Positions 1-64,000 of a stretch of DNA of 64,000 bases are shown one piece after another (position 1 is the first letter of the stretch; every line of letters starts with the position of its first letter). The stretch is taken from assembly GCA_951802425.1 (NCBI GenBank), contig OX637806.1, positions 248,001 through 312,000 of the forward strand, written 5' to 3'. The stretch is from Clavaria fumosa (lineage: Eukaryota > Basidiomycota > Agaricomycetes > Agaricales > Clavariaceae). The notes beneath the pieces are model-generated. The model did not search any database and had not been told where the DNA came from. It saw only the letters and a list, made by a program, of their open reading frames with translations. Made by a program: the position numbers and the translations under genes.

Positions 1-1446
1 GGGGGTGATGCGGTACGTGATGTTTCTTTCTTTCTTTTTCACTTTGCACTGACAAGTTTTCAGGATGATTTCCTTGCCGGCTACGTTGCCGCAATCGACG
101 ATGACGTGGAGGTGGACGAAGGACTCGTCCTCGTCGCGAGAAGGCTCAAAAAGTGGCGAAGGCTCCATGGGGATGAATGAACCGCCGAGCAGACGAGGAA
201 ACAGGAGGAGGCCAAAGCCGAATAGGAACGTGCGGACGAGGAGAGGGCGGCCGCCGAGAGGGCTGCAGCGGAGACAGAGGCGAGAAGGGTAGAGGCGGCG
301 AGGGCTGCCGAGAAGAGGGCGCGTTGGATGGTCGGGAGCGAGGACGATGGAGAGGGGGGAGAGGAGGTTGCAGCAGCAGCCGCAACAGCTACGCTGGTCG
401 CTGACGCAGCAGCCGTAACCACGGCCGTGACCGATCCGATGGTCATTGTGGAGCCGGGCGCGAGCGAAGAAACGGATCTGACGGCGGGTGCCGTGAGCAA
501 GGCGGGGGCCGACGAGGGCGATCAAGACGGCGTCCGGACGATATGGGGGACCGATGGGGTAACGCCCGTCGGTGTCATGAAGGCGGGGGCGACCAGTGCG
601 AGGATCGGGGGGCGCCGTGTGGTGGTTGAGGTGCCCCCTGTTCCGGAGCATCGGGTCGGCGCGCGGATGACTGCGACGCCTCACCATATGTCGGGGTGGG
701 GCGATATTGGAAAACGGGCAACGGAGGGACGAGGGCGAGGGCGGAGGGTCGAAGTGGGGGCGGACATCGAGCTCCGGGCTGCGTGACAGCCTGGGGACAA
801 GGTAAGTCGTCAATTGGAGTTTTGATTCTTAGATTTCTGATCTGGTGAGTAGGAGCACGACCCGGCCTGTGAGGCATGTGCCTGGAAAAGGCATTTGTGC
901 TACAGAGTGGAAGGAGTGGCATGCCGGTGGTGCCGGAACTATAAGGTGTCGTGCAGTCTCTCGGCTGTATGAGGTAAGTAATATTCTTTTTTTTATTTCT
1001 TGATGAACCAATCTGAAAGGTGTGTTTCAGGAGTGAAAGCTGAGAAGGTCGCGGTGTCCGGTGACGGAGGTAAGTCAAGAGAGTACCGGATCTGTATCGG
1101 CTAATGTAGCGGAGTAGGTCCAAAGGCGGCGGAAGCGACCGCGAGCAAAAGACCGAGGCGAGGTGCAACGCGGGCGCCAGTCCATGAGGAGACAACACCG
1201 GAGGAGGAAGAGGAGGATGAAATTGAGGACGACGAGAGCGTGGAGTTGGTGGAGCCGCCAGCGAAGAGGAGGAAGGCGGAGGCGGGTCCCAGCCGAAAGG
1301 GAAAGGAGCGGGAGACGGAGCCAGGAGTGTCCGGAAGGGAGGCGCTGGAGAGAGCGCTGGAGATGATGGAGAGGGGGGCGGATCAGGTGAAGGCTGGGGC
1401 GGAGCTTCTCCGGATGCTCCTTCTTGGCGGGTCATCTGCTAAATAA
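1..1446 (+). pseudogene. Antisense Zn2Cys6-like gene of gypsy family A/B, decayed copy A
   Basis: This is the counterpart of the gene at 33889-35403, cut by the window edge inside exon 1. Introns recognisable by GT...AG ends and by alignment are 13-63, 802-852, 974-1030 and 1070-1117. The zinc cluster is encoded in exon 3 (853-973): Cys pairs spaced CX2CX6CX7CX2CX6C, all six Cys kept. The C-terminal exon (1118-1446) keeps the acidic stretch, a KRRK nuclear-localisation-like motif and the final helix. Exon 2 carries a TGG-to-TGA stop near 178 and another TGA near 784, and exon 3 a CGA-to-TGA stop near 970, so the protein cannot be made whole. It lies head-on to pol, which ends at 1654. Confidence 0.8.
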
Positions 1447-1653
1447 ACAAAATATTTCTTTCTTTTGTTTTTAATTTTATATATTTTGTTACTGAGTGGA
1501 AAAATAGGTGAGAAGTGTGGGACTGAGGTGTGAAGTGAGGAACGTCAGGTATAAAGTGTGGACTTGTCTGAAATTTCAATTTTATTTTATTTTTTGAGCT
1601 GGAAAAGCCGATATATGAGGTAGGAAAAATGGAGTATGACAGTGGAGCAGTGC

Positions 1654-4600
1654 TTAATGGCAGGGCTGGAGCTTCCAGATTCCTTCAGAGCGTTTCGAAT
1701 GGTTATCGGGTGTATCAGAATCGGTAGCGTCGCTATCGGATTCGTTGGATTGTACGGTAGCTTTTTCAGGATTGTCCTCGGCATTGGTGATTTCGTCGGA
1801 ATGTGCTTGTGATTCATTGGGCTCGTCCTCGGCTGCGATCGTGTTCTCGGGTTGGTTGTCTACATGTTGTTCCTCGTTTGGATCGATGATAGAGGTGACC
1901 GGAATCGATGTTTGCGATCGCAGATAGTAGGGAATGATGCGGAAAGCTGCATAGTGGATCTTTGAGATGGCGCCGTCGAGTTCCAAGAGAATATATGCAC
2001 CGTATTGAGTTTGGCAGACAATGATCATCGGTCCGAAGAATTGCGGTTTTGTCTTCCGGTTTAATTCCATTTCTACGGCCGAGTTTCGGATCAATACCAG
2101 CGATCCAGGATTGAAATCGTAGTCGATGATAGAGTTTCGGTGTGCGTCGATGAACTGCTTGATGGATTGTTTTCGGGCAGTGAGTACTTTGTCGGCGATG
2201 GTTGCTAGGTCTTCTTCCCATTTTTGTAGTTGGTGGGCTCGGAGGGCAATCAGTTCCGTAGTAGTTATCGGGGCGTCGGCGGTCGGAATTAGATATGTTG
2301 CTTCGGATATGTCGAAGGGAAAAGCGGTTCAACGCCGTGTGCAATGTAAAATGGAGAGTGACCGGTGGACCATTGGATTGTGGTTCGCTCCGCCCAAATG
2401 ACTGAGGGTAAAACATCCAGCCATTTCGATTCGTCTCCGTCTGCTGCTTTGATTAACGACTCGCGGACCGACCGGTGGGCATGTTCGATGACACCGTTAG
2501 CGCATGAATTATATCCGGAGATACGGATGTGACAGATTCCGTACCGTTTCTTGAGGAAATCGAGGGCCTTGATAAATGGGGTGCCGTTATCCATAATGAT
2601 CTCTTCTACTGCTCCCCATCAGCACAGTATATCTTCAAATATGAAGGTTCCGAGAAGTCGGGCAGTCTCGTTTCGTAGCGGTCTTGCTTCCGGATATGCG
2701 GATAATGAACATCGGGTGTGGACAAGAAGTCGGAAACCGCGAGTTCTGGGTAGGAACATGGTGTCAATGTGCGCTCGACGGAAAAGACCGGCTGGGGTGG
2801 CAACCATCGGTGGAATAAAAATCTTCCGGATTTGTCGAGTCTGGCATTGGTGACAAGTTTGGACAAACCATTTTACGTCTTGATCCAACACCGGCCACCA
2901 GAACCGATTTAAGATACGCATCCGGATAACATAAATGCCTTTGTGGCCAAGTGAATCGTGTGCCTCAGTGATAATTCTAAGCCGCTTGGGGTCCGGAGGT
3001 ACTACCTGGTGGCATCCGTTAGGTCGGTGACGCCATAGCTTGTCATCAAGGATGAAGAAGTCGGATGCGGAGTGGACTAATCGTCGGAATTGGTTTGCGT
3101 CGATGCCAGGTGGACGGATCGGGTTTCGAAGGAAAGATTCTATTTTGCGGATCTGGTCTTCTCTTTTCTTGGCTGCGTCTGACCGGGGGATAAGAATGGC
3201 GGAGGATCTCTTGGGGGCTGGTGGATCATCGGATGGTACCGTCGAGTTGAGTAGCATCAATCCTGTGGGAAGTTGGGAGCCAGTATGAGCAAGACCGGAG
3301 GGGGGTGCATCCGATGGATAGTGAGATTTCGGTGTTCGATTCATGTATTCCATAGTGAACACGTAGCTCCGATCGATCCACTCTTCATGATCTTCAGACT
3401 CGGTGTCTTCCTCACCATCTCTGGCACATCGGCGTGATAATCCATCGGCTCCGGTATGTTTATCTGTGGGGATGTGAACAAGGTTGAAATCGAAAAGTAG
3501 TATACCGGCAATCCATCGATTCATGGCAGCGTTTGGCTGAATGTCTGGGTTGTTTAGCATACCCTTAATAAATTTGGCATCCATTTCGACAGTGAATTTC
3601 GGAAGGCCGACAAGGTAAATCCGGTACGATCGAAGGGCGCGAAACAGTCCATATAACTCAATTTTTGCTTGAGAGTATCGGGCCTCGTGTTCATTCCAGG
3701 TTATCGATCCGAACCTAGATGGGTACCGGATTCCATCTTCTCCTGTTTGAAATAGCGCAAAGCCAACGGCAATGTTGGACAAGTCAACGGCCATAATAAC
3801 GGGCCATCCAGAGTGGTAATTGATCGGTCGAACGGCGGATGAGTTGACTATTGCGTCTTTAAGTTGGTCCATCGAATTTTGCTCTTCTTCTTCGAACCTG
3901 AATGGAACGTCCTTGCGAGTTAGACAGACAAGAGGTCGGGCAAGTACGGCATAGTTTTTAATGAATATCCGGAGCAGTCCGCAAACGCCTAAAAATGATC
4001 GGACATCTGTGAGTGTTTCGCATGGAGGCCAGTCTCGGATGCGTTGAACATTGGAAGCATTCGGAACTCGCCCTTCATAGGTGCACGTGTGTCCAGTAAC
4101 AATTGTTTCGGGGGTGCAAATTGTCGTTTTCTTGCCATTAAAGGTTCCTCCGACTATCTTGACTCGTTGGAGCACCCAGTTGATGTTATTCAAATGCTCC
4201 CAAACGAACCGCTGTATTAGCGGATTCTCCGGGATCGTCTCGTAAGTGCCGTCCGGAAGCTCATATCGGGTTTCCGGGCCCTTAATCACTACATTGTCCA
4301 CGAATGGAATGGTTACGTGCGGAATTTCGTCTTGGAGAATATGCGTGACATCTCCGTGCATAATTTGCATCACGTTGGTGTATCCCATTGGGACGCAAGT
4401 GAGCTGTTTGGCTCCGAGAGGGGTTTGAAATGTGGTAAGGTCTCGGCTTCGCTCATCAAGAGACCGTTGATCGAAGGAGATGAATAAATCGAGAGTTCCG
4501 TAGCATCCGTGTCTGGCGAATGATTCCGCAAAAACCTCCATTATTGGGGGAACCGCGGAGTCGCCGATGGTGACTTTGTTTAATGGCTGGAGGTTATGTA

Positions 4601-5411
4601 CAGACTTTCTGTCCTTCTTTAACACGCAAAACCATTGGGACCGATAGGAGGAGTTGGACTCTTCGTAGACTCCGGCCGCTATCTTATCTCGGATAACCTT
4701 CAGGACCTCATCGTAGATGCCGGGAGGAATCGGTATATTTTTGAAGATCCAAGGAACATGTTCGACTGTCAGGATGATAATCGGATCGAAGTATTTTGCA
4801 TCGAATCGTCCTTTTTTGGTCTCCATCCAAGTGAAGGCATCCTCCTGGGCTTTAATCAGATAGTGAACGAGTTTTTCTTCGTCTGGCCATAAAAATCCGG
4901 TGGGGTTTGCATTATGCGCATTTTTCCGGTCTTGAGTATATCGGAGACTGGGGGTGAAATCAGGTGGGTGTGTTGGAAGTGTCGGTATATTGGCTAGGGG
5001 GTCTGGATGCCAGCGTCGGACAATCCGGAATTCTTCGGGTACCGTTGCTTTGATCAGATTGACGTGGTTCGCTACCTTCTTATATTTCTTTCCTAGGTAA
5101 ACTGGCAAAACGGCATCCGTAGATGGGAAATTTATTTCGGAGGTATTGTTGTACAGGGGGTATGCGATATTCGGATGCGTCAGTTCACATTCGATAGCGA
5201 CCAGGGAATCAATGGAATCGAGAGAAATGTCTGAGACACTGATACTGGGAATGGGATTGGGAGGTGCTAAATTTACAAGGGAAGACGATGAGAAATTTTG
5301 AATGGAAGTGGAAAAGATGGCTGGAGTCTCGTATTTGGGTATAGGTTCTGTGTCCGCATCGGCCGGAGGTGAGTCCGTAGATTTGCGGATAATCGAGGCT
5401 CCAGCCATCAA
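1654..5411 (-). pseudogene. pol: Ty3/gypsy pol (RT, RNase H, integrase), copy A
   Basis: The largest open part is 930 codons (5411 to 2619). It covers reverse transcriptase with the LDLF..FDQ and TTFQTPLGA blocks and the active site read as FVDN, then RNase H (IMAVDLSN, QAKIELYGL), then the H2C2 integrase zinc finger (H..GH then CHQC), then the first catalytic Asp of the integrase. A TGA replaces the CGA seen in copy B at 2616-2618. Downstream, 2594-2289 holds the TDNG-type Asp and the Glu (NGVIEHAH), and 2094-1654 the C-terminal part, in shifted frames. A single-base deletion near 2312 and a 9-bp deletion in the RT also separate it from copy B. The start overlaps the gag-protease stop by four bases, as expected for coupled translation. 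Confidence 0.92.
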
Positions 5412-7382
5412 AAATCCAGATGCGGTTTCTTGTTATTCAATGTTTTGCGGACCGGGATTCGCTCCTTTGTTGGCACAATGATTCGTTCTCCTGTGTTCGG
5501 ATCGTTTAGAATGAGATCCTGGGCTCCGTGGGGATGGTCAATTGTCTGAGAGCTGGTTAGCATAAAAAATGGTCGTCCAACAAGAACCTCGCAGGGTAGC
5601 GTGTCTGCCACTTGCATTTGAACATGGAACGTGCACAGACCGATCTGTAAAGGGAAATTTTTGATGAGTCTGAGCGTCGGAGCGATGGTGCCATGGGATG
5701 ATTCCATATGGATTACTCGTTCGGAGTGCAACGGATTGCCGAGCTTTTCCCAAACATCTCGCCTCATTGCTACAATAGAGCTACCCTGGTCAAGAAGACA
5801 CTCCGCTGCGATCTGGCCATCTAGAATGCCCTCAACGATGCGGAGTGGAGCAGCATCGACTGCGACGACGAGATCGGAGGTATCCAGGGCTGTAATGTTC
5901 GTGTAAAGCGTGTCCTGTACGACGGAAGCAGTGACCGGGACATGGCGGGCGGTGACCATATCCTTCATCTTTTTGCGGACGTCTCCGGAAATGGCGAGTA
6001 ATTCACGGGGTGTCACATGGACCGGAATGTCGAGTGTGCGATCAAAAACTTGTTGAACAGTTACCAGATTTTCTATTGGAGCTTGGTAATGATACTGGAC
6101 GTTGGATCGTTCGATTCTTTCCGGCTTCGATGGGCGCATGACTGGAGGCGAGGTAATGACAACGGCGGGTGGAGGAGGTAACCTAGATGGCTGTGGATCG
6201 TTATTTCGGGGTGCGGGCACTTTCCTTTTGCTCTTGTCTATTTTCTTTGCCACATCGTTTGCAAAGGTGCAAGCCATATTTTCCAGGGCGATCCTCTCGC
6301 CATCTTCTTCTTCTGAATCGTCTTCCATATCCAGGGGATTTACGAATGATCCGGTCGGCTGTGCTTCAAATACCGCAGTTGTCGCCGGTGGCGTAGTACT
6401 TGTCGAAGCGCTCGGATAGATTGTTCCCTGCAATAGTGCCTGGCAAATATCGTCCAGAAGGCAGGCAAATCCTGCCCTCTGTGTTCTGAATGCATTTGCC
6501 GGACTTGATGTATTCGAGGGCTTTCGGACAGGCGTTAATGAAATGACCTGGTTCCGAACAAAAATTACACGCCCGATTTGTAGGGGTATTCGTGGTTCGG
6601 GGGGCAAAGCGTTTTGCCTGTTTGAGAGACTGGGCTGATAAAATTGATTCCAGGTGAGCCATTGTAGAAGCAAATGTCGCCAAGGCTGCGGACATGTCGA
6701 GTTCTTCCTTTTTGACCACTGGTTTCAGTTCCCTCCCGGGGGCTGCGGATGCGAAGCAGATGGGTCCGGAGAATTGATCGGTTGTCAGGGAGTGCGGGGA
6801 CATTGAGGAGAGTAGAAATTCGGCTGCAGCGTGAACCTCATTCATCGGGTATGGGTCCTCCGGATGGTGATTAGGTAGTATAATCACGAGCCGGCTCTCG
6901 ATCCGGTGCCTAGTATGATCCCCAAATCCGAGGATGTAAAGCCGGTTCCTATCGTTGGTGGACATACGTTGTGAACTGATCAGATGCGAGGTGATCCGAA
7001 GAAAGTCCCGGTAGTATTCTCCGTGTTCTGCACGCGTGTAAACCGCTTTTTGGGCCAAGTCTGATATGAAACGGTCCAAATCGGCGACAGAAAACAAGCG
7101 ACCGCCATTGGAGCCTGGGTAAAGGCGTCGGACAGCCGCTTTGAAGGTATCCCAAGTCCATTCCGGGTGCGGGTCGGGTGTGAGAGTCTCCCAAAGAAGA
7201 CATGTGTCAGTATCGAGGTAATGCTTTGCGTACCGAATTAAATTGGTCTCCGGAACATCTGGATTAATGCCGGTTAGTACAATGTCAATGTCCTCGAAGT
7301 ACCGGTTGAGATGCGTCGGTACTCCGTCAAAGGCAGGGGCCTCGTGAGCGCCACGGAGCGGATATCTTGGTTGATTAGCCAT
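5408..7382 (-). pseudogene. gag: Ty3/gypsy gag-protease, copy A
   Basis: Gag starts best at 7382 (MANQPRYPLRG), the Met shared with copy B. An upstream in-frame Met exists at 7463 but is not shared. A CX2CX4HX4C zinc knuckle (CNFCSEPGHFINAC) lies near 6540-6580. Near 6390 a deletion of about 22 bp relative to copy B shifts the frame, so gag ends early at 6366. The protease part continues in the 5408-6673 frame, with the aspartic protease motif LLDQGS near 5795-5815. Gag packages the RNA and the protease matures the polyprotein. This copy cannot make the fused product. Confidence 0.92.
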
Positions 7383-7739
7383 TTGTATTGGTGCGTGGGG
7401 TGATAGGTTTACTTCGTCCGGTGAATTCTGAGGTGTTTCTGGTGGGAAGTGAAGGATGCTCAATTCGAGGGGGAGTGGTGTAAGCGGTTCTTCGAAGATC
7501 TGTGGTAATGTGGTAACCGGGGTGGCAAAGCTCGTGTGGGAGTAAACAATGGATGAAATACTGGGAATGTCCGATGGAAGAAAGTGGGAAGTTTCAATTA
7601 CTTCTCCGCAAGTTCGGTATGCAGTGGTTCTGAAGTCGGATTCGGGTTTCGAGTTTTCAGGCGTTCAGAGCGTCGAGGCTGGAAAGCGGAGGAGCCTCTG
7701 GGAATTCTCGAAGGCTGTAGTGAAGATGTTGTTACGACC

Positions 7740-7757
7740 CCCTCGTGGTGGGCTCCA
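7740..7757 (-). other. Primer-binding site, copy A
   Basis: Reading the minus strand away from the LTR, a TGG-initiated stretch (TGGAGCCCACCACGAGG) starts four bases after the LTR edge. A matching tRNA would end GGGCTCCA, with U at position 73. That fits tRNA-Cys, but the tRNA identity is inferred. Confidence 0.6.
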
Positions 7758-7761
7758 AAAT

Positions 7762-8666
7762 TGTAGTAGGCTGTACAGGTGTTGGCTGCAAATAGATGTT
7801 TGCAGCTGGGTTCTTCAGGGGGTCTTATTACACAATGGGTACACTAGACAGAACCTTGGAGGATGTAGAGGTTGAGTGCAAAAGGTTCAGAGAGTGAAAA
7901 TATATGTTGTCCAGAGTATCCAGTATCGGATCCGATAGAGTCCGATGTTTGGATCAAAGGTTTGAGGGGCCGGCGACGACGAAGGCCAGCGGATCAATAG
8001 GTATGATGAAGGGTGAGCTTGCTAAAAATCACGCACGATGTGGGCATTCAAAAAGCTGGATTACCATAGAACCTGGTACATACTTAAGTACATTTTTGTA
8101 AGTACAGCAAATCCGGTTCTATGGAAGTTTCCGGAAGCTACAGAAGGTAATGCGGTATTGTGTGCAAGGTCATATAGAGGTCATGTATCATAAAAGAGTT
8201 ATGCGGTTCGGAGGAATGAAGTGTCCGATGATTGGTGTACATCCGGACTGCTCGTAAAATGAAGGAGAGTGAGACTGGTACAGCAAAGGGGTACTAGGAA
8301 CAATGGACAAGGCACTGCAAAGGGTTTGAAATGTTTCAATGATCGGATGGTTGAAAGGGATCACAATATGATATTTACAGCATGTATATGAAATAGAGGA
8401 ATGGGAATGGAATAGTGAGTATGTTGAGCGCTGACCATGCTGGAGTGATGAAATAGAGGGGTGTAGGCAGTGTGTGTGACCTGTGGGCTGTGATCTTCAC
8501 AGGGAATCGGAGACCGGAGAGTCCGATGTCGGATAAGTATCGGTCATTATCAGACGGTGTCGGATTGTTATCGGATCGTATCGGACGCGATTGCCTTGGA
8601 TCCCGAAATATCCGGATGGTCGGTATCTGTCATGTTTCTATGTTTAAACCACATATTATCCTTACA
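7762..8666 (-). repeat. 5' LTR of copy A (905 bp)
   Basis: The LTR runs from TGTAGTAGG to CCTTACA, with TG...CA ends on both strands. It aligns with the two 907-bp LTRs of copy B. Compared with those it has lost several CpGs to TG or CA (for example near 7800-7815). It holds a row of TCGG units at 8529, 8540, 8560, 8571 and 8581, with the third unit mutated to TCAG at 8550. Confidence 0.95.
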
Positions 8667-8919
8667 ACAATAAACATTTATTATTGAGTACTATGGAGGT
8701 GTGAGTGATGGGTATAAGGAATGTGTGTATTCTACTTACCCTCAGCTTTACTTAAGCTGAGGGTGCACGTCGGATCATCGTATGTACTGTAGCTTATATA
8801 AGTGTTGACTTAGCATTCATGGCTTCTGGCTGGATATATTTCCTTGACACAATCCACCAAATCCTATGTACATACCTTCAAACCCATTCTAACCATTTAC
8901 ATCACCCATTCACATACCC
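8667..8919. other. Spacer with a short perfect hairpin
   Basis: No gene is seen. A 10-bp perfect inverted repeat, CCCTCAGCTT / AAGCTGAGGG with a 5-base loop, lies at 8739-8763. No T-run follows it, so it is not a clear terminator. Confidence 0.5.
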
Positions 8920-9693
8920 CTTGTGACCTTAGTAGAACATGTCCATAGTCACTTTATGACTGACCATACCCTGTACTACTATAGTTCTGTCACTTGGTGA
9001 CCTCTGTACTTTTCCTTTTCCATTATACTCTCTGTATGTACATATATAAAGTCTTGCATGTACTTACGGTACTCTAGACTTGATATTGATGCACTTTGGT
9101 TTAAGCTTGAGGCCACGATGCCCTTTGAGCTTGGAACCATTGCGATTGATAGGTCTTGTCTCTCTTGGTGACCTCAAGATCATCAAGACACTTCTACTCT
9201 ATTCTAACTCGTCCTCCACGCTCATATAAACTCGTGCACTTAAGTATTCTCTCCTATTCGTCTTGATACTGATTTCTTCGAACCCCACAGGTTCTCTTGT
9301 CGGTTGGCAAAGTCATTGCCTTCACCAATACACCTCTCAACATCGTCGCAACTACCCGCAACTCTCTCAACATCGTCTATTTCTCCCTCCTCATCTATTT
9401 CTTCCTTCACACTTTGTTGGTCGACTTCGCGACCTTCTCAGCATTACCTATTTCTCTCAACTCATCCTTTTCCCTCTCTATACTTTGTCTACCAACTTCG
9501 CAACCTTCTTAGCAATGTCTCCCTCCTCTCTACTTGTCTTTCTTCATTCTCACATCTTCTTAGACATCCTTGCAACTTTCCAGGACCAAGTATTGACTGT
9601 GCTCAACAGTTGATTGGTCTTAGCGAGTTTCCAGAACTGGTCACCAACAAGTTGACCTTCGGCATTACTTACGAGACAGGACAGGCCCTAACA
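8920..9693 (-). repeat. Family C LTR fragment, inverted orientation
   Basis: This is the reverse complement of the first half of the family C LTR (as at 30290-31771), ending at its TGTTAGGGCCTGTC terminus (reverse-complemented) at 9693. The edges on the left are approximate. CpGs are largely converted to TG/CA. The serine-rich reading frame at 9304-9720 is part of this LTR and not an independent gene. Confidence 0.8.
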
Positions 9694-10430
9694 GTCGCAG
9701 AGTTGACTGATGAAGCATGAAGAAAGAAATAGACAAGGAGAGAGAAACAGACAATGTCGAGAGGGTTGCAGGTAGTCACGACAGTGTTGAGAGATGTGTC
9801 AGTGAAGGCAATGACTTTGCCAACTGACGAGGGAACCTACAGGGTTTGAAGAATCAGTACCAAGATGAATAGGAGAGAATACTTAGGCACGCAAGTTTAT
9901 ACAAGTGCAGAGAATGAGTTAGAATGAAGCAAAGGTGTCTTGGCGATCTTGTGGTCACCAAGAGAGACAAGACCTATCAATCGCAATGGTTCCAAGCTCA
10001 AAGGGCATTGTGGCCTCAAGCTTAAACCAAAAGTGCATCAATATCAAGTCTACAGTATGAGAAGTACATGCGAGACTTATATACATGCGTGCAGTGGAGT
10101 ATAACAAAAGAGGAAAAGTACAGAGGTTGCCAGGTGACAGAACTATAGTAGCGCAGGGTATGTTTAGTTGTATAGTAACTAGGTGTGTGCTCTACTAAGG
10201 TTGCGAGGGGTTAGGAATGCATAGGTAAGGTCACAAAGATGACCTGTCATGAGTCATGACCTGGTTAAATAAGCATATACATAACTATAACTACAGGGAG
10301 ATTCCTGGATCATATGTAATGTAGTTATAGACGACTGAGGAGAGGAAGGGGAGCATATTGGAAAGGTATATACAGCTGACCGTTGGTGGCGTGTTTGAGT
10401 GTTAAGGTTGCGAGGTCATAAGAGTGGTCA
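9694..10430 (+). repeat. Family C LTR fragment, direct orientation
   Basis: It resumes the family C LTR from about 257 bp inside its left end (GAGTTGACTGATGAAGCATG), running to the conserved GTTAAGGTTGCGAGGTCATAAGAG near 10400-10426. Together with 8920-9693 it forms a large imperfect palindrome whose arms share several hundred bases. Confidence 0.75.
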
Positions 10431-10816
10431 CACGGGCGGGCCCCTTTGCAATTGAAGAGAAGGTGGGACCTGCCAGGTATCGCCTCAAGCTCCCTCGGGC
10501 CTGGCGCATCCATCAGGTCTTCAATGAGTTGCTGTTGACGCCTTACCATCCCCCTTCCTTCCCCTCTCAGAATCTGCCTCCCCCTCCGCCCCCTACAATC
10601 AATGATGACCACCTGGAGTATGATGTGGAGGCGATCCTTGATGTTAAGAAGGTGGGGCATGGAGTGAAGTACTTGGTGAAGTGGTTGGGATACCCAGTGG
10701 AGGAAAACACTTGGGAGCCCTGTAGGAACCTCACTAACGTAACATTGCTTCTCCAGGACTTCTTCCTCTCCCACCCTGACAAGGCCAAGCTAGCTGGTCA
10801 GGATGCCCAGCCTTAA
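10431..10816 (+). pseudogene. pol: 3' end of Ty3/gypsy pol with chromodomain (element E)
   Basis: The frame, open from 10424 to the stop at 10816, encodes the integrase C-terminal region (GPARYRLKLPRAWRIHQVF) followed by a chromodomain (YDVEAILDVKK...YLVKWLGYP...NTWEP). The chromodomain of chromoviruses tethers the integration complex to modified histones. Everything upstream is lost at the junction with the family C LTR fragment. A polypurine tract and an LTR follow directly, so this family has no antisense gene between pol and LTR, unlike A/B, C/D and G. Confidence 0.9.
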
Positions 10817-11123
10817 GAGGGGGGTGATGTTAGGATCACTTACATAAGCCATCCCAAAGAGGAGTTATGGAGAAACTGGGGAGGGTTGTTGGAAGGTCAC
10901 ATGACCTGTGGCTGGGTCGGATTATGTAATCATGTAAGATCACATGACCTGGGGCCTGGGCGAATCACGTGATCCGAGGGTCCGAGCGTGGGAAAGTCGG
11001 CAAGTGCCGGGGCTCTCGCTATAAGTACTTCGTTGTTTCCATTTTTGTACTCTTTTCCCCTTATCTTAGTATTGTTGTCATGACCTTACACTTAAGTTGT
11101 GTGAGACCCAGTCTGATAAGTAG
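10814..11123 (+). repeat. Polypurine tract and 3' LTR of element E
   Basis: The tract AAGAGGGGGGTGA lies just before TGTTAGGATCAC at 10828, the LTR start. The LTR carries three TCACRTGA-type palindromes (near 10901, 10951 and 10966) and a TATAAGTA box near 11021-11028. The end is placed near TAGGCA at 11123 by comparison with the related copy at 19795 and is uncertain. Confidence 0.7.
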
Positions 11124-11199
11124 GCATTGCTATGTTTGTATATATGAGGTTTGAAGTTTGAATATATAGTAATGAAGGGGTTAGTGGAGCGGAGCAGAG

Positions 11200-11876
11200 A
11201 TGTTCTATTGGAGTCCGATCGGAGTCCGATATCGGAGAAACGGAGAAGTAACAAGAAGGAGGAGACTTATGGGACTGTGGCCTCAATGTATGTGTTGTGC
11301 CACCACGTATATACGTGTCCCTATTTATCAAACAAAAACAATGCCCAAGAGAGAATCAGAACATAAGTCAAACTCCGAAGTTGATTGGAGTTGATCGGAG
11401 TTGGCCGGAGTTGGTCAGATGATGTGGAGAACGTCAAGGACAATGAGGATGAAAGCTCAGAGATGTTTAGGATCAAGAGACGTTAATATTCGAACTGAGG
11501 AGCAGGGAGATACAGGTGGAAACTTATACTGCAAGGACAGAGTATAGGAGTAATGTGAAACAATGTACATATCAAATTACTAGGAGAGTTTCACCACAAG
11601 TGCCTGTGCAATTTTCATGGAACAAAGAAATAACAACAAAAATAACTCCCATGGGTCAAGGGTATCCTCTCAATGGTAAACAGAATGAGGGGATGGAGGG
11701 AGAAGGTTCTAGAATGAAGTCCGAAAGGTCCGAAGTATGGCAGAACAGAGTCCGAAGAAAGCATGGGGCAGAGGATGCAGAGTTACAGAGGGGCGGATCG
11801 GAGATTGCCGGAGTTGGTGTGGAGTCCAGAGTCCAGAGCAGGGATTGTGCTTATGTGATTGGATGGGGTCATAACA
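11200..11876 (-). repeat. Inverted LTR of the element G family
   Basis: The last 30 bases (11847-11876) are the reverse complement of the LTR start at 63949 with one CpG-to-CpA difference. The stretch to the left has many GGAGTCCGA/GGAGTT motifs typical of that family. The left boundary cannot be fixed from this window. Confidence 0.6.
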
Positions 11877-13020
11877 GATACTCCATACATGGAGCTGAGC
11901 AGACAGATGGTGGCTAAACCGGATTCAGAGGTAATGGGATCTTGGAAAACTTGGAGTTCTGGGTGGGAGTGGGAATTGATGGGGCCATATTGCAGTCTCT
12001 TTTCCTGCTTCCAGTATTGACCTTGCAGTCAGACAGAGCCAATGTGTCAGTCAACACTTGACTTGGTGAACACATTGGTGGAGTTGCAGACTTCCAGAAT
12101 TATGTTGGAGAGGTCCACTGGTTCCGGGGGATTGAACTGGATGGAAGTTTTGTCCTGGGGCTAAGTCCAGAACAAAAGGGTTCTGATCTCCGAAGTTCAG
12201 GGTTCACGGAGTGGGTTACTGCATTTGAGCGGATAAATGTCCAGTGCAGCAATCTGGAGTTCAGGTTGGGAGTTTTAGTTCCCAGGTTCAGATAATGCAA
12301 CTTTCCTGCATCCAGTAGTCCAGAAATTGACACTGTCTCTGACCCAATGAACCAATGGGTTCTGGCAGGTGAGTCAGTAATATCCCAGGACTGCGGAGGA
12401 GGTTGAGTCGATCAGAGTGATGAGGAGATCTTGGGTAAAGATTCCTGAGGTTGGGAAATGAGTCAGAGATGGGGTTTGATTTTGACAGATCCATCAGAAA
12501 ATGTCGGGATTTGACAGGGCGGAATTGGAGAGGTTGGACTTGGTTGGATTGGTGTTTTCTGGACATGCAGAATGCAATGTCCAGGGTCAGTCGGAGTTTC
12601 AGAAACATGGAGACTGAAGTACACAAAGATGGGCAGAAGTTATTTTACAAAAGATTGGACAGAGTGGAAATGGCAAATGTGCCAAAGCAGAACTCCTAAG
12701 TCAAACAATATCAACTTGAGAATTTTTTCAGATTTTTGGAGTTTCCCGGAGGTCAGATCCATTGAAGGGGTTCAGGTTCCCTAACTCACAATCATGCCAG
12801 AACTTGGTCTGGTGGACTTGGCAGTGGCATGGGTTGCATCAGCGAGGTTTAGTGGGACAGTGGAGTATTCTCAGCTGGTTGGGATAGTGATGTCAGGAAT
12901 CAACAATTCACTCAGAGTTGTGGGACAGGGGTGTTGGCCTCTTGTTCACTGAGGAGTTAGAGGTCAACTGTGTCAGGTGAAGGAATTTCTCAGGACTAGG
13001 AAGTGGCAGTCCAGATACAC
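11877..13020. other. CpG-poor repetitive DNA without a gene
   Basis: There is no supported coding region. The sequence is rich in GGAGTT/CAGAGTT words and resembles decayed LTR-element DNA. The short open frames here lack family features. Confidence 0.5.
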
Positions 13021-14287
13021 TGTTGCATGCATGCTCAGAGGGTCAGGGTGAAGTCCAGTCAGAGTTCAGAGTTCAGGTCTGGGGTGTCTGGGATGTCTGG
13101 AATAGGACTTTGGGGTTCGGGTGGGACTTTGGTGAATGTATTGAAATGATGCCCTTACTGAGTCCTGGGTGACCCATATTTTGGAGTTGCAGAAGTTTGG
13201 GATTTCGGGTTTGGTGTTGGGCAGGATGTCCGGGGTGGACTTTGCCATATTTGAGATGAGGGATGGACAGGAGGGCAGAGATGGAGTTCAGACAGAGTTC
13301 AGGTTTAACAAGTGACTAAGTAGAGGAGATGGAGGCTGGGCAAGGAGAGAGATATGGAGTTCCAGAGTTCAGAGATGGTTTCCGGAGGTCGGGTGGACTG
13401 TGCGGATTGTCAGGGACAGATTCCAGGTGTCAGATGGAACTCAGTCAGGAGTTGGTTGGGAGTTGGCCGGGAGTCAGTCAGGACTTAGCACAACTGGTGT
13501 AGGAGATGGAGGGCAAGGGTCAGATTAGACATTCTACAAATTACAAGGTGGCAGGTGGAAAGGATGGAAGTGTGGGAATAGACAGAGGGACAGGAAATGG
13601 GGTTGGACAGGATATGGGTATGGGGTACAAGGGTACAGAGGTGTGGATGTATGGGGGTGTATGAGGGAGTATGAGGGAGTGAGGGTGGTATCCAGACTGC
13701 CAAATACTCTACGAAGTAGTCAAGTATATATACTATGAGTCCAGGTGTTTCCAGCAACCTGGAGTATTGATGGTAGCTATGGAGAATGTCCCGGAGATAC
13801 ACTGTGGGACTTACTATGGGACAATGGGAATTGCAACAGAGCAACAGAACAGCAACAGGGATCAGTTTCCTGATCCCAGAGTTGGACACTACTACCATCA
13901 GGTTGGTAGCTACACTGCCAAGCAACAGCATGGATTGTTCAGTTTCCATGCTTGGAGTTCATTGCTGGTGAGTAACCATGGACATTGGTTCATGACAGTC
14001 AGGAAGTCAGGTTCGGGAATCAGAGATTGGAGATTGGGATTGGAATCAGGATCAGGATTGGGACAGCCACTTGGGGAACTATCCCTGAAGGTGGGTTTAG
14101 TGCTTGCCCCACATGCAGGGCAAGTACCCTCAGAAGCTGAGGCACCAGAGCAGGAGTTCAGAGGTCCAGGTCTGGAGATCGGAAGTCGGGGGCTGGAGAC
14201 AGGAAGTCTGGGAGCCAGAGACAGGAAGTCCAGGACCAGAGATGGTGTTTCTGGTCTGGACCTGAAGGGAGTGGCACAGATGTGACA
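13021..14287 (+). repeat. LTR-like repeat K, copy 1
   Basis: It starts TGTTGCATGC and ends GATGTGACA (TG...CA). It aligns in several blocks with 14522-15281: the GGACTTTGGGGTT...GGTGAATGTATTGAAATGA block, the TATATACTATGAGTCC block and the GAAGGGAGTGGCA block. It is about 500 bp longer than copy 2. It could be one LTR of a very short element or a solo LTR. No clear target duplication is seen. Confidence 0.6.
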
Positions 14288-14521
14288 GGTTACTTTTATT
14301 ACCTGCCAATAAGAAAAGGCAACATACTAAAGCAGCATCCACAAAATGAGGTAAAAAAAACCTTTCAAAAACCACCAGTGCTTTGCTTGAGTGACTATAT
14401 CAAATATAACAGAGTTTTCTCCATCAGCAGACTTAGCCCATACCTGGCCAGCTCCCAGGAAGGTGCATGTGAAGCTGCTTCACCCTATCAGCTTTGAGCA
14501 GCATTTCTGGTTTAGCATTCT

Positions 14522-15281
14522 TGTTATGATCGTGCTTGGAGGGTTGGAGGGTGGAGCAAAGTCCAGTCAGATGTCAGTCGGGATTCTGGGCCTGCTGGAA
14601 TTTGGACTTTGGGGTTTGGGTGGGACTTGGTGAATGTATTGAAATGACACCCCTATGTAGTCCGAGTGTCCCAGTTTTCAGAGTTACGGAATGTCAGAAA
14701 ATAGTTTCTGGACAGAGATGGTTGGGTTGGACTTGTGTCCAGACAATGAGAAGAGTTAACGGGTAAATTACAGACGAGGGTGTAAACGAAGTATCCGGAC
14801 TGCCGGATGAACTACAAGAGTACAGGGTTTATATACTATGAGTCCTGGGCATAACTAGCTACTGGGATCAAAGATAGTAACTATGGGATCTGTCTTGGAG
14901 ATATGTTGCAAGACTGGTTATGGAACATTGGGGTGGAAACTGGGATCAGGATCATGATCCGGAATTCATGGACTACTACTATCAAGTTGGTGGCTTCGCC
15001 ACCAAGCAACTATGCAGATGGTACTTAATAGATTGTAAGTAAACTACATCTAGCTGGTTCCTGTTGAGTAACTATGGAAGTCCATGACAACAGATCGGGA
15101 TCTCGGAACGGGATCCAGAATCACCATGTGGGGACTTATCCCCAGAAGTGGACTTGATGCCTGCCCCATGCCAGGGGCAGGTACCCTCAGGTACCAAGGT
15201 GCAAGGTACAAGCTATCAGAGATCCGGAACCAGAGATAGTATTTCCAGTCCAGACCCGAAGGGAGTGGCATGGGCATGACA
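14522..15281 (+). repeat. LTR-like repeat K, copy 2
   Basis: It starts TGTTATGATCG and ends GGGCATGACA, in the same orientation as copy 1. The 234-bp segment between the copies (14288-14521) has no coding capacity I can support and no polypurine tract. The pair could be an LTR pair of a miniature (TRIM-like) element or two solo LTRs. Confidence 0.6.
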
Positions 15282-15345
15282 ATTCTTGCTTTTGATTTTG
15301 TACTCTGGGACCTGTTCAATGATCAGCTCAACAAAAATCTAATTA

Positions 15346-16001
15346 CAGCTGTTTGCAAATGTTTGGAGACTGTGGCACAATGCACTTTTTTCACCTAAAA
15401 GTATTTTAGTCATTACTCAGTCAAGTTTGAAGATATTGCTGAGTGAAAGTAGCCTTTCTTCAAGAAAAAAGGGCTCTAGGGCCTTGTAAAAAGATTGAAG
15501 CAATTTGGTTGAGTTTTGAGAAAGTTGATTGAAAACTTCAAACAGCAATTTCTCACCCAATTCTCCATGAATTTCCATGATATTACACTCATTCTTCTGG
15601 CAATGATGAGCTGGAGGGCATGGTATGTGAGTTGAAAATATTTTATCAATATTTACTTTGTTATCAGCAAACTGAATTTGTACATGGCCAGAAATAATGT
15701 AGGAGTTGATGAAAGATTTTCAACTTTCATACCATGCCCTCCAGCTCATCATTGCCAGCAGAATGAGTATAAATATCATGGAGAATTGGGTGAGAAATTG
15801 CTGTTTGAAGTTTTCAATCAACTTTCTCAAAACTCAGCCAAATCACTTCATTCTTTTTACAAGGCCCTAGAGCCCTTTTCTCCATGAAGAATGGCTACTT
15901 TCACTCAGTGACATCTTCAAAATTGACTGAGTAATGACTAAAATACTTCTAGGTGAAAAAAGTGCATTGTGCCACATTCTCCAAACATTTACAACCAGCT
16001 G
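15346..16001. mobile_element. Tc1/mariner-type fold-back MITE
   Basis: The element is 656 bp with inverted arms of roughly 270-290 bp separated by a centre of about 100 bp. The ends are CAGCTG...CAGCTG, and TA dinucleotides flank them at 15344-15345 and 16002-16003, the target duplication of Tc1/mariner elements. Arm blocks such as GTGGCACAATGCACTTTTTT and its reverse complement are near identical. There is no transposase inside, so it depends on one elsewhere. Confidence 0.85.
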
Positions 16002-16099
16002 TAAATATGATTATTATGCACTTGCTTTTGATAACTGATCCCATTGATGAGTCCCAGGCCTTTCACCATGAACCCATCATCATTGACCCCCCTTGGGAC

Positions 16100-16392
16100 T
16101 AGTGATGGGATGGTTCAGTTCTGAACCAGGGTTCAAACCTGAACTTTTGAGAACTGGACCAAAGTCCAGTTCAAAGTTCAGTCAATGGTCAAACTGAACC
16201 TTTTTTCAGGTTTGAGAGGACCAAAATTGGTTGAACCATTACCAAATTAGGTAAAAGTCCGGTTTTTGAACCTCGAACTGGACCAGAACCAGGTTTGAGG
16301 TTCAAAAATTTGCCTGAACCAGACCTTAAGTCTGGTTTGGAGTTCAAAAATTTTGGTCAAGAACTGGACTGAACCGGACTTTTTCATCACTA
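16100..16392. mobile_element. hAT-type MITE
   Basis: The 293-bp element has TAGTGATG...CATCACTA termini and a perfect 8-bp target duplication CTTGGGAC at 16092-16099 and 16393-16400. The 8-bp duplication and the terminal motif are those of hAT elements. The interior is built mostly of GGTTCAAAC / GAACTGGACC words on both strands, giving many small inverted repeats. It has no coding capacity. Confidence 0.9.
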
Positions 16393-16971
16393 CTTGGGAC
16401 ACCCTGGCTAGTCCTGAATAAATAACATTTAAAATGTTGTCAATATCAGGGAAATATGGTGTGTACTCTGCAAGAGTCATAGCTGCCATCACATCATTCA
16501 TCACATCCTCATTATCCACACCAAACAGCTTGTATGCAGTTGATACATTGTAGACAACAGCACCAAACTATAACATGTTGTCAATTCCCATGTTGAAAAA
16601 ATCAACTTGAGGAATGAACATACCACTTTACTCCACTCTGGAGAACTGTCCTCTTCAGAGGTTTTTGTCCAGAAGATGCACACCCTCATTTTATCAGTTG
16701 GAGGGGGTGAAGAAATGCAATACCAGCACTCATCAGGACAAATGACAGTTCCTAATTCAAAATCACCCACACTGATGGCCTTCATAAGTTGCTCCCTAGT
16801 CTCAACAACATGTTTGCCCATGAGAAGGGCCAATTCATCAGCAGGAATACTAGAAGGATATTTTAGCAATCTTTGGACAGTTGAAGGGAGACATTTACTG
16901 GCACAACCCAATCCAATGGGCTTGTTTGAGACATGCCTTCCCTGCCTTTGCTGCTTGTCTAAGCTTCTCAC
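16247..16971 (-). pseudogene. Degenerate open frames of unknown identity
   Basis: A 156-codon frame (16971 to 16501) and a second frame carrying GVDNEDVMNDVMAAMTLAEYTPYFPDIDNILNV (16520 to 16401) look like pieces of one protein. A TAG lies near 16567 and the frame shifts near 16610. The composition is protein-like, not low complexity. I do not recognise the family. Below about 16400 the reading enters the hAT MITE and has no meaning there. Confidence 0.35.
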
Positions 16972-17149
16972 AAAGTTGAGCTGACCTGTTCAGGACATCT
17001 TCCATATGAACAAAAGGATAGAAGGGCAGTAGTACTGAATGAAATAATTAACTAGACACAGCAGTTAGGTATAATTCATAGTGTACTCTTTGCAGCTACA
17101 GCTGGACAAGGAATCCTTATGGTCAGTCAACTTGTCAAGTTAACTTGTC

Positions 17150-18680
17150 AAAGGTAGTACATGGAGTCCTAGTAGACTAGATACAGCTGTTAGCTGTGGA
17201 TCTAGTGGACTAGTTACAGCTACTAGGTGTGGACCTGGTGGACTAGTTGCAGGTGCTAGCTATGGGTCTAGTGAACTAGTTACAGCTGCTAGCTGTGGGT
17301 CCAGTGGACTAGTTACAGCTACCAGTTGTGGATCTAGTGGACTAGGTGCAGCAAGTAGGTGTAGGTCTAGTGGACTAGTTGCAGCTATTAGCTGTAGATG
17401 TAGTGAACTAGTTACAGCTAGTAGCTGTGGGCCTAGTGGACTAGTTGCAGCTACTAGCTGTGGGCCTAGTGGACTGGTTGCAGCTAGTAGCTGTGGGCCT
17501 AGTGGACTAGTTGCAGCTACTAGCTGTGGGCCAAGTGGACTAGTTGCAGCTACTAGCTGTAGATGTAGTGAACTAGTTACAGCTATTAGTTGTAGATGTA
17601 GTGAACTAGTTGCGGCTAGTAGGTGTAGGTCTAGTAGACTAGTTGCAGCTATTAGCTGTAGATGTAGTGAACTAGTTACATCTAGTAGCTGTGGACCTAG
17701 TGGACTAGTTGCAGCTACTAGCTGTAGATCTAGTGAACTAGTTGCAGCTACTAGCTGTAGATCTAGTGATCTAGTTGCAGCTACTAGCTGTGGGCCTAGT
17801 GGACTAGTTGCAGCTAGTAGCTATGGGCCTAGTGGACTAGTTACAGCTAGTAGCTGTGGGCCTAGCTACTAGCTGTGGGCCTAGTGGACTAGTTGCAGCT
17901 AGTAGCTGTGGGCCTAGTGGACTAGTTGCAGCTACTAGCTGTAGACCTAGTGAACTAGTTACAGCTATTAGTTGTAGATGTAGTGAACTAGTTGCAGCTA
18001 GTAGGTGTAGATGTAGTGAACTAGTTACAGCTAGTAGCTGTGGGCCTAGTGGACTAGTTACAGCTAGTAGCTGTGGGCCTAGTGGACTAGTTACAGCTAG
18101 TAGCTATGGGCCTAGTGGACTAGTTACAGCTAGTAGCTGTGGGCCTAGTGGACTAGTTACAGCTAGTAGCTGTGGGCCTAGTGGACTAGTTGCAGCTACT
18201 AGCTGTAGATGTAGTGAACTAGTTACAGCTATTAGTTGTAGATGTAGTGAACTAGTTGCAGCTAGTAGGTGTAGGTCTAGTAGACTAGTTGCAGCTAGTT
18301 GCTGTAGATCTAGTGAACTAGTTACAGCTATTAGCTTTAGATGTAATGAACTAGTTGGAGCTAGTAGTTGTGGACCTAGTGGACTAGTGGCAGCTACCAG
18401 CTGTGGGTCTAGTGGACTAGTTACAGCCATTAGCTGTGGATTTAGTGAACTAGTTGCAGCTAGTTGCTGTAGATCTAGTGAACTAGTTACAGCTATTAGT
18501 TGTAGATGTAGTGAACTAGTTGTAGCTAGTAGCTGTGGACCTAGTGGACTAGTTGCAGCTACTAGCTGTAGATCTGGTGAATTAGTTAAAGCTACTAGCT
18601 GTGGATCTAGTGGACTAGTTGCAGCTAGTTGCTGTGGGTCTGGTAGACTAGTTACAGCTATTAGCTGTGGATCTAGTCAG
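17150..18680 (+). repeat. 33-bp minisatellite, about 45 units
   Basis: The unit is close to CTAGTGGACTAGTTGCAGCT + ACTAGCTGTGGGC, with variants at a few fixed positions. Because 33 is a multiple of three, the array is open as an 11-residue repeat on the plus strand (17856-18692, GLVAATSCGPS) and partly on the minus strand (18430-18104). A partial unit near 17862-17872 breaks the phase. Variant units recur in the same order at about 17540, 17930 and 18190, which shows segmental duplication inside the array. Coding is not supported, since both strands are open and no start or splice context is evident. Confidence 0.9.
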
Positions 18681-18689
18681 TTGATGATG

Positions 18690-19790
18690 TAGATTCCTTG
18701 CAATAAACTATTGTAATTACAATAGGTGGCCATTGCAAGAATGACTGAACAAACAATGGCAAACAAAATATGCCAAAAATAAAAACAAAACTCGAAATTG
18801 AGCAGCCCTGTGCCTGGTGCCTCAGGTACAGGTTACCAATCAAGCATAGCTGCTTTTGGTAAGCTGCTATGACTGTGGGAAAATTTTTGTATGGCTTGCA
18901 AAATATGACTTTTTATACACCAAAAGATCAGCAAAAATCAGGAGATTCCAGATCCAGACACCCCACATTTGTATCTGCCTTGGTTCAGTGTCAATTTGCA
19001 AAATACACAGAAAATATTCATTTTTCTACAGTTCTGCAGTACTCTGGCTTGAAAATGGATAGGAGAGGATACACACACCTACACACACTACCTGTGGACA
19101 TATGGGGAGGGTGTGGATTAGTTTAACAACTCACCCACCATCTCTGTCACCTCCCTGGAATCCATTACTAGGAATTAGGGTGTTATTGGCCTGGGAGCAT
19201 GGCTATTTGTTATATTGCAAATTCCAACCATTGGACTACACCTTATGACATGTAATGCAATCATCCAAAAGCCCATAATATTTGGTGCAGAACTACAGAT
19301 TCCCCATGTCTATTTTCCCAAAATTCTCAAAATCTCTCCCCAGACAGTCCCCTTTGTCAAATCACATATCCCTGTGGTCTGATAGCTGACAAGGTATGCA
19401 TGAATACATGTTCAAAGTTTGGTGAAGTTAGGCCAAGTTCTCAAGAAGATAGCTCAGAATGAGTCTTTTGGAGGACACACAGCTGCAAAAATCCTTTTCA
19501 CCAAGGGCTTTGGTATCTTTGGCCCTATGGAAAAATGATGAGACCATTGAAAAATGATGAGACCATTGAGAGAAATGTTTACCTTCTGCTACTTCTCTGG
19601 CAGACTGCAATACATCTTCAGGTAGCTCCACAGATGTGAAGCAGCTCAATGATTCCTCAAAAGAGGTTTTGTCTGCACCCATAACATCAGCATTCACTTG
19701 GGTCTTATTTCAATGAAAAGCCTCACCTGCATCCTCATTTAATATTGGTGTCAATGGGGACAGGTCCTTGGCAATGTCCAGCCAACCATG
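18690..19790. other. CpG-poor DNA, no supported gene
   Basis: The only frame of note is an 89-codon minus-strand frame (19697 to 19428, MNADVMGADKTSFEESLSCF...), which I do not recognise. A 21-bp direct duplication (AAAAATGATGAGACCATTGA) lies at about 19531-19570. Confidence 0.4.
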
Positions 19791-19794
19791 CAGA

Positions 19795-19976
19795 TGTTAG
19801 GACTGCTTATGTAAGCCACTGAAAAATAATGATAGGAGGCAGTGGAAAGGTTGCCAGGAAGTCCTGAGGCATTTGCTATAAGTACTTTCACTTTTACTGC
19901 CTTGTACTCTTTTCCCCTTATGCTAGTATCATCATCATGACCATTTAAGTTGTGTGAACCTAAGTCTGATATAATA
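19795..19976 (+). repeat. Short solo LTR related to element E
   Basis: It begins TGTTAGGACTGCTTATGTAAGCC and shares the block GCTATAAGTACTT...TTGTACTCTTTTCCCCTTAT and the end TTAAGTTGTGTGA...AGTCTGATA with the LTR at 10828. It is internally deleted. The right end is uncertain and no target duplication was found. Confidence 0.65.
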
Positions 19977-20240
19977 CTAGCATCATCCCCATCTGCCCTA
20001 GCCCCATGTCCTAACCCAGCTAGCCTGGACCCCTATTTCTCAAACTGTCACACTCTGTCACAGCTCAGCCCCCTCATCCTCTTTTCCTTTACCCTGCCTG
20101 CAGTGTGCAACAGAACTGTGTGAAAATTTTACTGTGTGTAGATACACATGACCCAAACTGGAGGACAACCTACATAACCCTCCCCAAGCAATACTGAGTG
20201 CACCAAGCCTGGTACTTGAGACTGAGACTGGGTTGAGCCC
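19977..20240. other. Unannotated DNA, no gene seen
   Basis: The minus-strand frame 20249-20058 has no family features. Nothing else is supported here. Confidence 0.4.
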
Positions 20241-20546
20241 TGCTTGCATATTTACTCTTATTCACAATAAGAGTAAGGAATTATCCTGTCAATGAGACTT
20301 GTCAGATTACCTAGAATCACAGAATCACTCTGGTGACATAAGAGTGATCCTATAGGCAATAAAGAGGAGTGTGGTAGGTGATATGCTTTGCCACTGAGAC
20401 ACTATTGCTAGTGCTCCTCTTAGAGTACTAATAGAACTGTGCTCCTAGAGGTTCTCATGACTACTAGCCACAATGATGAATGATTGTAGGCTATGCATTA
20501 CTACATACTCTGCATTCCAACTGTGGGATTACTCCCATCCCTAACA
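20241..20546 (-). repeat. 3' LTR of element H
   Basis: It is 306 bp, nearly identical to 23186-23465 apart from about 26 extra bases (CTTAGAGTACTAATAG region, near 20420-20446). It begins with a near-palindrome CTCTTATTCACAATAAGAG. Left flank AGCCC. Confidence 0.85.
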
Positions 20547-20950
20547 TATCCCCCCCTGCATAGACTCAATCATTCAGCAATAGAACAGAATGAGTGCAGG
20601 GAATAGTGGTATTACAAGTTGTCTGGACTCTGGATAACAATCAAGCTCAACACCTCCCAGGATATGCATTACCATTCCTGACTAGGTGTATCCAAGAATC
20701 TTCCAAGTCCTGACAAGACTCCTCCACCACTAATGTAGTTCTTCTGAGATTCAGGCAGATGAGGAGAGGTAATTATAATATGATTTTTGGACTCTAAAAC
20801 AATTTACTGAGTCCAACTCCCAGGCATCCTCCTCTACCATCTTTCTCAGCTCCATCCACATTTCTCCATTAACTGTTTAAGAGCAATCCTGCTGGGGGGG
20901 TCCAGCTCTCAACAATGAATGGAATAGAATGCAAGGCCACTCACAATGGC

Positions 20951-21238
20951 CTAATGATCAGGTGGCATCCTATGCACAGTGCACACAGGGAGTGTCCTAG
21001 GCCTCCCTGACTCTCCATCCACTCTAATGGTGACACACTGTGTCCCATCTGCCATGTGCACTGTCCCAATGACAGTCCCATACATCACTTCAAACATCCC
21101 AAAGAACCAGATGCGAGAGCCATTGGGGTAGGCATTTGGGGTCTCCATGGCTATCTGGTGGTTTTCAGAGTAGTAATACCAAAGGTGGGGTGAATGGTGT
21201 AGAGAGAAATGTGTATGTGTCACTCTGATGCACACCAA
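20951..21238 (-). CDS. Small open frame downstream of gag in element H
   Basis: A 95-codon frame between gag and the 3' LTR. It is without recognisable domain; the middle reads GSRIWFFGMFEVMYGTVIGTVHMADG. It occupies the place where pol should be. It may be a remnant or simply chance, since nothing beyond its length supports translation. Confidence 0.25.
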   Translation of the reverse strand: MVCIRVTHTHFSLHHSPHLWYYYSENHQIAMETPNAYPNGSRIWFFGMFEVMYGTVIGTVHMADGTQCVTIRVDGESGRPRTLPVCTVHRMPPDH

Positions 21239-21482
21239 CTATCATGTGACTGGTCACATGACAACTAAAAACACTGTGTGACCATACAACTACAGTTCTA
21301 TGCTTACAACTTCATGTATCAGTGTCCACTAGATATATAAGCACTGAGAGCATAAGTTGTAGTTGTATAGCTCCTCTTATTTTTATTTTATTTTTCATGA
21401 ATGAAACAGAAACATAGGAAATGAATGCATAAAGTGCAACAACAAATAGCATAGGAGGGCAGTACTGATGAAATGTGGAAGA

Positions 21483-23096
21483 TCACTCTTCCTCAGAAGA
21501 GATCCCAAAGTACAGGTCATCATAAGCTGCCTGTGCTTTGTCCCCTTCAGGATCATTTCTGATTGCACCAGTCCTAATTAGCCTGATGCCCTTCTTAGCA
21601 TACTTGCATTCAGGATCCCAGTGTTTACTACTTCCACAGTGTCTGCAAGGTCTAGCTCCAACAGATTCTGGAGTTCTCTTTGAGACATTCCTGTCATCTT
21701 TTGGAAATGGTGGCTCCATTGACTGACCACTAGATCCTATAAGATGTCTTGTTGCAGACTCCTCTCCATAGGTCCAAGGATGCTGCAGAGATTGATGAGA
21801 GTGATCAGCACCTGGATGCTCTCCATCAAGGTCTAGTCTCATCAAACCCTCTTCATGGTACTTGATAGCCTTTTGGAACTCTACTAAGGTGCTGTAGAAG
21901 TTGGGATTGAGAATATTCACCCAGGATGAGGGAGCTCCATTCATTATCTCCATGATAAGCTCTGGGTCTGTCATGTTGTAAACCAGAGTCAAGAGCTCAA
22001 CCTTCCTGATATAGTATTCACTGGGTGATTCTTGGGGATTCTCAGAGTCTCTATAGGATGCTTTGTTTGCTCTAGCCTTCTGCTTGTCCAGCCAACTCCT
22101 ATTCATATAGTATCTTCTAATGGCTTGTCTGAGGGTACCCCAATCTGCTTCAATCTCTCTTCTCTTCTCAACAGGTAATGACCAATACCAAACTTCAGCA
22201 GACTCTGTTAGTTTCTGGAGTACAAGGCTTCCTAGCTGTCTAAAGACAGGATAGGATCTCTCAGAGATCTGTGTAACTCTTTTAAGCCATTTAGCTAGGG
22301 TGTCTGGGTTTCCATTCCACTCAGGTATGTCAGAAGCTCTGAGCTTGGGGTCAAACACATAAGCATAAGGGTTTCTGATTGGTGATGGGTTCCTTCCAGG
22401 GTCTGGATCAGGTGATCCTTTAGGTTCTGATGGTCCTAGTTGGCCTCTGGGGTCAGGGGGACCTCCTGGCCAACCTGGCTGTCCTGGTCCTTGCCCTGGT
22501 CTTCTTCCTGGTCCTGGATAACTTCCTGGAGGTGTTCCTCTACCAAAGGGTTGCCTGGGGGGTCCATCTGATGATCCATCACCTGAGCTTTCTTCAGGAT
22601 CCTCCCCTGGTAATTCATGCCCATGGAATCCTCTCTGGGGTGGTCTTGGAGGCACTCTTCTTCTTGTACTGGCCCTTGAAGAAGGAACCTGTGGCCTAAG
22701 GTACTGCCTTTGAGATTCTCTATAGTGAGTAGTCTTCTTCTTCCCCTTAGCACCAGACTCAGTCCTAGGTTGTTCTGCTCCTCTATAGAAAATGGATAAT
22801 GGGGATGGATCTTCCAAGTTTCCTCCAGTGTAAGTGATGAATGGTGCAGAATGTAGATCTTTGAGTGCAGGAGTGTAGTCTGGGTGGTGGATGGATTGCC
22901 TGGTTGTCTGGGGATCTTCTGTGAAACTTGATATGTGGGAAGTTGGTGGTGGAATAGGATTATGGGTCCTCCTCTCCAAGGTAGCTCCTTCACTAACATC
23001 CCTCTCAAAGGGGAGTGCTTCAACCATCCTCTTCCACTCCTTATGACCATCTAAGTCCTTCCTAGTCCCTTCTCCACTTCCAACCTTATCCACCAT
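21483..23096 (-). CDS. gag: Intact retrotransposon Gag, 537 aa
   Basis: The N-terminal third is Pro/Gly/Arg-rich and disordered. A Ty3-type gag domain follows (PEWNGNPDTLAKWLKRV at about residues 260-275, then VWYWSLPVEKR and WGTLRQAIRRYYMNR). A CX2CX3HX4C zinc knuckle (CRHCGSSKHWDPEC) lies near residue 485, and the end is acidic (GISSEEE). Gag forms the particle and the knuckle binds RNA. The Met start at 23096 lies 89 bp inside the 5' LTR edge. It has no stop or frameshift although the surrounding DNA is strongly CpG-depleted. I know this gag type from Agaricomycete gypsy elements where pol follows; here pol is absent. Confidence 0.88.
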   Translation of the reverse strand: MVDKVGSGEGTRKDLDGHKEWKRMVEALPFERDVSEGATLERRTHNPIPPPTSHISSFTEDPQTTRQSIHHPDYTPALKDLHSAPFITYTGGNLEDPSPLSIFYRGAEQPRTESGAKGKKKTTHYRESQRQYLRPQVPSSRASTRRRVPPRPPQRGFHGHELPGEDPEESSGDGSSDGPPRQPFGRGTPPGSYPGPGRRPGQGPGQPGWPGGPPDPRGQLGPSEPKGSPDPDPGRNPSPIRNPYAYVFDPKLRASDIPEWNGNPDTLAKWLKRVTQISERSYPVFRQLGSLVLQKLTESAEVWYWSLPVEKRREIEADWGTLRQAIRRYYMNRSWLDKQKARANKASYRDSENPQESPSEYYIRKVELLTLVYNMTDPELIMEIMNGAPSSWVNILNPNFYSTLVEFQKAIKYHEEGLMRLDLDGEHPGADHSHQSLQHPWTYGEESATRHLIGSSGQSMEPPFPKDDRNVSKRTPESVGARPCRHCGSSKHWDPECKYAKKGIRLIRTGAIRNDPEGDKAQAAYDDLYFGISSEEE

Positions 23097-23185
23097 TGCT
23101 AAGAAGCTCTCTACTTCATCACAGAAGGCACAACCTATAACCTCATAGTCATTAGCAGATCAGATCTGGGGGTGGTTAACTGTAA

Positions 23186-23465
23186 TGTTTGCATATTTAC
23201 TCTTATTCACAATAAGAGTAAGGAATTATCCTGTCAATGAGACTTGTCAGAGATTACCTAGAATCACAGAATCACTCTGGTGACATAAGAGTGATCCTAT
23301 AGGCAATACAGAGGAGTGTGGTAGGTGATATGCTTTGCCACTGAGACACTATTGCTAGTGCTCCTAGAGGTTCTCATGACTACTAGCCACAATGTTGAAT
23401 GATTGTAGGCTATGAATTACTACATACTCTGCATTCCAACTGTGGGATTACTCCCATCCCTAACA
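23186..23465 (-). repeat. 5' LTR of element H
   Basis: It is 280 bp, TGTTTGCATATT...CCCATCCCTAACA. The adjacent internal sequence on the minus strand (TTACAGTTAACCACCCCC) has no TGG-type primer site that I can recognise. Confidence 0.85.
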
Positions 23466-23477
23466 TCTACTGTCTTT

Positions 23478-23602
23478 GCAACCTTCCAGGACCAAGTATT
23501 CTCAATTGTACTCAACAGTTGATTGGTCTTAGCAAGTTTACAGGACTGGTCACCAATGAATTGACCTTCAGTACTATTTACAAGATGGGACAGGCCCTAA
23601 CA
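23478..23602 (-). repeat. Family C LTR fragment, inverted
   Basis: It matches the reverse complement of the first ~125 bp of the family C LTR, ending in CAGGCCCTAACA. It abuts the LTR of element H, so H sits at the edge of older LTR debris. Confidence 0.75.
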
Positions 23603-23973
23603 TTGAGTTGACCCATTAATAACACACCCTTGCACTGCACCAAAACATCTGGACAAAGAGGTGACTTGGGATGATGATTGCTGTGGATGATGGAGCTCCT
23701 ACAGGAGGCATTTCAACCCAACTGAGAAGATCCTTAATATCAGCTGCATAGTGTACCCCACCAAGACCTGGGTTCCTCTAGAATGTCTATGGGTACATAG
23801 GCCCCATTGAGGCAGGCAACAATCTGGGTCTTGTTGAGTGCCCACAGAGGAACAGTGCTGTGAAATGTGAAAACTGAGCTCAAAGAGGTGGAGTGGTGAA
23901 GTGCTCAAATCAGGTATAGAATGATCAGCTCTTCATAAGCATTTTCACATGAAACCTGCATGCCAAGTCATAT

Positions 23974-25480
23974 TCATAGGTTTGCTGCTAGATTTGTGTG
24001 CTGCCCCCTTTCAAGCCACCTCATGATTGACAGAAACAAAAGTGGTTCAACTATTTCACCCTCATGTTTCTCACAGAGATGAGCTATCCCATATTCAATG
24101 AGTTGGGTAGTAACACTGCCAAACATGGAAGATTGGCCCCTGGTCATGTGAGACTGCACAATCTGCATGGCTTGTTCAAGGGCCTCCATATTTGAGCTGA
24201 GTCGATGCCACTCAAAGCCCAGAAATCTGACTTTGAGACAGGTTGTATGCTGTCTAATAAATTCATTAAACAGTGTGTGTGGCAATTTCAGTCCATTCCT
24301 CAAGAGGCACCCTACAAAGGATACAGAGAACTGATACCTGTTGTTGGCTGGAATATGTGTGCTATGAAAAAGCATCTAACCCACCAACCCAGAAGATATT
24401 CCCAGATCCTCTGTTGCAGATGAAGGCCAGAAAGGGATCCCAAAAAGGAATTGGGGATGTAGTGTTTGAGGAATAGATTCGGTTTCTGCCAGGTGTTGAA
24501 CATCCCAAGCTTGTGGATTAATTCCATTCCATTTGCAGGCTTTGATACTCCAGAGACCAAAGCATTATCTACCTCCTCCAGTGAAAGACCTGTACCTGAC
24601 ACAACAAGCTTGACCAGCAATTTGGTGAAGGCCCAAGCTATTTCCCAAATAAGTGATTGAAATATGTTCAGGTCCCCAGATGACACGAAAGCTCTTGGAT
24701 ATAGTCTTGCAGCCCATTGTGCTTCAATCCAGCAAAATTACAAAGTTTGACCCATCCAGATATTTCTGACAAATGATTTCAAGGCACATAACCAGCATGG
24801 CAAGGGCCCCTTCTGAAGCATGGACCAGGCAAATCCTGAGGACCCAAAGAAACAAATGTAAGGTTTGGAGGCAAGGGTGAATGTAGTTGGACAACTGGAA
24901 GAGCAACCAAATGCATTGATGCTTCTCCTGTAAATTTCTCTCAACTTTGATTGCAAGCTGGAAGAAAAACTCAAAAACCACTATGTGTGCAGCCAGGGCT
25001 TTATGGAGGAGCATAGAAACAATACCAAAGTTTACATTATTTGGCTTGGCTCATTCCTCAGGATTGAAAAGATTGAGGTTGGGTTCCCATTCATTGTACA
25101 AGGTGACTTGGTCCAGGACTTCACATACATCTGTAACCCCAACACCATTGACATCTGGGGCTGCAGTGAAGTAGAATCCTCAATATTCCATGAGGCCTTC
25201 AAAGATGCACTGGGATTTGCCTGATCTGGACATGTTGCAAATAAATCTGGATTCTGTGGTGAACAGAGTTCAATAAACAAGTGACAAACTCCATATGAAT
25301 GTGCACCATATCCATTTTTTTTTTTCAATTTGACTATCATCGCACACATGGAGGTCATGAAACAAAAGACTTGGGTTGCCATTCCAATATGTTGGGAGTT
25401 GAAGGTTTGTCAACAAGCAGTATGTTGTAATCCAAACCACTGAACACCATTTGGCAACCACAATGATTGTCACCACAGGC
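23974..25480 (-). pseudogene. Remnant of a large protein, possibly Crinkler/P-loop type
   Basis: Minus-strand frames at 24686-24312 and 24375-23974 join if one base is gained or lost near 24365 (A-run). The joined reading has a block VVSGTGLSLEEVDNALVSG followed by a long helical region (LGMFNTWQ..., NGLKLPHTLFNEFIRQHT, RYQFSVSFVGCLLRNG). Further frames at 25014-24724 and 25382-25032 may be its N-terminal part. The SGTGLS block and the following layout remind me of Crinkler-like or P-loop ATPase proteins common in Agaricomycetes, but no Walker A motif is visible. Identity is a guess; degeneration is clear. Confidence 0.3.
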
Positions 25481-25779
25481 AACAGGACTGAAGGGGACAT
25501 GCCACATATTTGCAAATGCTAACAATCACCTCACAACAAGTATGAGTCCTGCTTTTAATTTGGATTTGGACCTTGGAAACTTTCAGGTACTCACTGCTCA
25601 GAAGAGGCTCCATCCCAGAAGATAACTTGGGGGTGTGGGCCATCACAAGTACACCATCTGTATGCTCATTATATGTCTGAACTTAGTGGATCTGAGGTTT
25701 GTTTTTCATGTCATGAAGGACTTGTTCATGCCACACTTGTGACAGCCTGCTCCCCCAAGTGAATATACTGGTGATGCAG

Positions 25780-26180
25780 GTGACACAGGGGACACATTTT
25801 GTGCCTGGGATCTGGTTGTTGTGCCTGATATGGACACCTGGGACTTGGGACCTGGGACTTGGTGCCTGGGACCTAAAGTGTGCCAAGTCCAATATTTCAG
25901 ATTCTAAGTACCAGGTCTCCCAGGTGCCATGCCTCAGGTATCCCAAGTCCCCTGTAACCCAGGTCCCATATACCCCAGGTCCCAGGTCTTCCAGGTGTCT
26001 CAGGTGTCAGGTCTCCCAGGTGCCATGCCTCAGGTGTCCCAAGTCTCCTGTACCTGAGGTCCCATGTACCCCATGTCCCAGGTGTCTCAGGTGTCTCAGG
26101 TCTCAGGTGTCCCAGGTCTCAGGTGTCCCAGGGTCTCAGGCAGGTGTCCCAGGTTTCTCAGGTCCCAAGTCTTTTAGGTG
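25780..26180 (+). repeat. Imperfect short tandem repeat, CAGGTGTCCCAGGTCTC type
   Basis: Irregular reiterations of CCCAGGT / CAGGTGT / GGGACCTGG words fill about 400 bp. Both strands are open in places only because of the repeat. No gene is supported. Confidence 0.7.
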
Positions 26181-27140
26181 CAACAGTGTTGAGCACTTCC
26201 CATCCAATCTTCCATGCTTACCTGGGACCTGCAGCAAATGGGACTTGGTACACAATGATCTGGGATAATCAAGGCCATTGTCAACAAGAGCTGGATCTGA
26301 CTCCAGTATGTTTGAGGGACCTGGGTCAAGGTTGGCTGAGTGGGAGCAAATCAGAGATGTGATTGAAGGTAACAACCTAGGGAAGGCTGTTACAAGAGCA
26401 ACTACTTATATACTACTGAGGCATGAGTCATAGTGAGTTGTGAGAGGGGCATGTGGCATGCAGAGGGGGTGAGGAAGAGCATGAGTCATATGTGACAGGG
26501 GAAAAAAGGGGGGGTAACATGTGGAGTGTGATAGGAGAAAGGGGGGTACATGCATAGTGTGAGAAGGAGGCAGGGGGGTGTGATGAGTGAAGGAGATCAT
26601 GTGATGAGATTCTCACATAGTCCCCTCCCTGTGGGCCAACATCTTGGTGGGCCCATCAAGCTTCTAGGCTCTCCTTGCATTCTTGAGGGGGTGGCAGTGG
26701 TGGCACAGCTTCAGTAGGAGGGTCAACACTAGTGTCACAGGTTGTGGGGACAAGGGGGTGTTCATAGTCATCTGTAGGTACAATCCATGAAGATATGACA
26801 TTGGTGGTGATGGGCACAATGAGGGGAGGGACCTCCACAACAATAATGGACTGCCCACTCTTCTTGCAGGACAGGCTTGGGTGGCAAGGGGACCTCAAAC
26901 TGCAAGTGTGAGGTGCGGCAGTTGATCCAAAGCTCAGCTAAAATTGGGGAGGCCCAGAGGATTCAGCATTGTTGCCCAAAGCTGAGGTCATGTATCTCAC
27001 GCCAGAGGGCATGGCTGATTACTACTGGATGACTTTCTATAAGGATTAAGAGAAATTTCAACAACTTGTAAAGCAGAGTTACAAATTAAGAGACACAATT
27101 TAGAGCACTTGCACCAACCTTAATGATCCAACATTGCTCA
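26181..27140. other. Non-coding, partly purine-rich DNA
   Basis: A purine-rich stretch with G runs lies at 26440-26590. An 80-codon minus-strand frame (26898-26656) has no recognised domain. Nothing else is supported. Confidence 0.4.
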
Positions 27141-27143
27141 AAA

Positions 27144-27530
27144 ATGGACAACCCAGCTGTCCTGTTGTATATCATGGCCAACCAGCAAGACAAGACCACT
27201 GTTGCCTGTGCTGCCCTCTGCACAATCCTCATATTTGGTGCAGAAACAGCCTCCTAGTCCAGAGCAGCTTGTTGGAACCCCTCTTGTCTCTATCTTTGCC
27301 ATTCACAGCTACTACCTAATCTGTGTATTTCTACTCCATGGCAGCAACTCTACCAGAGCATGGACAACAGGGCATTCATCACAACCATGGGTGTTGATGT
27401 TGAGACTTTCCATTATATCCTGTCCAGTGGCTTTGGCAAAGCATGGATGTCAGCAACTGGCCACCAGCTCTACTGGGGTTGTGGTGTGACTCAGTCTCAG
27501 TGCATTGGAGTTGAAGTCAGGGGCAACAAA
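27144..27530 (+). pseudogene. Harbinger-type (DDE_Tnp_4) transposase N-terminal remnant
   Basis: From the ATG at 27144 the reading MDNPAVLLYIMANQQDKTTV runs to a stop near 27260. A second block reads LYQSMDNRAFITTMGVDVETFHYILSSGFGKAW (about 27348-27445). That block matches my memory of the N-terminal region of basidiomycete PIF/Harbinger-like transposases ((N/D)RAYITTMG.DVETF..L...F...W). The catalytic domain is not visible downstream. The family call rests on recall of the motif, not on a search. Confidence 0.5.
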
Positions 27531-27960
27531 ATACTATAGGCAACTACAAGGAGTCTGTGTATAGTACAGGAACTGGTCAGGTATAGACCAGGTTGAAGAT
27601 GAGGGAACTAAGACAACTGAACAACTGACTACTTATACTTCTTGGCCTTATCTCCTAATCATGGTCCATGTGGTACAACACTGCTTCTATATCACAAGGC
27701 ATGGGAACATGTGCCTAAGAAGTGTGGTTGCTGACTGTCTGCAGTATGCACAGACCATGGTGCCTTCCCAGTGTGGTATTTCATCAGTCACAGAAGCTCT
27801 CTGTGGGAATTCCCTCATTTGTCATCACTGCCTATGATCTGGACTTCATGGAAGTCAGTCCAGTCACATGTAAGCATAAGCGCTGGTCCAGCACTTATGG
27901 TAGTTGCCTTTTTGGATGTGCCTAACACATGGGCTTCTCAGACTAGGTGCCATACCTAGC
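27531..27960. other. Unidentified DNA
   Basis: Short plus-strand frames at 27722-27959 have no recognisable motif. I see no gene that can be supported. Confidence 0.3.
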
Positions 27961-27999
27961 TGGTCCTCAGCACAGTTAGGGACAAATGAAGTCCAATAG

Positions 28000-28302
28000 T
28001 AGCATGGGTGTTCTGCAGTCTGTGCAAGCCATTAATCACATGGCTTGATGTTCCACATGGGTGAGCAATGCTCAAGCCTTGCTTTACTAAGCACCAATTA
28101 TGCTTAAGTAATACCAGCACTAATATGGGTGCTTAGAGTCATATTAGCATGGACCTATTACTAAGCAGATGCATGCTAGATGGGCACTTAATCCAGCAGG
28201 TGCTCAAAGTGAGCACTTAGGTTGTGGGCACTAAATGCCAGGCACTTCACAGTAATAATTGTGTAAGGAAAATTGATTATCCTTACATCACCCCCCTCCC
28301 AA
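28000..28302 (-). repeat. 3' LTR start and polypurine tract of element L
   Basis: On the minus strand, GGGAGGGGGGTGA (28288-28302) precedes TGTAAGGATAATC at 28287, the LTR start. The first 12 bases (TGTAAGGATAAT) equal the minus-strand start of the A/B LTRs, but the sequences then diverge. The far end of this LTR was not located, so the left coordinate is nominal. Confidence 0.55.
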
Positions 28303-29547
28303 GGTTCATGTCCATGAGTCCAGTCTTGGACTTCTCCTTCCCAATTGGTGAGATTTTCATAAGGATGGAAGGTTAACTGAGCATGATCTAAATGCCTGAG
28401 CTTCCTTGGTGCCTCTGGATGTTTTTTGTGGAAATCTGGGATGGCTTCTTTTGCATTCCCAAGGTTTTCCAAAGGTTCCCATGTAGCTTCTTCTTTGGGG
28501 TAACCTTTCCAGAGTACCAAGTATTTCAGTTTCCTTCTGCATCCTTCAAGTTTAGAGTCAATTCCTTTCTCAACATCATACTCTGGCTCATCACCGATAA
28601 TTTCAGGAGGTGGGGGAGGTTCTCATTCCTGGCTAGGGAATGCAGGCAGTACATAGGGTTTGAGAAGTCCTTCCAAAAATATGTTGTGTATTTTCCATTG
28701 TGGTGGGAGTGTTAAATGGTACACTCCTTCTCCCACTTTGGATTCAATGGGGAAGGGTCCAACTCTTTTCCCTGCCAACTTAGAGGTTAGTCCCTTGGGG
28801 AGTTTAAGGTTCTTGGCATCTAGCCAGACCAGGTTTCCTTTTTTGTATACAAGGGCTGTCTTCTTATGTTGGTCCTACTGGAGCTTCATTTGCTCTGCTG
28901 CCTTTTCGAGAGAAAGTCTAGCTTTCTCTCTAGCCTCTAATAAGTCTCTGACAAGTTTATCCACATGTGGTACATCAATAGACTTCTTTGAGATTTCCCC
29001 TTTCCAAGGGTATCTCCCATAGTCTAAATAGAAAGGTGTATACCTCATCATGGAGTTCACCTTGTCATTATAAGAGAACTTGGCTGTAGGCAGCCAAGTT
29101 GTCCAATCATCCTGGCAGTGCATAATGTAATGTCTCAGGAAAGTTTCAATTTCCTGATTTGTTCACTTGGACTGTCTGTCTGTCTGCGGATGGTATGCTG
29201 TTGAGGGATTTGCCTGAATCCCCATGGCTTTATAAAAGGCAGTGATGAGGGCAGAGGTAAACCTCCTGTCTCTATCACTGATTATTTTCTTAGGGAGTCT
29301 GTGCTCCCCGAATACTCTATCACGGAGGATGGCCAAGGCCTCGTCCATGGTGAGTTTCATCTTTACTGCCTGCAGTATGAGTCTCTTAGTGAATCAGTCT
29401 ATGATTACTAAGATTCCATCATAGGACTTGGACTTGGGAATTGGTCCAATAATGTCCCATGTAATTTCTTCCCAGGGTCCAGCTGGGATGGTGTGTGGGT
29501 GGAGTGGATTAGCTTGCTTAGTCCAGTCCACCTTATTCCTTTGACAC
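28290..29547 (-). pseudogene. pol: Ty3/gypsy integrase and chromodomain remnant (element L)
   Basis: Read on the minus strand: WEEITWDIIGPIPKSKSYDGIL (first catalytic Asp region, about 29480-29420), SDRDRRFTSALITAFYK (second Asp, about 29280), TAYHPQTDRQSK then TGA then NQEIETFLRHY, and the chromodomain LVLWKGYPKEEATWEPLENL (28520-28440). At the third catalytic position the expected E is K and the next codon is TGA in place of CGA. RT and everything upstream are cut off at 29547, where an inverted family C LTR piece begins. The integrase is therefore dead twice over. Confidence 0.88.
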
Positions 29548-29790
29548 TGTCAGGACCCATTCATTTTTCCCTTACCCAAGCCAACTTTACCAACACCTAC
29601 AAACCTCCTGACGGCCCTCTACAACCTTGTGAGCTCCTCTACACACTTCCAAAACCCACTATCCTCTTCCGGAAGCTTCCCTGACCTCCCCTGTGTTCAC
29701 ACAACACTCATGACCACCATGCCATACTCGTGACACCTCTCTCTGCCTAACCCATGTGTATACTTTGCCCAGACCCATCACCTCAATGCA
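29548..29790 (-). repeat. Family C LTR fragment, inverted
   Basis: It begins TGTCAGGACCCATTCATTTTTCC, the reverse complement of the family C LTR right end, and follows that LTR for about 240 bp with many CpG losses. Confidence 0.75.
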
Positions 29791-30289
29791 CAACATGCTG
29801 TTGCACATCTTCTTCAGCCAGCATGTTGTCGCAGTCAATCCTAAATCTGGAGCTCAAAGGTCGCAGTGAGGTCACAATAAGGTTGTGAGGATCATGTGGA
29901 TAGCTGATGTAGAGGCTCAATGAGGAGGTAGAAAGAGGCAATTTCTGGAGAATATCAAAGTCTAAGGAATACATGTTATGTACCTACTCGTATATATAGT
30001 AAAGTCCAAGGTCATAGAAATGGTATAGTACAAAGTAGTAAAGAGAAATGTACAATGGGAGTGACAGTAGGGGGGAAATGAAAGTATCCAGGTAATGATT
30101 GTGAAGTTGTCATGGTCCCAAGAAGGGAAGCGTCAGTTGGTGGGGGAATGGGATAGTGGTACAAGGGCGTCAGGGGGACAGGAAGCCACCATGGGAAGGA
30201 GATAGGGATGCCAAGGGGACAGGGTAATGGTAAAGGCGGGGTGCGGGAGAGTACAAGGTTGCATTAGGGATGGTCACTTGATGGGCAAT
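29791..30289. other. Unique spacer, no gene
   Basis: A 63-codon minus-strand frame (29974-29783) has no family features. The spacer is the left flank of the family C nest. Its last bases, GCAAT, should recur beyond the other end of element C if C's target duplication survives. Confidence 0.4.
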
Positions 30290-31771
30290 TGTTAGGGCCT
30301 GTCCTGTCTCGATAGTAGTGCCAGAGATCGACTTGTTGGTGACCTATGCTGGAAACTCGCTAAGACCAATCAACTGTTGAGCACAGTCGAGAATGCTCGG
30401 TCCCGGAAGGTCGCGAAGACATCTGAGAAGATGTAAGAGCGAAGAAAGACAAGTATAGAGGAGGAAGACGTTGTTGGGAAGGTCGTGAAGTCAGTAGACG
30501 AAGCGTAAAGGAGGAAATTGACGAGGAGGGGGGAAATGGGTGACGCTGAGAGGGTCGCGAAGTCGACTGATGAAGCATGAAGAAAGGAATAGACGAGGTG
30601 GGAGAAAGTGATAATGCTGAGAAGGTCGCAAGGTCGACCGACGAAGTGTAGAGAAGGAAAAAGACGAGGTGAAAGAAATAGAGAATGTTGGAAGGATCGC
30701 GGTGGTCGCGATGGTGTTGAGAAATGTGTCGGTGAAGGCGATGACTTTGCCAACCAACAGGTGAACCTGTAGGGTTCCAAGATCAGTACCAAGATGAATA
30801 ATAGAGAATACTTAGATTGCGCAAGTTGTAGGAGCGCAGAGGGCGAGTTAGAACAGAGTAGAGTGTGTCTTGGCGATCTTGTGGTCACCAAGAGAGACAA
30901 GACCTATCAATCGTGATGGTTCCAAGCTCAAAGGGCATACTAGCCTCAAGCTTAAACCAATGTGTGTCAATATCAAGTCTAGAGTACCATAAGTACATGC
31001 GAGACCTTATATACATACGTACAGAGAGTATAATGAAAAAGGGAAAGTACAGAGGTCGCCAGGCAACAAGACTATAGTAGTATGGGGTATGTTTAGTCGT
31101 AAAGTGACTAGGCACATGTTCTACTAAGGTTGCGAGGGGTTAGGTATGCATAGGTAAGGTCGCGACCTAGTTAAATAAGTATATATGTCGCTATAACTAC
31201 GGAGGGATTCTCGGATCATAAGTAACATAATTATAGACAACTGAGGAGAAGAAGGGACAAATATTTGAAGTGTTCATACAGCTGACCATTGGTGGCGCAT
31301 TTGAGTGTTAAGGTTGCGAGATCATAAGAGCGATCACGTGGGTGACACTAGTGACGCAGGTGACGCTAGTGACGCAGGTGACCTATGGGCAGGTAGTCAT
31401 GTGGGTAATGCTGGTAACGCAAGTAACGGTTGTAACGCTGGTAACATATTGGCGCTGGCAGTGGTAGCGCCGGGGGTGCCACGCAACAAGTCACATGCTG
31501 GTGGAAGTAGATGCGTATCGGTGTGTCGCGTGTAGGATTGGTGGGTCCGGGTGAAGTATGTGCGTAGGGTGAAGTAATAGGAAGTGTCGCGAGTACAGCA
31601 TGGTGGTCGCGAGTGTCGTGTGAGCACGGGGGAGGTTGGAGAGGCTTCTGGAAGGAGACAGCGGGTCCCGGAAGTGTGTAGAGGGACTCGTGAGGTTGTA
31701 GAGGGTCGTCGGGAAGCTCGTGGATGTGGGTGAAGTTGGCTTGGGCAAGGAAAAATGAATGGGTCCTGACA
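30290..31771 (-). repeat. 3' LTR of family C copy 1 (1482 bp)
   Basis: TGTTAGGGCC...GGGTCCTGACA. It contains 4-5 diverged ~76-bp internal repeats (around 30400-30680) carrying GGTCGCGAAGTCGAC-type words, and two TCGCGAGT units 20 bp apart at 31587 and 31607 near its outer (U3) edge. A minus-strand serine-rich frame of 167-176 codons is shared by the three long copies of this LTR. Confidence 0.92.
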
Positions 31772-31786
31772 TTACCCCCCCTTCAA
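31772..31786 (-). other. Polypurine tract of family C
   Basis: On the minus strand GAAGGGGGGGTAA touches the LTR terminus TGTCAGG. The same tract stands at 51968-51980 in copy D. It primes plus-strand DNA synthesis and fixes the element's orientation. Confidence 0.85.
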
Positions 31787-31887
31787 GCCTCGAGCCCTGC
31801 AAGAGTGGAGATCACGTGATGATTAGTCAGCATGATGTTTGTTGATCAGGTCACGACACCTGAAATTTTTCTCTAAGTTCAACCACC

Positions 31888-32767
31888 ATGGTCTCTGCTT
31901 TCATCAAACAACACGAAACCGAAACCAACAAGGACGAGAACGAGGTCGTGTGTGAAATGCACATATACAATGAAACGGAACCCAGCCTCAATCTGGGGAT
32001 CCTAGAAGATGCGCTGGCCCATCAAAAGGCTGAGCAAGAGCGATGCGCATGTATTTGCGAAGCCGCGGGCCGCTGCAAGACGTGAGGCAATGTCGCGAGT
32101 ACGAATAAGACTGTGAGCGATGTCGCGGAGTCAAGTGGGGCAGTGGAGAACGTCGCGGGCGAGGCTGACCTGTCGCCTGCGGACTTCCTAAAAGCTTGGA
32201 AGAAAATAGGGTCAGTGATGGAGAACAAAGAGTGGAATGAAAGGGAGCGAGAGGTGTGTAATAGTAGTTCTCATTCCCATTCGTTTCTTCTGATTGTTAC
32301 ATTCCAGGATTGCAATAACTGTGTCGCAAAGGGCCAACAGTGTGTGCGCAGCACTGCTGGCAAGTGTCGCCAGTGCGCAGAGGACCATGGGAAGTGTTCC
32401 TGGGTCCAGGAATTTCGTCGATGGTGTGTCAAGGCCGAATTCGGGTGGAGCGACATGCGAATCGATGAGGCTCTGCGGTCGGCAGAGGCACCAGGATCAG
32501 CTGCAACAGCGACCCCAACAGTCGTGAGTCGAGTGGGAGCCAAACTCCCCACTATTACGATTCCGGGGACCCCAACGTGAGCGGTACGTGGAAAGCGAGC
32601 AAGGACAAGGTCGCGGTCGCCAACGCCTGGTCCATCAACAAGGAGGCGAGTGGCGAAGCCATCATCATCGAAGGGGTTGGTGGAGGGAGGAGGAAAGGTT
32701 GTGGGGACCTTGGTCCCCAGGACGGATCTGGAACGGGAGCTCGCAACGCTCCATCAGCAACTCACGG
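31888..32767 (+). pseudogene. Antisense Zn2Cys6-like coiled-coil gene of family C, 5' part
   Basis: The gene starts 117 bp from the LTR edge at ATG 31888 (MVSAFIKQHETETNKD). Exon 1 is 31888-32253, the intron 32254-32307 (GTGTGT...CAG), and exon 2 starts at 32308 with the cysteine cluster DCNNC...C...CRQC...C (CX2CX6CX7CX2CX6C, all six Cys kept; about residues 124-152). A basic stretch (RTRSRSP, STRRR in the intact parallel copy) and a coiled coil follow. A TGA at 32083-32085 replaces the sense codon of copy D, and another near 32578 stands where D has CGA. Element B splits exon 2 after 32767. The 3' part is at 42574-43748. Confidence 0.82.
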
Positions 32768-33674
32768 TGTAGTAGGCTGTACAGGTGTTGGCTGCAAATA
32801 GATGTTCGCGGCCGGGTTCTTCAGGGGGTCTTATTGCACAATGGGTACACTAGACAGAACCTTCGAGGATGTGGAGGTTGAGTGCAAAAGGTTCAGAGAG
32901 TGAAAATATACGTTGTCCGGAGTATCCGGTATCAGATCCGATAGAGTCCGATGTTTGGATTGAAGGTTTGAGGGGCCGGCGACGACGAAGGCCAGCGGAT
33001 CAATAGGTACGACGAAAGGTGAGCTTGCTAAAAATCACAGCACGATGTGGGCGTTCAAAAAGCTGGATTTCCGTATAGTCCGAAGTGTGCTTAAGTACAG
33101 TTCTGTAAGTACAGCAAATTGGAATGTACGGAAATGTCCGGAAAACATATGGAACAGTGCCATGTCGCGTGAAGGGTTATATGGAGGAGTTATATCACAA
33201 GGGAATTGAGTAGCTCGGAGGAATGAAATGTCCGATGAGTAGCACATGTCCGGACTGCTTGTAAACTGAAGGAAAGTGGGGCTGGTACAGCAAAGGGGTA
33301 TTAGGAATAATGGGCAAAGTACTGCAAAGGGTTTGAAACGTTCAAATGATTGAATGGTTGAAAGGGATCACAGTATGAAATTTACAGCATGTTATATGAA
33401 ATAAAGGAATGGGAATGGAATAGTGAGTATGTCGAGCACTGACCATGCTGGAGTGATGAAATAGAAAGGCGTGGGCGGTGTGTGAGACCTGCAGGCTGTG
33501 ATCTTCACGGGGAGTCGGAGACCGGAGAGTCCGATGTCGGATAAGTATCAGTCGTTATCGGATGGTGTCGGATTGTTATCGGATTGTATCGGACGCGATT
33601 GCTTTGGATCCCGAAATATCTGGATGATTGGTATCTGTCATGTTTCTATGTTTAAACCACATATTATCCTTACA
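32768..33674 (-). repeat. 3' LTR of copy B
   Basis: TGTAGTAGG...CCTTACA. TCGG units stand at 33537, 33558, 33568, 33579 and 33589, with a sixth position mutated to TCAG at 33548. Spacing is 11, 10, 10, 11 and 10. The outer (U3) edge at 33674 is 215 bp from the ATG of the antisense gene. Confidence 0.97.
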
Positions 33675-33681
33675 TTCTCCC
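33675..33681 (-). other. Polypurine tract of copy B
   Basis: Minus strand GGGAGAA directly before the LTR start TGTAAGG. It is short but in the right place and orientation for the gag-pol strand. Confidence 0.6.
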
Positions 33682-33888
33682 GGGGGCTGAAAATGCAACT
33701 GCCCTTGGTTGCGACCAAACAAGGCCAAATAATCGTTTGTTGATCGTGAAGTACACGTTGTGTGGGTGCACATAGGTCCAAACACACACTTGTGTCTTCT
33801 CCAATAACAGCAACGCATCAACCATCCAAAAAAAAAAAAAAAAAAGGAAAACTTCGACGCTCTCGTTTTCCGGAACGCGGTCCAGGCG

Positions 33889-35403
33889 ATGATGGAGGCG
33901 TGGACCATGGCGCCGGGTGAGGAATTACTGGAGCGGGGGCAGGACAGTGAATGCGCGGAGTGGGTGCAGATGTATGGGGGTGATGCGGTGCGTGGTGTTT
34001 CTTTCTTTCTTTTTCACTTTGCACTGACAAGTTTTCAGGATGATTTCCTTGTGGGCTACGTTGCTGCAATCGACGATGATGTGGAGGTGGACGAAGGACT
34101 CGTCCTCGTCGTGCGAAGGCTCAAAAAGTGGCGAAGGCTCCGCGGGGACGAATGGACCGCTGAGCGGACAAGGAAACAGGAGGAGGCTGAAGCCGAACAG
34201 GAACGTGCGGACGAGGAGAGGGCGGCCGCCGAGAGAGCCGCAGCGGAGGCGAAGGCGGAGGAGAGGCGGACGGAGGCGACGAGAGCTGCCGAGAAGTGGG
34301 CGCGCCTCATTGTGATCAGTGACAGCGACGACGACGGCGGGGTGGCGGCGGCAACAGCAACAACAACGACAGGGGCGGCGGAGTCCGGCGCAACGGCAGT
34401 GGCGATGACGACGGTATCGCCAGACGCCGCGGAACTGCATGGGGACGAGGTAGCGACTGCGGAGGTGGAGACAGGAAAGGTACGGGTGGCAGCGGCGGAA
34501 GATCGGGACGGTCACCGGACCGTGTGGGGAACCGACAGGGTGACGCCTGTCGGTGTTATCGAAGCGGCAGCCGTGGGGGGGCAGCAGACGGTGGAGGTGC
34601 CCCTCACGTTGGAGGCTCGGGTGGGCGGGCGGATGACGGCGACTCCGGTGTGGGTGGAGATGGCGAGGCGGAAGGCGGCGGAGCGGGGGCGAGGGAGGAG
34701 GAGCAGAGCGGGGGCGGACATAAAGTCCTGGGCTGCGCGGCAGCCTGGAGATAAGGTGAGTGATCTATTAGAATGTGTGAGGGTTTTAGATATCTGATCT
34801 GATGAGTAGGAACACGATCCGGTTTGTGAGGAGTGCGCCCGGAAGCGGCGGGCGTGTTACGGAGTGGAGGGGGTAGCGTGCCGGTGGTGCCGGACCTACA
34901 AGGTGTCGTGTAGTCTGTCGGCTGTACGAGGTAAGTGGTGTTCTTTTTATTTCTTGATGAACCAATTTGAAAGGTGTGTTTCAGGAGTGAAATCGGAGAA
35001 GGTCGCGGTGTCCGGTGCTGGAGGTAAGTCAAGAGAGTACCGGATCTGTATCGGCTAACGTAGCAGTGTAGGTCCGAAGGCGGCGGAAGCGACCGCGAGC
35101 AAAAGGCCGAGGCGAGGTGCAACACAGGTACCGGTTCGCGAGGAGACGACGCCGGAGGAGGAGGAGGAGGAGGATGAAATTGAAGATGACAGCGTGGAGC
35201 TGGTGGAGGAGCCATCAGCGAAGAGGAGGAAGGCGGAGGCGGGTCCTAGCCGGAAGGGAAAGGAGCGGGAGATGGAGCCAGGAGTGTCCGGAAGGGAGGC
35301 GCTGGAGAGAGCGCTTGAGATGATGGAGAGGGGGGCGGATCAGGTGAAGGCTGGGGCGGAGCTTCTCCGGATGCTCCTTCTCGGCGGATCATCTGCTAAA
35401 TAA
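33889..35403 (+). CDS. Antisense Zn2Cys6-like nuclear-type protein of gypsy family A/B, about 435 aa
   Basis: Proposed exons 33889-33987, 34039-34755, 34810-34930, 34985-35023 and 35072-35403; the introns are 48-54 nt, all GT...AG, and the frame stays open through every junction. Order: N-terminal segment; highly charged coiled coil rich in E/A/R (about residues 60-110); acidic and Ala/Thr-rich spacer (SDSDDDGG); cysteine cluster CEECARKRRAC...CRWCRTYKVSC (about 278-306), matching the CX2CX6CX5-12CX2CX6C spacing of fungal Zn2Cys6 factors; E-run; KRRK basic motif; C-terminal helix. The cluster lies in the second half, unlike most Zn2Cys6 factors. No stop interrupts it, while pol of the same element has several. 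DNA binding is inferred from spacing only. Confidence 0.8.
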
Positions 35404-35635
35404 ACAGAATATTTCTTTCTTTTGTCTTTAACTTTATATGTTTTGTTTCTGAGTGGAAAAATAGGTGAGAAGTGTGGGACTGAGGTGTGAGGTGAGGAAC
35501 GTCGGGTATAAAGTGTGGACTTGTCCGAAATTTCAAATTTCAATTTTTTATTTTTTATTTTATTTTATTTTATTTTTGAGCTGGAAAAGCCGATATATGA
35601 GGTAGGAAAAATGGAGTATGATAGTGGAGCAGTGC

Positions 35636-38600
35636 TTAATGGAGCTTCCAGATTCCTTCGGAGCATTTCGAATGGTTATCAGGTGTATCGGAATCGGTTG
35701 CGTCGCTATCGGATTCGTCGGATTGTGCGGTAGCTTTTTCAGGATTGTCCTCGGCATCGGTGACGTTGTTGGATTTGTCGGAATGTGCTCATGATTCATC
35801 GGGCTCGTCCTCGGCTGCGATCGTGTTCTTGGGTTGGTCGTCTACATGTTGTTCCTCGTTTGGATCAATGATAGAGGTGACCGGAATCGATGTTTGCGAT
35901 CGCGGATAGTAGGGAATGATGCGGAAAGCTGCATAGTGGATCTTTGAGATGGCGCCGTCGAGTTCCGAGAGAATATATGCGCTGTATTGAGTTCGGCGGA
36001 CGACGATCATCGGTCCGAAGAATCGCAGTTTTGTTTTCCGATTTAATTCCATTTCAACGGCCGAATTGCGGATCAATACCAATGATCCGGGTTGGAAGTC
36101 GTAATCGATAATAGACTTGCGGTGTGTGTCGATGAACTGCTTGACGGATTGTTTGCGGGCAGCGAGCACTTTGTTGGTGATTGTTGCAAGATCTTCTTCT
36201 CGTTTTTGCAGTTGGCGGGCACGGAGGGCTATCAGTTCCGGAGTGGTCATCGGGGCATCGGCGGTCGGAATTAGATATGTTGCTTCAGATATGTCGAAAG
36301 GAAAAAGCGGTTCGACGCCGTGTGCGATGTAAAACAGAGAGTGACCGGTGGATCGTTGGATTGTGGTTCGTTCTGCCCAAATGACTGAGGGTAAAATGTC
36401 CGGCCATTTCGATTCGTCTCCGTCTGCTGCTTTGATTAACGACTCGCGGACTGATCGGTGGGCACGTTCGATGATGCCGTTAGTGCGAGAATTATATCCG
36501 GAAATACGGATGTGATGGACTCCATACCGCTTCTTGAGGAAATCAAGAGCTTTGATAAATGGGGCACCGTTATCCGTAATGATCTCTTCTACTGCTCCCC
36601 ATCGGCATAGTATGTCTTCAAATATGAAGGTTCCGAGAAGTCGGGCGGTCTCATTTCGTAGCGGTCTTGCTTCTGGATATGTGGATAACGAGCATCGGGC
36701 ATGGACAAGAAGTCGGAAACCGCGGGTTCTGGGTAGGAACATGGTATCTATATGCGCTCGATGAAAAAGACCGGCCGGTGTGGCGACCGTCGGTGGAATG
36801 AAAATCTTCCGGATTTGCCAAGTCTGGCATTGGTGACAAGTTCGGACAAACCATTTTACATCTTGATCCAACACCGGCCACCAGAACCGATTTAGAATAT
36901 GTGTTCGGATAACGTAAACGCCTTTGTGGCCGAGTGAATCGTGTGCCTCTGTGATAATTGCGAGCCATTTGTGGTCCGGAGGCACTACCTGGTGGCATCT
37001 GTTAGGTCGGCGACGCCATAGCTTGTCATCTAGAATGAAGAACTGGGATGCGGAGTGGACTAATCGTCGGAACTGGTTTGCGTCGATGCTGGAAGGACAG
37101 ATCGGGTTTCGAAGGAAAGATTCGATTTTGCGGATCTGTTCTTCCCTTTTCTTTGCTGCATCGGGTCGCGGTATAAGGATGGTGGAAGATTCATTCGGAG
37201 CCGGTGAATCATTGGATGGTACCGTCGAATTGAGTAGCATCGATCCTGTGTAAGCTTTGAAGCGAGAATGGGCGATGCCGGCGAGTGGCGTTTCGGATGG
37301 GTAGGAAGCGTCCGGTGCTCGATTCATGTGTTCCATGGCGAATACATAGCTCTGATCGATCCAGTCTTTGTGATCTTCGGACTCGGTGTCTTCTTCACCA
37401 TCTGTGGCACGTCGGCGTGATAGTCCGTCGGCTCCGGTGTGTTTATCTGCGGGAATATGAACAAGGTCGAAATCGAAGAGTAGTATACCGGCAATCCATC
37501 GATTCATGGCAGCGTTTGGTTGAACGTCCGGATTGTTTAGCATACCCTTAATGAACTTCGCATCCATTTCAACAGTGAATTTCGGAAGGCCGATAAGGTA
37601 AATCCGGTACGACCGAAGTGCGCGGAAGAGTCTGTATAATTCGATTTTTGCTTGAGAGTATCAGGCCTCGCGTTCGTTCCAGGTAATCGAGCCGAATCTG
37701 GATGGGTATCGGATTCCATCTTGTCCGATTTGAAATAGCGCGAAGCCGACGGCGATGTTGGACGAGTCGACGGCCATAATTACAGGCCATCCAGAGCGGT
37801 AATCGATCGGTCGAATGGCGGATGAGTTGACTATTGCGTGTTTGAGTCGATCCATTGAATTTTGCTCTTCTTCTTCGAACCTGAATGGGACGTCCTTATG
37901 AGTTAGGCTGACAAGTGGTCAGGCAAGTATGGCGTAGTTTTTGATGAATATCCGGAGCAGTCCGCAGATGCCTAAAAATGATCGTACATCTGTGAGTGTT
38001 TCGCACGGAGGCCAGTCTCAAATGCGCTGAACATTGGAAGCGTCCGGAACTCGCCCTTCATATGTGCATGTGTGTCCAGTAACGATTGTTTCGGGGGTGC
38101 AAATTGTCGTTTTCTTGCCATTAAAGGTTCCTCCGACTATTTTGACTCGTTGGAGCACCCGGTTGATGTTATTCAAATGCTCCCAAACGAACCGCCGTAT
38201 TTGCGGATTCTCCGGGATCGTCTCGTAAGTGCTGTCCGGAAGCTCGTATCGGGTTTCCGGGCCTTTAATCGCTACATCGTTTACAAATGGGATGGTTACG
38301 TGCGGAATTTCGTCTTGTAGTATATGCGTGACGTCTCCATGCATAATCTGCGTCACATTGGTGTATCCCATCAGGACGCAAGTGAGCCATTTGGCTCTGA
38401 GAGGGGTTTGAAATGTGGTAAGGTCTCGACTTCGCTCGTCAAGAGACTGTTGATCGAAGGAGACAAATAAGTCGAGAGTTCCGTAGCATCTGCGTCCGGC
38501 GAATGATTCCGCAAAAACTTCCATTATCGGGGGAACCGCGGAGTCGCCGATGGTGACTTTGTTTAATGGCTGGAGGTTATGGACAAGTCGGAGAGACTTT

Positions 38601-39172
38601 CTGTCCTTCTTTAACATGCAAAACCACTGGGACTGATAGGAGGAGTTGGACTCTTCATAGACTCCGGCTGCAATCTTGTCCCGGATAACCTTCAGAACTT
38701 CGTCGTAGATGCCGGGAGGAATCGGTATATTTTTGAAGATCCAAGGGACATGTTCGACTGTCGGGATGATAATGGGATCGAAGTATTTTGCGTCAAATCG
38801 TCCTTTTTCGGTCTCCGTCCAAGCGAAGGCATCCTCTTGGGCTTTAATCAGATAGTGAATGAGTTTTTCTTCGTCCAGCCATAAAAATCCGGTGGGGTTT
38901 GCGTTATGCGCATCTTTCCGGTCTTGAGTATATCGGAGACTGGGGGTGAAATCAGGGGGGTGTGTTGGAAGAGTGGGGATATCGGAGAGGGGATTGGGGT
39001 GTTGTCGTCGGACAATCCGAAATTCTTCGGGTAGAGTTGCTTTGATCGGGTTGACACGGTTTGCGACTTTCTTGTATTTCTTTCCAAGGTAAACTGGCAT
39101 AACGATGTCCAGAGACGGTGTATTGGTTTCTGAGTTATTGGGGTACATTATGTGTGTGGTATTGTGGTACAC
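35636..39172 (-). pseudogene. pol: Ty3/gypsy pol (RT, RNase H, integrase), copy B
   Basis: Open pieces are 39172-38018 (RT), 37855-37661 (RNase H start) and 37567-35789 (RNase H end, H2C2 finger, integrase with HID, TDNG and NGIIERAH catalytic residues, C-terminal domain). Most stops between pieces are TGA at codons that copy A shows as CGA: 38015-38017, about 37918 and about 37658. Another TGA at 35786-35788 faces CAA in copy A, implying an ancestral CGA. The RT active site reads FVND, with the first Asp changed. The C-terminal acidic tail runs to TAA at 35636. The reading order and length fit a once-complete enzyme. Confidence 0.93.
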
Positions 39173-39272
39173 CGGTGTGTATCCGGCTCCGGAATGTTGC
39201 GGTGATCCGGGGCTCCAGCTATTAAAAATCCAGATGCGTTTTCTGAAGTTTGAGGTTCTTCCGGATCAGGAT

Positions 39273-41273
39273 TCACTCCTTTGTCGGTACGATGATCCTT
39301 TCTCCAGTGTTCGGATCGTTCAGGATCAGGTCTTGGGCACCATGAGGATGGTCGATAGTTTGGGAGCCGGTAAGCATAAAGAACGGGCGTCCGACGAGGA
39401 CCTCGCAAGGTAGGGTATCGGCGACCTGCATTTGGACATGAAACGTGCATGGACCGATCTGCAAGGGAAAGTTCTTTATCAGTCCGAGCGTCGGGGCGAT
39501 GGTACCGTGTGAGGACTCCATATGAATTACGCGCTTGGAGTGCAGCGGATTACCGAGCTTCTCCCAAATGTCTCTTTGCATTGCCACGATCGAGCTGCCT
39601 TGATCGAGCAAGCACTCTGTGGCGATCCGGCTATCCAATATGCCTTCTACGATGCGGAGCGGAGCGGCTTCGACAGCTACGACAAGATCGGAGGTGTCCG
39701 GGGTTGTAACGTTTGTGTAGAGTGTATCCTGTATGACGGACGCAGTGACCGGAACTTGGTGGGCGGTAACCATATCCTTCATCTTTTTGCGGACGTCGGT
39801 GACCAGAACTTGGCGGGCGGTAACCATATCCTTCATCTTTTTGCAGACGTCTCTGGAAATGGCGAGTAATTCACGGGGTGTCACACGGACCGGAATGTCG
39901 AGTGCATGATCGAAAACTTGTTGAACGGTTACCGGATTTTCTATCGGAGTTTGGTAATGATACTGGACGTCAGATCGTTCGATTCTTTCCGGCTTCGATG
40001 GGCGCGTGACTGGAGGCGAGGTAATGACAACAGCGGGCGGAGGAGGTAACCTAGATGGCTGTGGATCGTTATTCCTGAGTGTGGGCGCTTTCCTTTTTCC
40101 CTTATCTACTTTCTTTGCTACATCGTTTGCAAAGGTGCGGACCATGTTTTCCAACATGGTCGTCTCGTTATCTTCTTCTTCCAATTCGTCTTCCATGTCC
40201 AGGGGGTGAGCAGATGGTCCGATCGGCTGTGCTTCAAATACCGCGGTTGTCGCCGGTTGCGTGTTCTGGGATTGGTAAGTAGCATAGTACTTGTCAAAGC
40301 GCTCGGATAAGTTATTTCCTATGATAGTCCCAGGCAAGTATCGTCTGGAGGGGAGGCAAATCCTGCCTTCGGTGTTCCATATACATTTACCGGACTTGAT
40401 GTATTTGAGGGCCTTCGGACAGGCACTAACAAAATGACCTGGTTCCGAACAGAAATTACACGTCCGGCCTGCAGGGGAATTCGTCGTCCGAGGAGCAGAA
40501 CATTTTGCCTGTTCGAGAGACTGGGCTGATAAAATTGATTCGAGGCGAGCCATTGTGGAGGCGAATGTTGCCAAGGCTGCGGACATATCAAATTCTTCCT
40601 TCTTGATCATTGGTTTTGTCTCTCTCCTGGGGGTTGCGGATGCGAAGCAGATAGGTCCGGAGAATTGATCGGTTGTTACGGAGTGCAGGGACATTGAGGA
40701 GAGTAGAAATTCGGCTGCAGCGTGAACCTCATTCATCGGGTATGGGTCCTCCGGATGGTGATTAGGTAGTATAATCGCGAGCCGGCTCTCGATCCAGCGC
40801 CTAGTATGATCCCCAAATCCGAGGATGTAAAGCCGGTTTCTGTCATTTGTGGACATACGTTGGGAGGTGATCAAGTGCGAAGTGATCCGGAGAAAGTCCC
40901 GGTAATATTCTCCGTGTTCTGCACGTGTGTAAACCCCTTTTTGGGCCAAGTCTGATATGAAACGGTCCAAATCGGCGACAGAAAACAAACGACTGCCATC
41001 GGAGCCTGGATAAAGGCGTCGGACAGCCGCTTTGAAGGTTTCCCAGGTCCATACCGGGTCCGGGGCTGGTGTGAGGGTCTCCCAGAGGAGACATGTGTCT
41101 GTGTCGAGGTAGTGCTTTGCGTACCGAATTAAATCGGCTTCTGGAACGTCTGGATTAATGCCGGTGAGTACGATGTCGATGTCCTCGAAATACCGGTTGA
41201 GATGGGTTGGTACTCCGTCAAAGGCGGGGGCCCCGTGAGTGCCACGGAGCGGATATCTCGGTTGGTTGGCCAT
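39273..41273 (-). CDS. gag: Ty3/gypsy gag-protease, copy B, open over 666 codons
   Basis: It starts MANQPRYPLRGTHG at 41273. The gag domain is followed by a CX2CX4HX4C knuckle (CNFCSEPGHFVSAC, near 40440) and the aspartic protease motif LLDQGS (near 39590-39610). A 54-bp tandem duplication at about 39750-39850 repeats 18 residues (KKMKDMVTA...) that occur once in copy A. The frame is open to 39273, where it ends after VPTKE; copy A continues about 20 codons further, so this end is also a small truncation. Expression would need the 5' LTR promoter at 41663-42569. Confidence 0.9.
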   Translation of the reverse strand: MANQPRYPLRGTHGAPAFDGVPTHLNRYFEDIDIVLTGINPDVPEADLIRYAKHYLDTDTCLLWETLTPAPDPVWTWETFKAAVRRLYPGSDGSRLFSVADLDRFISDLAQKGVYTRAEHGEYYRDFLRITSHLITSQRMSTNDRNRLYILGFGDHTRRWIESRLAIILPNHHPEDPYPMNEVHAAAEFLLSSMSLHSVTTDQFSGPICFASATPRRETKPMIKKEEFDMSAALATFASTMARLESILSAQSLEQAKCSAPRTTNSPAGRTCNFCSEPGHFVSACPKALKYIKSGKCIWNTEGRICLPSRRYLPGTIIGNNLSERFDKYYATYQSQNTQPATTAVFEAQPIGPSAHPLDMEDELEEEDNETTMLENMVRTFANDVAKKVDKGKRKAPTLRNNDPQPSRLPPPPAVVITSPPVTRPSKPERIERSDVQYHYQTPIENPVTVQQVFDHALDIPVRVTPRELLAISRDVCKKMKDMVTARQVLVTDVRKKMKDMVTAHQVPVTASVIQDTLYTNVTTPDTSDLVVAVEAAPLRIVEGILDSRIATECLLDQGSSIVAMQRDIWEKLGNPLHSKRVIHMESSHGTIAPTLGLIKNFPLQIGPCTFHVQMQVADTLPCEVLVGRPFFMLTGSQTIDHPHGAQDLILNDPNTGERIIVPTKE

Positions 41274-41640
41274 TGGTATTGCTGCGTGAGGAAGTTCTTG
41301 TACGGCGTCGAGAGGATTCTGTGGTTCATCAGTTGGAAATTGTATGGTGTTCAGTCCGAGGGGTAGTGGTGTGAGCGGTGAGTGTGGTTCTTCGAAGATC
41401 TGTGGTAATGAGGTAACCGGGGTGGCGAAGCTTGTGTGGTAGTAGACAATGGATGAAATACTGGGAATGTCCGATGGAAGAAAGTGGGAAGTTTCAATTA
41501 CTTCTCCAGGAGGTTCGGAGTGCGGTGATTCTGTGATTCGATCCGGGTTTCGACTTCTCAGACGTTCGGAGCATCGAGGCTGAAAAGCGGAGGAGCCTCT
41601 GGGAATCCTTGAAGGCTGTAGTGAAGACGTTGTTACGACC

Positions 41641-41658
41641 CCCTCGCGGTGGGCTCCA
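41641..41658 (-). other. Primer-binding site, copy B
   Basis: Minus strand TGGAGCCCACCGCGAGGG, starting four bases inside the 5' LTR. It fits a tRNA ending GGGCTCCA (tRNA-Cys is the best guess because of U73). Confidence 0.65.
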
Positions 41659-41662
41659 AAAT

Positions 41663-42569
41663 TGTAGTAGGCTGTACAGGTGTTGGCTGCAAATAGATGT
41701 TCGCGGCCGGGTTCTTCAGGGGGTCTTATTGCACAACGGGTACACTAGACAGAACCTTGGAGGATGTGGAGGTTGAGTGCAAAAGGTTCAGAGAGTGAAA
41801 ATATACGTTGTCCGGAGTATCCGGTATCGGATCCGATAGAGTCCGATGTTTGGATTGAAGGTTCGAGGGGCCGGCGATGACGAAGGCCAGCAGATCAATA
41901 GGTACGACGAAAGGTGAGCTTGCTAAAAATCACAGCACGATGTGGGCATTCAAAAAGCTGGATTTCCATATAGTCCGAAGTGTGCTTAAGTACAGTTCTG
42001 TAAGTACAGCAAATTGGAATGTACGGAAATGTCCGGAAAACATATGGAACAGCGCCATGTCGTGTGAAGGGTTATATGGAGGAGTTATATCACAAGGGAA
42101 TTGAGTAGCTCGGAGGAATGAAATGTCCGATGAGTAGCACATGTCCGGACCGCTCGTAAACTGAAGGAAAGTGGGGCTGGTACAGCAAAGGGGTATTAGG
42201 AATAATGGGCAAAGTACTGCAAAGGGTTTGAAACGTTCAAATGATTGAATGGTTGAAAGGGATCACAATATGAAATTTACAGCATGTTATATGAAATAAA
42301 GGAATGGGAATGGAATAGTGAGTATGTCAAGCACTGACCATGCTGGAGTGATGAAATAAAAAGGCATGGGCGGTGTGTGAGACCTGCGGGCTGTGATCTT
42401 CACAGGGAGTCAGAGACCGGAGAGTCTGATGTCGGATAAGTATCGGTCGTTATCGGACGGTGTCGGATTGTTATCGGATCGTATCGGACGCGATTGCTTT
42501 GGATCCCGAAATATCCGGATGATCGGTATCTGTCATGTTTCTATGTTTAAACCGCATATTATCCTTACA
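41663..42569 (-). repeat. 5' LTR of copy B
   Basis: It holds all six TCGG units intact at 42432, 42443, 42453, 42463, 42474 and 42484, 85-137 bp from its outer edge (start of U3 for gag-pol). TG...CA ends; flanked by ACGG at 42570. Confidence 0.97.
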
Positions 42570-42573
42570 ACGG

Positions 42574-43748
42574 AACCCACGAAGAAGATAGCGTGGGTAT
42601 ACAAGTCGCATCGGGAGACGGAATTGGAGGTGGAATTGGCGGCGGCTAAGCGTGAGTTGGAGGCGTTGCGGTGGGGCAAGAAAGGTGAGCCCTAAATTTT
42701 CTTTATCGATTCGCGGTCTTACTGAACTTGCAGATTCATAGGAAAAGGTAAAGAAGTGGAGGCGGCGCAGGGTGACACGACGAAGGTGTCCACGCCCATC
42801 AACATAGAGGCGGAGAATGTGAAATTGAGGGTGTGGATAGTGAATACCAAGAAGGATTTCTCGGAGCTCGAATGGGAATGGCAAGGCGAGTAGTCATTCT
42901 ATTTTATAGTGTTGCGGGCTAATCTTGTTGTGGACCAGACCAGGAAGTCAAATTGAGGGAGGCGTGAGGTGAGGTGAAGGAGTTGAAAAAGGAAAAAGAG
43001 GGTAAGTCAACAGTCGCGAGTATAAAATGAGCTGATCTTTGTTCGTAGGATGGTTGGTGATGGTGGAGAAGACTCGCAACGAGTTCGAGGAGGTAATAGC
43101 GACGATGAAAAAGGAAGGGACTGGTAAGTCGTGATTTCATCTCGCGACGTTATAAGCTGACATTTGTGTTTATCTAGACCATAAGGTCGAGCTGGAGGAG
43201 GCTGGACGACAATTGGAGGAGGCTGAGGAATCGGAACGAAGTAAGTTCCATAGTCGCGAGTATAACACAAACTAATCTTTGTTTTGTAGGTTTGTTCGTG
43301 ACTGTAGAGAGGATGGAAAAGGAGTTGAAGGTGTCGAGGGAGCAGGAAAAAGGTAAGTCCTCGTGTTTTTTTAATTTTTTTTTGGCAACAAACTGAAGAT
43401 TGGTTTTTAGAGTTGCATGACCAATGTGCGAGTATGGTTGGTGAGCTCCGCGAGGCTCGCTTTCGAGGACGGCGAGGCCTCGAGACGGTCTTCTTCGTGT
43501 ATGAAGACCTTTTGATGAAGTCGCCGGAAGAACTCCCGTCATGGGTAGAGCAATGGGCAGAGCAGGAGCAGCGTCACATGAGGAGGGAGCTGTTGGATAT
43601 TCTGAGGGTGGACAATTGGGGTTTTGAGTTGAAGGCTCCCGAGGCTGGAGAGGAGGAGAAGGGGGAAAAGGAAAAAGTTGCGAGTGTGGAAGGCAGGGAA
43701 GGAGCAGAAGGGTCGCAAAAGGGGAAGGAAAAAGCTTGCGACCAGTAG
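42574..43748 (+). pseudogene. Antisense Zn2Cys6-like coiled-coil gene of family C, 3' part
   Basis: It resumes exon 2 directly after the target duplication (EPTKKIAWVYKSHRETELEVEL). The first intron is 42685-42741, followed by a series of short exons of about 60-150 nt separated by introns of about 55-65 nt, together encoding coiled coil (VKELKKEKE, NEFEEVIATMKKEG, KVELEEAGRQLEEAEESE, MEKELKVSREQEK). The last exon (about 43411-43748) reads LHDQCASMVGELREARFRG and ends in a Lys/Glu-rich tail. A TGA near 42968 lies in one of the small exons. The donor after GGCAAG near 42885 is probably GC, not GT. The gene ends about 100 bp from the pol stop on the other strand. Confidence 0.75.
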
Positions 43749-43846
43749 ATAAAAATTTTCTTGTTGTATTTTTATTGCGTATATATGAATTGCTGTGAAG
43801 TCCGAAGTGAGAAAGTGAAGAAAAAACAAGAAAGAGGCGAGGAAAA

Positions 43847-46800
43847 TTATTGAGTTGCATGAGTTGCGCGAGGTTTTTCTGGGTAAGTCGCATGGAAGTC
43901 CTTGAGGAGTTCCTTCGAGCCAGAAAGTGATTCTATTGGTTCCCAGGTGTCATCCTCGGGTCCGTAACCTTCCCATCGTACGAGGTAAAGCACTTTCCTA
44001 CCCCTCCTTCGAGAATCTGGAATGTTGGCGACTTCATAATGTTGTTTGCCATCGACCTCGATAGGGGGCGGGGGTTGCTGTTGCCGCTGGGGGAAAGCGT
44101 CGTCATAGACCTTTTCGAGTAACGAAACATGGAAAACGTCGTGAATTTCTCACATCGATTTCGGTAACTGGAGACGATATGCGTGAGTCGAAACTTTTGC
44201 GAGTATGGGGAAAGGTCCGGCTCGTTTCGAGTCCAATTTCTTCATCGGTCTCTTCGTCTTCACATTCCGCAAGTCTAACCACACCTTTGTTCCTTCTTTC
44301 CAGTCTGGTGTAACCTCTCTCTTCCTGTCCGCAAAGCGCGAGTAGGCCTCATTCGCGACCTTGAGTTGATCTCGTAAGTGCTGATGGAGCATCTTGAGAT
44401 CGGTCGCGACCATGTGGGCTTTATGTGCAAGTATCCCTTCGAGGGAAATCGTGAGTCTTGGGTGGTATCCCTTGTTCGCGAAGAACGGGGAGACACCAGT
44501 CGCGCTGTGGGGGGTGTTGTTGTATATGAACTCGGCAAGCGGAAGTTGGTGGGTCCAGTCATCCTGCTGGTAGTTCGTATAGATTCATATATATTGCTCC
44601 AAGATCTGGTTGACTCGTTCGGTTTGTCCGTCGGTCTCGGGATGATAGGCTGTGGAGAGATTGGAAGTAATATCCAGAGCCTGACATAATGAAGACCAAA
44701 ACTTAGAAACGAATAATCTTCCTCTATCTGACACTATATCCATGGGTAGTCCATGCTTTGAGAAGACGTGGGTGACAAAATGTTGAGCTAACTCTTTCGC
44801 AGTGTCGGTAGTGTTGGTGGAGATAAAGATTGCTTGTTTCGTAAGTCGGCAGACGACAACGAGAATTGAGTCAAAGGTCGCGGAGAGGGGGAGGGCTTCG
44901 ATATGGTCCATCGAAATCGAAGACCAAGGTCGCTCGCCTATGGGCAAGGGCTTGAGGAGTCCGTAGGGTTTGTGCTGGATGGGTTTTGCCCTTGCGCAGG
45001 TGTGACAACCATGGACGTAGACAGTTACGTCCTTTCGGAGTCCTGGCCAGAAAAACAACCTGTTTATTAGCTGGGTTGTCTTTCTTATACCTGGATGTCC
45101 TCGTAGTTTATGGTCGTGATTGGAGCATAAGATATCGAATCGGAGGGAGTCGTGATCGGGGACATATATTTTACCGTTACGAAGTAGTAGTGAGCCATCG
45201 GGCGAGAGCGAGAACGCCTTGTTGTGACCTTGTGAAGCACCCTGTGATTTCTTTGAGAAGTAAGAGTCGCAAGGGGTGTGTCGAATTCGCGAAATTAGGG
45301 CTTCTTCGTTGAGGATGACAGCTGCTCAAAGTAATTCTGGTGGTATCGCGACCTTATTGTTTTGTGCATTGGTCGCAGGTTGGTCGGATTTCTTTGGGTA
45401 GACATTGGGTCGTCGCGTGAGGGCATCTGGCTTTGCACCTAGCTTTCCTGCTCGATAATGAATTACATAGTCGAAACTGGAAAGGTACTCTGCCCAGCGG
45501 GCTTGTCGACGGCTGAGTTGCTTCATGGTGGTGAAATAACGTAAGTTATTGTGGTCTGAAAAGACCTGAATTTGGTATTGCGCACCTTCGAGGTACGCTC
45601 TCCATTGCTTGAACACATCGTGTATCGCGAGGAGCTCTTTGTTGTAAATGTTGTAGTTGAGCTCTGTGGCGATCATTGTACATGCGTGGAAAGCGATGGG
45701 ACGTAGCTCGTTAGTCGCGGGATCAGTTTGAGAGAGAATGGCCGCTATCGCATAGTCGGAAGCGTCGCATTCGAGGGTAATGGGGTGATCGGGGTCGTAG
45801 TGCCGGAGGACGGGAGCTTTGGTAAAGGCTTGTTTGAGGATATCGAAGACTTCTTGGCATCGTGGGCTCCACTTCCAAGGCGTATCCTTGTGGAGGAGTC
45901 GCGTAAGTGGAATAATGATGCTGGAATAGTTATCTATGAATCTTCGATAGAAATTAGCAAAGCCTAAAAAGCTCTGAAGGTCGCAGATCTTCGTGGGTAC
46001 GGGCCAACTTAGGATGGCCTGTATCTTCAAAGGGTCCATGGCAATTCCGTCGGGGGACACTATAATGTTAGGGCCTGTCCCATCTCGATAGTAGTGCCGG
46101 AGATTGACTTGTTGGTGACCTATGCTGGAAACTTGCTAAGACCAATCAACTGTAGAGCACAGTCGAGAATGCTCAGTCCCGGAAGGTCACGAAGACATCT
46201 GAGAAGATGTAAGAGCGAAGAAAGACAAGTATAAAGGAGGAAGACGTCGTTAGGAAGGTCGCGAAGTCGGTAGACGAAGCGTAAAGGAGGAAATTGATGA
46301 GGAGGGGAGAAATGGGTGATGCTGAGAGGGTCGCGAAGTCGACCAACAAAGCGTGAAGAAAGAAATAGACGAGGTGGGAGAAAATGACAACGCTGAGAAG
46401 GTCGTGGGGTCGACCGATGAAGCGTAGAGAAGGAAAAAGACGAGGTGAAAGAAATAGACAATGTTGGAAGGGTCGCGGTGGTCGCGACGGTGTTGAGAAA
46501 TGTGTCAGTGAAGGCGATGACTTTGCCAACTGACGGGTGAACCTGTAGGGTTCCAAGATCAGTACCAAGATGAATAATAAAGAATACTTAGATTGCGCGA
46601 GTTGTACGAGCGCAGAGGGCGAGTTAGAACAGAGTAGAGTGTGTCTTGGCGATCTTGTGGTCACCAAGAGAGACAAGACCTATCAATCGCGATGGTTCCA
46701 AGCTCAAAGGGCGTACTAGCCTCAAGCTTAAACCAATGTGCGTCAATATCAAGTCTGGAGTACCATAAGTACATGCGAGACCTTATATATGTACGTAGAG

Positions 46801-48951
46801 AGAGTATAACGAAAAAGGGAAAGTACAGAGGTCGCCAGGCGACAAGACTATGGTAGTACGGGGTATGTTTAGTCATAAAGTGACTAGGCGCGTGTTCTAC
46901 TAAGGTCGCGAGGGGTTAGGTATGCATAGGTAAGGTTGCGAAGATGACCTGTCACGGGTTGCGACCTAGTTAAATAAGTATATACGTTGCTATAACTACG
47001 GAGGGATTCTCGGATCATAAGTAACGTAATTATAGACAACTGAGGAGAAGAAGGGACGCATATTTGAAGTGTTCATACAGCTGACCGTTGGTGGCGCATT
47101 TGAGTGTTAAGGTCGCGAGATCATAAGAGCGATCACGTGGGTGATGCTAGTGATGCAGGTGACCTACGGGCGGGTAGTCACGTGGGTAACGCTGGTAATG
47201 CAAGTAACGGTCGTAACGCTGGTAACGTATTGGCGCCGGTAGTGGTAGCGCCGGGGGTGCCGCACAGCAAGTCACGTGCTGGTGGAAGTAGACGCGTATC
47301 AGTGTGTCACGCATAGGATTGGTGGGTCCGGGTGAAGTATGTGCGTAGGATGAAGTACTAGGAAGCGTCACGAGTGTCGTGTGAGCGCGGGGGAGGTTGG
47401 AGAGGCTTCCGGAAGGAGAAAGCGGGTCCCGGAAGTGTGTAGAGGGACTCGCGAGGTTGTAGAGGGTCATCGAGAAGCTCGTGGATGTGGGTGAAGTCGG
47501 CTTGGGCAAGGAAAAATGAATGGGTCCTGACATATAACTCTGAGATATTCGACCGTCGCGGTGTGGAAATCACACTTCTTGGGTCGTGCGTGTAAGTCTG
47601 CCTTGCGTAGACGTCGTAAGACCTCTCGGACGTGGTCATGATGCTGTTCGAGGTTGTCCAAGTAGATTAAGATGTTGTCAAGGTAAACTACCACATTCAC
47701 GTTGACCAAATCATGGAAGATATCGTTCATGAGGTGCTGAAAGGTCGCGGGTGTGTTCGTGAGTCCAAAAGGCATGACAAGATATTCAAATGCGCCGTAG
47801 CGAGTGCGGAATGCAGTTTTCCACTCATCTCCTTCAGCTATCCTCACGTTGTTATACCCAACACGGAGGTCAATCTTCGAGTAGATTTTGGCCAAGCGCA
47901 ATTGGTCGATGAGGGTCTCAATTTGGGGAATAGGGTAGCGATTTTTGCGGGTGATCTTGTTGAGACCTTGATAATCGACACAAAGGTGAAGGCCTCCATC
48001 TTTCTTCTTCGCAAAGAGTACCGGTGCACCTGCAGGGGATTTCGACAGCCGAATGAAGCCTTTGTCCAACATGTCGTCCAAATAATCTTTCAACGTCTTT
48101 AACTCCACTTCTGACATGTTGTACAGCTTCCCGTGAGGAGGTGTTTCACCTTTCTCAAGTTCAATTTGGTGGTCGTAGTCGCGGTGCAGAGGTAATTCCC
48201 AGGCTAAATCTTCGGAAAATATGTCCATAAAGTTGTGGTACTTGTGCGGTACTGTTTCTTCAGGTTTCGGAGGGGGTTGAGTGGTCGCGGAACTCGCGAG
48301 TATGGATTCGTCGTTGTGGGGGTTGTTCGCGGGTTGGAAGTATAGGAGACCTATAAGTTCTCCTTGTTGCTCCAAGCGGCGAAGCGTGGTGGCCTTGACC
48401 AATTGAACTCGCGGGGGTTTAGAGGGTTTCAGTGCTGAGTTTGCGAGGTCAGGGGGAGGTTTACTCAGGGGTTTTGTGTCCAGAAGGGTGAGAGGGATAG
48501 TCGCGGAGCAGGCTGTCTGTCTGAAACTAAAAGTGAGGTTGGTCCAATCGATCCTAGGGTTCCAGGTTTGCAACCAATCGAGCCCTAGAACCACAGGAGT
48601 GAGAGGATGAGTTTTAGTGACGAGGAACTTAATGGATTGGATAGTATCATCAGGGAATTTCATATTAGCATGGATGTAGTGGGTTATATTGGAACTGGAG
48701 GAACTTCCATCGAAGTATTGAAGTGGTAGAGGTTGTGGAAGTGGCATTAAGAGGTTTGGACGGGAGTTCATGAGGGTGAAATCGATGAAATTCATTGATG
48801 CGCCACAATCAACGAGAGTATTTAAGGGAATCGAGCTGAAATCTGGTATTTGTGTCTTTATGAGGAAGGATTGGGAAGACTGGGAAGCAATGGGAGTATT
48901 AGAAAGGTCGCAAGGAAACTGAGGGGAAGAGAAACTAGTCGCGGCCCACAT
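43847..48951 (-). pseudogene. pol: Ty3/gypsy chromovirus pol, family C (split by solo LTR)
   Basis: Order on the minus strand: protease (LVDCGASMNFID, about 48820), RT (KKDGG...CVDYQGLN, MPFGLTNTPATFQ, active site YLDN), break at 47537/46066 by a solo LTR, then RT end and RNase H (LECDASDYAIAAILSQ, HDVFKQWRAYLEG), H2C2 finger (CSNHDHKLRGHPG...CHTC), integrase (SMDHIEAL, SDRGRLF, TDGQTERVNQ) and chromodomain (YEVANIPDSRRR...YLVRWEGYGPEDDTWEP, 44050-43900), stop at 43847. The premature stops at about 45323, 44582 and 44147 are all TGA where family members have or would have CGA. No frameshift was noted. Apart from these stops and YLDN the protein is complete. Confidence 0.93.
46066..47532. repeat. 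Solo LTR of family C nested in family C pol
   Basis: 1467 bp, TGTTAGGGCC...TCCTGACA, with the 5-bp target duplication TATAA at 46061-46065 and 47533-47537. Removing the LTR and one TATAA rejoins the pol reading EYLRVI-VSPDGIAM exactly. It therefore inserted as a whole element and later lost its interior by LTR-LTR recombination. Confidence 0.95.
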
Positions 48952-48977
48952 GAGTATGGGGGTTGGATCGTCATGAC

Positions 48978-50456
48978 TCAGAGTTCCCCCGGAAGCTCCT
49001 GAGTCGCTTCCTTGTTTAACTCTTCATGCAGGTCATCCACATCTTCTTCCACTTCTTCCTCAACTTCGTATTCTTCCTGTAATTCTTCCTCTCCTTCCTC
49101 TAGTGTGAAGACGGCTCGTCCGGCTACTCGTCGATCAGGGCAAGCAGCGCTGTAGTGTCTGGGCTTTCCACATTTCATACAGAGATTTCCTTGACGACGA
49201 CGTTCTCGTTCCTCATTGCTAAGGGGGACGTAGGGCGAGTTCGGATTCGGATTCGGCTGGCGAGGCAGATTGGCGGGTTGCGGTGAAGTCGCAGGGTTCC
49301 CTGCGGCTGGTCGGAGCGTCATAGGATTATTGCCAGCGGCGGGATAAGGTCGCGACGTCGTTTGGTAGGTGCGATTTCCGCCTTGTTGAGCCAAGGGGTG
49401 ATTTCCGCCTTGTTGAGCAGGGGGATGAGGAGCAGGAGGGTTAGCGCGGAATTGGGTTTGGCAGGTCTCACTCTCATATTCCCAATGCCTCTGATCAATC
49501 TGCATGGCCAAATCTCGAAGTTCTTGGTACGTCGTAGGTCGCGGAATGACTTTCATGGCCTCTTTTATGTGTGTGGACAACGAATGGTAGAGTTCTGATT
49601 GAAGGGCGGCCGAGTTCCAGTTGGATTCGAAGGCGAAAGACTCGAAGCGGATAATGTGGTTTGAGAAGTGTTCGTTTTCGCCCATCTGCAACATACGGAG
49701 GTTCTGGTCGGCTTCAATCTGCGTGTTGACCACTCCAAACATCCCTCCAAACTCGCGGATGAATCCTTCCCAGGAATGTAGAGCCAGGTGTTCGGCATTG
49801 AATTGAAGGAGGGAGGTGTAGTGGCCCTGCGCGGTGTCCGTGAGGTAAGAGGCTGCGAAAGTAACCCTCTCATGATCTCCTTGGAAGGTTACGGGCTTGG
49901 CGAAGAAAGTCATTAGGCATTCCGTGACAAAAGGTTTCCACTTGCGTCGGTCACAACCATTAAACAGTTCGGGACGCCTGGTGTCGAGCTTGGATTCTCG
50001 AGCGAAGGCGTCTCAGGCCGATGGTCCTTCGGAGGGAGGGGCCTGGTAATAGTAGTGGTGATGGTGGGTTCCAGGCGCCTCATCTCGAAGCGCAGCGACG
50101 AGGTGTGGATGCATAGGGGGGACCAGAGGGACCTGCGGAGCTTGAGCCTGAGACGGAGGACGAGATGTTGGTTGCGTCTCCATCAGGGGTACTGGTCGTG
50201 CTTCCGGTTGTGGAATATGGAAGGGCTCGACCGGAATCTCGGGGCAGGGGGCAGGTTGAAGGGTTGCTTCAGTCCCTATAGGGTCGCGAGGGAGCACCCT
50301 ACTCGGAGTAGTGGCTGGCTGCGTCCACATTGGCCAGCTACTGCGAGGGGCAGTATACCTTGGGATCCTGGAGAGAATGGCTGGTCGCTCATCAGGCGCG
50401 GCAGGATTCGCGAAATTCTGAAGAGATTGGGCCGCAACCTGGAAAAGCGGGGCCAT
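48978..50456 (-). pseudogene. gag: Ty3/gypsy gag, family C
   Basis: The likely start is MAPLFQVAAQ at 50456. The Pro-rich N-terminal region runs to a TGA at about 50010 (expected CGA, S-A-R-D). The gag domain (VTFAASYLTDTAQGHYTSLL, WEGFIREFGGMFG) continues to a CX2CX4HX4C knuckle (CMKCGKPRHYSAAC, near 49170) and an acidic end (EEYEVEEEVEEDVDD). Only about 24 bp separate the Met from the LTR at 50481, too little for a leader and primer site. Confidence 0.88.
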
Positions 50457-50480
50457 ATCCCGGGGTCCTCTGGTGGGTTG

Positions 50481-51967
50481 TGTTAGGGCCTGTCCCGTCT
50501 CGATAGTAGTACCAGAGATCAACTTGTTGGTGACCTATGCTGGAAACTCGCTAAGACCAATCAACTGTTGAGCACAGTCGAGAATGCTCAGTCCTGGAAG
50601 GTCGCGAAGACGTCTGAGAAGATGTAAGAGCGAAGAAAGACAAGTATAGAGGAGGAAGACGTCGTTGGGAAGGTCGCGAAGTCGGTAGACGAAGTGTAAA
50701 GGAGGAAATTGACGAGGAGGGGGGAAATGGGTGACGCTGAGAGGGTCGTGAAGTCAACCGATGAAGCGTGAAGAAAGGAATAGACGAGGTGGGAGAAAGT
50801 GATAATGCTGAGAAGGTCGCGAGGTCGACTGACGAAGTGTAGAGAAGGAAAAGGACGAGGCGAAAGAAATAGAGAATGTTGGAAGGATCGCAGTGGTCGC
50901 GACGGTGTTGAGAAATGTGTCGGTGAAGGCGATGACTTTGCCAACCGACGGGTGAACCTGTAGGGTTCCAAGATCAGTACCAAGACGAATAATAGAGAAT
51001 ACTTAGATCGTGCAAGTTGTAGGAGCGCAGAGGGCGAGTTAGAACAGAGTAGAGTGTGTCTTGGCGATCTTGTGGTCACCAAGAGAGACAAGACCTATCA
51101 ATTGCGGTGGTTCCAAGCTCAAAGGGCGTACTAGCCTCAAGCTTAAACCAATGTGCGTCAATATCAAGTCTACAGTATGAGAAGTACATGTGAGACTTAT
51201 ATATGTGTGTACAGAGAGTATAACGAAAAAGGGAAAGTACAGAGGTTGCCAGGCGACAAGACTATAGTAGTACGGGGTATGTTTAGTCATAAAGTGACTA
51301 GGCACGTGTTCTACTAAGGTCGCGAGGGGTCAGGTATGCATAGGTAAGGTCGCAAAGATGACTTGTCACGAGTCGCGACCTAGTTAAATAAGTATATACG
51401 TCGCTATAACTACGGAGGGATTCTTGGATCATAAGTAACGTAATTATAGACAACTGAGGAGAAGAAGGGACGCATATTTGAAGTGTACATACAGCTGACC
51501 GTTGGTGGCGTGTTTGAGTGTTAAGGTCGCGAGATCATAAGAGCGATCATGTGGGTGACACTAGTGACGCAGGTGACCTACGGGCGGGTAGTCACATGGG
51601 TAATGCTGATAATGCAAGTAACGGTCGTAACGCTGGTAATGTATTGGCGCTGGTAGTGGTAGCGCCGGGGGTGCCGCTCGGCAAGTCACGTGCTGGTGGA
51701 AGTAGATGTGTATCAGTGTGTCGCGCGTAGGATTGGTGGATCCGGGCAAAGTATGCGCGTAGGGTGAAGTAGTAGGAAGCGTTGCGAGTACAGCATGGTG
51801 GTCGCGAGTGTCGTGTGAGCGTGGGGGAGGTTGGAGAGGTTTCCGGAAGGAGATAGCGGGTTTCGGAAGTGGGTAGAGGGGTACGCGAGGTGGTAGAGGG
51901 TCGTCGGGAGGGCCGTAGATGTTGGTGGAGTCGGCTTGGGTAAAGGAAAAATGAATGGGTCCTGACA
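50481..51967 (-). repeat. 3' LTR of copy D (1487 bp)
   Basis: Same ends, same internal repeats and the same serine-rich minus-strand frame as 30290-31771. It may alternatively be read as the 5' LTR of copy C in a tandem that shares one LTR, but the missing primer site argues against this. Confidence 0.92.
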
Positions 51968-52083
51968 TTACCCCCCCTTCAAGCCTCGAGCCCTGCAAGA
52001 GTGGAGATCACGTGATGATTAGTCAGCGCGATGTTTGTTGATCAGGTCACAACACCCGAAAATTTTCTCTAAGTCCAACCACC

Positions 52084-53280
52084 ATGGTCTCCGCTTTCAT
52101 CAAACAACACGAAACCGAAACCAACAAGGACGAGAACGAGGTCGCGCATGAAATGCGCATATACGATGAAACGGAACCCAGCCTCAATCTGGGGATCCTA
52201 GAAGACGTGCTGGCCCGTCAAAAGGCTGAGCAAGAGCGATGTGTGCGTCTTCGCAAAGCCGCGGGCCGCCGCAAGACACGAGGCAACGTCGCGAGTACGA
52301 ATAAGACTGCGAGCGATGTCGTGGAGTCAAGCGGGGCGGTGGAGAACGTCGCGGGCGAGGCTGACCTGTCGCCCGCAGACTTCCTAAAAGCTTGGAAGAA
52401 AATAGGGTCAGTGATGGAGAACAAAGAGTGGAACGAAAGGGAGCGAGAGGTGCGTAATAGTAGTTCTCATTCCCATTCGTTTCTTCTGATTGTTACATTC
52501 CAGGATTGCAATAACTGCATCGCAAAGGGCTGACAGTGTGTGCGCAGCACTGCCGGCAAGTGTCGCCAGTGTGCAGAGGACCATGGGAAGTGTTCCTGGG
52601 TCCAGGAATTTCGTCAATGGCGTGTCAAGGCCGAATTCGGGTGGAGCGACGTGCAAATTGATGAGGCTCTGCGGCGGGCAGAGGCACCAGGATCGGCTGC
52701 AACAGCAACCCCAACAGTCGCGAGTCGAGTGGGAGCCAAACTCCCCACTATTACGATTCCGGGGACCCCAACGCGAGCGGTATGCGGAAAGCGAGCAAGG
52801 ACAAGGTCGCGGTCGCCGATGCCTGGTCCATCAACAAGGAGGCGAGTGGCGAAGCCGTCATCATCGAAGGGGTTGGTGGAGGGAGGAGGAAAGGTTGTGG
52901 GGACCTTGGTCCCCAGGATGGATCTGGAACGGGAGCTCGCAACGCTCCATCAGCAACTCGCGGAACCCACAAAGAAGATAGCGTGGGTATACAAGTCGCA
53001 TCGGGAGACGGAATTGGAGGTGGAATTGGTGGCGGCTAAGCGTGAGTTGGAGGCGTTGCGGTGGGGCAAGAAAGGTGAGCCCTAAATTTTCTTTATCAAT
53101 TCGCGGTCTTACTGAACTTGCGGATTTGTAGGAAAAGGTAAAGAAGTGGAGGGGGCGCAGGGTGACACGACGAAGGTGTCCACGCCCATCAACATAGAGG
53201 CGGAGAATGTGAAATTGAGGGCGCAGATAGTGAATACCAAGAAGGATTTCTCGGCGCTCGAATGGGAATGGCAAGGCGAG
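52084..53280 (+). pseudogene. Antisense Zn2Cys6-like gene, family C copy D, 3'-truncated
   Basis: Exon 1 is 52084-52449 (122 codons), the intron 52450-52503, exon 2 52504-53074, intron 53075-53131, exon 3 from 53132. The cysteine cluster (C124, C127, C134, C142, C145, C152) is followed by QEFRQWRVKAEFGWSDVQIDEAL, a Ser/Arg-rich basic stretch (RTRSRSP, PSTRRR) and the coiled coil LERELATLHQQLAEPTKKI. A single TGA inside the cluster (52531-52533) faces CAA in copy C, implying an ancestral CGA that decayed on opposite strands in the two copies. This copy contains the empty target site of element B near 52970. It is cut at 53280 by the hAT element. Confidence 0.82.
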
Positions 53281-55092
53281 TAGTGCCAGTCAAGGGTACA
53301 GCTGAACCATACGGGTTTCAAGTACAGGTACCATGGGTTATGGGTCTGAGTCCCATCATGGATGACCTGCAGTACCCATAGTCAGAGTTCTAACAGATGA
53401 TCCACAGTACCTGTAGTCAGAGTTCTAACCTAAATACACAGGATACACTACCTATCATACAACTGCAATATCAATAATGGCCAAAAGGCGGTCTTCAACC
53501 ACAAAGAAATCACCCCCGCCATCCAACAGGCAACGGAGAAACACCCACCAACAATCCCCTGCTCCATCCCCTGCTCCATCTCGATCTCGGAGTCTCAGTA
53601 TGGCAGAAATAACTGAAAAGGAAACCCCTGAGGAGGAATTGAGTGAGTTGACAGTGCAGAACTGTTCACTGTTGAGCTGATGGCACATCAGAACGACTCG
53701 CAAAAGAATGGGTATCACCTGTCTATGCATTCTACAAGCCAGAAGTTGGCATAAAGGCTGACAAAGCTGGAAGCCAGGGGCATGAATTCGCATGTGCAAA
53801 ACACGGTTGCACCACAAAGATAACGAGGTGGCTGGATAAAGGTGATGCACAGTCAACAAGCAATCTTCGAAAACATGTAAAATGCTGCTGGGGTGATGAG
53901 GTACTTGGCGCTTCCAATGGATTGAAAGCAGGGTTGGCGAGGGAGGCTGTGGCGAGTTATGTTATATCTGGATCGATCACAGCAGCATTCAAAAGACTAA
54001 ACAAGTCAGGCAAAAAGACTTACTCGGCTCGTCAGCATACAAAGAAGGAGATTCAGTGAGGGTATCATCCTGAAATGATGGGAGCAGTTCTCATGGAGAT
54101 TGGACAGCGCTGAGATTGTACGATGGGTCAGCAAGTCGGTGCGCCCATTTTCAATTGTCGAAGACGAGGGCTTCAAATGCTTGATGAAAACGGGGCGCCC
54201 TGAGCTTTGGCTGCCATCCATGAGGACTGTAGCACGAGACGTTCATCGAGTATTTGCCCGCTGTCATGCATGGTTAGCAAAATTGTTGCAGGTGAGAAAC
54301 CCCATGTCGAGATTGAGAAAAACTGACTCACCACTAGGAGTATGGAGGCTGCCTGAGTCTCGCCGTCGATGCATGGAGCTCACCGAACCACAAGGCATTC
54401 TTGGCCATCACAGTTCACCTTCTGTGCGACGGCGAACCACTGTGTGTGGTCCTTGACGTGATCGAGCTGGTGAAGGCACATACTGGGCGGAACATGGCAA
54501 AGGCCATTGCTGACACCTTGGAGGCATTTGGAATTGCTAAGAAGGTGCGTTAGATAGGGAGGCAAAGACATGAACTGACAATATGAACAGCTCCTTGCAC
54601 TCACCACCGATAACGCATCCCCAAATGATGTTATGGTTGACATGCTTGAGGGCCTCATTCCCAGCTTCGGCAGAGCAGTGAATAGAGTACATTGCTTTGA
54701 CCATGTCACAAATTTGGTTGCGAAAAGTTTGCTTGCACCGTTTGATGGAGGAAAGGTGATTGAGCTTGAGGGAGAGGGTGAAGACAATGACGAAGACGTT
54801 GCTGATGATGATGGTCAATTGGATAATGATGAAGGGTGGACAGACGAGAGAACTCGCCTGAGTGAGGAAGAGCGATTTGCGCTTGATGATAGCGTTGACC
54901 CTGTGGCAATGGTGCTCATTAAGGTGAGTGATAAGGGATATCGTGAATGAATGACAGTTGAATGTACTCCCACCAGCTCAGGAAAATCACCTCTTTGACC
55001 CTACATTCAACGACGAAGCGGTTGCCACATTGGTTCGACATCTTGAACAAGCTGAAGCTCGACAAGAAAACATTGCCACAAGATGTGAGGAC
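53281..55092 (+). pseudogene. hAT transposase gene, BED-finger type, degenerate
   Basis: The left end TAGTGCCAGTC at 53281 is a plausible hAT terminus. Coding blocks in order: MAKRRSS... basic Ser/Pro-rich start (53477); BED-type finger with CAKHGC and NLRKHVKCC (about 53800-53890); KTYSARQHTKKEIQ then stop near 54057; AEIVRWVSKSVRPFSIVEDEGFKCLMKTGRPE (54112-54210); TTDNASPNDVM with the catalytic-domain Asp (54605-54640); CFDHVTNLVAKS (54700); and, across an intron near 54925-54975, KITSLTLHSTTKRLPHW...LPQDVRT ending at the insertion point. The reading DVRT-QWN continues at 57772 after removing the LTR element. Stops and frame changes break it. Confidence 0.82.
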
Positions 55093-55770
55093 TGTTGGAA
55101 TTGGGTTTTCTCACCCATTGATCAGATAAGCATCTTACTCTATTCTCTATAGTCATCGGACCAGGCCCTTAGTAAGAACGTCATGTGATTATCACTACAA
55201 GCCTGAAACCTGGTGAAAATCACCACACAAAGAACCCTGAATTGTGGTGAATATCAATGGTTTCCTAAGTGAAAATCACCAGGACTAGTTGATAATCAGG
55301 CCTTTATTGGGTAGATGAATGGGTGATTTTGGGTGATTTTCACCACATATATGACCGAATTCACCTGCTGTTCTCTGGGTGAATAATACTACAATACAAG
55401 TGTATTTTAAACTGATCTATAATAGGTGAATTTCACTCTATCACAAGTGCCTTTTAAGCTGGTCTAATAGGTGAATTTCATGTTAGTTTTTGGGTCATCT
55501 TAGCCATAATCTTAGGTGTTTTTCACTATCTTTCACTTCAAGAAATTGCAAAAAATTAATTTGTTGATGATATCTTGAAACTGTATTGGTTGATAATCAG
55601 GCAAATGAAATGGGTTATTTTCAGCACATATATGACCAAATTCATCTATTGCTCTCCAGGTGAATGCCACTGCTACCAAGCACATTTTAACTTGATATTT
55701 TAGGTGGCTTCTACCTACTTTCAGTGATTTTAACTATATGTCCAAGTATTTTTTTAGCCTGTAAATTATG

Positions 55771-55852
55771 CACTCAGTGGGAGTTGAACCCAAGTGCTCA
55801 TGGAATTGGACTCAACCCATAACTGCTGTGTTACCCATTACACTACAGTCCC
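55771..55852 (-). other. tRNA-like stretch with A- and B-box resemblance
   Basis: The minus strand reads TAGTGTAATGGGTAACAC (A-box and D-arm-like, with a GTGT/ACAC stem) and GGGTTCAACTCCCAC (B-box and T-arm-like). The acceptor and anticodon stems do not pair convincingly. It may be the head of an old SINE or chance similarity. Confidence 0.3.
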
Positions 55853-55869
55853 CATCTAGACAATAAGAT

Positions 55870-56430
55870 TTTGTGGCTTAATGTCACTCAAATTGAGAGG
55901 TGTATCACTCAATATCCTCCAGTTTAATATCACTTAGATTGAGGGGTGTATTGTATCACTCAAAGTCCTCCAGTTTAATCACTCAAATTGAGGGGTGTAT
56001 TATATCACTCAATATCCTTCAGTTTAATATCACCCAAATTAATGGGGTGTATTGTATCACTCAATATCCTTCAGTTTAATATCACCCAAATCAAGTGGGT
56101 GTTTTCTATCACTCAATATCCTCCAGTCTAATATCTCCCAAATCAAGGGGGTGTATTATATCACTCAATATCCTCCAGTTTAATATCACTCAAATTGAGA
56201 GGTGTTTTCTATCACTCAATATCCTTCAGTTTAATCACTCAAATTGAGAGGCGTATTATATTACTCAATATCCTCCAGTTTAATATCACTCAAATCAAGA
56301 GGTGTATTATATCCTCCAGCTTAATATCACTCAAATTGAGAGGTGTTTTGTATCACTCAATATTCTCCAGTTTAATATCACTCAAATTGATGGGTGTGTT
56401 GTATCACTCAATACCCTCCAGCTCAATATC
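55870..56430. repeat. ~50-bp minisatellite inside the CACTA element
   Basis: About 11 imperfect units of the type TATCACTCAATATCCTCCAG + TTTAATATCACTCAAATTGA + GGGGTGTAT, with deletions in some. The frame at 56195-56470 is open only because of the repeat. Confidence 0.85.
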
Positions 56431-56869
56431 CCTTAATTCCAAAATCACCCATCACCTGTTTTTTGGGTGAAAGTCATAAATCATCTAACCAGATGGTGAT
56501 ATCAACCTGCTATTGGGTCCATAGTGTATGTAGAGGTACTAATGCCATTGGTAGTTATTATTAGCTATCACATGACTGCAGTAGTATATAAGTAGCTCAC
56601 CAGATGTAGTAGATACCCATCTGGTTATCCAGTTTTGTGCCCCAGTTCACCACTACCGCTACTGACTCAACTTCGCTCATCATCACCTCACTGATCAGCA
56701 CACTGACAACCAGATTCTATTAACATAACCAGATACCAACCTGTGCACCTCCTTGATAATGTCTTCGTCCCCATCGACCGACACAACCTGAAGCCAGCCA
56801 CAAGAACTGGACAACCTACTTTCCACACGCCCGACCAGCACCCCCTCTGCTATCATCGTCTGGGTTATT

Positions 56870-57451
56870 TTGCTGATCACCACATGGCATGCATCAGTAA
56901 ACTCTTTGTTCACATCAATCCTCGAGTGCCTTGCTCATCTTGAGCAGTGTATGGACGACACTAACGCCCTACTTGATGAACTCGATACCAACATGTCCGA
57001 CACCTGCACTCGCCTTGTTGATGTCGAGACCACCGTCGCCGCTGCCTGTGCCAGCATCACTGCTCCCTCCACAGGTCGAGCAACCCGAGGCACCTCCACC
57101 ACACCTGGCCGCTATACCAAGTGTGACAAGTGTCATGCTCATGGTCATACAGCACCTGATTGCCGCACCACCGATCCCTCTGCCGTCCGATGCCACATTG
57201 TGCAGAACAAGAAGCGACGGGCTCAGCGCCCCTTCGAGGCGCCTCCCCCTGCCGCCCCTTACTTCCTGCCACCGCTTGGACCAACACCCTACTACTATCC
57301 GCCGCCGCCACTCTATGCTGCCTCCACGACTATCACCGCTGAGGCCTCTGAATTGTGCCGCCAGATTGCGCAATCCGCCGCCGTGCTCGCATGCCTGCTG
57401 TCGCCACCACTCCCGCCTGAAGCCTTATCGATGGATTCGATTACAGGGGAG
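56870..57451 (+). CDS. gag: Gag-like protein of element I, about 210 aa
   Basis: The frame opens at 56870 and runs through the right LTR edge to 57511. A coiled-coil-like segment (MDDTNALLDELDTNMSDTC) is followed by a Ser/Thr-rich linker and a CX2CX4HX4C zinc knuckle (CDKCHAHGHTAPDC, about 57120-57165), a basic KKRR stretch and a Pro/Tyr-rich region. No enzyme domain is present. The true start may lie upstream in another frame (56743) joined by splicing, which cannot be decided here. It is a nucleic-acid-binding structural protein by analogy. Confidence 0.6.
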
Positions 57452-57771
57452 TGTTGGAATTGGGTTTTCTCACCCATCAATCAGATAAGCATCTTACTCT
57501 ATTCTCTTTAGTCATCGGACCGGGCCCCTTAGTAAGAACATCATGTGATTATGTAGAGGTACTAATGCCATTGGTAGTTATTATTAGCTATCACATGACT
57601 GCAGTAGTATATAAGTAGCTCACCAGATGTAGTAGATACCCATCTGGTTATCCAGTTTTGTGCCCCAGTTCACCACTACCACTACCAACTCGACTTTGCT
57701 CATCATCACCGTCGTCATCCCTCAATAGGATCCTCACCGATCAGCACACTGACAACCAGATTCTATTAACA
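57452..57771 (+). repeat. 3' LTR of element I
   Basis: It is intact at 320 bp and provides the empty-site sequence for the CACTA insertion in its sister LTR. It contains a TATATAAG box near 57610. Confidence 0.92.
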
Positions 57772-57793
57772 AGGACGCAGTGGAATTTGCCAG

Positions 57794-58404
57794 ATGCATG
57801 AGGACCAGAAGTTGACGAAATATACCATTTCATTCAACAGATTCGCATCCATTGTCCATTGGGATGAGTACGCGTTGCAGTGGCAGTTCTACAAGGGACT
57901 TGCCAGCCGCATCAAGGATGAACTGGCCCACATTAACTCCGCAGACTCCACAAGCAAGCCAGCACGATCGATGGCCATTATTGGGCTCAGCAGCAGGAGA
58001 TCTCTAGGGACTCCGCAAAGGCTCCGACACCTAACAACACCAATAAAAAGGAGACTTCGGATAGTTCCAAGTCCCCCAACCCTTCTGGTGCTAATACTAA
58101 GTCTGAGAAACCATCGGATAAGTGTCTGGTGAACTCTGGTCTGACTTCTGGGAACTCCATTCCAAAGGCCGCTGAGGGCTCCAGTGGCTCCGGTAGCTCC
58201 AGTGATACTAAGAAGGCTCATCTGGGTCAAGATGGAAAACTGACTCTGGAGGAGTGCCAATGGCGCTTCAATAATAATCTGTGCCTCTTCTGTGGAATAG
58301 CAGGACACAAGGCCAATGAGTGTCATAAGTGGACCTCACGGGCCAGTGCCAGCGCTGCACGAATCACCTCCAACGGAGATGACTCCATGCCAAAAAAAGA
58401 TTAA
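57794..58404 (+). pseudogene. gag: Ty3/gypsy gag, element G (5'-truncated, frameshifted)
   Basis: The first block reads MHEDQKLTKYTISFNRFASIVHW...FYKGLASRIKDELA (C-terminal half of the gag domain). Near 57965 the frame shifts by one base. The second frame (to 58404) has a Ser/Thr/Lys-rich linker and a CX2CX4HX4C knuckle (CLFCGIAGHKANEC, about 58290-58325). The N-terminal gag half is absent at the junction with the hAT remnant. Confidence 0.85.
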
Positions 58405-58534
58405 GCAGCTCAGAGAGCACAGTATGACTCTCCAGCTGCTCTGACTCCGATCGTACTAAACCTATACTCAATACCCTTTCCTTTCATCGTTCTCTCTCTC
58501 TTCTTGCCTCCTCTCCTTCTATTCCTTCTCCGTT

Positions 58535-61500
58535 CAAAGCAATGATAGACTCTGGCGCTGAACTTTGTTTCATTGATGCCAAATTTTCCTCTTGCCTCCA
58601 TCTTCCAAAAACTCCGGTGACCCCCTGGGAGGTCGTTTTTATTAACCGGACCACCTCCATATGGGTTACCGAAGCAGTCTGGCTCTCCATTCAGCTCTCC
58701 ACCATGGATCCGACTGATGTCTTGTGTGTAGTTACCAACCTTGATCCCTCTAGTGATGTGATCTTGGGAATGAATTGGCTGTTCCAAAACAACCTGCTGG
58801 TTGACTGGACTACTGGCCAGATAAAGCCCAGACCATCTACTAATGAGGAAAAAACTCCGAAATCTGATCTGGAGGGTGCACCGGCCAGCACTCTCCATTC
58901 TGTCCCTCTGTCTGTCTCTGCTCTGTGCACTCCGGTTCAAATGTTGTCTGCAGCAACTCTGAACCAAGCCCAGACTCTGTCTCCATCTCTGCTTCTGTCT
59001 CCATCTTTGACTCCATCTCTGACCATTCCGTCTACTCTGTCTCTCCAGGAGGCACCTAAGATTTCTTTTGTGAATGCTGCTGCATTTGTCATGGCTTGTG
59101 GACTTCACGGGTCCCAAGTCTTTGGCATGATGTTGTTGAGCGAATCTGCATGCATGGCCTCTGCTTTGTTCAATGTCCCTGACACCACCCCCAGGATCTC
59201 CTCTCCATTCCAGAGGAGTACAGGGACTTTCCGGATGTCTTCAGTAAAAAGAAGGCAGACACCCTTGCTCCACATCGTCCATATGACCTAAAAATCAACC
59301 TGCTGGAGGGCGAATCCCCTCCACCAGGTGCGGTCTACTCCCTGTCACAGTCCGAACTCAGCAAACTCCACAAGTTTCTGGACAAGCATCTTCACATTGG
59401 ATTTATCTGTCCAAGCCGTTCTCTGCATGGAGCACCTGTGCTTTTCGTATGAAAAAAGAACAGAATGCTCTGACTTTGTGTCGATTTCCGTGGTCTCAAT
59501 AAAGTGACCAAAAAAGACTGTTATCTGCTTCTGCTGACTAAAGATCTTCTTGATGTTCCAGGAAAAGCCTGAATTTATACAAAACTCAACCTCTGACATG
59601 CATATCACCTGGTCCATATCGCTGAGGGTGACGAATGGAAGACTGCATTCCGCACCTGATACGGATCCTTTGAATGGTGTGTGATGCCCTTTGGGCTCAC
59701 CAATGCACCTGCCACTTTCCAGCACTTCATGAACAATATATTCTCCAACCTCCTCGACACGTTCATGGTCATCTATCTCGACAACATCCTCATTTACTCT
59801 GAGGACCTGAATCAACATGTTGAGCATGTCCGAGAGGTACTCCGAAGGCTCTGGAAGAATGATCTCTTCCTGAACCTGGCTAAGTGTGAATTTCATGCTG
59901 AAACTGTGGAGTATCTCAGATTTGTTTTATCTCCAGCCAGACTTTCTATGGATACAGCCAAAGTTAAGGCTATACAGGATTGGCCTACTCTGCAGAAGGT
60001 CAAAGATGTACAGTCCTTCCTCGGGTTCACCAATTTCTATCACTGCTTTGTCCATGGATACTCCGACATCATTGCCCCAATGACCAGCCTCACACAAAAG
60101 AATATCCTGTGGCTTTGGTCCAATGACTGCCAGTCTGCCTTCAACTCTCTAAAAACAGCATTCTCCACTGCTCTGATCCTCTCGCACTTCATCCCAGGAG
60201 CTCTGCTTATAGTTGAAATGGACACCTCGGACTACACTGTCGCCACGATACTCTCTACAGTCGCCTCCGACAGTGATGTCCATCCTATTGCCTTTCATTC
60301 CCGAACCCTAGGCATCTCCGAACTGAACTATGACACCCATGATAAGGAACTCCTTGCTATATTTGAGGTGTTTACTGCCTGGAGGCATTATCTCAAAGGT
60401 TGTGAAACTCCGGTCAACATAGTTACCAACCATAAGAACCTCGAGTACTTCTCCATGGTCTGCCTGCTCACCCGGCATCAAGCCAGGTGGTCAGAGTTCC
60501 TCTCCCAGTTCAACTTCATGATTTGATTCTGCCCCGGTCGCCTCAGAATGAAACCCGATGCATTGACTAGATGTTGGGACATCTATCCCAAAGAGGGGGA
60601 TAGTGACTATGCCCGCGTCAATCCGCAAAACCTCTGGCCAATGTTCACCAGCAGACAGTTGATCTTGTCACTCTGAGCCTCATTGCTTTATGTACCCACA
60701 CTCCGTGCATCGTTTGTGATTGACGATAACCAACTCCACGAGGATATCTGGTCTGGACTCTTGCTGGATCCTGTGATCGTCCTGATCCTAGAAGACCTCC
60801 GCTCGAACTCTGCAGACCCTAAGTGGTCCATGGATGACGACGGACTTCTCTGCGAGTGCAGACGGATTTATGGACCAGACGTCAATGACCTCTGACTCCG
60901 TGTTTTACATGCGAGACATGATCACCTGCTTGCCAGACATTTTGGTCAGACCAAGACTACGGCCTTGGTCTTCAGGGATTATACCTGGCCGAAACTCCAA
61001 GGATTTGTGTCGGACTTTTGCAAATCTTGCACGACTTGTGGTAGGGCAAAAGCCCCTCGGCATAAGCCATATGGAATGCTCAAGCAGCTACCCATACCCA
61101 AGAAACCGTGGAATTCCATTTCAATGGATTTCATTGAGCAACTCCCTGAGAGCTCCGGTTTTACCACAATTCTAGTGGTTGTTGATAGGTTTACGAAGCA
61201 AGGGGTTTTCATCCCGACAACCAATGAAGTGAACTCCGTGGAGTTGGCTCGTCTGTTTGTACTCCACATCTTTTCGAAACACGGAGTTCTGTTGCACATC
61301 ACCTCCAACCATGGCTCCGAGTTCATCTCTTGTTTTTTCCGCTCATTGGGCAAGGTCCTTGACATGACCTTGCACTTCACCTCCAGATACCATCTGGAGG
61401 GTGACAGACAGATGGAGCAAACAAATCAGATGTTGGAACAGTACCTCCATTGTTACTGCAATTACCAGCAGGACAACTGGTCCGAACTACTACCCCTAGC

Positions 61501-62203
61501 AGAGTTTGCCTACAACAATGCTCTGAGCACCACTACTGGGGTCTCTCCATTCTTTGCAAACAAGGGCTATCACCCAAATATACCAGTGTACCCAGAACAT
61601 GAAGTAACCTCAGTTCATGCCTGAATACTCACTGTGGACTTGGATCAACTGCACCAAGAACTCCATAACCAAATTGCTGAAGCACAACATTGCTATCAGG
61701 GCCTGGCAGACACCCATCGGACTCCAGCACCAGAGTTTAAGGTTGGAAACCAAGTATACATCAAGGCGAAGTACTTCCGTATGACCAGACCCTCCCCAAA
61801 ACTAGCTGAGAAGTTCCTTGGACCCTTCGAGATCATCGGAGAGGCTGGCTCGCATGCCTTCATACTCCGACTCCCTGAGGCCATGTGAGTGGTCCACCCC
61901 ATCTTCCACATTTCCATGCTGGAACCCATAACTCCGAACACAATTCCGAATTGTATAGTCCCTCTGCCTCCTCTGGTAGAGATCGACGGAGACCTTGAGC
62001 ACAAAATCTCTGAAGTGCTTGACTCCAAGATCAACAAATGCCGCAGCTGCAAACTCCTATATTTGGTGCAGTGGACTGGATATGAAGGGACTGAGGAGGA
62101 AATGTCTTGGTTACCAGCTACAGAACTCGTACACACCTCCGAGGCTGTTTTGGACTTCCATCATGCTTATCTGAACAAGCCTGGACCTCTCAATTCCCTT
62201 TAG
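58535..62203 (+). pseudogene. pol: Ty3/gypsy chromovirus pol, element G
   Basis: Order: protease (AMIDSGAELCFID, 58541), linker, RT (about 59190-59950; MPFGLTNAPATFQ, active site YLDN at about 59780), RNase H (VEMDTSDYTVATIL, HDKELLAIFEVFTAW), integrase H2C2 and core (SMDFIEQLPES, TSNHGSEF in place of TSDRG, GDRQMEQTNQM in place of DGQTERVNQ) and chromodomain (EISEVLDSK...YLVQWTGYEG), ending at 62203. Many in-frame stops are TGA at expected CGA codons, for example at about 59570, 59595, 59658, 60525, 60675, 60894, 61622 and 61886. At least one frameshift lies near 59280. The second integrase Asp position reads N (SNHG), so the integrase is also dead. Confidence 0.93.
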
Positions 62204-62329
62204 ACCTTACTCCACTTACTCCGATACCCCAATTTTATTTCCTTTCTATTCTACATACATTCCTCTTCTATATAACTCTGTTCCCTCCAAAAAAAATAAA
62301 TAGAATTCTTAGGTATATCCGTCTCTTTT

Positions 62330-62600
62330 TCCTTGTCCCCTTACTCTGTCTTCTCTGAAATTCCAAATACAATATTCCTTACTCTGTTTTCTCTGAAACT
62401 CCGAAAGAGCTATTCTCTCTTCTCTCTATTCCTTACTCTGTTTTCTCTGAAACTCCGAAAAAACAATTCTCTCTTCTCTCCATTCCTTTACTCCATTTTC
62501 TCTGAAACTCCGAAAAAACAATTCTCTCTCCTCTGTTTCCTTATTCCGCTTTCTCCAAAACTCCGAAAACAAAATTCTTACCTTCTTCTCTGAAAAAAAA
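62330..62600 (+). repeat. ~60-bp tandem repeat between pol and the antisense gene of G
   Basis: About five units of the type TTACTCTGTTTTCTCTGAAA + CTCCGAAAAAACAATTCTCT. Every unit carries CTCCGAAA or its TG-decayed form. It lies in the convergent gap between pol and the antisense gene. Confidence 0.8.
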
Positions 62601-62768
62601 CTCTGAATCTCTTTCTTCATTTTCTTTTCCTCTCTGTCTTGCCTTACTTATTTTTCCTTTCACTCTGCTTACTTTCACTCAAATTCAAAGATAAAAAAAC
62701 AATAAATTTATATATATATAAAAAAAGAAAAACAATAAATAGATATGTAGATTTATTTTATTATTATT

Positions 62769-63634
62769 TTAGGTGGAGGGGGGCAAGCTGGGCGATGCCT
62801 GCAAAATTCCTTTGGGCTTCTCCAGCCCAGACTCCGCTACCACTTCCCCTGCCTCTGCCTCTGCCTCTGCCTCCATCTCCATCTTCTCTGCCTCCTTCTC
62901 CTTCCCCTTGCCCTTCTCCATTTCCACCACCTCCACCACCAATTCTCCATCTCCCCCTTCTCTGCTTCTCCCTCCTTCTCCTTCCTCTCCGCCTCTGCCT
63001 TCTCCACCATCTCCATCCTCCTCCCCCACTTCTCCAAAACTCCTCAGAGGATCCTCCGATCCTCTGCCACCGCCTTCCACTCCACTGTCACCTCCTTCCT
63101 CCACTCCTCAAGGGCAAACACCCCCCGCACCACATTCACAAAGTGTTCCTCCGCCAACCCCTCCCACGGCATCTGCATCACCGCCCGCTCCTCCTCCTCC
63201 TCCTCCTCCTCCTCCGTGGACCGCTTGGTCCGCGTTGCCTTTGCCCGCTTCTGCTCCAGCCCCTCCGCTTCTCCGCCCCCGCACCTCTGCTTCTCTCCCG
63301 CACAGGCGTTGCAGGCCGTGCCCCACCCCCCACTTGGCCACACACAGGCCACCCCCAACCTCCGACATCGTGTGCACTCCGCATGATCCACCTCCACCTC
63401 TGGCGTCGGGGACTGTTTCCGCCCCATGCCTTGCTCCCGCGCCACCTCCGCCGCCCGCTGCTTGGCCTCCACCGCCCTCGCCCTCTCCAGCTCCTCCTGC
63501 CGCACCTTATCCACTACCTCCTCCTCCCGCCTCCATCGCTCCTCTTCCTCCCTCGCCTTCTTCTCCCTCAACACATTGATTTTCTTCGTGAGGGCCGCAA
63601 TCTCGGGGTCCTTGTCCTCTGCGCAAGGCTGCAT
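62769..63634 (-). pseudogene. Antisense Zn2Cys6-like gene of gypsy element G
   Basis: The first frame (63634-63044, 196 codons) has a charged coiled coil (IAALTKKINVLREKKAREEEERWRR), then the cysteine cluster CTRCRRLGVAC...CNACAGEKQRC at residues 87-118 (CX2CX6CX10CX2CX6C), then a basic stretch (KRAKATRTKRS), an E-run and a helical segment. The second frame (63104-62769) carries a Glu/Gly/Lys-rich tail ending SLPPST. The two frames overlap, so a splice or a frameshift joins them; I cannot tell which. An upstream exon may exist (MSNNQLTPRAG near 63715). The gene lies opposite to pol and points away from the 3' LTR, as in families A/B and C/D. DNA binding is inferred. Confidence 0.68.
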
Positions 63635-63935
63635 GGGGATGGCGATGACGGGTCATGGGTGGGGTCAAGAGGGGCGGCTGGAACCTGCTCTGGGCGTCAA
63701 CTGGTTGTTGGACATGAAGTTGTTAAAAGAAAAAAAAAATGCCTGTGTTAGGGGCAAGTGATGATGGTGACAGGTGAAGGAAAAGAAAAAAGTGGAGTAC
63801 ACCGCACACATTGTTTTAACCCCCCAAAAAAATTTCGGACTCCAATTGAATGCACTGTGAAACTCCAGTGCTAACTTGTTATGGACAACACATGTTCATG
63901 CAGAGTTTAGCCACAGGGTCTCAGGGGTTCAACCT

Positions 63936-63948
63936 AAGAGGGGGATAC
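63936..63948 (+). other. Polypurine tract of element G
   Basis: AAGAGGGGGATAC directly before the LTR start TGTTATGACC, on the gag-pol strand. Confidence 0.8.
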
Positions 63949-64000
63949 TGTTATGACCCCATCCGATCACATAAGCACGATCCCCACTCTGGACTCCGGA
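63949..64000 (+). repeat. Start of the 3' LTR of element G
   Basis: TGTTATGACCCCATCCGATC..., cut by the window end. Its first 30 bases recur inverted at 11847-11876 with one change, which identifies an older LTR of this family about 52 kb away. Confidence 0.85.

What the first reader, a model, noticed from the sequence alone, without database searches (positions are those of the whole stretch)
31888..63634. Three unrelated Ty3/gypsy families carry an antisense, spliced Zn2Cys6-like gene between pol and the 3' LTR
Seen: in A/B (33889-35403), C/D (31888-43748 split; 52084-53280) and G (63634-62769) a gene lies opposite to gag-pol, starts next to the 3' LTR and runs towards the end of pol. Each encodes a cysteine cluster CX2CX6CX7-10CX2CX6C, basic stretches and coiled coil. 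The proteins share almost no other sequence and the gag-pol genes are clearly different families. Introns in the A/B and C/D genes are incompatible with copying through the sense genomic RNA being spliced, because the gene is antisense and its introns are invisible to that RNA; this explains how they persist. Inference: independent capture, or an old captured gene that has diverged, keeping a common role such as activation, anti-silencing or self-control.
Basis: partly seen in the sequence, partly recalled or inferred. Interest (0 to 1): 0.92.

Follow-up and report, generated by a model that had tools for sequence, protein, structure and literature searches.

The report
Antisense zinc-cluster genes in fungal retrotransposons
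Several families of jumping genes in this fungus carry, on the strand opposite to their own replication genes, a conserved and sometimes intron-bearing gene for a protein that looks DNA-binding, which may let each element control its own activity.

Summary
In three Ty3 families (A/B, C/D, G) a gene lies antisense to gag-pol between the end of pol and the 3' LTR, encoding coiled coil, basic stretches and CX2CX6CX7-10CX2CX6C. Genome-wide, 72 of 75 B-type integrase rows, 57 of 70 C-type and 67 of 91 G-type have it downstream on the opposite strand. Four B introns are kept in 31 copies (GT 121 of 121, AG 119 of 121). Median dN/dS in the predicted frame is 0.31 (B), 0.27 and 0.15 (two D exons), 0.44 (G). 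A young B subfamily keeps the gene: 34 near-identical open exon-2 copies. Two further families show diverged versions by eye, a third none. Corrections: C and G are related; G is unspliced; in the window only B's copy is unbroken. Most likely it is an element-borne Zn2Cys6-type regulator, although Pfam's cut-off is not reached. B-family U3 holds TCGG motifs 10-11 bp apart, a candidate target. RNA, zinc binding and DNA binding are untested. Closest known: antisense TRP28 genes of plant Retand elements, and HTLV-1 HBZ.

The parts
32768..33674 (-). 3' LTR of element B
   Evidence: self-comparison, 97.1% identical to 41663-42569
41663..42569 (-). 5' LTR of element B
   Evidence: ACGG on both flanks of the element
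39273..41273 (-). B gag and protease ORF
   Evidence: weak Pfam zf-CCHC and aspartyl protease matches, below cut-off
38018..39172 (-). B reverse transcriptase region
   Evidence: weak RVT_1 match E 0.0018, below cut-off
35789..37567 (-). B integrase, end of pol
   Evidence: Integrase_H2C2 E 1.7e-15
33889..35403 (+). B antisense gene: exons 33889-33987, 34039-34755, 34810-34930, 34985-35023, 35072-35403; Cys cluster in exon 3
   Evidence: spliced 435-aa open frame; introns kept in 31 copies; dN/dS 0.31
33515..33592 (.). TCGG motifs in the U3 part of B's 3' LTR (33515, 33537, 33558, 33568, 33579, 33589), candidate target site
1..1493 (+). A element: decayed antisense gene copy (start lies outside the window)
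30290..31772 (-). 3' LTR of element C
31888..32767 (+). C antisense gene, first part, with intron 1 and Cys cluster; stop ending at 32085; interrupted by element B
42570..43748 (+). C antisense gene, second part: coiled-coil-like exons with short introns (by eye)
43933..45058 (-). C integrase region and end of pol
45326..46060 (-). C RNase H
   Evidence: RT_RNaseH_2 E 4.5e-32
46066..47533 (-). solo LTR inside C pol, ATAA on both sides
47467..49913 (-). C protease-RT (47467-48951) and gag (48978-49913)
   Evidence: RVT_1 E 2.6e-31, Retrotrans_gag E 1.8e-5
50481..51968 (-). LTR that appears to be shared by C (as 5' LTR) and fragment D (as 3' LTR)
   Evidence: inference from layout
52084..53284 (+). 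D antisense gene: exons 52084-52449, 52504-53074, 53132-53283; TGA at 52531-52533; cut off at 53284
59681..60526 (+). G RT (part) and RNase H
   Evidence: RVT_1 E 7.6e-19, RT_RNaseH_2 E 1.5e-27
60965..62203 (+). G integrase (60965-61624) and, by eye, chromodomain (61889-62203)
   Evidence: weak Integrase_H2C2 and rve matches, below cut-off
62769..63715 (-). G antisense gene, single exon, CTRCRRLGVACVWPSGGWGTACNACAGEKQRC; decayed copy

Best explanation
Each element carries a second transcription unit that starts beside its 3' LTR and runs against gag-pol. It makes a small protein with a Zn2Cys6-like cluster, basic stretches and long coiled coils. The likeliest function is an element-specific transcription regulator that pairs through the coiled coil and binds the element's own U3. 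The same U3 lies upstream of gag-pol in the 5' LTR and upstream of the antisense gene in the 3' LTR, so one protein could tune both. Because the gene is antisense, the genomic RNA does not splice its introns, and it is copied whole in each round. Shown: gene structure, linkage, selection on the protein, recent amplification with the gene. Inferred: promoter position, zinc and DNA binding, the U3 target, and the sign (activation or repression).
For: Linkage to own-family integrase on the opposite strand: 72 of 75, 57 of 70, 67 of 91 rows; with partial rows added, C 66 of 86 and G 86 of 118; cross-family pairings 0 to 2. Introns in 31 B copies; D intron 1 GT-AG in 12 of 12. dN/dS 0.31, 0.27, 0.15, 0.44, lowest at D's cluster. 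Homologues elsewhere: 12 (G), 3 (B), 2 (D) proteins; in the G set of 13, five Cys are invariant and the sixth nearly so. HHalign between families aligns the cluster, E 0.004-0.04; D against three host Zn2Cys6 domains E 0.0004 over 33 columns. The only two PDB sequences matched by the cluster profile (E 0.74 and 1.5) are LEU3 and LAC9. A G-homologue model has a short helix after each CxxC and long flanking helices. TCGG steps of 10-11 bp in B-family U3; excess CGG spacing, z 4.5-6.9, in B, young-B, F1 and a G-like LTR.
Against: Pfam Zn_clus stays below its cut-off for G (12.7-16.9 bits against 21) and is absent for B and D. HHalign probabilities are only 1-9% between families and 3-34% against host domains. 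Model confidence at the cluster is low (pLDDT about 50-60). C/D LTRs show no CGG excess (z -0.6 to 0.1); B pol (4.3), G pol (3.0) and window 8669-17000 (3.2) do, as does B's antisense gene. TCGG columns are not significantly better kept (p 0.15). Antisense and pol distances correlate weakly (Mantel r 0.25; 19 of 2000 permutations reach it). No RNA evidence.
Confidence: 0.6

Rival explanations
1. The protein is a nucleic-acid-binding or chromatin-acting accessory factor (RNA chaperone, nuclear import aid or anti-silencing factor), not a sequence-specific transcription regulator.
For: Fast divergence outside the cluster, charged coiled coils, Zn_clus below the Pfam cut-off; C/D LTR lacks a CGG array. 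Stops inside listed integrase copies are mostly TGA, as CpG decay would give, which hints at a silencing system to resist.
Against: Exact Zn2Cys6 spacing in three families; LEU3 and LAC9 as the only PDB matches; TCGG array in B U3.
Confidence: 0.25
2. The antisense transcript itself, not the protein, is the functional product: RNA-based self-control of copy number.
For: Antisense RNA of LTR elements may act through RNA (discussed for plants, passages of PMC7264820).
Against: Purifying selection on the protein, kept splice sites and cysteines.
Confidence: 0.06
3. The families captured host Zn2Cys6 genes independently (a question of origin, compatible with the best explanation).
For: Little similarity outside the cluster; G unspliced while B and D are spliced.
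Against: Same place and orientation in five families, two of them sisters read by eye in one copy each; phase-0 intron just before the first Cys in both B and D. Closeness to particular host genes was hardly tested: three host domains only.
Confidence: 0.3
4. Passenger gene or artefact: chance open frame in GC-rich repeats.
For: Glu/Ala-rich low-complexity stretches; the mirror frame (rc 1) also has low dN/dS: 0.44 in B, 0.43 and 0.28 in D, 0.55 in G.
Against: Predicted frame lowest in every set and the four non-mirror frames at 0.73-1.34; GT-AG introns in 31 copies; Cys pattern in 0 of 200,000 shuffles; young open copies.
Confidence: 0.02

Closest known systems
[quoted passage not shown]
   Same: Ty3 element; [quoted passage not shown] predicted DNA binding; tandem repeats in about half (passages of PMC11963269; passages of PMC7264820).
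   Different: TRP28 is described there as seen only in flowering plants, and Retand as a non-chromovirus lineage. Here: a fungus, a Zn2Cys6-like cluster, conserved introns, and both chromodomain and other Ty3 lineages.
HTLV-1 HBZ
   Same: Antisense, starts in the 3' LTR, spliced, makes a transcription regulator (abstract of PMC1459196).
   Different: A bZIP protein of a retrovirus of people; no sequence kinship was tested.
Fungal Zn2Cys6 transcription factors (GAL4, LEU3, LAC9 type)
   Same: Cys spacing; coiled coil near the cluster (its dimerising role in that class is recalled).
   Different: Below the Pfam cut-off; element-borne, antisense, multicopy; coiled coil on both sides of the cluster in the G model.
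Extra ORFs in bdelloid rotifer LTR elements (PMC5408684)
   Same: Accessory ORFs shared between diverse retroelement types (title and start of abstract in search listings).
   Different: Not read further; orientation and domain not compared.

Membership tests
Ty3/gypsy LTR retrotransposon (the carriers) | LTR pair, gag, protease-RT-RNaseH-integrase order | tested here: met
   B complete (several Pfam matches weak), C broken by inserts, G's 3' LTR runs off the window
Zn2Cys6 (Pfam Zn_clus) protein | CX2CX6CX5-12CX2CX6-8C spacing (pattern recalled) | tested here: met
   met in B (25 of 31 copies), D and G; the script found no full pattern in the single F1, F2 and F3 copies
Zn2Cys6 (Pfam Zn_clus) protein | match above the Pfam gathering score | tested here: not met
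   G 12.7-16.9 bits against 21; B and D none
Zn2Cys6 (Pfam Zn_clus) protein | binuclear zinc fold | tested here: inconclusive
   helix after each CxxC, low pLDDT; LEU3 and LAC9 at E 0.74 and 1.5
Zn2Cys6 (Pfam Zn_clus) protein | binds CGG-type sites (recalled) | not testable with these tools
   only circumstantial LTR arrays
[quoted passage not shown]
Antisense aORF-3R as in plants | TRP28 domain (Retand) | tested here: not met
   no PF04195 match in the Pfam scans
HBZ-like antisense regulator | spliced antisense transcript from the 3' LTR | not testable with these tools
   no RNA data; splice sites only

The most novel reading that the evidence does not exclude
A Zn2Cys6-like regulator was acquired once on the antisense strand of an early fungal Ty3 element and has diverged with each lineage since. 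In each it co-evolves with its own LTR array of helically phased short motifs, forming a self-control circuit whose gene can keep its introns only because it is antisense.
Probability: 0.35. Interest if true: 0.85.

Novelty: new variant of a known kind. Interest (0 to 1): 0.74.

Why it matters
It brings the plant antisense-ORF puzzle and the HBZ layout into a fungus, with a recognisable DNA-binding-type cluster, dozens of young copies and a candidate target array. 'What do antisense genes of LTR elements do?' thus becomes testable by simple DNA-binding assays. It also shows how a retroelement can keep introns.

Tried and rejected
Independent capture was lowered, not excluded. A CGG-array rule for all families was rejected: C/D LTRs do not show it. 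Better conservation of TCGG columns was not significant (p 0.15). Co-inheritance of antisense gene and pol was weak (Mantel r 0.25 over 27 sequences). A scan of viral contigs with the G alignment found no relative. NCBIfam gave nothing useful. Of ten paper searches, nine sought precedents and one HBZ; their listings showed no fungal antisense Zn2Cys6 gene in LTR elements. The library lacks most subscription journals. PMC3248453, PMC3411680 and PMC2864245 were searched by term only, with no 'antisense' hit.

Rows dropped before counts. The tool scores only best candidates, so misses are upper bounds; 'downstream' means within 8 kb. One search used all 75 B integrase rows (two are pieces of one copy), the 150 exon-2 rows shown of 165, 54 of 54 D rows, 40 of 45 G gene rows, 94 of 150 C-type and 96 of 150 G-type integrase rows. 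One search used the first 70 C-type rows (83-99% identity; its label says 81-99) and 91 G-type rows (79-100%), and counted 18 and 24 distant rows apart (1 of 18 and 0 of 24 with the searched gene); short or weak gene rows were left out. One search counted the partial integrase rows left out: C 9 of 16, G 19 of 27, against a part of the gene lists. The remaining 46 C and 8 G rows were not counted.
Full report
The window lies in a 48.8 Mb genome of 17 contigs at C13:248001-312000. Short GT-AG introns and Zn2Cys6 domains (16 matches) point to a fungus; I did not identify the species.

Anatomy. Element B (32768-42569, minus strand) is complete, with LTRs 97.1% identical. It is nested in element C, whose 3' LTR is 30290-31772 and whose 5' LTR, 50481-51968, appears to serve also as the 3' LTR of fragment D. 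A solo LTR (46066-47533) splits C's pol between RT and RNase H. G is a plus-strand element whose 3' LTR runs off the window. In each, the stretch between the end of pol and the 3' LTR holds a gene on the other strand; it starts 215 bp (B) or 116 bp (C, D) from the LTR edge.

The genes. B has five exons and an open 435-aa product with CEECARKRRACYGVEGVACRWCRTYKVSC. C and D share a gene whose second exon opens with DCNNC and holds CX2CX6CX7CX2CX6C; C is broken by B and by a stop, D by a TGA and by truncation. None of 200,000 shuffles of each of three proteins (W_B, L070, and a piece of the D homologue P0016) contains the Cys pattern.

Genome-wide test. Antisense genes of each type sit downstream of their own integrase on the opposite strand: 72 of 75 B-type rows, 57 of the first 70 C-type rows (83-99% identity) and 67 of 91 G-type rows (79-100%). 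With the partial rows added, C is 66 of 86 and G 86 of 118. Wrong-family pairings in that orientation number 0 to 2. From the gene side, 79 of 150 B exon-2 places, 46 of 54 D places and 33 of 40 G places had their integrase in the lists; 1, 0 and 1 were on the same strand, 1, 2 and 0 otherwise placed, and 69, 6 and 6 had none listed within 8 kb. The lists are capped, so misses are upper bounds.

Coding tests. In 31 B copies the four introns keep GT in 121 of 121 and AG in 119 of 121 present cases; 25 of 31 keep the full Cys pattern. Median dN/dS is 0.31 over 435 pairs in the predicted frame; the others give 0.94-1.25 except the mirror frame, 0.44, whose codon positions reflect the true one. 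D gives 0.27 in exon 1 (others 0.89-1.05, mirror 0.43) and 0.15 in the first 330 nt of exon 2 with the cluster (others 1.14-1.34, mirror 0.28). G gives 0.44 (others 0.73-1.07, mirror 0.55), the weakest case. D intron 1 is GT-AG in 12 of 12 copies; intron 2 is so in 11 of 12 at the aligned place. For comparison, the pol end gives 0.25 in 27 sequences. The antisense gene diverges faster than pol (mean distance 0.151 against 0.092), and the two distances correlate weakly, r 0.25, with 19 of 2000 permutations as high.

Recent activity. A B subfamily with many near-identical integrases and 1287-aa open pol frames was read downstream of pol in two copies. In L093 the antisense gene is open, has four introns and keeps all six Cys; L094 has a large deletion in exon 2. 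Exon 2 of this type is found open, full length and at least 98% identical in 34 listed places, with several more shortened. So elements multiplied recently while carrying the gene, and the copies carry introns where read; an RNA that spliced them could not have passed them on.

Wider spread. One copy each of two families at 68-69% integrase identity to G (F1, L095) or C (F2, L096), where the searches saw no antisense match, has antisense charged coiled-coil-like frames and partial Cys clusters such as CDQCREKRVGC and CVRCIGVAETLCDRCTRQKRPC. The script found no full six-Cys pattern in them, and their exons do not join in one frame by eye; the F2 copy is interrupted by a G-like solo LTR. A third family (F3, L097) shows none in the 2.8 kb read. 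Homologues occur in sequence databases: 12, 3 and 2 proteins for G, B and D; their genomic context was not seen.

Origin. B is a different Ty3 lineage from C and G (20-23% against 51% integrase identity). Between the three proteins, profile comparison aligns the cluster alone (E 0.004-0.04, HHalign probability 1-9%). B and D both have a phase-0 intron, five codons and one codon before the first Cys. I favour one old gene, or exchange between lineages, over three captures, without proof.

Mechanism. The cluster resembles Zn2Cys6 domains. D aligns in register with three host domains (E 0.0004; B 0.014, G 0.018). LEU3 and LAC9 are the only PDB matches up to E 10, weak and half by half. A model of a G homologue shows a short helix after each CxxC and long helices on either side, with low confidence at the cluster (mean pLDDT 67, pTM 0.23). 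Pfam's cut-off is not reached. B-family U3 carries up to six TCGG at 10-11 bp steps among 30 sequences, with losses in decayed copies. CGG pairs 9-12 bp apart are in excess in B, young-B, F1 and a G-like LTR (z 4.5-6.9), weaker in A (2.8), and not in C, D, a solo LTR or F3 (z -0.6 to 0.2). B pol (4.3), window 8669-17000 (3.2) and G pol (3.0) are also in excess, which weakens the argument. The likeliest reading is an element-specific regulator acting on its own U3; this is inference.

Known relatives. Plant Retand elements carry antisense TRP28 genes in 97% of clusters, with predicted DNA binding (passages of PMC11963269; see also passages of PMC7264820). HTLV-1 HBZ is antisense, starts in the 3' LTR, is spliced and regulates transcription (abstract of PMC1459196). 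I saw no report for fungi in nine searches of an incomplete library. I therefore call it a new variant of a known kind.

Noticed in passing
17138-18677: Long tandem array (steps that look like multiples of about 33 bp) overlapping an open frame of 278 codons at 17856-18692; seen as many overlapping self-matches.
   Followed up: no
53477-53950: Downstream of truncated D, frames that by eye resemble a BED-type finger of a hAT transposase.
   Followed up: no
46066-47533: Solo LTR of the C/D type inside C's own pol, ATAA on both sides.
   Followed up: partly
L096 1140-1740: G-like solo LTR, by eye, inside the antisense gene of an F2 element; holds a 10-bp TCCGACCAAC array of 4.1 copies.
   Followed up: partly
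L097 2395-2801 (element sense): In the F3 family a sense gag-like frame, by eye, lies about 1.9 kb after the end of pol, so elements may be in tandem or the layout differs.
   Followed up: no
62373-62578: 54-bp tandem repeat of 3.8 copies between G pol and its antisense gene, unit with CTCCGAAAAAAC.
   Followed up: no
integrase copies listed: Stops inside decayed copies are mostly TGA, as expected from C-to-T change at CGA, i.e. CpG methylation or a RIP-like process.
   Followed up: no
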